IMG/VR virus record: IMGVR_UViG_3300003323_000232
Span: 1 to 41,657 of that record
Reading direction: 5' to 3' (one strand)
DNA from: a virus
DNA length: 41,657 nt
In this document: piece by piece, positions 1 to 41,657 of the stretch
How positions within the stretch are numbered: position 1 is the stretch's first letter
Layout: each line of letters opens with the position of its first letter
Notes under the pieces: model-generated
What the model was told of the DNA's origin: nothing
Databases searched by the model: none
The model's input: the letters and a program-made list of their open reading frames with translations, nothing else
Translations under genes and position numbers: made by a program

Positions 1-27
1 TCATTCTGCGTGGTACTCCAAGATAGT
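1..27 (-). repeat. Direct repeat copy 1: duplicated gene leader
   Basis: The same 27 bases occur again at 248-274. Read on the minus strand the block carries a Shine-Dalgarno GGAG, an 11-base spacer and ATGA. Here it follows the stop of the 71-aa gene, and its ATG (4-2) should open another minus-strand gene that runs off the left edge of the window. Confidence 0.75.
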
Positions 28-34
28 GTTTGTG

Positions 35-250
35 TTATGGTGCATATTTCTCAACGCGATATTTGATAAACTTCTTAGTTGTTACATCGAATAACAACGA
101 GGTTACGTCTCGCGGTGTGTCATCAGTTCTATCAGTTAACATAAGTACAGTGAAATTACCAGAATTACCAATCTGAGTATAAGTGAAGTAGTGTTGTTCG
201 GTACTATTCAGCATTACGCGAACTGATTGTAAGTCTGTGAGAGGTATCAT
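35..250 (-). CDS. Hypothetical protein, 71 aa
   Basis: No family recognised. It is a small soluble protein with a predicted beta-rich composition (FTVLML, VTSLLFDVTTKKF) and no membrane segment or signal peptide. The ATG at 250 overlaps the stop of the preceding 58-aa gene as ATGA, and a GGAG lies 11 bases upstream inside that gene. It is the fourth gene of a coupled minus-strand run (HNH, thyX, 79 aa, 58 aa, 71 aa). The context suggests an accessory early gene; no function can be given. Confidence 0.6.
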   Translation of the reverse strand: MIPLTDLQSVRVMLNSTEQHYFTYTQIGNSGNFTVLMLTDRTDDTPRDVTSLLFDVTTKKFIKYRVEKYAP

Positions 251-423
251 TCTGCGTGGTACTCCAAGATAGTATTTAGAGATGTACGTTGTGCGTTAAG
301 CGATATATCTAGCAACTGTTGTTCTTCCTCGGATGCATCGGCTAAGTCTAGACGCCTCTTGCATAATGCAATATACTCCTCGAACAACTGACGTAGGAAC
401 TCTGTATTAGCTTCTGTAATCAT
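247..423 (-). CDS. Hypothetical protein, 58 aa
   Basis: This short frame starts MITEANTEFL and ends TILEYHAE. It is charged and looks helical, with an acidic stretch (SEEEQQ) in the middle. The start codon overlaps the stop of the 79-aa gene as ATGA, and its own stop overlaps the start of the 71-aa gene in the same way, so it fits a translationally coupled series. A degenerate copy of the dispersed palindrome (358-372, two arm mismatches) lies inside it and encodes I-A-L-C-K. No family recognised. Confidence 0.55.
   Translation of the reverse strand: MITEANTEFLRQLFEEYIALCKRRLDLADASEEEQQLLDISLNAQRTSLNTILEYHAE
248..274 (-). repeat. Direct repeat copy 2: duplicated gene leader
   Basis: Identical over 27 bases to 1-27. 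Here the block is coding: it holds the last codons of the 58-aa gene, its stop, and the GGAG plus ATG that start the 71-aa gene. Two identical initiation regions about 250 bp apart suggest a recent local duplication. Confidence 0.75.
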
Positions 424-659
424 AGTTCCTCATATTTCTTAAGACGGTTTTCAAGTTGTATTATACGGTTGTCTTGTGATTGCAAGTTATGGATTAATCT
501 GGCCAATGTAATACCATTTAACTCAACTTTACGCTCCGGGAATTGCTCTTTGTAGTCTTCATAATCAAGCTTTGCAGTACGATATCTGTCAAAGAAGCGG
601 TGCAAGTAACGTTGTGTTAACTCGCACCAGATTGACATTACCCATATTATGTTTCTCAT
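420..659 (-). CDS. Hypothetical protein, 79 aa, C-terminal coiled coil
   Basis: The start MRNIIWVMSIW is chosen because its ATG (659-657) overlaps the thyX stop as ATGA; an in-frame ATG at 713 lies inside thyX and is less likely. The C-terminal third (LARLIHNLQSQDNRIIQLEN and following) has heptad spacing typical of a short coiled coil. No known family recognised. It is coupled to thyX upstream and to the 58-aa gene downstream. Confidence 0.6.
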   Translation of the reverse strand: MRNIIWVMSIWCELTQRYLHRFFDRYRTAKLDYEDYKEQFPERKVELNGITLARLIHNLQSQDNRIIQLENRLKKYEEL

Positions 660-1450
660 ACAGGATCGCGTCCGCATTCGTTGAAGGCTTTGTATGTCAA
701 AGGCCAGGACCACTCAAAGTATGCTTCCGCTTGCTTGCATACTTGCTCAATCTCGTATTGAGCAAAGCTCTTGATGCGGGAGTTTGTATGCAAGCAACGT
801 AGCGAGAAGAAGGTTAACCATGTTCGCGGCTTCGCTTCAACATAGCCACTAAAGTAGATGTTGAATGGCAAGTTCATCCGAGCAAGTTCGCGGGCATAGC
901 CTTGCTTCACTTGGCTATCGTATGTCTCCCATGCAAACTGTGCAGACAACTTGCTCATCTTAATAAACTGTTCGTATTCACCATCCGTTGCATGATTCAA
1001 CTGCGGACGCATGGGTTTGAAGCCTTCCGGTTCCATCATTGGGCGTTCGCGGGGCGGCAAATACATCTGGCCTTGCAATACCTTGTATCTGGAGGATTCG
1101 AGATTGAATGAGAAGTCTTCAACTTCTAACCCCATGAATCGGTGTCGTGTTAATTCCCACCATACGAACATCGGCAGTTCCATGTATAATGTCATCAACC
1201 CTTGCTCAAACGGTGTTCCATGCCTATTTTTCATACATGTATGGATAAGTGGATAATATGAACTCATCCATGTATCCGAACCGGCTACTCCACCGAACAG
1301 CCCCTCTTCGTTCTTATGTATTTCACCCGGTTTCAATACCCACGCTCTCCTGGCTATCGTCGCGTCGCTCCCGCATTGGCCGTTTGGAACCTGTACCGTC
1401 AACATGTCGCTGCGGAACTTGACCGGTTGACCCTTGGTGGTAATCAACAT
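656..1450 (-). CDS. thyX: Flavin-dependent thymidylate synthase ThyX
   Basis: ThyX makes dTMP from dUMP using FAD, NADPH and methylenetetrahydrofolate, supplying thymidine for phage DNA synthesis. The 264-aa frame shows the N-terminal GSDATIARRAW segment (about 28-37), RHGTPFEQ (76-83), and the signature RHR at 102-104 followed by S114, N116, S119, R121 and Y122, the family pattern RHR...SxNxxSxRY. RHR and the first Ser are normally two residues apart; here nine residues (FMGLEVEDF) separate them, an unusual insertion in the flavin/dUMP-binding motif. ATG at 1450 is preceded two codons upstream by an in-frame stop, so the start is there or at Met16 (1405). It overlaps the end of the HNH gene and couples to the 79-aa gene. 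Confidence 0.93.
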   Translation of the reverse strand: MLITTKGQPVKFRSDMLTVQVPNGQCGSDATIARRAWVLKPGEIHKNEEGLFGGVAGSDTWMSSYYPLIHTCMKNRHGTPFEQGLMTLYMELPMFVWWELTRHRFMGLEVEDFSFNLESSRYKVLQGQMYLPPRERPMMEPEGFKPMRPQLNHATDGEYEQFIKMSKLSAQFAWETYDSQVKQGYARELARMNLPFNIYFSGYVEAKPRTWLTFFSLRCLHTNSRIKSFAQYEIEQVCKQAEAYFEWSWPLTYKAFNECGRDPV

Positions 1451-1865
1451 ACTTCAACGCCTTTTGCCCTTTGTGTTGGGCATTCCGGAGAACTTCACGA
1501 CCCGACCAGTGCATATACAATGCCCTGATTTCCTGTACCGGGTCGTAAGGTGGTTTTGGGAACGGCTCGGGGTTATGCCCCCGGTGTCCAACGTCGAATA
1601 CGCTTGTTTTGAAGTTGTGGCAGCGTTCGCAAAGTGCCCAAAGATTTGATCTATGGTTGTTCTGATTATCGCCGTCTAAGTGATCTACCGTGTTGCATGG
1701 TGCAACTTCACAAAGTTCACAGACTAGTGTACTAGATAACACTATCTTCCGGAGCGATAGCCAACGGCTAGAGCGGTAGAAAGGGTCAGAAGTCCTAACA
1801 GGAGTTTGTACGACATCGCTAATCTTCGTTCGCGGGAACCCAACTTGGATTTTATCGGTGCCCAT
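1323..1865 (-). CDS. HNH endonuclease
   Basis: A 180-aa HNH nuclease, probably a free-standing homing-type enzyme that nicks or cuts DNA using a metal ion. Motifs: C49-x2-C52, D61-H62, N69 and N74, and C79-x2-C82 (CELC, DHLDGD, NLWALCERC), the zinc-stabilised beta-beta-alpha metal fold. The start at 1865 is chosen because a TTGACA/TAGATT promoter lies just upstream; a further 56 in-frame codons would precede that promoter and look non-coding. The last 128 bases overlap thyX in another frame, unusually long for this compact genome, so a frameshift that extended or replaced the natural end is possible. A perfect dispersed palindrome (1692-1706) encodes V-A-P-C-N three residues before the catalytic DH. 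Confidence 0.8.
   Translation of the reverse strand: MGTDKIQVGFPRTKISDVVQTPVRTSDPFYRSSRWLSLRKIVLSSTLVCELCEVAPCNTVDHLDGDNQNNHRSNLWALCERCHNFKTSVFDVGHRGHNPEPFPKPPYDPVQEIRALYMHWSGREVLRNAQHKGQKALKYVDYHQGSTGQVPQRHVDGTGSKRPMRERRDDSQESVGIETG
1692..1706. repeat. Dispersed palindrome, perfect copy
   Basis: Inside the HNH gene; on the coding strand it reads V-A-P-C-N, just before the catalytic DH pair. Confidence 0.85.
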
Positions 1866-1902
1866 GACGATTTTTCTCGGGTATGGGGTGCCAGAGTGAG
1901 CG

Positions 1903-1931
1903 AATCTAACAAGATTATCGGCAGCTGTCAA
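1903..1931 (-). promoter_or_regulatory. Sigma70-type promoter for HNH-thyX operon
   Basis: On the minus strand TTGACA (1931-1926), a 17-base spacer and TAGATT (1908-1903). Expected transcription start is near 1897, about 30 bases before the HNH ATG at 1865, which supports that start. Confidence 0.7.
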
Positions 1932-2405
1932 GAAAAAGATAAGAAGTTTTATGCACTTAGACTGGGAAGTAAACTTCTCAAACGGTCGCTTACTCCAGAA
2001 AAAGACGTCATTTGGATTGGCGGACAACCACAAGAATGGCTACAAATCCCAGCAGTTTGCAACCGTCATTCGTGACCGCATACTCTTCCCTGGAGTAAGA
2101 ATCGACTAGGCGTACTAGGAGTTGATGCGATTTCGGAAACCGCTCCGGCGGGTGTCTAGAAGACCATGAGCACGAAAAGCCTACGATTCGTTGGATTTGA
2201 GAAGATACTCTAATGGAATTACCCGTAACTCCAGTTTCCCTAGGAGGGGTATTTTGGAAATCAAAGCGTTTGAGGTGTGGCCTCAAGTGATTTGTTTTTG
2301 TTTCCCCGTGCAATAGGAAAAATCAATGTATGTATTATCCCTGATTTCTGTATAGTGTACAGCGGTTTTTAGCCTAGAAAACAAGGCATTTTTGAATATA
2401 ATGTG

Positions 2406-2426
2406 CAACTCCAATACAGTTGGAGT
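2406..2426. promoter_or_regulatory. Candidate operator 1 (CTCCAA inverted repeat)
   Basis: ACTCCAA-tacag-TTGGAGT, arms of seven bases at 2408-2414 and 2420-2426. The left side CAACTCCAAT (2406-2415) is repeated exactly at 2461-2470. Two copies 55 bp apart between divergent operons are typical of repressor operators; the XRE-like protein at 4384-4671 is a candidate reader (inference). Confidence 0.5.
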
Positions 2427-2460
2427 AGAAATCACGGTTTGCTAGGAATCCTTGCATTTC

Positions 2461-2484
2461 CAACTCCAATGTTAATTGGAGTTG
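2461..2484. promoter_or_regulatory. Candidate operator 2 (CTCCAA inverted repeat)
   Basis: CAACTCCAAT-gtta-ATTGGAGTTG, a perfect dyad with ten-base arms. It is longer than the first copy but has the same half-site. No T tract follows closely, so an operator is likelier than a terminator. Confidence 0.55.
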
Positions 2485-2684
2485 CTGGAGTAATAATAAT
2501 GTACAGGTCTTCACCCTGCCCGGAGTGCGGGGTGAACTCTTGTTGGGAATCGTAGCCATTCTGATATTCTCTTGTCAAGTCTGCGATTCACTCCAGAAAA
2601 TTATGCCAAAATGTTCACTACTGAACTGCGAGTTTTTGCGGTTGCATAAATCAATAAAAAGTTGGGGGTTTTCAGAAATCGGGT

Positions 2685-2695
2685 CGGTATAGTAT
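2685..2695 (+). promoter_or_regulatory. CGGTATAGTAT promoter-like element, replication operon
   Basis: CGGTATAGTAT contains a TATAGT/TAGTAT -10-like box but no good -35. The same 11-mer stands at 11810-11820 (plus) and 35651-35641 (minus), and its last ten bases at 40305-40296 (minus). It is 116 bases before the helicase start. It may be the -10 of a phage-specific or activator-dependent promoter. Confidence 0.5.
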
Positions 2696-2729
2696 CCTGT
2701 CGCACCCAATCATGTCGATTGACCGACCG

Positions 2730-2768
2730 CGAGAGGGCCGAACGGATGCCCCTCTCGTGTTATTATTC
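2730..2768 (+). terminator. Leader hairpin, likely attenuator
   Basis: CGAGAGGG (2730-2737), 12-base loop, CCCTCTCG (2750-2757), then the U-rich tract TGTTATTATTC. It lies between the CGGTATAGTAT element and the helicase ribosome site, so it would stop or slow transcription of the replication operon before the first gene unless overcome by antitermination. Confidence 0.55.
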
Positions 2769-2810
2769 GCTCTAGGATCGCCGATCTACCTGTCAGGAGG
2801 GGTGAATCAC

Positions 2811-4406
2811 ATGCTGGGTAAAAAGAGTGCCGCAAAAACGATCCTAGACAATCTGCCTCCGCTTTATCCTCATCAACAAAAAGCTATCAACCATTTGACA
2901 AGCTATGTCAAACATCCGTGCAAGTGTAAGCGTAAAGCTTATAAAAGTCCGACGGGTACAGGTAAATCGTATCTAGCACTCACCGGATTGGCTTTGCATC
3001 ATGCAACTGGTTGGCTTGTTACGCCGAGTGTTGAAATTATCTACGATATGTTTCGCAAGATTGGGGTTGAGTGCAAGGGGCCGGCGGAGTTAGAGTCGTT
3101 GATGATGAAATATCACATCATCACCCCGATCCGTCTGCGTAATAGGCTAATGGATGGCACGATTCAACCAGAAGACATTGAGATACTATTCATTGACGAA
3201 TGCCACCACGCCGAAGCTGATACGTATAAGTTGTTGAAGGCGTTACTACCAGATGGGGTCATCATAATCGGCTTCACGGCGACCCCTTTTCGTGGCACTC
3301 CACTTGAAACAAAGAAGTTCCGCGATGAATGGGGTGAAGTGTATGAAGTTATTAGTATGGAAGACGCGATTGCACAAGGTTTCTATGCAATGCCGGACGT
3401 AGAAATCTGGCCGCTGGTTGATGATGACCTATGCGAAATTGGTGCCGGCGGTGAATTCGTCGTGTCTTCTGTAACTGCCGAGACAAAGGATAAGTTGCAT
3501 GAAGCAATCAAAACATGCCACCAACGTGGAATATTTACGACTGATGGACTTCCTACTAGACCGACGGTCATTGGAATACATAGCTCCGAAATCATCCCCT
3601 ATTTGGAGCGAGTGGCATCCGATATTGAATACCCAGTCAAACTGGTATTCATCACAGATGAGACACCATCTGCCAAACGTCAGGAATATTTCGCGGGCTG
3701 TCTTGATTTGCATTATGCAATCGTTCACATTAACACAGTATCGGAAGGTGTTGACATTTCCTCGGAGGTATCGCGGTTACGTGTATACATTGATTTTGCG
3801 TCAACAAACTCGCCCCTCCGTTTCACGCAGCGTTTTGGGCGTATTTGTCGATCCCTACTGGAAACTGAATCACAACCCCCGTTGTATATCTGTACGAATC
3901 GAAACGTTGAAAAGCATGGATACATCCTTGAAGGGTGCCTACCGGCTGATGTGGTCAAGAAAGCACAATTGGCTTTCCCCCGACCGACTGAGAGGGTTAA
4001 GGCGAGAGCATTCGGTGTTGAATCGCTAGGCCGAATTAAACCAACGAAGGTATTGTTACAGAATGGGTTAACTGTTTCCGTCTTTGCCGTATCGCAAATG
4101 CAAGGCAACATGAAAGTGCAATATCTTGTTGTTGTCCATCCTAACCAAATTAAACCAGCGTGGCTATATAAAAAATCGTTTAAGGAGGGCGAGGAGATGA
4201 AATGGGGCAAATGGGATATTCTCCGCGATATCCCAACGGAGTTGAAAGGGTTCAAGTCCTCACCTCCGGGACCATTGACAGAAGGGCAACAAAGATTCTG
4301 GAATAGTTGTGCTAAGAAATGTGGTTTGGACGAAACACAACCAATCGATGGTAAAAAGTTTCAACTTATGCCCGCTCTTGTAGATGTGGGGGTGTGCCTT
4401 GCGTGA
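2811..4406 (+). CDS. SF2 DEAD/DEAH-type helicase
   Basis: An ATP-driven DNA helicase of superfamily 2 (ResIII/UvsW-like), first gene of the replication operon and likely acting on phage DNA in replication or recombination. The 531-aa protein shows a Q-like segment (LYPHQQKAINHL), Walker A SPTGTGKS (about 45-52), Walker B DECHH (about 129-133), motif III FTATPFRG (about 155-162) and motif VI QRFGRICR (about 340-347). The start at 2811 is chosen for the strong AGGAGGGG eight bases upstream; an earlier in-frame ATG at 2712 would place the leader hairpin inside the gene. Its end overlaps the XRE gene. Confidence 0.9.
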   Translation: MLGKKSAAKTILDNLPPLYPHQQKAINHLTSYVKHPCKCKRKAYKSPTGTGKSYLALTGLALHHATGWLVTPSVEIIYDMFRKIGVECKGPAELESLMMKYHIITPIRLRNRLMDGTIQPEDIEILFIDECHHAEADTYKLLKALLPDGVIIIGFTATPFRGTPLETKKFRDEWGEVYEVISMEDAIAQGFYAMPDVEIWPLVDDDLCEIGAGGEFVVSSVTAETKDKLHEAIKTCHQRGIFTTDGLPTRPTVIGIHSSEIIPYLERVASDIEYPVKLVFITDETPSAKRQEYFAGCLDLHYAIVHINTVSEGVDISSEVSRLRVYIDFASTNSPLRFTQRFGRICRSLLETESQPPLYICTNRNVEKHGYILEGCLPADVVKKAQLAFPRPTERVKARAFGVESLGRIKPTKVLLQNGLTVSVFAVSQMQGNMKVQYLVVVHPNQIKPAWLYKKSFKEGEEMKWGKWDILRDIPTELKGFKSSPPGPLTEGQQRFWNSCAKKCGLDETQPIDGKKFQLMPALVDVGVCLA

Positions 4407-4671
4407 ATTCAAACCCGAAGTGATGAAGAAATTCATTGCAAAATGGTGCGTTGACAACAAAGTTTCGTATAAACAGCTGGCGTTAGCGTCCGGAGTGAAA
4501 AAAGCAACATTGTATAGTTTCATGTCTACCGATCGGGCACAAGGTATGAATATTCGTTATGTGTTTGCATTAGCTGAATCAATGAAAGTGTCCATAGACA
4601 TGCTAACAGGTAGGGAGTTGCATTATGCAAATGCAGACGATAGGGGACGAACAACATCCGATTCGTGCTAG
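4384..4671 (+). CDS. XRE/Cro-C1-type helix-turn-helix regulator
   Basis: A small DNA-binding protein (95 aa). The segment from MKKFIAKWC to LTGREL (about 14-78) matches the five-helix Cro/C1 fold: recognition region KQLALASGVKKATLYSFM, then NIRYVFALAESMKVSIDML, the usual fourth and fifth helices. It overlaps the helicase end by 23 bases; a TTG near 4399 is an alternative start. It may act as repressor or early-late switch protein. Candidate targets are the CTCCAA dyads at 2.4 kb or, less likely because so numerous, the dispersed palindrome. One palindrome copy (4617-4631) lies in its 3' end and holds the next gene's start. Confidence 0.75.
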   Translation: MWGCALREFKPEVMKKFIAKWCVDNKVSYKQLALASGVKKATLYSFMSTDRAQGMNIRYVFALAESMKVSIDMLTGRELHYANADDRGRTTSDSC

Positions 4672-5497
4672 CTCTCTACCCGCTTTATTCAAGTGTCCGC
4701 GACTCTTCATAGAGAAAGTCATGGTAGAGGGTGACCAATTAGGCGATGAGAAAGCACAGACGGGGAATTTAGTACACGCTGGTATCAAGGCTTTCCACGA
4801 TTACAAAGGTAAAGGCGATGCATTGACGCACGCTAAAGCCCTAATGCAGCTAGCAGCGAAAGTGTATACAGCCGGCGATTATGCAGAAGCGGAGAGGATG
4901 CTTGAGGCATACGCCCGGAGGGAACTTTCAGAACGCCGGGGCAAAGTCATCCTCTGTGAAGAGAAAATCACCCTCACGCTTGCGGCGTCGCCGCTTGACC
5001 CGACCGGTAATAATATCTATATCACCGGTACAGTAGACTTAGTTCGTTTACTTGGCAAAGACGTTCTGTATATCATTGACCATAAAACAGGCATGACGTA
5101 TGGCGAGAATATGGTTAAGGGATATATGGCTCAACTAGCCGCATATGGGCTTGCAATTATGCAGAGGTATCCGGATAAGAAATATAAAACTTTCATTACC
5201 CGGATTCAGGATTTAAAGCGTAGCAATCTACCCTTCTGGTGGCCGATGCCGGGGTTGGAAACGCCGGAAGGGTGCATGAAAGTGCTAGAAGTGGTAGTAG
5301 ATCGTATAGCAATCCTCCGTGCTGGTCGTATACATCATACTAGCTCGAAAGAATGCGAAACGTATTGCCCACTTGTAATGTATCCGAACTGCCAAAACGT
5401 AGAGCTAGGCGTCAAGCCAAAGCTTGAACAGAAACCAGAGGTTGTTAAACAGCAACCGAAGGCGATGCCCCTCACTGTTAAGGACTTATTCTCATGA
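4625..5497 (+). CDS. PD-(D/E)XK exonuclease, RecB/Cas4-like
   Basis: A DNA exonuclease of the PDDEXK superfamily, probably making single strands for phage recombination or degrading DNA. In the 290-aa frame: SSLPALFKCPRLF (C24), TGNLVHAGIKAFHD, then the nuclease core GTVDLV (about 133-138), DHKTG (about 152-156) and QLAAYG (about 170-175). The late cysteines ECETYC...YPNC (about 243-257), with C24, resemble the four-cysteine iron-sulphur staple of Cas4/AddB nucleases; the cluster itself is inferred. The ATG at 4625 lies inside a palindrome copy; Met3 is an alternative. It overlaps the XRE gene by 47 bases and couples by ATGA to the next gene. Confidence 0.85.
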   Translation: MQMQTIGDEQHPIRASSLPALFKCPRLFIEKVMVEGDQLGDEKAQTGNLVHAGIKAFHDYKGKGDALTHAKALMQLAAKVYTAGDYAEAERMLEAYARRELSERRGKVILCEEKITLTLAASPLDPTGNNIYITGTVDLVRLLGKDVLYIIDHKTGMTYGENMVKGYMAQLAAYGLAIMQRYPDKKYKTFITRIQDLKRSNLPFWWPMPGLETPEGCMKVLEVVVDRIAILRAGRIHHTSSKECETYCPLVMYPNCQNVELGVKPKLEQKPEVVKQQPKAMPLTVKDLFS

Positions 5498-5922
5498 TTC
5501 GTATGGTCGCACTTGGCCGTATGTCTTGGCGTCCCTCGTTGCTTGGCAAGCAACTAGGTAATAGTCAGATGTACGAAACGTGGGGGTACTATGTGCATGG
5601 CGGTTGCATTGTGCAACTATCGGCACCGATCACTGATATCCTAACGTTACCGGAGATGTCAAAGCCTGAACCATTTAAACTCGGCAGTGCAGTTGAGACG
5701 AGGGACGGGAAAGAATGGTGGTCAAAAGGTATCCTCGTAAGGTGTAACGGGCAATATGCATGGGTGGCTAGTTTGAATCCAGAAATTCCGGACTACCCCA
5801 TAATCCGTTGCGTACTGATGGATTATGTCATAACCAAAGTGAACCCATACTACAACACAGACTTAAGGAAACTGGCAAATGGCAAAGGCGAAACCGCAAG
5901 CGGAAACGGCCCAACTGGCTAA
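5494..5922 (+). CDS. Hypothetical protein, 142 aa
   Basis: No family recognised. It is a soluble, mixed alpha/beta protein, rich in Trp and Tyr in two stretches (MYETWGYYVHGG and DGKEWWSKG). It couples to the nuclease by ATGA and overlaps the next gene by 44 bases. A perfect palindrome copy (5603-5617) falls in it and encodes G-C-I-V-Q. By position it probably supports replication or recombination; that is inference only. Confidence 0.65.
   Translation: MIRMVALGRMSWRPSLLGKQLGNSQMYETWGYYVHGGCIVQLSAPITDILTLPEMSKPEPFKLGSAVETRDGKEWWSKGILVRCNGQYAWVASLNPEIPDYPIIRCVLMDYVITKVNPYYNTDLRKLANGKGETASGNGPTG
5603..5617. repeat. Dispersed palindrome, perfect copy
   Basis: In the 142-aa hypothetical gene, encoding C-I-V-Q: a reading frame different from that of the HNH copy. 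Confidence 0.85.
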
Positions 5923-6664
5923 AACTGACCTGTTCGCGGTCATCAACAAAGGAATTGAAGTCCGCAAGCAAGAGACGGTAGTAAGTACCGGAACGGCAAC
6001 TAGTCCATATGTACAATTCCTCCACAACGCCGCTAAGAACTACCGGCAAGTTCTCACGGCCCTCGGGAATCTGGCCGACGGAACGCCGGTACTGGTGAAG
6101 GACAACGAATTCACCCTACTACAGCCATTCGAATTCCTGTTCGTGCCGTCTTGGTTCCAATATTACGGCCGTAGCGACACACAGGGCGATATCCTAGAAA
6201 TCCTGGATATTGTGGGCCGCAAACCGGATGGAACGGATTGGGCGGAATTCGTCGATGCTGTATTGATCTTGGTATTGCCGAATAACGCCCTCCAACCGGC
6301 CCGAATCCGCTATCGAGGTCCAAAGATTCCGGCCTTCCGACAAGCCCATGCGTCATGGCAAGACGACTGTTGTGCGGATGACTGGTCGGCCCGCAGTAAG
6401 GCCCACAAGGCACAAGCTGATACAGGTATGCCGTCATGGTCTTGGCTGTTGCATACTGCAACCATGACGCACAAGATTCCGAAGAATCCAAAAGCCCGGC
6501 CATATGACCAGTGTGATAGCACTAGCAAGATGACCCCGCCGGGTGTACTCGCATTGTTGAAGCGGTTGTCTACGCAAGCTGAATTCGCAGAGTGTATGCA
6601 AGCATGTATCAATGACCATAACGGACGTGTCCAGCAACTTCTAGCTTTGGGGACCAGCAAGTGA
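5879..6664 (+). CDS. Hypothetical protein, 261 aa, possibly abundant
   Basis: No family recognised. The N terminus is Ala/Lys-rich (MAKAKPQAETAQLAK), the core beta-rich, and the C-terminal third helical with several Cys. Its codons are visibly richer in C-ending choices than those of the flanking genes, which can mark a highly expressed product. It stands between an exonuclease and a primase-helicase, a common place for a single-strand DNA-binding or annealing protein, so that role is suspected but no OB-fold or recombinase motif is visible. The end overlaps the next start as GTGA. Confidence 0.75.
   Translation: MAKAKPQAETAQLAKTDLFAVINKGIEVRKQETVVSTGTATSPYVQFLHNAAKNYRQVLTALGNLADGTPVLVKDNEFTLLQPFEFLFVPSWFQYYGRSDTQGDILEILDIVGRKPDGTDWAEFVDAVLILVLPNNALQPARIRYRGPKIPAFRQAHASWQDDCCADDWSARSKAHKAQADTGMPSWSWLLHTATMTHKIPKNPKARPYDQCDSTSKMTPPGVLALLKRLSTQAEFAECMQACINDHNGRVQQLLALGTSK
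6448..6462. repeat. Dispersed palindrome, perfect copy
   Basis: In the 261-aa gene, encoding L-H-T-A-T, the third of the three reading frames used by this repeat. Confidence 0.85.
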
Positions 6665-9129
6665 AACTCGTCGTACAGCCTACCGCCATTAAGAAGACTG
6701 ATAAATTCAGGGTCACTAAGTATGATATGCTAGATAGGTTAATGGTGGAAGTGCTGTACGCATTCGTTGACCCGAAAGACTTTGAACGTGCGGAAAAATC
6801 GCTTGGCGTAAGTGAAACTATCTTACGCCAAGTATTGCTAGAGCAAGCTAAGAAACCGAAAGAGCCGTATGTGTATGTGTCCGACAACCGTGGAATCCGC
6901 CCACTATTTAGGATTCGCGGCGAACACGAGCGAACGACCTCCGCTCGTGTTGTGGGGGATATTAAGGCAGCGTTGCATGACGCAACACCCGGACAGGTTA
7001 TCGAGTGGGATAATACGATTTGGGTTTGCTGCCTTGATATCGACTTTCCGAATGATGCACCTTCGGCAGACCAGTTCCATACTTTCGCAACAACAGTCAA
7101 GCCAGCCCCTCAATTCTACTGGCACTCGCGTAGCGGTGTCGGTATGCATATGGTATACTATGCCGCCAACGTCTTTGACGCCGATGAACTCGCTGCAATC
7201 GCAGGATATAACATCCAGAGACGGTTTCCTAACTGCCGAGTGGAATTTTTACATAGAACACGGGCAGTTCCCAGCGGAACGCAACTTACAGAGCAGACAC
7301 AGGATTCCGACCCGGTTGGTTTACGGAGTCTGCTTACAACGTTTACAGAAGTTGATATCAACGCATATTTGGAGTCTAATAATTGGAAAGTGGGTCAACG
7401 TTTACCACACTCAGACTGTCCGGTTAATCCAAGTGAACGGGCGAAAGCAAACAGTAATCCGGTCATTATCAACGAAGATTGCGTATACTGTTACGTCTGT
7501 GCAGCGGACGGAATACGTCTCGGTTCACCTCGTCCGGGTAGATTCCCATTCGCTGCATTATCTGGAAAGCGTGTTAATACTCAAATTTCCCGGTGCATTG
7601 AAAACTTGGTGCATTGGGGACACGCACGACATGTAATGTCTGGCAAGGTTACATCATGCATCCTAGCGAGGAAAGTATATGCGGCTCTGCTTAAACTGCA
7701 ATACGGCGATGATGATAGAATTCAAGCGGTTTTTTGTGCTGGCGAACCAAATGGACTTGTCCGCTATACAGGATATTGGGCGGACAACAGAGGCTCTATT
7801 GTTGATTTGCCGAAGGGTAGTTCGATCTTGCGTTCACTGCCACATTGCCAAGACCGAAAGGCTAATGGAATACTTACAACAAACCCGGTCAACGTGGAGT
7901 GGCTTTCACAAGCCGTTGACCAGTCCTGTAGAGGCTACTATCCAGTAATCCCAATCTACGGTATACAGATAACACAATTCCAAGCACTTCCGGAAGACAA
8001 GATTTATAGTATCCAAACTAGCAGGGCATTAATCAATGAGCAATATGAGTCTCGTAGACCGTGTTATGTACCAACAGCAGAGAGACAGGATATCGAGCAT
8101 TCATGGAAAGTGCTGGAGGGCATATATCCAGGACTTAACAGAGCAATTATACAAGCTCTTATCGCAGCACGGGGATGCATCGAACATAGGAACGGATTGC
8201 CACCTATGTTTGCAATCACGGGTGTTACCGGTTCAGGTAAAACGTCACACGTTGAGATTGCTGCGTCGATTATCGGTGACTCTAGCTTCAAGGTGTACCT
8301 TAATCGAGACAGAGATAGATTTATGAACGAGGTGACGACTGCAAAAGCACAGTCGGGTTTTATCAACCTCGATGAAATTTACAAGTTTGCAACGCAAGCC
8401 GGTATGACGGCGACGGAAGGTATGGAGAGTCTACTATCTTTCACTGAAACTAGCATGGTGTATCGTATCCATATTGGCGGTATCCCATTCGGCCATTTGC
8501 CGGTATTTGTATTCACCGACGCCTCCATGCCGGATGAGGTGAAGCAGCACGAACAAATTGGCAGGCGTGTATTTCATGCCCACTTACTTTCCCAGGTTTC
8601 ATGGGAAAAAACTTTGGCGGCTTCTGGTATTGGGGAAACTCAATACCTACGGGTAAATGGGAGTGATGAGGTTATTGCATCATGCAACGCAATCCTATCA
8701 CAAGTGATAGACGATTTCTTCTTGACACCTGCAACAGACTTTGAAGATGTTTGCGATATACTAGGCTTCAAGAAATTGCAGCATAGCGAAGTGAACGACG
8801 ATAGAACGTTCCTTATGCAAGAGTTGTATAACGCTGTATGCAAAGCACCGAACATTACCGATCCAAACGATAAGAGAAGATTCACACCACCCGGATTCAA
8901 GATTTGTATCATGATTGATTCCGATCCTATATACCGTGCATTCGCTCAATGTCAGACGGATAAAGAACGCGGCGGTATTGATATCCGTATGTTCGCGGAG
9001 AATGACATACAACAAAAGCTAGGCTTGAAGACGCCATGCAAGCTTGAAGTACGCAAGCATGGCAGTAAGTTTGCAATCCGCTTTGTATCCTCTACCGACC
9101 CGAAACTCGTTAACGAGGGCTTACGATGA
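6661..9129 (+). CDS. Primase-helicase (AEP primase plus D5/SF3-like ATPase)
   Basis: A bifunctional replication protein of 822 aa that should prime synthesis and unwind the fork. The N-terminal part has the archaeo-eukaryotic primase pattern: CLDIDFP with a DxD metal site (about 124-130), then HSRSGVGMHMVYY (about 155-167). A Cys-rich segment follows (CPVNPSE, CVYCYVCAADG, about 252-283), likely zinc-binding. The C-terminal ATPase has Walker A GVTGSGKT (about 520-527), Walker B GFINLDE (about 565-571) and a GRR arginine finger candidate (about 634). The start is GTG overlapping the previous stop. Exact family (D5-like or other AAA+) is uncertain. Confidence 0.82.
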   Translation: MKLVVQPTAIKKTDKFRVTKYDMLDRLMVEVLYAFVDPKDFERAEKSLGVSETILRQVLLEQAKKPKEPYVYVSDNRGIRPLFRIRGEHERTTSARVVGDIKAALHDATPGQVIEWDNTIWVCCLDIDFPNDAPSADQFHTFATTVKPAPQFYWHSRSGVGMHMVYYAANVFDADELAAIAGYNIQRRFPNCRVEFLHRTRAVPSGTQLTEQTQDSDPVGLRSLLTTFTEVDINAYLESNNWKVGQRLPHSDCPVNPSERAKANSNPVIINEDCVYCYVCAADGIRLGSPRPGRFPFAALSGKRVNTQISRCIENLVHWGHARHVMSGKVTSCILARKVYAALLKLQYGDDDRIQAVFCAGEPNGLVRYTGYWADNRGSIVDLPKGSSILRSLPHCQDRKANGILTTNPVNVEWLSQAVDQSCRGYYPVIPIYGIQITQFQALPEDKIYSIQTSRALINEQYESRRPCYVPTAERQDIEHSWKVLEGIYPGLNRAIIQALIAARGCIEHRNGLPPMFAITGVTGSGKTSHVEIAASIIGDSSFKVYLNRDRDRFMNEVTTAKAQSGFINLDEIYKFATQAGMTATEGMESLLSFTETSMVYRIHIGGIPFGHLPVFVFTDASMPDEVKQHEQIGRRVFHAHLLSQVSWEKTLAASGIGETQYLRVNGSDEVIASCNAILSQVIDDFFLTPATDFEDVCDILGFKKLQHSEVNDDRTFLMQELYNAVCKAPNITDPNDKRRFTPPGFKICIMIDSDPIYRAFAQCQTDKERGGIDIRMFAENDIQQKLGLKTPCKLEVRKHGSKFAIRFVSSTDPKLVNEGLR

Positions 9130-9539
9130 CATGGGATATGTATGATGTGTTAGTCCGCAATTGGGCCAATGGCGGACCGATTATCATGCCACCAGATGAG
9201 GCCAGTATATACGGACGGTTGATACAGCCATATCAAGTTAATCGCGTTGCTGGTATGTATGAGATTAGCCAGAAAGGGAAAGAGATACTTGCATCATACA
9301 TCACAGACGATCAACTTAAACTGCTAGTGCAATGCTACAATTACAACCTTGTCTTATATGGCAACGACCCTGCAATTGACCACGCTACTAGCCTATTCAT
9401 GTTAGGTATGATTGAATCAAAACGTACTACTGCTGAACTACAAATCACTCGTCGCGGTCGGTTTACCGTGCGGGCTATGTATGCTAAATTATATACTAAT
9501 CCAGAAGAATGCCACTTACTACAGGGGTTCCAAATATGA
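9126..9539 (+). CDS. Hypothetical protein, 137 aa
   Basis: No family recognised. It is a mostly helical, soluble protein; MYEISQKGKEILASYI and LQITRRGRFTVRAMYAKL each look like the wing and helix of a winged-helix fold, a guess only. It couples by ATGA to the primase-helicase upstream and to the coiled-coil gene downstream, so it is probably made with the replisome. Confidence 0.65.
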   Translation: MTWDMYDVLVRNWANGGPIIMPPDEASIYGRLIQPYQVNRVAGMYEISQKGKEILASYITDDQLKLLVQCYNYNLVLYGNDPAIDHATSLFMLGMIESKRTTAELQITRRGRFTVRAMYAKLYTNPEECHLLQGFQI

Positions 9540-9718
9540 CGGAAGAATTCGTTAGGCAGACTCTAGCCCATATCCCAAACAGGGATGTTGTTACTGTGAT
9601 AGAATACCTAATACAGAAATCAAAAGAACAACAGCAAGAAATTATGCGATTGAAGAAAGAGGTACAGGAGTTAAAGCGACCTGTAAATAACCAACAACCT
9701 ATAATGCGGCCATTATGA
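9536..9718 (+). CDS. Small coiled-coil protein, 60 aa
   Basis: The start MTEEFVRQTL is chosen because its ATG overlaps the preceding stop as ATGA; an earlier in-frame ATG at 9509 lies inside the preceding gene. The middle (KSKEQQQEIMRLKKEVQEL) is a clear coiled coil and would form dimers. The stop overlaps the polymerase ATG, again as ATGA. It could be a small polymerase or primase accessory factor; no family recognised. Confidence 0.6.
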   Translation: MTEEFVRQTLAHIPNRDVVTVIEYLIQKSKEQQQEIMRLKKEVQELKRPVNNQQPIMRPL

Positions 9719-11817
9719 ACCCACTCTACTGCGACTTTGAAACGCAATCCGCTGTCAACCTCTGGACGGTCGGAGCGAATGCGTATATTACTCACCCGTC
9801 TACCCGGCTTATGTCGGGTGCGTTCATGGACGACGCGGGTAATGTAACTGTATGGGTGCCACCGGATCGATTGCCGTTCGGAAAGACAAGACTACCGGAG
9901 TTAGACGGAGTACATTGGTGGTTGGAACCTTTTTTCCCCGTTGCACTATGCAACGGTAAAACTCTGGTAGCACACAACGGCGAACTATTCGACGAGTTGC
10001 TCATCAATCGCTTCTACCCGGAAGCTAGAGGGTTATCGTGGCTAGACACAATTCACCTAGCCCGTGGTTGTGGCTACCCTGCGAAACTCAACGACTTAAT
10101 GCGGGTCATCTGCGGACAGGAGAAAGAAGACAATACAGCACTCACGGCATTGCACGATGTAAAGACGGCCAAGGGTCATTACATTTATCTCCGGGGTACA
10201 TTACCCCTATGGCAAAAGATGCTGAGATACAACGTCAAGGACGTTCAGTATCTCGGTGAGATAGTTAAGAGGCTGCTTGATGAACACACACCAGATTGGG
10301 AGTCAATCCGGGTACATAGAGAAGTTAACAATACAGGATTCCGCATTAATAGACGACACGTTGATAACTTACGGTCTATATGGGATACAATACGTAGTCT
10401 GGCGGGGGATGCAATATCAGAAATTACTGACGGAGAACTTAATAAAGACTCTGTGCGAAGCCCGCAAAAAGTTAAAGCGTGGCTCATCGGCAAAGGCTTC
10501 TTCCTCCCCGGTAACTCGCTATCAAAGCAAAACCTTACGGATATCTTTGCTCACCCGGAGCGTTATACACAAGGCATGTCGGCCGATGACGGCACGGCAG
10601 TTATCGCCCTTCTTGCCCAACGGCAAAATGCGGTATCGGCCGTTGCCGGCAAACTAGATCGTATGATATTGTCGAGCGATGCCGGCGGCATGGTAAGACA
10701 TTGTACTGTATATAACGGGGCACAGACAACGGGTAGAGACTCTGCAAGAGATGTGCAGATACATAACTTTCCCCGTGGTGTAAAGGTAGATAAGGATGCG
10801 TTGAAGCAATATACGGAGCTAGTGCTTAAGCCAGAGTGGGACTACCCCAGCTTTCAAGCTGTTGCATCAAGCAACAAGTGTAAGCCAGTTGAGATGTTTC
10901 AAACAATGGTTAGGAACCTAATAGTTCCTACTAACCCTGATTCGGAGTTCATAATCTATGACTTCTCCAATATTGAGGCTCGTGTTTTGGCTTGGTTGGC
11001 TAACGCCGATTCTATGTTGTCCCTGTTTTCCGATCCACATAAGGATATTTATTGTGATATGGCTAGCCGTCTATATGGCCGTGCGATCACCAAAGCTAAC
11101 AAGGATGAGAGATTTGTTGGCAAGCAAATCGTCCTCGGATGCGGCTACCAAATGGGACATGTCAAATTCGGCATGTCGTGCCGTGCCCTTGGATGTGACC
11201 TTGCAAAAGCTGGTGTTACACCCGAGCAATGCGTTAGAGCCTATCGAGACGCCTATCCACAGGTGCCATCTCTGTGGAGACTGTATAACGAGACGGCTAT
11301 GCAAGTGGTGCGGACACGTCAATCCGCCTTCGCCGGTCGATGTACATTTAGGATGGGGCCGAGCGATTTCCTAGAAATCATGCTTCCGTCCGGACGAGTT
11401 TTACGGTATCGGGACTGTTGCATCGTGCAACGAGAAAGCCCGTGGAGAGACGGAGAGTTGATGGATCAATTGGAGTATACAAATGGATATGGATTCCGGA
11501 AGTATCTATACGGTGGTATACTAACAGAGAATATCGACCAGGGTGTGAGTAATGATATCCTTCGTGCTGCTCGGAACCGGTTGCATGACGCAAAGCGACA
11601 CCCTGTACGCTTCACTGTTCACGACGAAATAGTATGGGAAGTCCCAAAGAAGGCTAGTAAGCGACTTTGCCCGAAGTTTGGTAAGGCCATGTCTTCTGTT
11701 CCAGCGTGGGGTGAGGGTATCCCGGTTGGGGTGGAGGGGTTTGTATCGCCTGTATACACAAAAGTTCCGCTTCAAAACACCAAAATCTACGAGTACCTAC
11801 TAGGTAATGCGGTATAG
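9715..11817 (+). CDS. polA-like: Family A DNA polymerase with 3'-5' exonuclease
   Basis: The phage replicative polymerase, 700 aa. The proofreading domain shows DFE (Exo I, near residue 5), AHNGELFDELL (Exo II) and YNVKDVQYL (Exo III). The polymerase domain shows motif A DFSNIEARVLAWL (about 416-428), motif B with K and GKQIVLGCGYQMG (about 469-481), and motif C VHDEI (about 636-640). It has no N-terminal 5' nuclease domain, normal for phage enzymes. It is the last gene of the coupled replication operon. Palindrome copies lie just before Exo II (V-A-L-C-N, 9940-9954), at 10861-10875, and in the palm region at 11417-11431 and 11580-11594. Confidence 0.95.
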   Translation: MNPLYCDFETQSAVNLWTVGANAYITHPSTRLMSGAFMDDAGNVTVWVPPDRLPFGKTRLPELDGVHWWLEPFFPVALCNGKTLVAHNGELFDELLINRFYPEARGLSWLDTIHLARGCGYPAKLNDLMRVICGQEKEDNTALTALHDVKTAKGHYIYLRGTLPLWQKMLRYNVKDVQYLGEIVKRLLDEHTPDWESIRVHREVNNTGFRINRRHVDNLRSIWDTIRSLAGDAISEITDGELNKDSVRSPQKVKAWLIGKGFFLPGNSLSKQNLTDIFAHPERYTQGMSADDGTAVIALLAQRQNAVSAVAGKLDRMILSSDAGGMVRHCTVYNGAQTTGRDSARDVQIHNFPRGVKVDKDALKQYTELVLKPEWDYPSFQAVASSNKCKPVEMFQTMVRNLIVPTNPDSEFIIYDFSNIEARVLAWLANADSMLSLFSDPHKDIYCDMASRLYGRAITKANKDERFVGKQIVLGCGYQMGHVKFGMSCRALGCDLAKAGVTPEQCVRAYRDAYPQVPSLWRLYNETAMQVVRTRQSAFAGRCTFRMGPSDFLEIMLPSGRVLRYRDCCIVQRESPWRDGELMDQLEYTNGYGFRKYLYGGILTENIDQGVSNDILRAARNRLHDAKRHPVRFTVHDEIVWEVPKKASKRLCPKFGKAMSSVPAWGEGIPVGVEGFVSPVYTKVPLQNTKIYEYLLGNAV
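9940..9954. repeat. Dispersed palindrome, perfect copy
   Basis: In the polymerase exonuclease domain, encoding V-A-L-C-N a few residues before the Exo II motif. Confidence 0.85.
11417..11431. repeat. Dispersed palindrome, perfect copy
   Basis: In the polymerase palm region, encoding C-I-V-Q, between motifs B and C. Confidence 0.85.
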
Positions 11818-11820
11818 TAT
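11810..11820 (+). promoter_or_regulatory. CGGTATAGTAT promoter-like element
   Basis: Identical 11-mer to 2685-2695, placed at the very end of the polymerase gene and 43 bases before the GTG of the next gene. No good -35 hexamer lies 16-18 bases upstream. It would start the monocistronic 112-aa gene. Confidence 0.5.
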
Positions 11821-11862
11821 AGTGTTGAGTTTACTTACCGCTAACCCTCTGAGGTACGACCC

Positions 11863-12201
11863 GTGGCTAAGAAAGAAAAGGTTGTGGTCCAACAACTCTT
11901 CGCTGACGTTGTTGAAGCCCGCACCGCTGCCGTATCCTACGGCCAACGATTCACGAACCCGAAGACCGGCAAGGAAAGCAAATGGGGGGTTTTTGAATTC
12001 CCCAACGGCAAATATGTCGTTGCCCGTTCTTTCGGCAAAGCCGTTGTCGCCCTCGCTGAAACCGATGAGGCATACAAGGGCAAGCGGTTGAAGGCAAAGG
12101 CTATTCCGGCCCCGCGAGAATATGTGAATTACTGTGATATGGACAAGTTGAACGAACTGCTTGAAGCTATTACGGAACGCAAAGACAAGCTCACCGACTA
12201 A
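11863..12201 (+). CDS. Hypothetical basic protein, 112 aa
   Basis: No family recognised. The start is GTG with GAGG at the usual distance. Both ends are Lys-rich (VAKKEKVVVQ and ERKDKLTD), and the middle (WGVFEFPNGKYVVARSFGKA) looks beta-stranded. It stands alone between a promoter-like element and a strong terminator, and its codons are C-rich compared with the polymerase. These are signs of an abundant product; a small DNA- or RNA-binding protein is possible but unproven. Confidence 0.7.
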   Translation: MAKKEKVVVQQLFADVVEARTAAVSYGQRFTNPKTGKESKWGVFEFPNGKYVVARSFGKAVVALAETDEAYKGKRLKAKAIPAPREYVNYCDMDKLNELLEAITERKDKLTD

Positions 12202-12202
12202 G

Positions 12203-12217
12203 GTTGCACCATGCAAC
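12203..12217. repeat. Dispersed palindrome, perfect copy
   Basis: Non-coding copy, one base after the stop of the 112-aa gene and 15 bases before the terminator stem. Confidence 0.85.
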
Positions 12218-12231
12218 CAAGTGAACCCTCT

Positions 12232-12290
12232 CAACCCGCCGTGATACCCCAGAGGGTGTATCAGTATACGCGGCGGGTTGCTTTCCTCTT
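12232..12290 (+). terminator. Intrinsic terminator
   Basis: A perfect ten-base stem, CAACCCGCCG (12232-12241) with CGGCGGGTTG (12271-12280), an inner TGATAC/GTATCA stem (12242-12247, 12258-12263), then the pyrimidine-rich CTTTCCTCTT. It ends the 112-aa transcription unit. Confidence 0.75.
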
Positions 12291-12304
12291 TAACAGGGCT
12301 ATCA

Positions 12305-12799
12305 ATGAAGAAGGTAAATGCGTTTCAATTCGGTAGCGTATTGCGTCAACAGTGTTTCGTACACCGTGGATACCATCCGCATACTGGCGAGTTCTTCCCA
12401 ATCCAACTCGCGGACCCGCTACAAGGGAAAGAACACGGTTCGCTACATATGTCGGCCTATAGTGATCGACAACGAATCTGCGAACCGTGCGTGTCACATG
12501 CCGGTATCCGCATGTTCGTCGTGGAACCGTTCAACGAAGAACTGTTGATTGGGTTCCAACTTATTTCTTCCGGTCGCACATTCTGCTTTGCTGCTCCAGT
12601 CCACGTTGATAGCGAAAAGCAGATGAAAGAGTATCTAGATTACCGAGATTATATCTCAGATAACTATATCACCTTCGAGCATTATCCGCTCGAATGGCCG
12701 TTCATGGAACTTAAACGACAATTTTTTGCTCCCGTAGCTAACAACTCAGGGGAATTGGAATGGTCGTTTATCGATCCGGTAGAACAGCCAATCCGCTAA
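12305..12799 (+). CDS. Hypothetical protein, 164 aa
   Basis: No family recognised. The ATG at 12305 with AGGG upstream is chosen; a TTG at 12278 lies inside the terminator stem and is unlikely. It has scattered Cys and His (QQCFVHRGYHPH, ICEPCVSHAG) that could bind a metal. The last base of its stop codon is the first base of the next start (TAATG), so translation is coupled. Confidence 0.65.
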   Translation: MKKVNAFQFGSVLRQQCFVHRGYHPHTGEFFPIQLADPLQGKEHGSLHMSAYSDRQRICEPCVSHAGIRMFVVEPFNEELLIGFQLISSGRTFCFAAPVHVDSEKQMKEYLDYRDYISDNYITFEHYPLEWPFMELKRQFFAPVANNSGELEWSFIDPVEQPIR

Positions 12800-13179
12800 T
12801 GGATGATGCTATCTGGGGATTGTGTAATATGACACCCCCAGAACTGAAAGGGCAAACGTCGTTCATTTGGACAATGGGTGATCGTTTGCTTTGGACAGCA
12901 AAACAATTCGATGACATCAGCTTTACGCTGCTGTTTATCGATATGAAGACGAATTTCCCAGACGTTGTATTGCCAGCGGGTTTGTCGTGGGAAACGTCTC
13001 CTGACCTATCGTTGCTTAATGCAACGCGGGAACTTGAACGGCAGATGTTGAATAACGAGGTATTTAACCAACTCCGCCCATCCCCTCCCTGGATGAATTT
13101 AACCCTTATCCGCAAAGTGGTATCTCTCTATGTCGCGGCAAGCACAACAACGACAACAAGCACTACACCCGCTCCCTGA
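12799..13179 (+). CDS. Hypothetical protein with Thr-rich tail, 126 aa
   Basis: No family recognised. The start MDDAIWGLCN is set by the TAATG overlap with the previous gene. The C terminus is a low-complexity run, ASTTTTTSTTPAP, of the same kind as the linkers in the Cys-rich tail protein at 21828-23489; this may reflect shared extracellular or linker use. A palindrome variant (13011-13025) lies in it. It overlaps the next gene by 50 bases. Confidence 0.6.
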   Translation: MDDAIWGLCNMTPPELKGQTSFIWTMGDRLLWTAKQFDDISFTLLFIDMKTNFPDVVLPAGLSWETSPDLSLLNATRELERQMLNNEVFNQLRPSPPWMNLTLIRKVVSLYVAASTTTTTSTTPAP

Positions 13180-13834
13180 AAAAGTTAGCTTACTCACTGC
13201 GAACGGCTTCGCCCTCCTAACATCTGGGGGTTGCGAAGTTGTTCGTATCATTGGCGGGTGGCGTAGACTAGCTACGCGGCCGTTGACACAGGAAGAAGAG
13301 TTGCAATATATAAATGGCAATGCAATGTTTGACGTACACAGCGATGACGGGGTGTTGATGAAAGAGATGTGGATACATGATTTCTTTGTACAGTATGGTG
13401 GTAACGGAGAAAGATCCATTGTACTAGCTAGCAATCTAGTTGCATTGCCAAACTTCAAACTTGTCAAGCGACATAAACTGTACACCTGCGACAGCTGTAA
13501 CAAGCCTACACCCGGACATGATTTCGTCTGGGGGTACAACCTCCGTCTCCCTCTCGACGTTCAAGTTAGGGATAGAAAGTTGCACTGTGCAACCTGTGCC
13601 GCAAGCATATTCACAGGTCAAGCGGTCGGGCACGCGGCAACTACCCTAGCTCTTGCCGTCCTTCGTGGAGATGACTCGGCGGCAAATCCACTCGCCGACG
13701 AACTGATTGAGCTAGGCGAAGATACAAAATCTTCTGCGTTGCAAGCCCTCTACTCGCAAGCACTTGTGCAAGACTACCACACCTACCGCGAAAGAATTCC
13801 GAAAATGTGGTCTTCCCAGCGATGCTACTTTTGA
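13130..13834 (+). CDS. Hypothetical zinc-ribbon protein, 234 aa
   Basis: Two Cys pairs, YTCDSC and LHCATC, about 45 residues apart, form a probable zinc ribbon in the middle of the protein; otherwise no family is recognised. The second pair is encoded within a perfect palindrome copy (13579-13593). A helical C-terminal half follows (TLALAVLRGDD, ALQALYSQALV). It starts inside the previous gene and may be a nucleic-acid-binding accessory protein. Confidence 0.6.
   Translation: MSRQAQQRQQALHPLPEKVSLLTANGFALLTSGGCEVVRIIGGWRRLATRPLTQEEELQYINGNAMFDVHSDDGVLMKEMWIHDFFVQYGGNGERSIVLASNLVALPNFKLVKRHKLYTCDSCNKPTPGHDFVWGYNLRLPLDVQVRDRKLHCATCAASIFTGQAVGHAATTLALAVLRGDDSAANPLADELIELGEDTKSSALQALYSQALVQDYHTYRERIPKMWSSQRCYF
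13579..13593. repeat. Dispersed palindrome, perfect copy
   Basis: In the 234-aa gene, encoding L-H-C-A-T and so providing the first Cys of the second zinc-ribbon pair. Confidence 0.85.
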
Positions 13835-13865
13835 TAAAATAAGAAGCAACACGGGAGAGACAGAC

Positions 13866-14612
13866 ATGCCAGTCACGATCAACGGAGTAGAGCAATACGT
13901 CGGCCGGGTGTGGTTTGTTAGCGGCCCTGACAGTACCGGCCAGGTAATAGTAAAGGTGGTGACGGACAATGGCGATATTATCTCACTCTATCATATACTA
14001 CCGGGTGACGCCACCCGTGACATCGCCCCGGAATGGGAGGAGAAGAGGCGGCAACGGGCGGCATTAAAGGGCGAAGCCTACGTTTTCCAAGAGGTCTTAA
14101 TCGAGTTGTTTAAACTAAACGTTGGGTCAATCGTCAGGTTCATCGGGGGGCACAAAGCGGAGGCCGACGATAGGGAGTGGGAAGTGCTGCGATATAACAC
14201 CCGGCGTTCCAGAATCGGAACGCTTATTACAGTTGACGTTGAAAGCTGCGGAGAAATCATCCTATCTGTCGCTCCGTCGTCGCTCGAAACCATACCGGTG
14301 CCTGATCGAAAGACGCCAGCGAAAGGGCGGTGCCTCCAGTGTTGCACAATGCAACCCCTCTCGGAGTACCTATACCACTCTAGATGGATAGAAGGCTATG
14401 ACTCCTGTACTCGCTACTGCAAATCGTGTGTGATAGCACAATATTGTGAGGGGGCAAGCGAGACAGCAAAGGCTCTGTTCCGAGCGATTTTGAACATGGA
14501 AGCGTGTACAGCGAACAGGCAGGCGAATCGGGCGGCATGGGTGGACGAGATGATTGAGTGTGGAGCGTATAATGAACTAACTGAAAAATTCCAACAACGG
14601 TGGAGATTGTAA
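13866..14612 (+). CDS. Hypothetical protein with Cys cluster, 248 aa
   Basis: The start MPVTINGVEQYVG is chosen for the GGGAGAG just upstream; the frame is open further back but inside the previous gene. The N-terminal half has repeated small beta segments (VGRVWFVSG, VGSIVRFIGG), like SH3-type barrels. The C-terminal part carries CLQCC and CTRYCKSC, a likely treble-clef or zinc site. No family recognised. A perfect palindrome copy (14341-14355) overlaps the CLQCC codons. Confidence 0.65.
   Translation: MPVTINGVEQYVGRVWFVSGPDSTGQVIVKVVTDNGDIISLYHILPGDATRDIAPEWEEKRRQRAALKGEAYVFQEVLIELFKLNVGSIVRFIGGHKAEADDREWEVLRYNTRRSRIGTLITVDVESCGEIILSVAPSSLETIPVPDRKTPAKGRCLQCCTMQPLSEYLYHSRWIEGYDSCTRYCKSCVIAQYCEGASETAKALFRAILNMEACTANRQANRAAWVDEMIECGAYNELTEKFQQRWRL
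14341..14355. repeat. Dispersed palindrome, perfect copy
   Basis: In the 248-aa gene, encoding C-T-M-Q next to the first Cys pair. The 15-mer is identical to those at 16719 and 17829. Confidence 0.85.
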
Positions 14613-14614
14613 CT

Positions 14615-14782
14615 ATGTATCTCGTATACGTCGTCGAACACGGAGTCAAGAAGTATCTAGCCCTCACGGAAGACGGGAAAATCTGGTGGACGGATTCCCG
14701 CAAACTCGCCTACCGGATTCGGCGGGAGGATTCCGCTGAGCAACTGGCGAAAAATTACGGCGGAGTTTACGAAAAAGAGTAG
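14615..14782 (+). CDS. Small WTDS-type protein, 55 aa
   Basis: The ATG at 14615 has GGAG about nine bases upstream; a GTG at 14600 in frame is the alternative. The pattern (YLVYVVEHGVKKYLAL, then WWTDSRKLAYRIR) recurs in both halves of the 127-aa protein at 17154-17537: a hydrophobic first strand, a second strand, W-x-D/S, Ala, then a helix. It looks like a small one-domain member of the same family. Function unknown. Confidence 0.6.
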   Translation: MYLVYVVEHGVKKYLALTEDGKIWWTDSRKLAYRIRREDSAEQLAKNYGGVYEKE

Positions 14783-14789
14783 ATTCCTG

Positions 14790-14818
14790 TTGACAGCTTC
14801 GCCGAACTCTGCAATACT
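14790..14818 (+). promoter_or_regulatory. Sigma70-type promoter
   Basis: TTGACA (14790-14795), a 17-base spacer and AATACT (14813-14818). The -35 is perfect and the -10 matches three of six. Start of transcription is expected near 14825, inside the dyad at 14820-14852. Confidence 0.65.
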
Positions 14819-14819
14819 T

Positions 14820-14852
14820 CTCCTGTCGGGTGAGTCACACAGCCGACAGGAG
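14820..14852 (+). promoter_or_regulatory. Dyad over transcription start and ribosome site
   Basis: CTCCTGTCGG (14820-14829) and CCGACAGGAG (14843-14852), perfect ten-base arms. The right arm contains most of the Shine-Dalgarno of the next gene. As RNA it would hide the ribosome site; as DNA it would be an operator across the transcription start. Confidence 0.55.
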
Positions 14853-14853
14853 G

Positions 14854-14868
14854 GTTGCAGAATGCAAC
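14854..14868. repeat. Dispersed palindrome, perfect copy at a start codon
   Basis: Lies directly between the AGGAGGG ribosome site and the gene body; the gene's ATG (14862) is part of the right arm. Confidence 0.85.
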
Positions 14869-15062
14869 CGGACGAAAGCCTAGAAATCTCAGTGAAACAA
14901 GAGGAAGACGGGCGGTATTCATGGGCCGTAGATGTGACGTGGGAGGGTGAGGACGGTGACTACGAGTCGGAGATCGTGGATTCCGGACTGAGCAACGATC
15001 CGGTAAAGGTCGGGCAAAAGATCGGTGAAGCAGTGACCAGATATTTGACGACAAAAAAGTAG
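14862..15062 (+). CDS. Hypothetical acidic protein, 66 aa
   Basis: The start MQPDESLEIS is chosen because AGGAGGG stands seven bases upstream and the promoter at 14790 would give a leader of about 40 bases. The protein is acidic (EEDGRYSWAVDVTWEGEDGD) with alternating strand-like residues, then a short helix ending in lysines. No family recognised. It is an own-promoter, own-operator unit and probably strongly regulated. Confidence 0.65.
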   Translation: MQPDESLEISVKQEEDGRYSWAVDVTWEGEDGDYESEIVDSGLSNDPVKVGQKIGEAVTRYLTTKK

Positions 15063-15073
15063 TAGAAAAATCT

Positions 15074-15112
15074 CCGGGCGGGCTTGAAACCGCCCGGCAC
15101 CCCGCCTAAGAT
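15074..15112 (+). promoter_or_regulatory. Sigma70-type promoter with -35 in a dyad loop
   Basis: TTGAAA (15084-15089), 17 bases, TAAGAT (15107-15112). The -35 fills the loop of a perfect dyad, CCGGGCGG (15074-15081) and CCGCCCGG (15090-15097). No T run follows the dyad, so an operator is at least as likely as a terminator of the preceding gene. Confidence 0.6.
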
Positions 15113-15147
15113 ACTTGAGACAAGTCAACCAAGTACAGGTGTATCCA

Positions 15148-15372
15148 ATGACCACGCAAGTTCAGTCCGTCCGTCAAGTCTGCTCTACTCGCGGCTATCC
15201 GTACTTCGCCTACGGGGTCTACCAGCCGACTCCACGTCGCCGGGGTGGTGGCTACTACTGGCGTCTCGTCCGCTCCAGTCGTCGGTTCCGCTCGGATAAG
15301 CGGGGTCGTCTGCGATTCGATGGTATTCCGGTCGTGCCGGGCATCCGGCACGGACAGGACGTTGGAGTCTGA
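15148..15372 (+). CDS. Hypothetical basic protein, 74 aa
   Basis: No family recognised. It is strongly basic and aromatic: GYPYFAYGVYQPTPRRRGGG, then repeated Arg (RLVRSSRRFRSDKRGRLR). Such composition suits a small nucleic-acid-binding protein. It has its own promoter at 15084-15112 and a leader of about 30 bases with AGGTG before the ATG. Confidence 0.6.
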   Translation: MTTQVQSVRQVCSTRGYPYFAYGVYQPTPRRRGGGYYWRLVRSSRRFRSDKRGRLRFDGIPVVPGIRHGQDVGV

Positions 15373-15385
15373 TCAACAAAATCAC

Positions 15386-15424
15386 GCCAGCAGTCTTGAC
15401 AACTGCTGGCACCATCCCTAGTAT
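15386..15424 (+). promoter_or_regulatory. Sigma70-type promoter with -35 in a dyad loop
   Basis: TTGACA (15396-15401), 17 bases, TAGTAT (15419-15424). The -35 lies in the loop of GCCAGCAGT (15386-15394) and ACTGCTGGC (15402-15410). The -10 ends only six bases before the next ATG, so the transcript should be leaderless or nearly so. Confidence 0.65.
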
Positions 15425-15430
15425 TCTGTC

Positions 15431-15604
15431 ATGACACACGAACAAGCCAAAGCATTGGTCGGCAAAACGGTAACACTGACCGGCTACGGTCAGTGCGTTA
15501 TCTTGCGTGTCTCAAAAGCCGGTGTTCGTATCGAAGTCTGGGGCGGTCCATGTGGTGACAAGCGTTACCAAATTACCGTACCCGCGTCCCAACTCGTTGC
15601 TTAA
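15431..15604 (+). CDS. Small beta-rich protein, 57 aa, probably leaderless
   Basis: It reads MTHEQAKALVG then KTVTLTGYGQCVILRVSKAG, looking like a small SH3-like barrel. No family recognised. No ribosome site precedes the ATG; the promoter at 15396-15424 would start transcription at about the ATG itself. The stop TAA (15602-15604) falls in the palindrome variant 15596-15610, just before parB. Confidence 0.55.
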   Translation: MTHEQAKALVGKTVTLTGYGQCVILRVSKAGVRIEVWGGPCGDKRYQITVPASQLVA

Positions 15605-15627
15605 TGCAACACAAATAGGAGACTAAC

Positions 15628-16701
15628 GTGTCCAAGAAAGCCAAAGCCGAAGCTCCGCAAGCCGAAGCTCCGCAAGTCGTCGTGCAAGAGTTCGCCATGA
15701 TCGACCCGACGAAGATCGTACTGGCCTTCGAGCGTGGGGAGGGCAAGGACGGCATCAACACCGGTCGCTACAAAGTGGCCGGTGACGAGAAGGTAGAAGA
15801 AATCGGGTACTCGATGCACGTTCACGGTCAACTAACTAACGTGCAAGTGACCGACAACGGCGACGGTACTTACGGGTGCGTATTCGGGAACACCCGCACG
15901 CTCGCCGCCCGCAAGATTCGGGAGGGGTACAGCTACCAGGGGAGGGAAATCCTCGATCCTGAATTCAAGCTGAAAGCCCTCGTCGTCAAGGGTACTCCGC
16001 GTCAGCAGTTCGAAGCGAACATTACGGAGAACGTCAGTCGGGCCGAACTGACTGTGATGGACCGGGCCGTGAACATCCGGGACGCGAAGGAAGTCCACAA
16101 GATGTCCACGCCGGTCATCTGCCAGTTGTTGGGGATTGACAAAGCTACCGTCAGTCGCTACCTCACGTTGCTCAAGCTGCCGGGATCGATCCAAGACTTG
16201 ATCCACGACGGGAAACTCGGACTGTCCCACGGTTGTGCGTTGGCGACGTGGAACAAGGGGCAGTTGACGGAGGAACAGATGGTCAAGGCATACCAAGACT
16301 GTCAAGACGATCAACCGTCGCTAACGCAGTTGGAGAAGGTACTCCGCGAAATCAAGACTACGGAAGTGAGCGGAGCGACGGACGGCAAGCCGGAAGGGGA
16401 GACTAGCAGCACTACGCCGAGCAAGCCGGAGACGACGACCACCACGAAGCGACGAACGCTCTCGGACGTGATTGCGAAGCTGCGGGAAGGCATCATCCGT
16501 CAGGACGGCAGCTATCCGGGGGTGCCGAACGCGGGTCAGTGCAAGTTGCTCGATCCGCTATTTACCAACCTCACCCGCTACGCCGAAGGTGATCCGAACG
16601 TCACGGAAAAGATCGTCTCGGATACACTGGTCGCCGTCGCCACCGCGATCCGGAAGAAGTTCAAAGAACAGTCTTGGGAGGATACCGACTACGAAGGCTA
16701 A
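15628..16701 (+). CDS. parB-like: ParB/Spo0J-like CTPase DNA-binding protein
   Basis: A 357-aa ParB-family protein. Such proteins bind short palindromes, use CTP to close as a DNA clamp and spread along DNA. Motifs: the ParB N-terminal domain (about 25-135) with GNTRTLA (87-93, family GxRRxxA box), ENVSR (134-138, family ENxxR box), the helix-turn-helix STPVICQLLGIDKATVSRYL (160-179) and LLKLP, then the IQDLIHDGKLGLSHGCALA segment. A Thr-rich linker and a helical C-terminal domain follow. N terminus repeats AEAPQ. GTG start with AGGAG upstream. No ParA ATPase is in the window. GC content is visibly higher than in the tail genes. Best candidate reader of the dispersed palindrome (inference). 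Confidence 0.88.
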   Translation: MSKKAKAEAPQAEAPQVVVQEFAMIDPTKIVLAFERGEGKDGINTGRYKVAGDEKVEEIGYSMHVHGQLTNVQVTDNGDGTYGCVFGNTRTLAARKIREGYSYQGREILDPEFKLKALVVKGTPRQQFEANITENVSRAELTVMDRAVNIRDAKEVHKMSTPVICQLLGIDKATVSRYLTLLKLPGSIQDLIHDGKLGLSHGCALATWNKGQLTEEQMVKAYQDCQDDQPSLTQLEKVLREIKTTEVSGATDGKPEGETSSTTPSKPETTTTTKRRTLSDVIAKLREGIIRQDGSYPGVPNAGQCKLLDPLFTNLTRYAEGDPNVTEKIVSDTLVAVATAIRKKFKEQSWEDTDYEG

Positions 16702-16713
16702 TTCCAATCACCC

Positions 16714-16738
16714 GGCCGGTTGCACAATGCAACCGGCC
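16714..16738. repeat. Dispersed palindrome with extended arms after parB
   Basis: A perfect copy (16719-16733) within an 11-base-arm dyad, GGCCGGTTGCA-CAA-TGCAACCGGCC. It stands 12 bases after the parB stop and 15 before the next ATG, so a weak terminator or a parB autoregulatory site are both possible. Confidence 0.8.
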
Positions 16739-16753
16739 ACATCGGAGGACGAC

Positions 16754-16942
16754 ATGTTCCGGGTATACAGGATCGTCAACGGTTCTATACGCTATTGGCG
16801 TCGGTGGAGTAGAGCCGGTAAACCTGTATACACACTACGTTCTATCGACGCCATGTACTTCACCTCAAAACCGCCCGCTGTCTTGGTTGCTTCCCGGTTG
16901 CATAAAGCAACCAACAAACCGCACGAGGTAGAAAACGCATGA
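16754..16942 (+). CDS. Hypothetical basic protein, 62 aa
   Basis: ATG with CGGAGG upstream. The protein starts MFRVYRIVNGSIRYWRRW and resembles the first-strand, second-strand pattern of the 55-aa and 127-aa proteins nearby (TLRSIDAMYFTSK in place of the Trp-Asp part), so a distant relative is possible. A palindrome variant (16897-16911) encodes L-H-K-A-T. It couples by ATGA to the next gene. Confidence 0.55.
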   Translation: MFRVYRIVNGSIRYWRRWSRAGKPVYTLRSIDAMYFTSKPPAVLVASRLHKATNKPHEVENA

Positions 16943-17136
16943 AATGGGTCATCATGTACAAAATGTCCGGTCTCAGGGAGAACGCTGACAAGTGGCGATT
17001 TTACGGCCGTTGCTCGGACGAGTACACCGCGAACGGTATCGTCCGCGACATGCTCCGCCGAGGACACATCTCGGATTGCCAGTGTGTAGAGGTCGCCGAG
17101 AACGACCGAAAGTTCTTTCCCGAATCGTGGCAGTAG
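16939..17136 (+). CDS. Hypothetical protein, 65 aa
   Basis: It starts by ATGA overlap with the 62-aa gene. Opens MKWVIMYKMSG, a strand-like start, then RFYGRCSDEYTANGIVRDML, a helix, and CQCVEV, a strand: the same small alpha/beta size class as its neighbours. No family recognised. Confidence 0.55.
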   Translation: MKWVIMYKMSGLRENADKWRFYGRCSDEYTANGIVRDMLRRGHISDCQCVEVAENDRKFFPESWQ

Positions 17137-17153
17137 CCACAAAGGTGTTACCT

Positions 17154-17537
17154 GTGTTCGTGATTTCCTGGAAGTATTCAGGTGGTGTGGTGTACTTCAT
17201 GAAACACGCTGGTGAAGACACCTTCTGGTCGGACAGGGCGAAGGACGCAAAGAAGTTCGACACGCGAGAGCAAGCGAACGAAACCATGCAAACGGTCGGC
17301 CCAGAATTCCAGTCCGCGAAGGTGACAGAGTACAAACCCGAGTTCTGGCTAATCCGCAAAGGTAGCGGAGAACACAACGACCACTACCAATACTTCCTTG
17401 GTAGCAACACGGACGGAGAATACGTCTGGACGTTTGACCAGCGGGAAGCCTACCGGTTCAAGTCGGAAGAAGTGATGAGAGAAGTGTATAACGACATCAA
17501 ACGCATCCACCCAACCGCTCACACCCTCCGAGACTGA
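17154..17537 (+). CDS. Two-repeat WSD/WTFD protein, 127 aa
   Basis: The GTG start at 17154 with AAAGG upstream is chosen; GTG 17145 is also in frame. Two similar halves are visible: FVISWKYSGGVVYFM...FWSDRAKDAKKFDTREQANE and FWLIRKGSGEHNDHYQYFLG...VWTFDQREAYRFKSEEVMRE. Each is two strands, a W-x-D/F element, Ala, Phe, Ser/Thr, then a helix. The 55-aa protein at 14615 looks like a single unit of it. An internal duplication is likely. Function unknown. Confidence 0.6.
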   Translation: MFVISWKYSGGVVYFMKHAGEDTFWSDRAKDAKKFDTREQANETMQTVGPEFQSAKVTEYKPEFWLIRKGSGEHNDHYQYFLGSNTDGEYVWTFDQREAYRFKSEEVMREVYNDIKRIHPTAHTLRD

Positions 17538-17540
17538 GAC

Positions 17541-17813
17541 ATGGCCGCTCGGCCCAAACTTAAGCCTTACGTGAAACCCGCCCGATTCACGCCGATGTTT
17601 TTCGTGCGTGACAACCACACCGGCGAGTTGATCGGCGAAAGCCACACCCACGACAAGCACTGTTTCGAGTACATCAAACATATGCTCGGCGGGAACAAGG
17701 AACGGTACTCCGTACACCTCTACAACTGGCGTGAGTGTCTAGCGGTCATCGGCGATGACGAACCCATCTGCGACGGGAAGACAAACCCGAAGGCAAGACG
17801 GAGAGCAGCGTAG
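17541..17813 (+). CDS. Hypothetical basic protein, 90 aa
   Basis: Last plus-strand gene before the bidirectional terminator. The N terminus is Lys/Pro-rich (MAARPKLKPYVKPARF), the middle contains several His (ESHTHDKHCFEYIKHML), and the end is basic (KTNPKARRRAA). FFVRDNHTGELIGESHTHDK again has the strand-strand pattern of the neighbouring small proteins. No family recognised. Confidence 0.6.
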   Translation: MAARPKLKPYVKPARFTPMFFVRDNHTGELIGESHTHDKHCFEYIKHMLGGNKERYSVHLYNWRECLAVIGDDEPICDGKTNPKARRRAA

Positions 17814-17820
17814 AAACAGA

Positions 17821-17855
17821 ACCGCCCGGTTGCACAATGCAACCGGGCGGTTTGC
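17821..17855. terminator. Bidirectional terminator built on the palindrome
   Basis: A perfect 14-base-arm hairpin with a three-base loop: arms 17821-17834 and 17838-17851, core GTTGCACAATGCAAC (17829-17843), followed by TTTG on the plus strand and GGTTCTGTTTC on the minus strand. It separates the convergent early and late operons, so the dispersed repeat here has an obvious second job. Confidence 0.8.
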
Positions 17856-17856
17856 G

Positions 17857-18111
17857 TTACATCGACGGAGCCACGGTTGCAGCAGTCAACGGCTCATTTG
17901 GCGTAGGATCAACCGCGTCAGGATCACTATTAACCAGCTTAGTAATATAGTCAACTTCGCTTTTCAGGTCTGCATTTGCTGCCGCAAGGTTGGCGTTAGC
18001 AATGGCAGCAGCAGCGTTAGCCGCGTCCGCCTGTGCTTGTGCTGCTACTTGAGCGTCATACGCATTCTTCAAATCCGACTCTTCTCGCAACAGTTTCAGA
18101 ACATCGAACAT
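17857..18111 (-). CDS. Ala-rich coiled-coil protein, 84 aa
   Basis: The start MFDVLKLLREESDL is chosen for GGAG eight bases upstream. The centre is a long Ala/Asn/Gln heptad pattern (VAAQAQADAANAAAAIANAN), a probable coiled coil, with a Pro-containing acidic tail. It is the last gene of the late operon. It may be a small tail or lysis accessory protein, but nothing identifies it. Confidence 0.6.
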   Translation of the reverse strand: MFDVLKLLREESDLKNAYDAQVAAQAQADAANAAAAIANANLAAANADLKSEVDYITKLVNSDPDAVDPTPNEPLTAATVAPSM

Positions 18112-18119
18112 GCTTTCTC

Positions 18120-19430
18120 CTATCGGAAGAAACGCGGTTGGTAGGTTGGGCACACGCCACCCGGACAACCACCGCTAGAGGGACAGATACCACCTGGACA
18201 GTTACCGGGAGCGAATGTACCCGGCATATACATAGGTTGTGGATACGGCAAACTCGGGAACGCAGGTTGTTGGAATCCACCAGGCCAGTAACCCGGCTGT
18301 TGCCATTGCTGCACCGGAATCGGTTGTGGGGTGGGTGCCGGGGTAGGTTGTTGAACCGGCGGTTGTGGAGCAACAGTCGGCTTGCCAAAGGTGAGAGTCA
18401 AGCTAGCTTTCGTCACGCCTTTTGCCGCGAGTTCCGCCGTCACCGGGATATCGACAGTCACGGTGCCCGGAGTGACCGGCGGATCAACCGGCGGAGCTTT
18501 CGCAACAACCAGTTTGTCAGCAGTATACAAGCCATACCCACGAGCGTTGTTCCGAGTCTGGAACGGGCTAACGCTGATTACTTGCTTCCGCAGGTCAGCC
18601 AGTGCGGGTAGATGCTGGTATACAGATTGGCAATATAGAGCCATCTTACCGGCTTCGCATGGGGTCGCCATGCTAGTGCCGGACATTTTGCCAACCTTGT
18701 TACCCGGCAGAGTGGATTCAACATCCACACCCGGATCGACAGTGAAGACGTTATTACCCCAACTGCTGAACGAAGCCAGTCGGCCAGAGCTATCGCACGC
18801 AGCAACCGAAATCACATTCGGGTCTTTGCCCGGATAGCCTTCGGTGTTACCCGGCCCACCGGCGTTGCCGGCAGCAGCAACCACGATAATACCCGCATCA
18901 ATAGCACGCTTGATAGCAGGCGGCATATACTGGTCTACTTGATCGCCACCCAAAGACATACTGATAATATGCACCTTTTGAGCTACTAATGCGTCGATGC
19001 CGGCAGCGATGTCATCCACGCTGCCGGAACCTTGATCCGATAGCGACTTGACACAATACAGGCTAGCGTCCGGTGCGATGCTATGGACGATGCCGGCACA
19101 ATGCGTACCGTGACCGTTGCCATCGGTCGCGTCGTTTGTCTTCGTGATAGCGTTGTAAGTCCAGACCACTTTGCCAGACAAGCCGGGGTGGTCCTTCTGT
19201 ACGCCGGTGTCAACGATGCCAACCTTCACACCGGCACCAGTGAAACCACGCTGCCACACCGTATCGGCCTTAACCATCGTGACATGGTAAGGCAGGTCTT
19301 TCACGCTCTGCCCGTCAAACTTCGCCACACTATGCAGCGGTTCAACGGGTAGCTTGATGATCGGAGCTTTCGGATCGCCCGCCAGCAACGGGCTTACGAT
19401 CAACAGCAGCAGGCTTGCTTTGCGGAACAT
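18120..19430 (-). CDS. Secreted subtilisin-like serine protease (S8)
   Basis: A 436-aa subtilase. Catalytic triad: Asp74 (GIVDTGV), His107 (NGHGTHCAG), Ser253 (SGTSMATP); oxyanion Asn189 (AAGNAGG). The N terminus MFRKASLLLLIVSPLLAGD looks like a signal peptide, with no lipobox. Residues 20-60 may be a short propeptide. The C-terminal third is Pro/Gln-rich and ends in repeated CPGGICP and CPGGVCP motifs, so it may be anchored or multimerised outside the cell. The start at 19430 has AAGGA upstream. It lies at the end of the late operon where lysis genes are often found, and no endolysin was recognised; a role in breaking a protein-rich envelope is a hypothesis. Confidence 0.88.
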   Translation of the reverse strand: MFRKASLLLLIVSPLLAGDPKAPIIKLPVEPLHSVAKFDGQSVKDLPYHVTMVKADTVWQRGFTGAGVKVGIVDTGVQKDHPGLSGKVVWTYNAITKTNDATDGNGHGTHCAGIVHSIAPDASLYCVKSLSDQGSGSVDDIAAGIDALVAQKVHIISMSLGGDQVDQYMPPAIKRAIDAGIIVVAAAGNAGGPGNTEGYPGKDPNVISVAACDSSGRLASFSSWGNNVFTVDPGVDVESTLPGNKVGKMSGTSMATPCEAGKMALYCQSVYQHLPALADLRKQVISVSPFQTRNNARGYGLYTADKLVVAKAPPVDPPVTPGTVTVDIPVTAELAAKGVTKASLTLTFGKPTVAPQPPVQQPTPAPTPQPIPVQQWQQPGYWPGGFQQPAFPSLPYPQPMYMPGTFAPGNCPGGICPSSGGCPGGVCPTYQPRFFR

Positions 19431-19542
19431 AGTTTCGGATTTCCTTTGCAGGGCCGATAGGGAGAATAAAGGATTTAGGTGGCTGTTTCGGTTGACCAAT
19501 CAACCCGGCGACTACTGAGAGCAAGGGGATTCCGAGTTGCAT
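19342..19542 (-). CDS. Possible small protein, 66 aa (doubtful)
   Basis: MQLGIPLLSVVAGLIG opens with a short hydrophobic segment, and the ATG lies inside a palindrome variant (19536-19550), as in several real genes here. It overlaps the glycosyltransferase end by 31 bases and the subtilase start by 89 bases, and its C-terminal half is unstructured. It fills an otherwise gene-free gap of 81 bases. Holin-like size is noted but not enough for a call. Confidence 0.28.
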   Translation of the reverse strand: MQLGIPLLSVVAGLIGQPKQPPKSFILPIGPAKEIRNYVPQSKPAAVDRKPVAGGRSESSDHQATR

Positions 19543-20273
19543 GACGCAACCTCACTCGCGTAGTCCCGACCCATCGTTGGCGTAATGTTGAAGTTGCCGA
19601 CCACGGGGCGGGCTTGATTGACATAAGCCGTATAGGGATCGTTATAGCCAGATAGGTTAGATATCCCAGCGTTTCCCAACTGCCACCGATATACATAGCA
19701 TGGAGGTTCAAACTTGCATGGACTGATTTTCACACCCGGTGTCGTCCTTACCGTTTGGTCAAACATGGCGTCTTGCCGAACACCACCATAGGTATCCTCC
19801 GCATACCTAACGCCTAGATCGAATACGCTTCTCTTGTATCCGCTAGTATTGTGGTGGACCGAATGTGGGGAACAAAGAGACAGTGGGCCGTCTTTGCCAA
19901 CCTGAAAATATGCCGCCTTCGGGTTCCAGTAGTCGTATCCTTGCAACGCTAACACTGACTGTTGAACCCGCCAAGGTAAGCTAATATCGTCGTCTTCCCA
20001 CGGCAAGATAATGTCAGTGTTGCATAGTGCAACCAACGCATTGTATTTTGCCCCGAGTGTAGGAAAACGCTGAAATGAGTTGACAACAGTTACACCCTTC
20101 ACGTCACACCGAATTGTCTGCCCAAATCGGGCAGCATCGTTGAGGATAATGAGCTTTAACTGGCCCTCGTATTCCTGCCTAGTAAACCAGTATAATGCTT
20201 CTTCAATCAGGTGTTTGTCAGTCCCAACGCGGTTATAGGTCGGCATTATCGCTGTGACACTATAATATACCAT
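19512..20273 (-). CDS. Family 2-type glycosyltransferase, 253 aa
   Basis: A GT-A fold sugar transferase: SVTAIMPTYNRVG at the N terminus (nucleotide-binding strand), KLIILNDA (about 46-53) and the acidic metal site LPWEDDDISLP. It probably moves a sugar from a nucleotide donor to a virion or cell-surface acceptor. The start at 20273 is two bases after the previous stop, with GGGAGGTGG upstream. It contains a perfect palindrome (20019-20033, V-A-L-C-N) just before the acidic motif. It sits next to a second glycosyltransferase, so the pair probably act on the same product. Confidence 0.8.
   Translation of the reverse strand: MVYYSVTAIMPTYNRVGTDKHLIEEALYWFTRQEYEGQLKLIILNDAARFGQTIRCDVKGVTVVNSFQRFPTLGAKYNALVALCNTDIILPWEDDDISLPWRVQQSVLALQGYDYWNPKAAYFQVGKDGPLSLCSPHSVHHNTSGYKRSVFDLGVRYAEDTYGGVRQDAMFDQTVRTTPGVKISPCKFEPPCYVYRWQLGNAGISNLSGYNDPYTAYVNQARPVVGNFNITPTMGRDYASEVASCNSESPCSQ
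20019..20033. repeat. Dispersed palindrome, perfect copy
   Basis: In the 253-aa glycosyltransferase, encoding V-A-L-C-N seven residues before the acidic metal site. Confidence 0.85.
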
Positions 20274-20274
20274 G

Positions 20275-21831
20275 TTACCACCTCCCATCAGGGCATTTTT
20301 CTGTCGCCCAACTAGCCTTTTTGTCGATCGGGCAACCACACTTCCCACACTTGTTATTATTACGATGCGGACAGATTTCGCAAATCTTTACACGGTCTTC
20401 GTACACTTGTGGCAGAGCCAATTTCCAACCGCTAAGCGTGAATGCAGCGAGTGAGCGAGCGAACGAAGCTGCTTTCTTGTGCAATGCCGGAACAGCTTCC
20501 TTATCTCCCTTATCACAGGAAAGAACCATTAAACCGTTATTGTTTTCATATGTATTGATAACAGTCCAGTTTCTATTTTCATGGACGAACCTACCTACTG
20601 CTTTCTTCACGCTCTCCAAGTTTGCATCATGCAACACAATATAGTGATTACTCTGTGTTCCGTAAGCAATAAGTTGATCGTATACTTGCCCCTCACTATG
20701 CGGGTCCGTGTCAATGAATACTAGGTCAATGTCTTGTGGGTTGACCGGCCCATTGATTTCCCTGGCGTGCCACGCACTGGTTTTTAGCGAGCGAATAGAT
20801 ACAATGTCTTCTTTGCTGAGACTGCCATAATGAATGCTCGCACCCTTCGCAGCGGACGCTAATGCAAGTGAAGACGACAGGCGAGAACCAACATCAAGCA
20901 CTGTCTTGCACTTGTTAGCCAGAATCGCTAGATGCAAAGTATGTTCCGCAATATCAGGCTCTAGTGACTGGTAAGTCACCATAGCTTCAGATACAGAATT
21001 TGGTTTCGCTACGGCCGAATATGGTTTACTGCAACTGTTGCATGATGCAATCGGCTTATCACGCCATGTATACGACTGCTCTTTGGTTATAAGTCCAGTA
21101 GCTAGGAAATGTTCTACTACTTCCTTGGTATTGAGTCCTAGTTCCTCGAAACCGATCATATAATTCCGGAACTTATCGAATGCTTTCAGAGGGTACTTCT
21201 TACCCCGTGGACAACCAAAACGATGCCACCACTTCATAGCAGTATGCAGATAGGCACCGTTGCCGTATTTGATGTACTTCTGTTGCAGATACCATTCTTC
21301 CCCACCAAACCCACGGAAATTAGGGTTGTATCCTAGCCAGTGGTCAGCGTTGACCACGAACATACCAGTACCGTTGTTCTTGATACTGTGTATGCCGTCC
21401 GCAAACCCGTCGTTCTGCCACTTCCCTTTCATTCCATCCGACCATTCTTCAGATAGCGACGTAGCGACAGACTGCCCGTTATCCATGACGAGCGGTCCGT
21501 GATATAGTGCCTTGTCGTCGAGTAAATCAAGCTTGTCGAAAAAGCCGGGTAGTAAGACTACATGCGAATCCATACATACTGTCCATCCCTGACAACTACG
21601 AATCGCCATATCCTTGGCTGCTGCGGTGCCGATAGCGTTGCGGTATGCAACGTACTTCCACCCTGCACTAGCACATAGCTTCTTAAGTGCCTGCCCTTCG
21701 TGTGAATCAGGATTGTTATCAACGATTACAATCTCGTTGATATGCTTGCGGTGGAAGTGAGCGTTAGCAATTGTTGCAACGCTCACGGAGTCAAAGTCGT
21801 CGTACACCGGGATAGCTAGGTTGAATTTCAT
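20275..21831 (-). CDS. Glycosyltransferase-methyltransferase-zinc fusion, 518 aa
   Basis: Three parts are visible. Residues 1-210: GT-A glycosyltransferase with IPVYDD, IVIVDNN, the metal motif D88-S89-H90 and FRGFGGEEWYL (172-182). DxH with GGE resembles polypeptide GalNAc transferases (GT27) more than ordinary GT2. Residues about 300-440: a Rossmann-type domain with VLDVGS (311-316), LVFIDTDPH and IVLHDAN, like class I methyltransferase or cephalosporin-hydroxylase-type domains. Residues 484-513: C484, C487, C495, C498, C500 and C513, a zinc-binding tail. Three palindrome variants fall in it, one in the interdomain linker (I-A-S-C-N-S). ATGA-coupled to the upstream gene. Confidence 0.78.
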   Translation of the reverse strand: MKFNLAIPVYDDFDSVSVATIANAHFHRKHINEIVIVDNNPDSHEGQALKKLCASAGWKYVAYRNAIGTAAAKDMAIRSCQGWTVCMDSHVVLLPGFFDKLDLLDDKALYHGPLVMDNGQSVATSLSEEWSDGMKGKWQNDGFADGIHSIKNNGTGMFVVNADHWLGYNPNFRGFGGEEWYLQQKYIKYGNGAYLHTAMKWWHRFGCPRGKKYPLKAFDKFRNYMIGFEELGLNTKEVVEHFLATGLITKEQSYTWRDKPIASCNSCSKPYSAVAKPNSVSEAMVTYQSLEPDIAEHTLHLAILANKCKTVLDVGSRLSSSLALASAAKGASIHYGSLSKEDIVSIRSLKTSAWHAREINGPVNPQDIDLVFIDTDPHSEGQVYDQLIAYGTQSNHYIVLHDANLESVKKAVGRFVHENRNWTVINTYENNNGLMVLSCDKGDKEAVPALHKKAASFARSLAAFTLSGWKLALPQVYEDRVKICEICPHRNNNKCGKCGCPIDKKASWATEKCPDGRW

Positions 21832-23489
21832 ACGGAACTCGTTGAGGTTGGAGCCGGTGTTGTTGAGGTCGTGCTATCCGACCCGTCACAACAAAATACA
21901 AGCTGATATCTGCCCCACAAACCAGGGGGTAATACACCACCAGTCGTATCTACAATTGCCCCGTCACAACTGCCATAATACGCATTGATTGCCGCCGATA
22001 CTGCTGCCTGCGTAGGTCCGTCCATAGGCCGGGAATACGTATTACATTGTGAAGTAGGAGCTATAACGTCGCAATACGTTATAACCTGTGCCCAATCAAA
22101 CGTTGGCGGACTACAGGATAGTATCCGAACATAGAAATAGCATTTCCGGCTACATGGCGGTTCTGTCGTGCTGGTAGTTGTCGTCGTTGTGGTTGTCGTT
22201 GTAGTGGCATGTGGGCCGCATGCGACGTAGCGAATTTCGCAATCAACGCCTGTATCAGCCGGTGCCGTGCAAGTGCATGACGGACAGTTTCGGGATATGT
22301 ACACCCAATCATCTACTGAATCTCTCCATTGATATACGCAAACGCCATAGCACGATGTTGGGTCGGGTGCCGGTGTTGTATTGCTCGGTGGTCCACCACC
22401 CGGCGGGTAACAGTTCGTTACCGCTGCGTCTCCGCAAGTGCCATCCCCTACAGGTGTGTCACATTGACAGATACCAGTACAGTTATTAAACTGTAACTCC
22501 CAACTGCTGATAGCATAACGCCAGAAACATTGACCGCCACAAGGGGGTTGCGTAGTACCTGTCGGCTGTACACATGGCGTGATTACCGGCGTACATCCGT
22601 CGTTAGCTTGATCGGCCGGAGGTGGAACGCAGTTGCATAATGCACCACAATGGTATGTATCGGTTTCAATCTGAATCCATAAGCCACTAGCCGGAGACTT
22701 ATACCACTTGCATCCGATCCCACATGTTGCCGGATCAAGTGTTGTCGTTGTGGTTGTAGTTGCCGGGTTTGGTGTCGTGCTGGTCGTTGTAGTACCCGTA
22801 CAATCCGGATATTGTGTTGGTTCAGTGGTGAACTCTCGACACTGTGTCTTCACCGTCACCGACGTAGTACACTCCCCGTCTAGTGCGGGTGGCGGACAAT
22901 AGTTTGGCGGATCACAGTAACAGCCTTCGCTACACGTTGACGACGTTTTACTCCACGCTTTCGTAGAGTAATTGAATGTGAATACGCACTCACCGGTACA
23001 CTCATTCGGTACTGGATTTGGTGTCGTACCGGTTGCATTAGTCAACACCCGCATTGACCGAAGGCAAACGAGTTCCTTGTTCGACGTTTCCCCGATCACC
23101 AACGCATCAAGAGTATAGTTGATAAGCAGTGAATCGTTTTCTTCTAAGCCAATATCAGCCGGATCAAGTATCAGCCACGTGTTGAACTCGAATCCAGACT
23201 GATTGTCTGTGTAGTCAGTAAAGAAATCGGTATTCTCGTCTGTCGGTAGTGCGTTGTCCGTGAATAGTGTTTCGTCAAACTGCACCTGTTTACATGGGAA
23301 CATACCGTTTGAATCACGGTATCCAATGATCCTAACTGCAACCTGCCTGCCTTTGGACGCATTACCGCCAAATGGATCGGCGTTAGGTGGTATGAAACGG
23401 TATGGCCTATTTTCATAAGCCTTAACCGCTCTGCCAATACGCATTGCATCCGCATAGCTGAATGTAACATCAGCAGATGGGCTTAGCAT
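21828..23489 (-). CDS. Cys-rich five-module protein with Thr linkers
   Basis: A 553-aa probable virion surface or fibre protein. After an N-terminal domain of about 155 residues come five repeats, each with C-x3-C-x-[FWY], a central Trp, then Cys and C-x-C, opening CTGEC, CGIGC, CGGQC, CYGVC and CSRKC. They are joined by runs such as TTTTSTTPNP and an 11-Thr tract before STTEPPC. Disulphide-bonded modules on flexible, glycosylatable Thr/Ser stalks are the natural reading, and the two following glycosyltransferases could modify them (inference). Start at 23489, two bases past the upstream stop; ribosome site weak. No named family recognised. Confidence 0.8.
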   Translation of the reverse strand: MLSPSADVTFSYADAMRIGRAVKAYENRPYRFIPPNADPFGGNASKGRQVAVRIIGYRDSNGMFPCKQVQFDETLFTDNALPTDENTDFFTDYTDNQSGFEFNTWLILDPADIGLEENDSLLINYTLDALVIGETSNKELVCLRSMRVLTNATGTTPNPVPNECTGECVFTFNYSTKAWSKTSSTCSEGCYCDPPNYCPPPALDGECTTSVTVKTQCREFTTEPTQYPDCTGTTTTSTTPNPATTTTTTTLDPATCGIGCKWYKSPASGLWIQIETDTYHCGALCNCVPPPADQANDGCTPVITPCVQPTGTTQPPCGGQCFWRYAISSWELQFNNCTGICQCDTPVGDGTCGDAAVTNCYPPGGGPPSNTTPAPDPTSCYGVCVYQWRDSVDDWVYISRNCPSCTCTAPADTGVDCEIRYVACGPHATTTTTTTTTTTSTTEPPCSRKCYFYVRILSCSPPTFDWAQVITYCDVIAPTSQCNTYSRPMDGPTQAAVSAAINAYYGSCDGAIVDTTGGVLPPGLWGRYQLVFCCDGSDSTTSTTPAPTSTSSV

Positions 23490-23490
23490 G

Positions 23491-24867
23491 TTACACCAGC
23501 GGTAGGTTAAGAACAGAGAAATCCAAGAATTCAAACGGTTGGTATTTACGATAGTATGGCAACATCCGGTACATTGTCGCACCTCTCGGGTGGTCGCGTG
23601 CTGTTGTCCCTTTTTGACCCCTCTTAACCGTCAATAAACACGTCTTATCGTCAGGATCACCACCGGGCGGAGTTGGCACAACAGTGATGTTGGTTACCGT
23701 GACAATCTCCGGTAGGAGTAGCTGCTTTTTCGGTGTCCTTGTGAAATCATAAGTACCGTCTTTCTTCTTGATTGGGTAGTATGTGTCTGGATTGAACGAC
23801 GGTTCTCGACCCACTAATACACCGGCTACAGGTGCCCAATCGAGTGTATCACCATATTCGAGTAGTATATCAAACTCGTTATGCGGTCCGGGTACGATGT
23901 TTGTACCCACGCCTGGAACGTCAATTCCAGGGTTTTGTGGCGGCGGAAAGTTAACAACCTCTGTCCAGTTCTCCAGATACATGGATGTATCTGCTGCGTT
24001 CAAGTCAAATCGCAAGTCACGTTGGCCACCACCCACACCTAAAGGATGTTGTAGCATCTTGACAATAGGGTCATAAATGCTCTTACCCCGCCCGTTAAGC
24101 GGAGTTTGATTTGTCATCGGCTGTTTCGTTCGTGGATCAAGGAATACGTTACCGTCGCAGTCCCGCCAATCTTGATCGAGAATAAAATCGAACCAAGTAA
24201 ACGGATTGAATGCAATTTCATACGTCACTTGGTAATAGAAGATGCCGTTAGTAACATTCGATGAACCCGTAATACTGTTGATCCTTGCCATCGCATAGTT
24301 ATATCCGGCAAACGGCAAGAGGTTGATTTTGTTTGCGTATTTGTCCGCCGTAGCTTGATCGAAAGATGGTTCATTACGAACGATACGGAGGACACCTCGG
24401 TTATATCTTCGCATAACAGGCGGATCATATGGGTTCTGACTACTCGATTGGTAGGTTACACCGCGTACATCACGCTGAACCGCCCGTTCGTCAGGCTCGG
24501 AATCCCATGTAATTTGAGGTGGCTGGTATAACGGGTTATCAGTCTGTGCGGCCACTAACTGGTCAGTGTCATATGTGCAACGCAGATTCCAAATTAAGCG
24601 ATTAGCAGTCCTAGTAGCGTGCATCCGCTGCAAAGTAGCAGCAAAATCATGCTCGTCAGCGGTCGCATTGGTGAACACATACGAATCACCGATCTTCGGT
24701 GTTAGTGGGCTAACATAGATATTCAGTGGGCCGTCGCCAACGTCATCGACGTACACTAGGTACTCAACAGTGTATTGTCTCCCCAGCACTTCATATAGCA
24801 GATTGTTCTTCCGCGTCTCTACAATGCCCTCAGACCTATTGCTTTTGACGCACTTAATAACCGCCAT
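23491..24867 (-). CDS. Putative tail structural protein, 458 aa
   Basis: No domain recognised with certainty. It is the first gene after the tape measure, the usual place of the distal tail or tail-tip protein. The N terminus (MAVIKCVKSNRSEG, then VEYLVYVDDVGDG and LNIYVSPLTPKIGDSYVF) is beta-rich. The C-terminal part ends in a hydrophobic segment (QPFEFLDFSVLNLPLV). The start at 24867 has a G-rich site 8-10 bases upstream, between the perfect palindrome 24878-24892 and the ATG. Confidence 0.72.
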   Translation of the reverse strand: MAVIKCVKSNRSEGIVETRKNNLLYEVLGRQYTVEYLVYVDDVGDGPLNIYVSPLTPKIGDSYVFTNATADEHDFAATLQRMHATRTANRLIWNLRCTYDTDQLVAAQTDNPLYQPPQITWDSEPDERAVQRDVRGVTYQSSSQNPYDPPVMRRYNRGVLRIVRNEPSFDQATADKYANKINLLPFAGYNYAMARINSITGSSNVTNGIFYYQVTYEIAFNPFTWFDFILDQDWRDCDGNVFLDPRTKQPMTNQTPLNGRGKSIYDPIVKMLQHPLGVGGGQRDLRFDLNAADTSMYLENWTEVVNFPPPQNPGIDVPGVGTNIVPGPHNEFDILLEYGDTLDWAPVAGVLVGREPSFNPDTYYPIKKKDGTYDFTRTPKKQLLLPEIVTVTNITVVPTPPGGDPDDKTCLLTVKRGQKGTTARDHPRGATMYRMLPYYRKYQPFEFLDFSVLNLPLV

Positions 24868-24877
24868 GTTAGCCCCC

Positions 24878-24892
24878 GTTGCATAGTGCAAC
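24878..24892. repeat. Dispersed palindrome, perfect copy in a gene gap
   Basis: Abuts the tape-measure stop at 24893 and occupies most of the 25-base gap before the next start. Confidence 0.85.
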
Positions 24893-26839
24893 TTATCCGG
24901 GTAGTTTGACCTGCGGCTTATTGAGCAACGCTTGTGCTGTTTGTTGCGTATATACAGCGATACGGTCTTGCGTTGCTTTTGCCTGTTCTAGCAATCGCTC
25001 AATCCTAGCCGTAGGGTTCTCGCTACGCACTTTCTGCTCAATTGTTGATCTAGCTTCCGCTCCCGCTGCTTCGCTAGAGCCTTCGCGGAGTGCAGATGGA
25101 GGTTGCAAGCTTAAACCGTTTGCTTCCTCCAGCCTTTGCACAACTTTGTCTAATGCCATTGCGTACTTTTCCCATGAAAGTACCCCAGCATTCACTAGCG
25201 GTTGCAGTTGTTTCAGTGCGTCAATCTCTGACCAGAATGTTTCAAGCGGGGTGGTGTTTTCATGAACAACCTGCCTTGCTTTTTCAAGCAGTCTTTGGTT
25301 GTTTGCAAGCTGTGCAATAGCTGCGTCGTTCTGGTGGAATGTGCTGGTAAGATTTTGCATCTCAACAGCAGCGTCATTAATCGATTTTTTCATTTCCTCA
25401 TACGACAGACGAGCGTTATTGATGCTTTCAATGTTCGCATTCGATTCCGCTTGGTTATTTTTGAAGCTGTCAACCTGTTTATTCAGGTCAGCTAGCGTCT
25501 CTTCCATTGAACCAAACGGTGAAATATCACCCAATGCATCGGATAGGTATTTGGCACCTGATACAATAGCTCGCACGAGACGGAAGAATAGTTCCGCTAC
25601 CTTGTTCGCAGCAATCTTGATATATTCAATCACCTTCTGTACTGCTGCAAATGTCTCCGAAATCGCGTATACGACTGTGATTACAATCTTCCCGAGTGCT
25701 TGAAACACCTTTCCAAGTCCTGTACCATCACCAACGATCTTCTGAATCACCTTAAATACAGCAATAATGGCCGGCATAACAGCCGTTGCTAGCTGTTGAC
25801 CGACACCAATCAGCATTTCCTTTAGTTCACGGAACTTGTAGTTAGCTGCTTCAACCTCTTGCGTGTTCTTAAACGTCTGTCCGAGACGCTCAGCGGTCCC
25901 GAGGATGCCATTGAGTTGGTCTTTCTGCATACCAAGCAATGGCAATACTGCTGCTGCCTTGTCACCGAACAGTGATTGGGCAACAAAGGCTCTAGCTGTA
26001 CTATCGCCAATCTTGTTTGTCTGCTCCGCAATCTTCGTGAATGCGTCAACTGGCGACTTAAGGACGCTCGGGTCGATCTTTAGTGCATCGAATGCGTTCT
26101 TTTTCAAGATATCGCCACCTTTAGCCTCATTCATTGAATTATGCAACGCCTGTAGGCTGGCTGTAGCGTCTTCCGCAGTCTTACCCATAAGCTTCATGGC
26201 AACGGCGAAACTCGCATACCTATCCATTGTTTCTCCGACCTGTATTGAGTTTCGTCTAAACTCCATAGCTTGACTAACCCCAGCAGTAGCAAGGGCTGTA
26301 ATCGCAACCACAACAGCACCAATAACACCAATAACACCAACCGCACCAGCTTTAATAAGCCCGAAAGTGCCGCCGAGTGTGCCCCCCGCACTCTTGCCAG
26401 CGGATGCCATATTGCCAATAGCATCGGTTACCCCCTTGAATGATGAAACTACTTCGTTTCCAATACCGCTATGCTGCAATAAGCCTTGCATGGCGGCGGA
26501 TGCCGCCGTAGCAGTTGTATTCAATACCTTAGTCGCACCCGTGGCGTCACTCATACCCTTTAAAGCACTCGTGACGCCAAGGATGGACTTGGTTACTGAA
26601 TTGTACTGCTGTGCGGTATCCGCCTGTTTCTGTGCGGATTTAACTACATCGTTTGTCCATGTCATCTGCTTTTGCTGGATACTGACGTGAGGTGGTTCAA
26701 TAACGGCTTTCGCTGTCTTTTCCTTGATTTGGGTTGCATCCTGCAACTTATCAAGGCGTTTTTGTGCGTCGTCTATCACCTTGTTAAAGGCGTCAGCGTT
26801 GGCCGTTATCTTGGTTGCTATGCTGCTGACGTTCGCCAC
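24893..26839 (-). CDS. Tail tape measure protein, 648 aa
   Basis: It sets tail length and is the scaffold inside the tail tube. Evidence: position after the chaperone frameshift pair, long helical composition with Gln/Asn/Ala heptads, and a hydrophobic Ala/Gly/Val segment (AGAVGVIGVIGAVVVAITAL, about 168-187) typical of tape measures. At about 0.15 nm per residue the tail would be near 95-100 nm, in the siphovirus range. The start overlaps the end of the chaperone extension by 47 bases. A palindrome at 26733-26747 encodes L-Q-D-A-T. Confidence 0.88.
   Translation of the reverse strand: MANVSSIATKITANADAFNKVIDDAQKRLDKLQDATQIKEKTAKAVIEPPHVSIQQKQMTWTNDVVKSAQKQADTAQQYNSVTKSILGVTSALKGMSDATGATKVLNTTATAASAAMQGLLQHSGIGNEVVSSFKGVTDAIGNMASAGKSAGGTLGGTFGLIKAGAVGVIGVIGAVVVAITALATAGVSQAMEFRRNSIQVGETMDRYASFAVAMKLMGKTAEDATASLQALHNSMNEAKGGDILKKNAFDALKIDPSVLKSPVDAFTKIAEQTNKIGDSTARAFVAQSLFGDKAAAVLPLLGMQKDQLNGILGTAERLGQTFKNTQEVEAANYKFRELKEMLIGVGQQLATAVMPAIIAVFKVIQKIVGDGTGLGKVFQALGKIVITVVYAISETFAAVQKVIEYIKIAANKVAELFFRLVRAIVSGAKYLSDALGDISPFGSMEETLADLNKQVDSFKNNQAESNANIESINNARLSYEEMKKSINDAAVEMQNLTSTFHQNDAAIAQLANNQRLLEKARQVVHENTTPLETFWSEIDALKQLQPLVNAGVLSWEKYAMALDKVVQRLEEANGLSLQPPSALREGSSEAAGAEARSTIEQKVRSENPTARIERLLEQAKATQDRIAVYTQQTAQALLNKPQVKLPG
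26733..26747. repeat. Dispersed palindrome, perfect copy
   Basis: Near the N terminus of the tape measure, encoding L-Q-D-A-T within a coiled-coil helix. Confidence 0.8.
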
Positions 26840-27158
26840 GTTTCAACCCTCCTGCATTCGCGGCATACGCCATACCGATAGCTTCCATTTCCAAATCAGT
26901 TTGTTCGTTATCTTCGCCCCATTTCATGATAAAGTCGTCAATCTTCGTCAAAGATTTGCCCCCGTTACCTGTATAGATAACGAACGCAATCTGTGCTAGT
27001 TGGTGTATGATCCGTTTCGACCAATGCGGATTCTTATCCCTCCACGCTGCAAATGAAACGGCATCCCGCGATGATACCCGACGCATTAGTTCGCCGAATG
27101 GGATGCCGTACTCGTCAGCAACTTCTAGCCAGAACTTGATTCCGTCCCGCTCGATTCG
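26793..27158 (-). CDS. Tail assembly chaperone, frameshift extension
   Basis: This frame is entered by -1 frameshifting from the 142-aa chaperone at GGGAAAC (27164-27158). The extension is 121 codons and starts R-I-E-R-D-G-I-K-F-W-L-E-V-A; its FWLEVADEYGIPFGELMRR and following residues match the lambda gpT / DUF4035-like C-terminal domain. The fusion would be 253 aa. An internal ATG at 27086 could give 97 residues alone, but conserved-looking sequence continues upstream of it. It is placed between chaperone and tape measure as in lambda G/GT. Confidence 0.8.
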   Translation of the reverse strand, partial: RIERDGIKFWLEVADEYGIPFGELMRRVSSRDAVSFAAWRDKNPHWSKRIIHQLAQIAFVIYTGNGGKSLTKIDDFIMKWGEDNEQTDLEMEAIGMAYAANAGGLKRGERQQHSNQDNGQR

Positions 27159-27553
27159 TTTCCCTCAAGTTCCTCAATCTCAGTATCGCTAAGTCCGGAC
27201 AGCTTGCGGGCTTCGTCAAATAGGCGGTCCATTACCTTACCCGATTTCTCGCCGAGCTTCTTTAAGTGCCCGGCGTTGAAGATAGGCCGGTGGTCGGTTG
27301 GGGAGACAATAGCAGACATCATGACTAGCTTAGCTCGCATGAGCTTGACATCTGGCACAGCTTCCCGTTTAATACGACCACGCTTATCCTTCACCTTCTT
27401 CACCTTACTAACGCTTTCGTCGAACTGGTCACGTTCCAACGCGGTAAGTTCGCGTAAGCATACTTCCTTGATCGGCCATTCCGGGGTAGGCACCATGACG
27501 GTAGCAACATCGTTGCACCCCAGAATAGCGTCAGCGATATCTTTCGGTTGCAT
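27125..27553 (-). CDS. Tail assembly chaperone (gpG-like), 142 aa
   Basis: It binds the tape measure and helps load tail tube protein. The start MQPKDIADAIL is chosen because its ATG lies in a palindrome variant (27547-27561) with AAAGGA upstream. Features: ELTALERDQFDESVSK (typical chaperone alpha segment), a long helical C terminus (DEARKLSGLSDTEIEELEG), then a low-complexity Ser/Glu/Gly tail after the slippery site that appears only in the short form. It lies directly between tail tube and tape measure, as in lambda-like phages. Confidence 0.82.
   Translation of the reverse strand: MQPKDIADAILGCNDVATVMVPTPEWPIKEVCLRELTALERDQFDESVSKVKKVKDKRGRIKREAVPDVKLMRAKLVMMSAIVSPTDHRPIFNAGHLKKLGEKSGKVMDRLFDEARKLSGLSDTEIEELEGNESSGTESSSG
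27158..27164 (-). other. -1 frameshift slippery heptamer GGGAAAC
   Basis: On the coding strand G-GGA-AAC in the frame of the 142-aa chaperone, a canonical X-XXY-YYZ site. The -1 frame has a stop two codons before the site and is open for 121 codons after it, exactly as in lambda G-T and many siphoviruses. Confidence 0.82.
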
Positions 27554-27566
27554 GATGCAAAATCCT

Positions 27567-28100
27567 TTACGCAGCGGGTAGAGCCGCAACGTTAGCCAAG
27601 AATTGAACCGTATTGGTTGGCATAAACGTAACAGGAGTTTTAATCATTTCGTTTTCAGCGATATTCATCTCGATAGACTCAACGTATGCGTCCATTAATA
27701 CAAGCACTTTGCCAGAGCGGAATAGGATGTATACTTGGAAATTTGAAATGTCATCGTTGTACAGTTCAAGTAGAAGCGTGTACATGTCATAAGACATGTT
27801 CAAATCTACTTGCAGCGGATCGGCTTCTTTCGTACCCGGACAGCGAGCGGTATAGAAATACGATTCGACTGTGAATCCGTCCGGAATAACATCCGGTTGT
27901 GGATCAAGTTCCGTCGCATCCACGACACCAGAACGTTTAAGACTGATGCCGTTAATCGCCGTTACACCACCGATTCGGACTGCCGGTAGAAATTCGCCTG
28001 GATCAACACCACCAATAGCACTATCGGTATTGTTGCGTTCACGAAGGAACAACTGAGTTCCTTTACTCTTCACCCTATTTGCACAACCTTGCTGGCTCAT
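27567..28100 (-). CDS. Major tail tube protein, 177 aa
   Basis: The likely tail tube subunit. The start MSQQGCANRV is set by an ATGA overlap with the upstream gene. The protein is beta-rich with ENEMIKTPVTFMPTNTVQF near the end, the kind of strand pattern seen in lambda gpV-like tube proteins. The place between the tail terminator and the chaperones supports the call more than any motif does. Confidence 0.72.
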   Translation of the reverse strand: MSQQGCANRVKSKGTQLFLRERNNTDSAIGGVDPGEFLPAVRIGGVTAINGISLKRSGVVDATELDPQPDVIPDGFTVESYFYTARCPGTKEADPLQVDLNMSYDMYTLLLELYNDDISNFQVYILFRSGKVLVLMDAYVESIEMNIAENEMIKTPVTFMPTNTVQFLANVAALPAA

Positions 28101-28561
28101 GATGGGTCTCCGCAACGAGAGTTTGCAAATGACACAATTACGGTTGATATCTTCAAACCGCGTTCTTGCTGTTCAATCGCAAACTCATCGTCCTCGGAGG
28201 AGGAATCTACATCGATACCCTCAAACATGTCATAATCGCCTGACGTATCCTGAAAGATACTGGTATTGAAATCCTCACTCCCTAGCCAATAGATATCGTT
28301 GCGTAATGCAACTAGATCGGAAGAGTTTTTTGCGATCACATATATAGAATATACCGTTGTGAAGTACCCATTATTGCCAGAAATTTCACGGTCAGGTACA
28401 TCGTCTGTCTGTTGATATACAATACATGGGTATTGTGCTAACGAATCATCTTGTTCTTGGTATACTTCAAGGTGGAATACCCTGTCGTTGCATAATGCAA
28501 TTACTTGTGGCCTAGCTTGCACGAACTGCACCAGCATTTCATCGGGCGGAATGCTAGCCAT
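28097..28561 (-). CDS. Tail terminator / completion protein, 154 aa
   Basis: Resembles the DUF3168/gpU-like tail completion family: an N-terminal helix, VIALCNDRVF, then QYPCIVYQQTD, and the later strand TTVYSIYVIAKN. It would cap the tail and join it to the head. Two palindrome variants lie in it (28298-28312, V-A-L-R-N; 28487-28501, I-A-L-C-N), and both fall in helical parts. It overlaps the next gene by ATGA. Confidence 0.7.
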   Translation of the reverse strand: MASIPPDEMLVQFVQARPQVIALCNDRVFHLEVYQEQDDSLAQYPCIVYQQTDDVPDREISGNNGYFTTVYSIYVIAKNSSDLVALRNDIYWLGSEDFNTSIFQDTSGDYDMFEGIDVDSSSEDDEFAIEQQERGLKISTVIVSFANSRCGDPS

Positions 28562-29093
28562 TTTCTATTACCCTCCGTATTGCGGCTAACGCTTCCGCCC
28601 CGTGAAATTGTGTTGCCGCATCTATGATATTGTCGCCCTTATACCTACCGATATTTCGCTGCTGTGTTACAATGTGCCCTAGCCTGTTCCTGAATGTCAA
28701 CTGCTGTGTGAACTGGCGTCTCGGAAACATTACCAAGTGTGCATATTTGTGGGCTGTAATCTGCTTTGTTTGCTTGATGAAATTACGGCCAATACGCTGT
28801 CTCACTGTTACAGTAGTGGTCGCATTGGACTTCACACCAAGTATTAATACCAATGTACCTTGCTTCTTATAATACTTAAGTTTCGATATGAGGTTCTTCC
28901 TAAGCCAACCCGTGCGGTCATGCTTACGCATCATTGCTCGCATGTATTTAAGCAGAACTCTACCGCCCGCACGGATTGCCTTTTTCATCAGGTCAGCACG
29001 CTTTTTCGGGTCCGCTAAATCCAACGCACCAGACAGAGCCTCATTGACTCCTGATAGCTCTACCTTGATGCGAAAACCCGATTGGCGTGCCAT
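28554..29093 (-). CDS. Head-tail joining protein, HK97 gp10-like, 179 aa
   Basis: Basic protein with RADLMKKAIRAGGRVLLKYM, RTGWLRKNLISKLKYYKK and LGVKSNA, followed by a Lys/Arg/His-rich section, matching the HK97 gp10 / minor tail family of neck proteins. Its position next to the tail terminator fits. It is unusually basic (many Arg and Lys up to GHIVTQQRNIG). Start at 29093 overlaps the fibre gene's stop. Confidence 0.72.
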   Translation of the reverse strand: MARQSGFRIKVELSGVNEALSGALDLADPKKRADLMKKAIRAGGRVLLKYMRAMMRKHDRTGWLRKNLISKLKYYKKQGTLVLILGVKSNATTTVTVRQRIGRNFIKQTKQITAHKYAHLVMFPRRQFTQQLTFRNRLGHIVTQQRNIGRYKGDNIIDAATQFHGAEALAAIRRVIENG

Positions 29094-29935
29094 TAGAAGA
29101 AGGCCACAACTGCGACAATACCGGGGTCACCATCGCCACCTTTGCCACCACTTGCAGTCGGGCCGTTAGCAGTGGCACCGCCACCGCCGCCACCGCCCCC
29201 ATACGCTCCGCCGTTGCCGCCGGCCGCACCATTGCCGACCGTGCTACCGCCACCACCTCCGCCACCGGCACCACCCATTAGCACTAGCGTAGGGGTATTG
29301 CCGCCGTTGCTGCCGGGGGTTCCAGTCGCTCCGCCTGCCCCACCCGCACCGGCACCCGCCCCATCAAGCATAGACGGGCGATTGCCGCCATTACCGCCAG
29401 CGTAGAATGCACTGGTAGTATCACACCCGCCACCACCTCCACCACCACCCGGAGCAAAACCGGCAGTAGCAGCAGCAATCCCGGCGGCATTACCTTTGCC
29501 GTTGCCGCCAGCGGAACCGGCGTTGACTGCAACAGTTGCACCGGCTCCGCCGTTGGCGGTCGGCGAAACACTAGCGAGTCCACCAGTACCACCCGCCCCG
29601 CCGACGGTTTGGATGAAAGAGCCGAATGAGTGAGTACCACCCGCACTGCCATTCACGCCATTCGATTGGTTGCCACCGGCCCCACCAGTGCCACCTGCCC
29701 CGACAGTTACAGTGACTACATCAGGCAGCAATGCAGCGTCAATAACGAGTGACGAAATACCGCCACTACCGCCACCACCGCCGCCACTCCCCGTTTCAGT
29801 GCCGACACCGGCAGTTGCCCCACGACCGCCACCGCCTCCGCCACCTGCCCCGATCATGATTACTTTGACATGCTTGCACCCGACCGGTTTAAGCCAGGTG
29901 TAGGTGCCAGCGTTACGGAAGTAAGTAATGTTCAT
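29093..29935 (-). CDS. Glycine-rich fibre or receptor-binding protein, 280 aa
   Basis: MNITYFRNAGTYTWLKP is the typical entry of glycine-rich phage fibre domains, followed by HVKVIMIGAGGGGG and many poly-Gly runs, which probably fold as polyglycine-II bundles like the S16 gp38 tip. It could bind the host surface. The start at 29935 is chosen for AAGGG nine bases upstream. The long GC-rich, repetitive stretch may recombine or vary between isolates. Its place among head-neck genes rather than after the tape measure is unusual. Confidence 0.75.
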   Translation of the reverse strand: MNITYFRNAGTYTWLKPVGCKHVKVIMIGAGGGGGGGRGATAGVGTETGSGGGGGGSGGISSLVIDAALLPDVVTVTVGAGGTGGAGGNQSNGVNGSAGGTHSFGSFIQTVGGAGGTGGLASVSPTANGGAGATVAVNAGSAGGNGKGNAAGIAAATAGFAPGGGGGGGGCDTTSAFYAGGNGGNRPSMLDGAGAGAGGAGGATGTPGSNGGNTPTLVLMGGAGGGGGGGSTVGNGAAGGNGGAYGGGGGGGGATANGPTASGGKGGDGDPGIVAVVAFF

Positions 29936-29967
29936 GTTTTCCCTTAGTTGCATGATGCAATTATTGG

Positions 29968-31362
29968 CTATATACCCGCTGCTGTGCGGAACGTTGGTTT
30001 AAAATTAGTCGCACAAGTCGTCTGACCACCTGGGCTAGTTTGATGCAACCCGTCACATGCGGAGTAGTTTGTGAATCCAGTAATGTCTAGATATAGGCAG
30101 TTAGCGGGTGTAGAACACGCTGCGATTGCGTTATTAATCCGTGTATTCTGTGTAACGTAATTCAAACTACTTTGCTGATTCGCTAGTCCAATACACACAA
30201 CTTTTGCAGATGGATACGCAGAGAAAATGCCATTTAAGATTGAGGTATAGTCAGCCGTTATATCTGTTGCTCCGTCATTAGTTCCGCTCCATATCCCAAC
30301 CACATTTGGGGCTTTTGGTCCAGCTAAATCCGCTGTTAGGTTAGTTAGGACATTATTCGTAGTGCGGCCAGATACGGCACGATTATCACAATCGATACCT
30401 GTACCTGTATCCGCTTGAATCTGCTTGCACATGAGGTATGACCATGACCTCATGTTGTTGTTATCGCCAGCACAGCTAACACCGTCAGTCAGCGAATCAC
30501 CTAGAAATTTGAAATTCAATCGGCTTGCTAACGCCGATGTGTCAAATGATGACTGTGTACCACCTAACAAAACGGAGTCAGAAATAACCGTTCGACTTGA
30601 CACAATCGTGTATTCATGCGGTGTACCGTCGCCAACGCCTACCGGTGTCCAACCGCATGTAAGTGGGCCGGCTGGAAACTGTGACTGGCCGAGCGTGGGT
30701 ATAGCAGGACCGGGAACACCATCAGTTTCTAGCACAAACCAACCAAGAGAATTGATACGGTTAAATACCCAAATATTATATCCGGCTTGAATGGTCGCTT
30801 TAAACCGGAAAGATTGTGTGCCTTTACTGGATGCAAATACTGGTGCAACACCGCCATTTGAAGAGAACGAGTCCGTCGCATTAACAAATAGTGCTTCCGT
30901 TCCGGATGCACCAGACATTATAACAAGTGGTGTTCCCGACCCGTTGAAGTTCGGGTCAGCGGTAATTTGTGGTTGAGAACCAACAACCTCGCAGGTTGTT
31001 GCATTATTCAACAAGTTAACAAAACCTGGGGTAAAACCAGAGTCAGCAACAAACTCCAGAGTATGCCAAGTATCCGCTAGGCCACTCGCAACAATGATTC
31101 GCGTACCGGATGGATACAAAGGGCGATACCACGGGCCGTTATCGACACGGCATCGAAACGGGTTGTTACCACCGGCACCGATGATGAGATTTACTTGTGA
31201 TCCGCGGAACAGGAAACGGTAGCCTGAATTCACCGACATAAACTTGTGTTGGCTAGGCGTAGTCGTGTCGTCATAACGCCCGTATTGATATGGCGTAAGC
31301 GACGCAATGCCAAGCGAGAGTGTTTTCCTTCCACCGAAAAGCGGTTGTTGGCCTTTAATCAT
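29968..31362 (-). CDS. SGNH/GDSL hydrolase fused to beta-rich virion domain
   Basis: 464 aa. The C-terminal third is an SGNH hydrolase: KFLGDSLTDG (block I, catalytic Ser), GIWSGTND (block III, Asn) and DGLHQT (block V, Asp-His). It probably deacylates a surface polysaccharide during adsorption. The first 280 residues are beta-rich with VADSGFTPGFVNLLN and a mid-region jelly-roll-like stretch, and no clear family. The start overlaps the preceding stop as ATGA. A palindrome variant (30998-31012) lies in the N-terminal part. Confidence 0.82.
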   Translation of the reverse strand: MIKGQQPLFGGRKTLSLGIASLTPYQYGRYDDTTTPSQHKFMSVNSGYRFLFRGSQVNLIIGAGGNNPFRCRVDNGPWYRPLYPSGTRIIVASGLADTWHTLEFVADSGFTPGFVNLLNNATTCEVVGSQPQITADPNFNGSGTPLVIMSGASGTEALFVNATDSFSSNGGVAPVFASSKGTQSFRFKATIQAGYNIWVFNRINSLGWFVLETDGVPGPAIPTLGQSQFPAGPLTCGWTPVGVGDGTPHEYTIVSSRTVISDSVLLGGTQSSFDTSALASRLNFKFLGDSLTDGVSCAGDNNNMRSWSYLMCKQIQADTGTGIDCDNRAVSGRTTNNVLTNLTADLAGPKAPNVVGIWSGTNDGATDITADYTSILNGIFSAYPSAKVVCIGLANQQSSLNYVTQNTRINNAIAACSTPANCLYLDITGFTNYSACDGLHQTSPGGQTTCATNFKPTFRTAAGI

Positions 31363-32003
31363 GGTGCCATCGTAGTGCCAGTGGTAAGGACATACACCTC
31401 AGAGTTTGCCCCCGGAGTGAATCCGGTAGGCGTAATAAGGTATCCATATAGCGTTGTACCCGCTGATTGCATCATTTCGTTTAGCTGTGTAGCTTTGACA
31501 TACAGCGTGGAGCCGAGGTCCACAACAGTAGGTATATCGACGTAACCAATATAACTGGCACGATCACCAGCCGGCAAATCCCATGTGTTCGTATTGGTGT
31601 AATTGCTGGGGGGTGAAGACGAATACAAGTGCAGTCTAAATGCCCCCATGCCAGACGGGATAGCAGCAATGTTAAGCATCAACTTAACATCGGTAAAATA
31701 GAACACCCCAGCAGCATTAACAACATTAGTTAGGGTAATTACCCCGCCAATAACGGCACCCGCACCATACGCGGTTTGGTTGGCCGGTCGGTTGATAGTG
31801 GTCTGAACTAGCTTCGCTGTAGACGGCAGACCGGCCGGAATAGCTACATTACCATCAAACAAGCTACCATCGAGCTTGATTAATGCAACAACAGCACCTT
31901 TCTTGTTGCTATCGTTAGGGTCTTTATACATCTTCACACCACCGGGAATTGCAGTATTATTCCCGTCATTAACGACTGCACTATCTGCGATGATGTTCTC
32001 CAT
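31359..32003 (-). CDS. Putative virion decoration/structural protein, 214 aa
   Basis: Beta-rich and almost free of Cys. It begins MENIIADSAVVND and has two domains separated by a Pro/Gly-rich loop; the second contains LHLYSSSPPSNYTNTNTWDL and YIGYVDIPTVVDLGSTLYV, a sandwich-like pattern seen in phage head decoration or fibre proteins. No named family. It lies between the 44-aa gene and the SGNH gene. Confidence 0.65.
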   Translation of the reverse strand: MENIIADSAVVNDGNNTAIPGGVKMYKDPNDSNKKGAVVALIKLDGSLFDGNVAIPAGLPSTAKLVQTTINRPANQTAYGAGAVIGGVITLTNVVNAAGVFYFTDVKLMLNIAAIPSGMGAFRLHLYSSSPPSNYTNTNTWDLPAGDRASYIGYVDIPTVVDLGSTLYVKATQLNEMMQSAGTTLYGYLITPTGFTPGANSEVYVLTTGTTMAP

Positions 32004-32006
32004 TGC

Positions 32007-32141
32007 TCACCAGAGGATTAGCAGTAGGACATACTGTGAGTTACGACCGTCTGAGAAGTTGAGAGACGGTGTATATGGTATAGAACCACTACCGCTATCA
32101 ACAATACCACTTAATCCGCTAAGTCCAGTGAGAGCCAGCAT
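32007..32141 (-). CDS. Small hypothetical protein, 44 aa
   Basis: A tiny frame, MLALTGLSGLSGIVDSGSGS, then IPYTPSLNFSDGRNSQYVLLLILW. It fills the gap between the 118-aa protein and the 214-aa protein, starts ten bases after the perfect palindrome 32151-32165, and ends three bases before the next ATG. The hydrophobic end could be a short membrane or packing segment. No family recognised. Confidence 0.45.
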   Translation of the reverse strand: MLALTGLSGLSGIVDSGSGSIPYTPSLNFSDGRNSQYVLLLILW

Positions 32142-32150
32142 ATTGCACCC

Positions 32151-32165
32151 GTTGCATAGTGCAAC
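32151..32165. repeat. Dispersed palindrome, perfect copy in a gene gap
   Basis: Occupies most of the 25-base gap between the stop at 32167 and the 44-aa gene start at 32141, as at 24878. Confidence 0.85.
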
Positions 32166-32166
32166 G

Positions 32167-32523
32167 TTAAGTAGCAAAGTTCATTGAGGACACATTGAGT
32201 GTACCAGTTACAGTACCACCACCGGCAGACAGGCGAACGGCTAGCTTTCTGCCAGCCGTTAACGTCGATACCGGGTTCTTGAATTCAAGTGGACCGGGAC
32301 CGGCAGCAGTTACAGGCACACTATAAAGCGTACCCTCATCCGCAGAGTCGTCAACGTTTCGCTGAATGATCGACAGCATACCGCCTGTCGGTGCAGCAGA
32401 ATAGCCGAAGTGTACTTCGTCAACCTTTACAAACCGGTTATTGTCTGTCGGTGTGATCTTGATTTCGGTTACGTCATTTGCAGCACCAGTAACCGGATTC
32501 CCCCACTGGAATGGCGTTGCCAT
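32167..32523 (-). CDS. Putative head/neck structural protein, 118 aa
   Basis: The start MATPFQWGNPV overlaps the previous stop as TAATG. The protein is beta-rich: VTEIKITPTDNNRFVKVDEV, then GMLSIIQRNVDD, and strands to the end, looking like a single Ig-like or jelly-roll domain as in small decoration proteins. No named family recognised. Confidence 0.65.
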   Translation of the reverse strand: MATPFQWGNPVTGAANDVTEIKITPTDNNRFVKVDEVHFGYSAAPTGGMLSIIQRNVDDSADEGTLYSVPVTAAGPGPLEFKNPVSTLTAGRKLAVRLSAGGGTVTGTLNVSSMNFAT

Positions 32524-32867
32524 TATCGAATCTCTATGGCGTAATACTGGCATTTAACGCCCATTAAGGATGGGTCCACTTCGGGACCAATCCAAAATGA
32601 ACGTTCTCTAACACCGTCATTCCACACAAGCTTTGTGCGGTGCGATATGTCGGGCCGGCACGCCATACAGATTTTATGGGAAATATCCGCTCGCACTTGG
32701 CGAGCAACAACGAGTTCACGACCGGCTACAGGTTCGATACTGACGTATTCATCAGGTGGGTCAGCCGGAGTGAATGATAATTCACTATCACCCTTACCAG
32801 TACGGTTAGACACGCAAGTAAACACGTCAACTAAATGGATAAACTCACCGGGGTCTATTGTGACCAT
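32523..32867 (-). CDS. Head closure / head-tail adaptor protein, 114 aa
   Basis: Resembles SPP1 gp16-type head closure proteins: MVTIDPGEFIHLVDVFT at the N terminus, GRELVVARQVRADISHKI in the centre and RERSFWIGPEVDPSLMG near the end, the usual strand order. It would plug the connector and receive the tail. The start at 32867 lies 13 bases inside the upstream gene; an upstream TTG frame also exists but is less likely. Confidence 0.75.
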   Translation of the reverse strand: MVTIDPGEFIHLVDVFTCVSNRTGKGDSELSFTPADPPDEYVSIEPVAGRELVVARQVRADISHKICMACRPDISHRTKLVWNDGVRERSFWIGPEVDPSLMGVKCQYYAIEIR

Positions 32868-33508
32868 TGGGTGAACCCCGCCAGTTTCAGTTGATTTATG
32901 CAACGATAAAACATGGGGTCGTATTTAGATCGGTCGCCGTAATACATGTTAGTGACAAGGTACTTAACCGCTAGTTTGTACGCGGCGGGTACGTCGTCTG
33001 GGTTTGTTGAGGAACTGACCCCGTAGCCGGCGGAGAAGGTGACACGGACGGATTGTAGACGGAACGGGTCGGTGAATGGCCAGACTTGGCCTTTCGTCGG
33101 AATGACACGACCTGGACAACGAGCATTAGCAACTTGATAATTTGCCGGATCAAGTACATAATCAACCCCCTGTACGTCAGTGTATGAAATATCAGTAACA
33201 GTCTTTACTGGGTAGCGTGGAAGCTTGAATTGAGACGATTGGAAATCATACGGCCATAGTTGCGTACCGTAATACATAGGGAAACGATCCAACGTCATAC
33301 GATATGTGGTTGGAGTTGCAGTGTGCATCGTCAAATTTTCGATTTGTTCCGTCGCGTCCTTCACCAACTGCCTTAATTCTTCATCTTCCGCATCCCGTCC
33401 ACGAATGCGTAACCAAGCCTTAATACTGCCCGGCCCGTCGTCTGGTGTCAGATAGACGGGCAGGACAGTAGGCTTAGTAACCACTTCCAACGCGAATTTG
33501 CCATTCAT
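32855..33508 (-). CDS. Head-tail connector protein, gp6/gp8-like, 217 aa
   Basis: The Phage_connect_1 family pattern is clear: an N-terminal helical part (DEELRQLVKDATEQIENLT), then MTLDRFPMYYG, YPVKTVTDISYTD, VLDPANYQV and VRVTFSAGYG, ending in a helix (AAYKLAVKYLVTNMYYGDRS). It forms the ring below the portal. It overlaps its neighbours by only a few bases. Confidence 0.85.
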   Translation of the reverse strand: MNGKFALEVVTKPTVLPVYLTPDDGPGSIKAWLRIRGRDAEDEELRQLVKDATEQIENLTMHTATPTTYRMTLDRFPMYYGTQLWPYDFQSSQFKLPRYPVKTVTDISYTDVQGVDYVLDPANYQVANARCPGRVIPTKGQVWPFTDPFRLQSVRVTFSAGYGVSSSTNPDDVPAAYKLAVKYLVTNMYYGDRSKYDPMFYRCINQLKLAGFTQWSQ

Positions 33509-33846
33509 TTGGCATCTTCTTTCTTGGTTTCACGGAGGGGTACAGTCAGCGGGGTATTACCAGGCGGAATCACACCGGCTTCGATGTCAGTAGCGGTGAA
33601 TTCCGGTTTCTTAACGCCTGAGGTTTCCTCGTCCTTGCGGTCTTCTGGGTCAGGGGTTGCTGATTGCATACTGTATTTCGTCTCGCCTTCCTTCACATCC
33701 GGGCTATTGTCGAAAATCGGATTGCCCGGACTGTTGGACTTGGCGAGGCGTTTATATGTCTTGTCATCAAGGTTATATAGCTTGCCAGCTTGAAGAACCA
33801 TCGTCGGTTCACAATGCGTAGCAAGCATACGAACGAGACGGGCCAT
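33505..33846 (-). CDS. Hypothetical head protein, 113 aa
   Basis: The start MARLVRMLATH is the first ATG with a plausible site after a palindrome variant (33857-33871). The first 40 residues (EPTMVLQAGKLYNLDDKTYK) look like the short domain often found between capsid and connector genes; the rest is charged and disordered (PEDRKDEETSG). No function assigned. Confidence 0.6.
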   Translation of the reverse strand: MARLVRMLATHCEPTMVLQAGKLYNLDDKTYKRLAKSNSPGNPIFDNSPDVKEGETKYSMQSATPDPEDRKDEETSGVKKPEFTATDIEAGVIPPGNTPLTVPLRETKKEDAK

Positions 33847-33862
33847 AACAAACCTTGTTGCG

Positions 33863-34198
33863 TTATGCAACGAAATGGGACGGGTTGTTGTTCAGGTTCT
33901 TACGCATATCGAACCCGATAAGCAACGCTGCCGGTTGGCCGGTGATGGCAACTTTGATATACTGGTATTTCACAGCGGTAACGGTTACCGCTTTCACGCC
34001 GGAAAACGTATACAAAGTGGTTGACGTTGAGAAGTTGTCGTTAGAGCCGATAATCGACCCAGCAATATCGGCTCCATTCTGTGCGGCAACGAAAATACAA
34101 TCCGTTTCGCTGGTGAACATTTCTTTGGACGGGTCGTTGTTTGCAGCAACGACCGCGACCGACTTAACGAACTGTCCGAGGTTCGGGTGAGGTTGCAT
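33863..34198 (-). CDS. Hypothetical head protein, 111 aa
   Basis: The ATG (34198) is within a palindrome variant (34192-34206) and AAGGTG lies upstream. The protein is beta-rich and low in charge (VKAVTVTAVKYQYIKVAIT), placed just after the capsid gene as small decoration or stabilising proteins often are. No family recognised. Confidence 0.62.
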   Translation of the reverse strand: MQPHPNLGQFVKSVAVVAANNDPSKEMFTSETDCIFVAAQNGADIAGSIIGSNDNFSTSTTLYTFSGVKAVTVTAVKYQYIKVAITGQPAALLIGFDMRKNLNNNPSHFVA

Positions 34199-34206
34199 TA
34201 TGCACC

Positions 34207-35601
34207 TTACGAGGTGCCGCACTTGAAGCGGGCAAACGCCTCTTCAAGTACCGGCATACCGTCAGCTTCGCTAGTCACAATGAAACCGACTTGACCGGTT
34301 TCAGCGTACAGTTCCCAGAGAATCTTGATGGTGATTTCCTGAGAGCGAGCGACGTAGTAAAACTGAGGGTCACAGAGCATAGCAACATACGATTGATCAG
34401 TGAATGTAGACGGACAGAACTCGGACAGGTTGATAGGACATTCTAGCAGTTGGTCCGGCTGACGGGGCAACGTGCTAGCGTCGTAGATCGGGATATTGGT
34501 GGAAGAAGAAGCCAATTGCAATACACGCTTCATGAATAGCCGGTGGAAGAACCATTCGGCACGGTTGTGGTACTGTGCTTTCAGGCTATATTTCAGGTCA
34601 TATAGGGCGGGCCATGTAATACCGGTGGCCGCACCAGTCGGGATATCACGAGCGGTCGAAATACCACGGGAGGACGCCACAAACATGCCGAGTGGCTTAC
34701 CCACACCGTTGCCGGTCATAAGTGCCTTTTCAAGTGTGCGAGCAATCGTATAAGCCATACGATTGCTAACCACTTGATCCGGCTTGCCGCGAAGACCGTT
34801 GGCGGTAGCGGCATTATCATCAGACTGCCGAGTGACCGAAAACGCCATACGCAGGAAGCGTTCGGAGACGAGGATACGTTTGCGAATCGGAGTCGGCGTC
34901 AATTGCCGTTTGCCGAACCGCATTGTATCATCAAGCAAAATCTGGCTGATTTCAGTCGTCCATTCGGCGTCGGAACCACTGTCTTCGATGGTCGGGATGC
35001 CGAGCGAAGCAGCATCAGTGACGGTAATAACCGTACACTTCTCCGACATGGGCATTAAATCATCAACAGCTTTCAGGATGTTGTTCGAGATAGTGACCGG
35101 CAGAACGAGATATCCACCCTTCACGTCAACGTCCATTTGCAAAGCCCGCTGTTCGCGTCCTTTGCTCTTGACGTATGCGTTGACGGCTTCCCTATACTCC
35201 AACGTGCTACGACGTTGATAGTGTGGGTTTTCTGGATCAATAAGCGGAACCTTCTTACCTTCCTTGCCAGACTTCGGTGGAGTCCGACGCTTTTCCCGAG
35301 GAAGACGCGAACGCGAGTCATTACCGTCCGTGTTCTCGTCATCCATATTGCCATCTTCCCGGTCTTCGCCTTCTCCCTCTCCTTCCTCTTCATAGTCCAT
35401 CAGAGTTTCGATATTGGAAACCCGTTGGTCAATGACAGTGATATCAGCCGACATTTTATCAAATTGTGCCTGTTCTTCCGGCGAAAGTTCACGTTTTTCC
35501 GTGTCCGCTTTCGCATAAAGACCACGCATATCGGTCAAAATCTTCTTCTTTTTGGCTTTTAGGTCAGTAACGTCTTTCCATTGGGTAGCGGTTGCGGCCA
35601 T
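34207..35601 (-). CDS. HK97-type major capsid protein, 464 aa
   Basis: The N-terminal scaffold-like delta domain is helical and charged (LKAKKKKILTDMRGLYAKAD, then EERDGN-type acidic linker with many Glu/Asp/Gly, about 75-115) and is normally cut off by the prohead protease. The coat fold begins about residue 155: GGYLVLPVTISNNILKAVDD, then SLGIPTIEDSGSDAEWTTE and LGMFVASSRGIS. The C-terminal half follows the HK97 pattern to FARFKCGTS. Promoter element and protease gene are directly upstream. Confidence 0.93.
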   Translation of the reverse strand: MAATATQWKDVTDLKAKKKKILTDMRGLYAKADTEKRELSPEEQAQFDKMSADITVIDQRVSNIETLMDYEEEGEGEGEDREDGNMDDENTDGNDSRSRLPREKRRTPPKSGKEGKKVPLIDPENPHYQRRSTLEYREAVNAYVKSKGREQRALQMDVDVKGGYLVLPVTISNNILKAVDDLMPMSEKCTVITVTDAASLGIPTIEDSGSDAEWTTEISQILLDDTMRFGKRQLTPTPIRKRILVSERFLRMAFSVTRQSDDNAATANGLRGKPDQVVSNRMAYTIARTLEKALMTGNGVGKPLGMFVASSRGISTARDIPTGAATGITWPALYDLKYSLKAQYHNRAEWFFHRLFMKRVLQLASSSTNIPIYDASTLPRQPDQLLECPINLSEFCPSTFTDQSYVAMLCDPQFYYVARSQEITIKILWELYAETGQVGFIVTSEADGMPVLEEAFARFKCGTS

Positions 35602-35637
35602 GTTATGTCGTGCCCTGTCTGTCTATACAGGTTACAT

Positions 35638-35651
35638 ATTATACTATACCG
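35638..35651 (-). promoter_or_regulatory. CGGTATAGTATAAT promoter-like element, capsid gene
   Basis: On the minus strand CGGTATAGTAT (35651-35641) runs into TATAAT (35643-35638), a perfect -10. The palindrome at 35651-35665 occupies the -35 region. It is about 40 bases from the capsid ATG (35601), so capsid may get extra transcription that a palindrome-binding protein could block or aid. Confidence 0.55.
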
Positions 35652-36231
35652 TTGCACCATGCAACTTAAGGAAATTTGCAACCTGAGACAGACGGACACG
35701 AGGTTCCGACTTAGGGATTTCTCTCCGGGTTCGTTGAGCGATATTAGCGGAGGTTGCTAGATAAGCCGGGTCTGGACAGAAACACACTTCAAACAATTCT
35801 GCTTTGGAGATAGTACGACAAGCGATATCGTCAATACGCTCCCACTTGTCACTATTCGCTCGGAAGTCGAACGACATACCTTGGATATCACGGCGGTCTA
35901 CATGCTGAATCAGTTCAGTGCCTACAGCGGTATTCGGAATTGATGCCCGAATATGTAGACCGTCCGAAGTATCCGTAATGACAAGCGTTCCGCCTTGCGT
36001 TGTCGCAATCAACTTGTCGCGGTTGTGATCGACCGTACAACAGATATTACGCTTGCCTAGCGACTCCGAAAACGCACCAGGGAGGAACTGTTCCTTAAAA
36101 TCGTTGTTCCAACCGAGGGTTTGTGACCACGATCGGTACGGACAAGCAATCCCTTCGATAAATACCCCGCCGTTGTCCGGTGCGTTCCGTTTCTCCAGTT
36201 TCGTAATAAAGAATTGTGTTTGCAGTTGCAT
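35644..36231 (-). CDS. HK97-type prohead protease, 195 aa
   Basis: A herpes-assemblin-like serine protease that matures the capsid by removing the delta domain. VDHNRDKLIA holds the catalytic His and GMSFDF the catalytic Ser. It starts MQLQTQFFITKLEKR, with the ATG within a perfect palindrome (36225-36239) and AAGGGG upstream. Its C-terminal codons L-H-G-A-T are another perfect palindrome (35651-35665). The gene order protease then capsid is standard. Confidence 0.9.
   Translation of the reverse strand: MQLQTQFFITKLEKRNAPDNGGVFIEGIACPYRSWSQTLGWNNDFKEQFLPGAFSESLGKRNICCTVDHNRDKLIATTQGGTLVITDTSDGLHIRASIPNTAVGTELIQHVDRRDIQGMSFDFRANSDKWERIDDIACRTISKAELFEVCFCPDPAYLATSANIAQRTRREIPKSEPRVRLSQVANFLKLHGATV
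35651..35665. repeat. Dispersed palindrome, perfect copy at -35 of capsid promoter
   Basis: Encodes L-H-G-A-T at the protease end and covers the -35 position upstream of TATAAT at 35643-35638. Confidence 0.85.
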
Positions 36232-36239
36232 AGTGCAAC
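36225..36239. repeat. Dispersed palindrome, perfect copy at a start codon
   Basis: Contains the start ATG of the prohead protease (36231-36229), right after its AAGGGG ribosome site. Confidence 0.85.
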
Positions 36240-36242
36240 CCC

Positions 36243-36620
36243 TTACCACGATAGGACGTTGGTGAGTTTCTGAATCAATGCACCAATACAGACAAATACA
36301 ATAATGGCAATAAAGCCAGCAATGTTAGATAAGCTTTCGTCTTTCTTCTTCGCTTCGTCTCTGGCTCTAATTTTCTGGTCAAACATTTCTTGCATATCAA
36401 CCGAGAATCTGGCTTCATTAAATACTTGCGGAACTTCTTTCGGCTCTTGTTCACCTTCGGAAATCAAGTATTCAGCCATAGCCTTGTCAAACTGCTCTTG
36501 TTCATCGAAACTATGGCCACGTTCGTCCATGTAATCACAGAAGTCTAAGACACGTTGAAAGTGTTCATCATCTCGGATCACGAGTTGACGTTCTTCAGAG
36601 TTGTGCAGCTTAACGGCCAT
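36243..36620 (-). CDS. Small tail-anchored membrane protein, 125 aa
   Basis: It has a charged helical body (MAVKLHNSEERQLVIRDDEH, DEAKKKDESLSN) and one C-terminal membrane segment, IAGFIAIIVFVCIGALI (about 100-116). AAGGG precedes the ATG. It lies between portal and protease genes, an unusual place for a membrane protein. It could be a holin-like or membrane-attached assembly factor; neither is shown. Confidence 0.68.
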   Translation of the reverse strand: MAVKLHNSEERQLVIRDDEHFQRVLDFCDYMDERGHSFDEQEQFDKAMAEYLISEGEQEPKEVPQVFNEARFSVDMQEMFDQKIRARDEAKKKDESLSNIAGFIAIIVFVCIGALIQKLTNVLSW

Positions 36621-36622
36621 GT

Positions 36623-38035
36623 TTAACCCTTAAATTGGAGTGAGTTGCATAGTGCAACGTAGAGTGATTCATCAGCGTCCGGCATTGTAGCCTTAAAGAC
36701 TTCCATTGCCGTAACCTTATCAGTCCCCAAACTACGAATTAAGACAATAGTGTCATTAATAACCTTCGGGTCGACTGGTTTACCCGGCTTCTCTTCAAGT
36801 GGGATCATGGTTGACGGGGTAACTCGACTATCACCCACTTCCGGCGGCATTAGTTGCTCGCGTTCCTTTCGTTTGATATCATTCAGCGTGTAATATCCTA
36901 GATTCCGCTGCTTTGAATACAAATCCCACTTCGTATTTTCCTCCATAACGACAATCCGCGATACATCAGGCTTATAGAAGTAACCAGATACTTGCTCCGG
37001 CATTGTAAGCAATTTCCGCTTCATCTCGCCCGCCCATGTCTCGATCCACGGTTCCAGTGTGTATGTTTTGAAATCCAAACCTTGCGATTCCGTGGTAGAG
37101 AAATTCGCTTCGTCCAAGTCATACAGCAAATGTGGAGGGACGCTAAGCCAACGAGCAATTTCGCGTACTTGGAACTGCCGCGTTTGGAGGAATTGACCAT
37201 CTTCCGGAGGGATACCAATCTGTTGGTATTTCATGCCCTCATCCAACACAACAACGCGGCGGGCACGTTGAGAACCACCGGCAACGTCCTCAATCTCCTC
37301 CCTAATATTGTCCTTCGCCTTTAAATCGAGGTCGGCAGGGTGCGTGACAATGCCGCCCGGAACCGCATTATTGCCAAAGAAAGACGCACCGAACTTCTCT
37401 GTACTAAGTCCGAGAGCGATTGATTCTCTCGCACACGCAACAACTGAATAGCCTTGCAGTCCATCAAATCCATAACCTGCAATGTGCAAGATTTCGTGTG
37501 ACTTGTATGTAGCGTCCGAGTCGCCGGGTGCAGTCGCTTTGTACTCATATATTACACTCCCGTCGGTCTTTTTCTTATCATACTTCGGGGTTACTTGGTT
37601 CGGCGGAACTGGCCAAAGGGCAACTGGTCTATCGTCTTTGTCTCGTTCAATCCATGCGTAACCGTTACCCCATGTTAATGCATGGGCGGTAAGCATATCT
37701 GTAAATTGAAACCAAGTCATATTGGGGTTTGGCCCGACAGAGAAGAAGAGGTTTGTATTGTGGTCGAATTCTGGTGCGTCGCCTTCCTCTCTGCCCTCTT
37801 TCCAGACAGACCAAAGGACAAGAGCGATACTCCGGGCGATTAAATTCACGCCACGAAAGTATGCAGCGTAGTTATATGCGTTATTTTCGTCTACATATAA
37901 CCCGGCCTGTGTTTGCCCCTTCATACCGAACAATTCAATCAACGCTGGGTCGCGTAGTGGAACACCAGCGTATTTCAAAGCCCGTTTTGCGACAAAGCGG
38001 GCGGCTTTTTGCCACTGACGGGCTAACCAGTTCAT
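36623..38035 (-). CDS. HK97-type portal protein, 470 aa
   Basis: It forms the dodecameric gate at one vertex for DNA entry and exit. The family pattern is plain: NNAYNYAAYFRGVNLIARSI, LTAHALTWGNGYAWIERD, LWPVPPNQVTP, EILHIAGYGFDGLQGYS, RQFQVREIARWLSVPPHLL and the C-terminal domain to LQFKG. The start overlaps the terminase stop as TAATG. A perfect palindrome (36644-36658) encodes V-A-L-C-N just before its end. Confidence 0.94.
   Translation of the reverse strand: MNWLARQWQKAARFVAKRALKYAGVPLRDPALIELFGMKGQTQAGLYVDENNAYNYAAYFRGVNLIARSIALVLWSVWKEGREEGDAPEFDHNTNLFFSVGPNPNMTWFQFTDMLTAHALTWGNGYAWIERDKDDRPVALWPVPPNQVTPKYDKKKTDGSVIYEYKATAPGDSDATYKSHEILHIAGYGFDGLQGYSVVACARESIALGLSTEKFGASFFGNNAVPGGIVTHPADLDLKAKDNIREEIEDVAGGSQRARRVVVLDEGMKYQQIGIPPEDGQFLQTRQFQVREIARWLSVPPHLLYDLDEANFSTTESQGLDFKTYTLEPWIETWAGEMKRKLLTMPEQVSGYFYKPDVSRIVVMEENTKWDLYSKQRNLGYYTLNDIKRKEREQLMPPEVGDSRVTPSTMIPLEEKPGKPVDPKVINDTIVLIRSLGTDKVTAMEVFKATMPDADESLYVALCNSLQFKG
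36644..36658. repeat. Dispersed palindrome, perfect copy
   Basis: In the last codons of the portal gene, encoding V-A-L-C-N, and 25-40 bases before the next gene start. Confidence 0.85.
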
Positions 38036-39690
38036 TATATTGCCAGTGTGAGGGGGCGACGGTCGGAATACTTTGATTTGAAAGTCGGCTCTTGATTAAT
38101 AGCCATGTATACAGACATGAGCAGGGCAGCAAAACCGTCGATTTTCCCCTTACTAGCCTTCTTATCGAGCTTGCGGTTGCCATTGCTGTCTGTAGTCGTC
38201 ATACAGTTGGTTAGCATCCACTCCATGATTGGGTTTGCATCATGCAACAGAATGCCGCCAATAATCAAGTCTTCAAGGCACTTCAACGGTTCATGTAGGT
38301 TCGGGCCGTTATAACCGACTAAGCGGAGAATGTCCTTCTTCCAAAGCTGCAATTCCTTGAGCTTAGTTTGCATACTATACACGAAGCGAGTTGCATTGAA
38401 CTTGTCAACCCCGATCCCAGTAACCGGTACAGGGTCATCAATTAGACTCGCTATGATATCGTCCTCAACAACCTCCTGTCGAGCAACAGGACCGGGAATG
38501 AGTTTTAGCAACCCCATATCCGCCCAAAGCTGATAACGATCCTTGTTGATCTTATTCGCTGGTTCCGACGGTGCCCAAAACGAGAATTTAGCCTGGATAC
38601 GCTCTTGACCCTGGAAAGATACTTTGCGAATGTCGGCAGTGGCGGATAGGTCCAAATGGTTAGACAAGTCAACCGCGATGAACCGCATTGGGTCTTTGGC
38701 TAGTACCGGCTCGTCTTCCGTAGGTTGCATGGTGCAACCATTCCAGTATTTCACTTCAAGCCACGTCGATTCGTGTTTGGTCGGCTTGTTCAATCTGTAA
38801 CGGAGGAAATCCGACTTATCAGCCGGATTCTTCAACGCCTCTTGATACGCTTTCCTGAACTCAACTTCATTAAGGCTCGCTCCCCATGAAGGATTCACAC
38901 GCTTCCATACGTTTTCGTCTTCCCAGTCTTCGTAGTCTTCCATTGCGTATACGCAAGGAAGCGTATAGATATCAATCACTTCCGATTTCTGAATTCTCCG
39001 GGCGTGGCTGAATCGCTCCCACCAAAGCAAAGACTCGTCCAATTCACCAGCGGTGGAAAGGACAAAACAAATAGGTTGGTCCCTAGCAGCACCTCCGTAA
39101 CGGAGGGCTTTCCACAAATCACGATTAGGCTGAGTATGCAATTCATCAAACAGCAAGCCATGAATATTAAGCCCCTCATTTCGATACCCATCAGCGGAGA
39201 GAACTTTGTATTCACCGTCAATCTCTGGAAAGCGGATGAGTTTCTTAGACTCCCGTACTTTTAGAATCTCTTCTAGGTCCGGACTACGCCGGACCATTGA
39301 TACCGCTTCTTTATAGACAATCCCGGCTTGCTCTCTATCGCAGGCGGCACTATAAACATGAGGGCTAGGTTCGCCATCACCACAAAGCAAGTACAAAGCC
39401 ACACCAGCCATGAGAGTAGATTTGCCATTCTTTTTCGGAATCCAGATTTCGACATTTTGAAACCGCCTCTTGCCGTTAGGCATTTTCCATCCGAAGGCCG
39501 GAGCGATAATACCCTCCCATTGCCAAGGCAGCAATTCAAAGGGTTTATCAGCATTCCGGCCTTTGGGATGCTTTAGGAACGTCGTGAAGAACTCCCGTAC
39601 ACGCAATGCGGCGTCAAGATCGAAGTAGCAACCTTTCCGTACTGCTTCTTCGTCCGATGCGTTCCGAATCCAGTTAGTATAAGGTTGCAT
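38035..39690 (-). CDS. terL: Terminase large subunit, 551 aa
   Basis: The ATPase-nuclease motor that packages DNA. ATPase: PKKNGKSTL (Walker A, about 85-93), GLLFDELH (Walker B) and VLSTAG (coupling motif). Nuclease: AVDLSNHLDLSA with the first Asp, GIGVDK, and KIDGFAALLMS with the final Asp. The ATG lies inside palindrome variant 39684-39698 as TAATG shared with the TerS stop. A perfect palindrome (38724-38738) encodes G-C-T-M-Q-P in the linker between ATPase and nuclease domains. Confidence 0.95.
   Translation of the reverse strand: MQPYTNWIRNASDEEAVRKGCYFDLDAALRVREFFTTFLKHPKGRNADKPFELLPWQWEGIIAPAFGWKMPNGKRRFQNVEIWIPKKNGKSTLMAGVALYLLCGDGEPSPHVYSAACDREQAGIVYKEAVSMVRRSPDLEEILKVRESKKLIRFPEIDGEYKVLSADGYRNEGLNIHGLLFDELHTQPNRDLWKALRYGGAARDQPICFVLSTAGELDESLLWWERFSHARRIQKSEVIDIYTLPCVYAMEDYEDWEDENVWKRVNPSWGASLNEVEFRKAYQEALKNPADKSDFLRYRLNKPTKHESTWLEVKYWNGCTMQPTEDEPVLAKDPMRFIAVDLSNHLDLSATADIRKVSFQGQERIQAKFSFWAPSEPANKINKDRYQLWADMGLLKLIPGPVARQEVVEDDIIASLIDDPVPVTGIGVDKFNATRFVYSMQTKLKELQLWKKDILRLVGYNGPNLHEPLKCLEDLIIGGILLHDANPIMEWMLTNCMTTTDSNGNRKLDKKASKGKIDGFAALLMSVYMAINQEPTFKSKYSDRRPLTLAI
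38724..38738. repeat. Dispersed palindrome, perfect copy
   Basis: In the interdomain linker of TerL, encoding C-T-M-Q, the same frame as 14341. Confidence 0.85.
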
Positions 39691-39698
39691 TATGCACC
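39684..39698. repeat. Dispersed palindrome, one mismatch, at TerS stop / TerL start
   Basis: The overlapping stop and start (TAATG) of TerS and TerL are inside this repeat. Confidence 0.8.
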
Positions 39699-40142
39699 TT
39701 GCTCGTCAGCAGCAATACGGGCGGCACGGCTACGGGCCGTAAAATCGAGTAGACCGGATTTCTTTTTACCCTTCACGCCGACACGGGCTTGCGGATTCTC
39801 GCCATCTGCAATGGCTTGTTGCCGTGCTGCTTTTGCCGCTGAAAATACACCGATACCAAGTTCGGAACCGAGACGCAATGCCTGGCTGTTGTATGTCAAC
39901 ATTACATCAATCATTGGGTTCGGAATCTGTTTACCGTTTAGTGAAATCAGTTCGTGCCCATGTACTTTGTCTTCCATTTCCTCAATAGATGAAATAAGAA
40001 ATACATACCGCTCCAGCATTCGGCATACACCGAATGGGAGCGGTTTTGTTTCGTCACCCAATAAATCGACATACAAGCTAGACCAATACTCGCATCCGTT
40101 CCGGAACTCTCTCAAGCGTAGTGGTGGAGTCGGTATTTCCAT
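39690..40142 (-). CDS. terS: Terminase small subunit, P27-like, 150 aa
   Basis: It recognises the packaging site and regulates TerL. The start MEIPTPPLRLREF is chosen because earlier in-frame ATGs lie deep in the upstream gene; the ribosome site is weak and a 65-base overlap remains. Family features: CEYWSSLYVDLLG, a helical central part (RMLERYVFLISSIEEME), the segment NGKQIPNPMIDVM and a basic, Ala-rich tail (GVKGKKKSGLLDFTARSRAA). Confidence 0.82.
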   Translation of the reverse strand: MEIPTPPLRLREFRNGCEYWSSLYVDLLGDETKPLPFGVCRMLERYVFLISSIEEMEDKVHGHELISLNGKQIPNPMIDVMLTYNSQALRLGSELGIGVFSAAKAARQQAIADGENPQARVGVKGKKKSGLLDFTARSRAARIAADEQGA

Positions 40143-40686
40143 TGTACTTTGCTCGCAACTTATCAAGTAAGTCATTACGTCGTCGTAACAACTCCGCTGG
40201 CGGTCGTTGATTAGTTTGTGCCTGTATTGCCCGGCACTCGCCAATCAGCTTATGACAGCGGATAATATCTGGGTCAATCGCAGTATGGTCATAATATACT
40301 ATACCTGGTAAGGTGTCTTCAAACGGCATATTTTCGTCGTCAGATGAGAGGTCGGTAAAGGTACTAGTTATTGTATTGCGTTTTACTCGGAATTCTATTT
40401 CCAGGAATTCGGCAATATTGCGGCGTGCGTGATAGAAACACCACTCACGGAAATTGCCAGTCTTTTTCGCAACATCATATCGACACGCTTGCGGAATGGC
40501 ACGAGTAATTGCGTATGATTCAACTTCGGTCCAGTATTTGTATACTATCTTGCCACTAATCTTAACATGGAGTGCCCTTGCTTGGCGTGTAGTAACAATT
40601 AATACTTTACCACCTTCCTCAGTCAGCTTACCGTCCTTCACGAACCGCCCTTGGTCGCCGTTGTCCCATTCCGGATTCTGTTGCAT
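40078..40686 (-). CDS. Putative sigma-factor-like regulator, 202 aa
   Basis: ATG within a perfect palindrome (40680-40694), AGGGGG upstream. The middle, TGNFREWCFYHARRNIAEFL (about 77-96), resembles sigma70 region 2 (a core-binding helix with Phe-x-x-Trp and ARRNI), and TDLSSDDENMPFEDTLP resembles the acidic linker to region 4; the C terminus is helical but lacks a clear region 4 turn. It stands before terminase at the top of the late operon, where a late-gene activator would fit. The match is by eye and incomplete; a small unknown DNA-binding protein is the alternative. Confidence 0.5.
   Translation of the reverse strand: MQQNPEWDNGDQGRFVKDGKLTEEGGKVLIVTTRQARALHVKISGKIVYKYWTEVESYAITRAIPQACRYDVAKKTGNFREWCFYHARRNIAEFLEIEFRVKRNTITSTFTDLSSDDENMPFEDTLPGIVYYDHTAIDPDIIRCHKLIGECRAIQAQTNQRPPAELLRRRNDLLDKLRAKYNGNTDSTTTLERVPERMRVLV
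40296..40305 (-). promoter_or_regulatory. GGTATAGTAT promoter-like element before terS
   Basis: On the minus strand GGTATAGTATATTATG, nearly the capsid-gene element GGTATAGTATAATATG. It is inside the sigma-like gene, about 155 bases before the TerS start. It would serve terminase and later genes. Confidence 0.45.
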
Positions 40687-40694
40687 GATGCAAC
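40680..40694. repeat. Dispersed palindrome, perfect copy at a start codon
   Basis: Contains the ATG of the sigma-like gene (40686-40684) just after its AGGGGG ribosome site. Confidence 0.85.
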
Positions 40695-40697
40695 CCC

Positions 40698-40994
40698 CTA
40701 ATACTGACGTGAGAATTCGAATGTTTTGTCATTGCGGGTGAGAGTAAACTTATCGCCGACTCGCGTATACTTCCATGTCTCTGCACCTACCGTCAGTGTA
40801 TTGTGTTGTGGGCCGTATTTGAACTGGAGGTATTCACGGCCGTTGTGGATAGAGTTATCCTTGATCGTTAGTGTCCCACTTAAGCATTTCGGCGGATCGT
40901 CACTAGTACAACACCATACACCGTCAATCGTCGGAAATTTCATTTCATATGGGATAGGTGCAGAGAGTGTTAGGGCTAGTGCTAGGGTCTGCAT
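40698..40994 (-). CDS. Putative exported beta-barrel-like protein, 98 aa
   Basis: MQTLALALTLSAPIP is a short hydrophobic start that may be a signal peptide, though it has no Lys or Arg before it. The rest resembles a small lipocalin-like barrel: IDGVWCCTSDD, SGTLTIKDN, YLQFKYGP, LTVGAETWKYT and KFTLTRNDKTFEFSRQ, alternating strands. AAAGGA lies upstream. No named family recognised; early superinfection-type surface proteins can look like this. Confidence 0.62.
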   Translation of the reverse strand: MQTLALALTLSAPIPYEMKFPTIDGVWCCTSDDPPKCLSGTLTIKDNSIHNGREYLQFKYGPQHNTLTVGAETWKYTRVGDKFTLTRNDKTFEFSRQY

Positions 40995-41323
40995 TCGAGT
41001 AATCCTTTGAACTCTTTGAAGTCCGTAAAGAGACGTAGAAATACTTGTTCACAGTTGTTCTTAACGAATTGCTCTACTTTGGCAAGCAACTCCATGCTGA
41101 CCCACATGTGGGGTTCGCATTCGAACGTGAACGTGTGGATAGGTTGATCCGTGTTCTGTTTGTAATACACCTCAATTTGCCACATATACCCTGTATTGTT
41201 GCACGATGCAACCCATAGCTCGAATTCGCCAACATCACACATGACGTTCAAGACCGGGTTGATGATATCTGGCGTGAAGTCCCCACCTTCAAGCAATTGC
41301 CATTTCTGGATAGGACTACTCAT
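40982..41323 (-). CDS. Hypothetical protein, 113 aa (paralogue B)
   Basis: Clearly related to the neighbouring 104-aa protein: W at the start (KWQLLEGG), FELWVASCNN, WQIEVYYKQN, ELLAKVEQFVKNN and a closing FKEFKGLL, in the same order and spacing. So the pair arose by tandem duplication. Probably a small alpha/beta domain; no named family. ATGA-coupled to its paralogue. A perfect palindrome (41198-41212) encodes V-A-S-C-N. Confidence 0.68.
   Translation of the reverse strand: MSSPIQKWQLLEGGDFTPDIINPVLNVMCDVGEFELWVASCNNTGYMWQIEVYYKQNTDQPIHTFTFECEPHMWVSMELLAKVEQFVKNNCEQVFLRLFTDFKEFKGLLECRP
41198..41212. repeat. Dispersed palindrome, perfect copy in paralogue B
   Basis: Encodes V-A-S-C-N at the same place as V-A-L-R-N in paralogue A (41527-41541). 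Confidence 0.85.
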
Positions 41324-41634
41324 AATGCACCTCGGAATTTACTGTAGGCGTCGAACATAGCTGAGAATATTACGCTCATTTTGTCGCGTAGAAGTTGTTC
41401 AACTTCGGCGAACAGTTCATGGCATGGTGCGTAGCGATGCGGAATTTTGGCATTATCTGCGAATATTCGGCAGACGTGTTGCTTCTCCGGATAATACACT
41501 TCAATCAGCCACTCACACGTCTTCTCGTTGCGTAATGCAACGTATATCGTAAACCCTTCTACTCTCGCTCCTGCACTAATAGCACTACATACTTTCCACT
41601 CGTGTTTTGGCGACTTTTGTACCGAGCGGTTCAT
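41320..41634 (-). CDS. Hypothetical protein, 104 aa (paralogue A)
   Basis: Tandem paralogue of 40982-41323: EWKVCSAI, FTIYVALRNE, WLIEVYYPEKQ, ELFAEVEQLLRDK and YSKFRGAL align one for one. GAGGTG stands before the ATG. Its palindrome (41527-41541, one mismatch) is kept at the homologous position. It is the first gene of the late run visible in this window; a promoter may lie past the right edge. Confidence 0.68.
   Translation of the reverse strand: MNRSVQKSPKHEWKVCSAISAGARVEGFTIYVALRNEKTCEWLIEVYYPEKQHVCRIFADNAKIPHRYAPCHELFAEVEQLLRDKMSVIFSAMFDAYSKFRGAL
41527..41541. repeat. Dispersed palindrome, one mismatch, in paralogue A
   Basis: Encodes V-A-L-R-N at the position homologous to 41198-41212. 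Confidence 0.8.
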
Positions 41635-41657
41635 ATGTACACCTCAAAATGGTGGTC

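What the first reader, a model, noticed from the sequence alone, without database searches (positions are those of the whole stretch)
987..41541. A 15-bp palindrome is scattered through the whole phage genome
GTTGCA-NNN-TGCAAC is found 21 times with perfect arms and 24 times with one mismatch, versus well under one expected for both classes together. The spacing is fairly even: no gap between copies exceeds about 2.3 kb. It is on no one strand (palindromic), in no one gene class, and is not clustered like an origin, CRISPR or integration site. It must be recognised by something as DNA (or RNA). I know of no characterised operator of this form. Precedents for scattered sites are L5-type stoperators (bound by repressor), KorB sites on plasmid RK2, Noc sites and cyanobacterial HIP1.
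Basis: partly seen in the sequence, partly recalled or inferred. Interest (0 to 1): 0.95.

Follow-up and report, generated by a model that had tools for sequence, protein, structure and literature searches.

The report
Phage genome studded with parS-like palindromes
This virus of bacteria carries about 55 evenly spaced copies of one 15-letter DNA palindrome, mostly inside its genes, which look like docking sites for a DNA-clamp protein of the ParB family that the virus itself encodes and may use to coat or mark its own genome.

Summary
The 41,657-bp phage record has 21 perfect, 25 one-mismatch and 10 two-mismatch copies of GTTGCA-NNN-TGCAAC. Refined, the site is GTTGCAYNRTGCAAC, 22 bits, with no information in the flanks. 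No dinucleotide shuffle exceeded 7 copies (mean 2.4) and no codon-preserving shuffle exceeded 5 perfect copies. Sites lie mostly inside genes, in all three codon phases, and are spaced more evenly than random. One-mismatch copies break base pairing in 24 of 25 transcripts, so the site is read as DNA. It is not a host-wide motif in any genome sampled, and no other IMG/VR phage was found with a dense array of it.

Best explanation: sites for the phage's own orphan ParB-like protein (15628-16701). The half-site matches the parS half at 5 of 6 positions, with one extra central base pair. The protein's specificity residues fit the G and A of a parS-type site. Sites flank its gene. Cluster O mycobacteriophages have a comparable unexplained array and also encode a ParB-fold protein. 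The binding itself is inferred: other ParB-like phages lack such arrays, and a small regulator-like protein (4384-4671) is a rival. What the array does (coating, compaction, protection, silencing) is not shown.

The parts
15628..16701 (+). Orphan ParB/Noc/KorB-like protein, 357 aa: N-terminal region with GxxR (GNTR) and ENxxR (ENVSR) motifs, central ParB helix-turn-helix; proposed binder
   Evidence: PF17762 HTH_ParB E 4e-11; Noc structure 7ng0 E 2e-10; TIGR00180 E 2e-14, just below its cut-off; phrog_4715 ParB-like E 4e-15
4384..4671 (+). Small 95-aa protein weakly resembling phage transcriptional regulators; rival binder
   Evidence: phrog_4779 E 0.002; no Pfam hit
15596..15610 (.). site, 1 mismatch, 17 bp upstream of the ParB-like gene
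16719..16733 (.). perfect site, 17 bp downstream of the ParB-like gene
17829..17843 (.). perfect site embedded in a 33-bp terminator-like hairpin between convergent genes
987..1001 (.). site, 1 mismatch (in thyX)
1692..1706 (.). perfect site
2993..3007 (.). site, 1 mismatch
4617..4631 (.). site, 1 mismatch
5603..5617 (.). perfect site
6448..6462 (.). perfect site
6972..6986 (.). site, 1 mismatch
8674..8688 (.). site, 1 mismatch
9940..9954 (.). perfect site (in DNA polymerase gene)
10861..10875 (.). site, 1 mismatch
11417..11431 (.). perfect site
12203..12217 (.). perfect site, intergenic
13011..13025 (.). site, 1 mismatch
13579..13593 (.). perfect site
14341..14355 (.). perfect site
14854..14868 (.). 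perfect site
16897..16911 (.). site, 1 mismatch
19536..19550 (.). site, 1 mismatch
20019..20033 (.). perfect site
20621..20635 (.). site, 1 mismatch
21037..21051 (.). site, 1 mismatch
21637..21651 (.). site, 1 mismatch
22632..22646 (.). site, 1 mismatch
24878..24892 (.). perfect site
26733..26747 (.). perfect site (in tape measure gene)
27547..27561 (.). site, 1 mismatch
28298..28312 (.). site, 1 mismatch
28487..28501 (.). site, 1 mismatch
29947..29961 (.). site, 1 mismatch
30998..31012 (.). site, 1 mismatch
32151..32165 (.). perfect site, intergenic
33315..33329 (.). site, 1 mismatch
33857..33871 (.). site, 1 mismatch
34192..34206 (.). site, 1 mismatch
35651..35665 (.). perfect site
36225..36239 (.). 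perfect site
36644..36658 (.). perfect site (in portal gene)
38234..38248 (.). site, 1 mismatch (in TerL gene)
38724..38738 (.). perfect site (in TerL gene, next to a gap in the alignment with a related TerL)
39684..39698 (.). site, 1 mismatch (at TerL start codon)
40680..40694 (.). perfect site (covers the start codon of the 40078-40686 ORF)
41198..41212 (.). perfect site
41527..41541 (.). site, 1 mismatch
358..372 (.). weak site, 2 mismatches
3494..3508 (.). weak site, 2 mismatches
3707..3721 (.). weak site, 2 mismatches
7648..7662 (.). weak site, 2 mismatches
11580..11594 (.). weak site, 2 mismatches
17876..17890 (.). weak site, 2 mismatches
23032..23046 (.). weak site, 2 mismatches
25102..25116 (.). 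weak match, 2 mismatches, doubtful
26133..26147 (.). weak site, 2 mismatches
32890..32904 (.). weak site, 2 mismatches

Best explanation
The palindromes are loading sites for a DNA-clamp protein of the ParB/Noc/KorB type that the phage encodes (15628-16701) without a detectable ParA. A dimer reads the two half-sites GTTGCAY. By analogy with ParB, Noc and KorB it would then close around the DNA and slide away in a CTP-dependent way. With a site about every 0.75 kb and a reported KorB sliding range of up to 1.5 kb, this would cover the whole phage genome but not the host chromosome. Likely purposes are self-marking, compaction or protection of the replicating genome, or genome-wide control of transcription. 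Shown here: the sites, their symmetry, spacing, sharp 15-bp edges and DNA-level (not RNA) recognition; the ParB-family membership of the protein; the absence of the motif from sampled hosts. Inferred: that this protein binds this site, clamp loading and sliding, and the purpose.
For: (1) The phage encodes a ParB/Noc-family protein: HTH_ParB E 4e-11, Noc 7ng0 E 2e-10, TIGR00180 E 2e-14. It keeps the GxxR and ENxxR motifs. (2) The half-site GTTGCA matches the parS half TGTTTCAC at 5 of 6 dyad-registered positions, chance 1.4% for a random 6-mer (consensus parS from PMC7383237). There is one extra base pair at the dyad. (3) By the published ParB/Noc code (R173 in ParB, Q173 in Noc reading A1, R201 in Noc reading C6; PMC7383237), the aligned residues here are K and S, plus the permissive K184. 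These fit a site with G1 and A6 rather than A1 and C6, and GTTGCA has G1 and A6. (4) Two of the few intergenic sites immediately flank the gene, 17 bp before and 17 bp after it. (5) Cluster O mycobacteriophages have a genome-wide palindrome with the same 3-bp spacer (TGTTCGG-N3-CCGAACA, 36-38 copies in Firecracker) and encode a ParB_N protein, gp94. (6) The site carries about 22 bits, against 9.8 needed to find 46 sites in the phage alone and 17 in an assumed 6-Mb cell, which suits a tag that separates phage from host DNA. (7) Even spacing and indifference to genes and promoters.
Against: No binding was shown. Other phages with ParB-like proteins (Gordonia phages Kiko, MagicMan, Dmitri; Mycobacterium phage Adler; ctl617) have no such array, so a ParB is not sufficient. 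Record G001 has 16 scattered TGTTGC-N5-GCAACA-type sites but no detected ParB. That record may be incomplete. Several parS-contacting residues differ (K171 to I, S172 to D, N178 to R, R204 to C by the alignment). PF02195 is below its cut-off. A 1.4% chance resemblance to parS is only moderate evidence. AlphaFold without an alignment gave no usable model (pLDDT 42).
Confidence: 0.55

Rival explanations
1. The sites are bound by a repressor, such as the small regulator-like protein at 4384-4671, as genome-wide operators or stoperators that silence phage genes.
For: The same 15-bp word serves as an ordinary operator elsewhere: clustered copies between a divergent pair of small HTH-like genes in records G004 and G006, and paired copies 25-38 bp apart in several bacterial genomes. 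The protein has a weak phage-regulator match (phrog_4779 E 0.002), and a site lies in the 3' end of its gene.
Against: Most sites are inside genes, far from promoters, in both transcription units. The sites are symmetric, unlike L5 stoperators, which are asymmetric and oriented (PMC4351075). No integrase was detected, so a prophage-silencing role has no support. Even spacing is not expected for promoter operators.
Confidence: 0.2
2. A host protein (nucleoid-associated or replication/repair factor) recognises the sites, and the phage has accumulated them to exploit or evade it, as with HIP1 or KOPS-like motifs.
For: Even, gene-independent spacing resembles chromosome-organising motifs. The host is unknown, so its genome could not be checked directly.
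Against: None of 119 genome stretches with the motif is dense. Ten whole genomes have one copy each, and 392 genomes of the phylum of G018 (Planctomycetota, judged from the Phycisphaerales title of L192) have at most two. A complete IMG/VR scan for one spacer variant found 60 stretches and no dense array; other phages of the same host should share a host-driven motif.
Confidence: 0.12
3. The palindromes act as RNA hairpins in the transcripts.
For: Each arm pair could form a 6-bp stem; the copy at 17829 lies in a terminator-like hairpin.
Against: 24 of 25 one-mismatch copies break the stem in the transcribed strand, only one keeps a G-U pair, and no symmetric compensated variant exists.
Confidence: 0.02
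4. The sites serve another sequence-specific process such as DNA packaging, recombination or protection from a restriction-like defence, through an unrecognised phage protein.
For: About half of the phage genes have no family; G001 has a comparable array and no recognisable ParB.
Against: No candidate protein. The palindromic site has no polarity to guide packaging or recombination, and a 12-bp specified sequence is longer than usual restriction-modification sites (general knowledge).
Confidence: 0.11

Closest known systems
Cluster O mycobacteriophage 17-bp repeats (Corndog, Firecracker; PMC4351075)
   Same: Genome-wide, symmetric palindrome with a 3-bp variable centre, more than 30 copies, partly inside genes, not at promoters; the phages also encode an orphan ParB-fold protein (Firecracker gp94, PF02195). 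Function unknown there too.
   Different: Sequence TGTTCGG-N3-CCGAACA; copies concentrated at one genome end and spaced about randomly (CV 0.91); about two thirds intergenic or near gene starts; unrelated phage (no convincing protein match); its ParB lacks a PF17762 match.
KorB and its OB sites on plasmid RK2 (PMC11790492)
   Same: ParB-family CTPase clamp with several sites spread over a mobile element; slides up to 1.5 kb; works as a repressor.
   Different: Far fewer OB sites, of a different sequence and tied to promoters (from memory, not tested); works with KorA, none seen here; no exact OB site in the window.
Noc and its NBS sites
   Same: Orphan ParB paralogue with many scattered sites and no ParA; best structural sequence match of the phage protein.
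   Different: NBS is TATTTCCC-GGGAAATA (A1, C6); this site has G1, A6 and one more central base; no NBS in the window; Noc acts on the cell's own chromosome.
ParB-parS
   Same: Half-site 5 of 6 identical to parS; ParB HTH.
   Different: No ParA (PF13614), no canonical parS, sites spread over the whole genome rather than clustered at a centromere.
L5-type stoperators
   Same: Tens of sites across a phage genome.
   Different: Stoperators are asymmetric and oriented with transcription; these are symmetric, mostly intragenic, in a phage with no detected integrase.
HIP1 of cyanobacteria
   Same: Highly iterated palindrome.
   Different: HIP1 is abundant in host genomes; this motif is at chance level in all cellular genomes sampled.

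Membership tests
ParB/Noc/KorB clamp-and-site system | ParB-type HTH protein encoded by the element | tested here: met
ParB/Noc/KorB clamp-and-site system | CTPase-fold motifs (GxxR, ENxxR) in the N-terminal domain | tested here: inconclusive
   GNTR and ENVSR present in the alignments; PF02195 hit E 0.006, below cut-off
ParB/Noc/KorB clamp-and-site system | Palindromic site with a parS/NBS/OB-like half-site | tested here: inconclusive
   5 of 6 identical to the parS half, chance 1.4%; no exact parS, NBS or OB
ParB/Noc/KorB clamp-and-site system | Specific binding of the protein to the site and NTP-dependent clamp closure | not testable with these tools
   needs purified protein
ParABS partition system | ParA ATPase partner | tested here: not met
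   no PF13614 match in the record; no other ParA family was searched
L5-type stoperators | Asymmetric sites oriented with transcription | tested here: not met
   symmetric 15-bp site; 40 of 46 sites touch coding DNA
L5-type stoperators | Temperate phage with immunity repressor and integration or partition system | tested here: not met
   no tyrosine integrase PF00589, no ParA; serine integrase not searched separately
Cluster O 17-bp repeat arrays | TGTTCGG-N3-CCGAACA repeats in a Corndogvirus | tested here: not met
   different arm sequence and no convincing shared protein in blastp
HIP1-like host-wide palindrome | High frequency in cellular genomes | tested here: not met
   true host unknown

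The most novel reading that the evidence does not exclude
A phage-encoded, ParA-less ParB-family clamp is loaded about every 750 bp along the phage genome, so that a sliding nucleotide-dependent sheath marks, compacts or shields the whole phage DNA as self inside the cell; Cluster O mycobacteriophages evolved an analogous array independently.
Probability: 0.33. Interest if true: 0.88.

Novelty: new variant of a known kind. Interest (0 to 1): 0.72.

Why it matters
The repeats of Cluster O mycobacteriophages have been described as of unknown function, and orphan phage ParB-like proteins mostly have no assigned role. A second, unrelated phage with an even denser and more regular array, a parS-like half-site and an orphan ParB gives a concrete, testable link between the two. 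If true, some phages wrap their genomes in a sliding clamp, a new way of organising or protecting viral DNA, and the sites would be a portable tag for phage DNA in living cells.

Tried and rejected
RNA hairpins. Host HIP-like motif. Canonical parS, NBS or OB sites (none). The idea that any phage with a ParB has an array: rejected, five ParB-like phages lack one. Record G011 also has a repeated palindrome (AATCCC-N2-GGGATT) but it is confined to about 12 kb (taking the contig as circular) and lies at gene boundaries, so it is probably an operator or promoter set. G003 and G005 share a longer palindrome built on the same core, mostly between genes, also operator-like. Relatives of the phage: only a near-identical 4.8-kb contig and distant portal/TerL homologues without arrays; no relatives of polymerase, primase or the ParB-like protein in IMG/VR. 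AlphaFold of the ParB-like protein alone failed. G001's proteins gave no convincing Pfam match in those tested.
Full report
Observation. The motif counts are as reported, with 25 rather than 24 one-mismatch copies. Aligning the 46 sites with 0-1 mismatches gives GTTGCAYNRTGCAAC with sharp edges and no information in ten flanking bases on either side, about 22 bits. A weight-matrix scan finds 55 sites above 12 bits against 0.6 expected. A codon-preserving shuffle gives at most 5 perfect copies in 300 trials against 21 observed. Gaps between neighbours are neither very short nor very long: 2 below 300 bp against about 13 expected at random, and 1 above 2 kb against about 5. CV is 0.52, reached by none of 5,000 random placements.

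Placement. 92% of the record is coding, and 40 of 46 sites touch coding DNA. They occur in all three codon phases, reading VAxCN, LHxAT or CxMQ. In TerL the peptide encoded by a perfect site sits next to an alignment gap relative to a Streptococcus phage TerL and is not conserved, so protein function does not explain the site. One copy at 17829 is built into a terminator-like hairpin between convergent genes.

DNA, not RNA. In the transcribed strand 24 of 25 one-mismatch copies lose a base pair, only one keeps a G-U pair, and no symmetric compensated variant exists anywhere in the window. The pattern is that of two half-sites, each tolerating a change, as for a dimeric DNA-binding protein.

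Not the host. Several are pairs 25-38 bp apart, as ordinary operators. Ten whole genomes have one copy each, and 392 genomes of one phylum have at most two. A complete IMG/VR scan for GTTGCATAGTGCAAC, present five times in the window, found 60 stretches, none part of an array. The host is unknown, so this argues against, but does not exclude, a host-specific factor.

Candidate binder. The phage has a ParB/Noc-family protein at 15628-16701 and no ParA of family PF13614. Consensus parS is TGTTTCAC-GTGAAACA and NBS is TATTTCCC-GGGAAATA; they differ at positions 1 and 6, and the Noc residues Q173 and R201 read A1 and C6 (PMC7383237). In the alignment the phage protein has K at 173, Y at 179, K at 184 and S at 201. 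This reading of the alignment is mine. It fits a site with G1 and A6, which GTTGCA has. The phage site equals two parS-like halves with one extra central base pair. Other contact residues differ, as would be needed for the altered base 4 and the wider dyad. Sites lie 17 bp before and 17 bp after the gene.

Precedent. Cluster O mycobacteriophages carry more than 30 copies of TGTTCGG-N3-CCGAACA; the authors report unknown function, predict a dimeric binder unrelated to transcription initiation, and mention a parB-like domain protein without linking the two (PMC4351075). I re-found 36-38 copies in Firecracker and the ParB_N domain in gp94. I found no convincing protein shared by the two phages; the ParB-like proteins align only marginally (E 0.06).

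Limits. Five other ParB-like phages have no array. Another dark record, G001, has 16 copies of a similar palindrome, (T)GTTGC-N5-GCAAC(A), at about 2.6-kb spacing and no recognisable ParB. So the ParB link rests on fit, not on a clean correlation. The mechanism of clamp loading and sliding is taken from ParB, Noc and KorB (PMC11790492), not shown here. No close relative with diverged sequence was available to test whether sites move while the array persists.

Conclusion. A real, strong, genome-wide array of symmetric protein-binding sites, most likely loading sites for the phage's own orphan ParB-like protein. It works like a Noc/KorB multi-site system; membership is not claimed until binding is shown. 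It is a new variant of the Cluster O type of array, denser and more regular than that precedent.

Noticed in passing
L159-L161 (G011, IMGVR_UViG_3300044535_000237), sites at 1600 and 49274-57090; also L090: Ten copies of a different palindrome, AATCCC-N2-GGGATT, about 1 kb apart at gene boundaries in one region; looks like a phage operator or promoter set.
   Followed up: partly
L132-L134 (G001, IMGVR_UViG_3300032213_002319), 3212-42971: A phage record without convincing Pfam matches in the proteins tested (one open frame is 4,204 codons) has 16 scattered copies of (T)GTTGC-N5-GCAAC(A), several inside that giant frame; binder unknown.
   Followed up: partly
L135-L137 (G003 and G005, both from metagenome 3300008517): Long palindrome of consensus TAGRGTGTTGCATAATGCAACACYCTA repeated mostly between genes in two contigs; operator-like, with the same core as the window motif.
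   Followed up: partly
G004 16558-17461 and G006 4651-5362 (L138, L141): A divergent pair of small HTH-like genes, 76% and 61% identical between two phages, with GTTGCATNATGCAAC copies between them: an ordinary operator of the same word.
   Followed up: partly
L153, L154, L155 (Gordonia phages Kiko, MagicMan, Dmitri): The ParB-like gene lies close upstream of a gene annotated as FtsK-like DNA translocase in all three phages.
   Followed up: no
window 1-266: The first bases (TCATTCTGCGTGGTACTCCAAGATAGT) recur at 247, a short direct repeat at the contig end.
   Followed up: no
window 18120-19499: Secreted-looking S8 (subtilisin) protease with a Cys/Gly/Pro-rich tail, followed by two glycosyltransferase-like genes, unusual cargo for a 42-kb phage.
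   Followed up: no
window 21828-23582: 584-aa protein with several TTTTST-type threonine-rich linkers between Cys-rich repeats.
   Followed up: no
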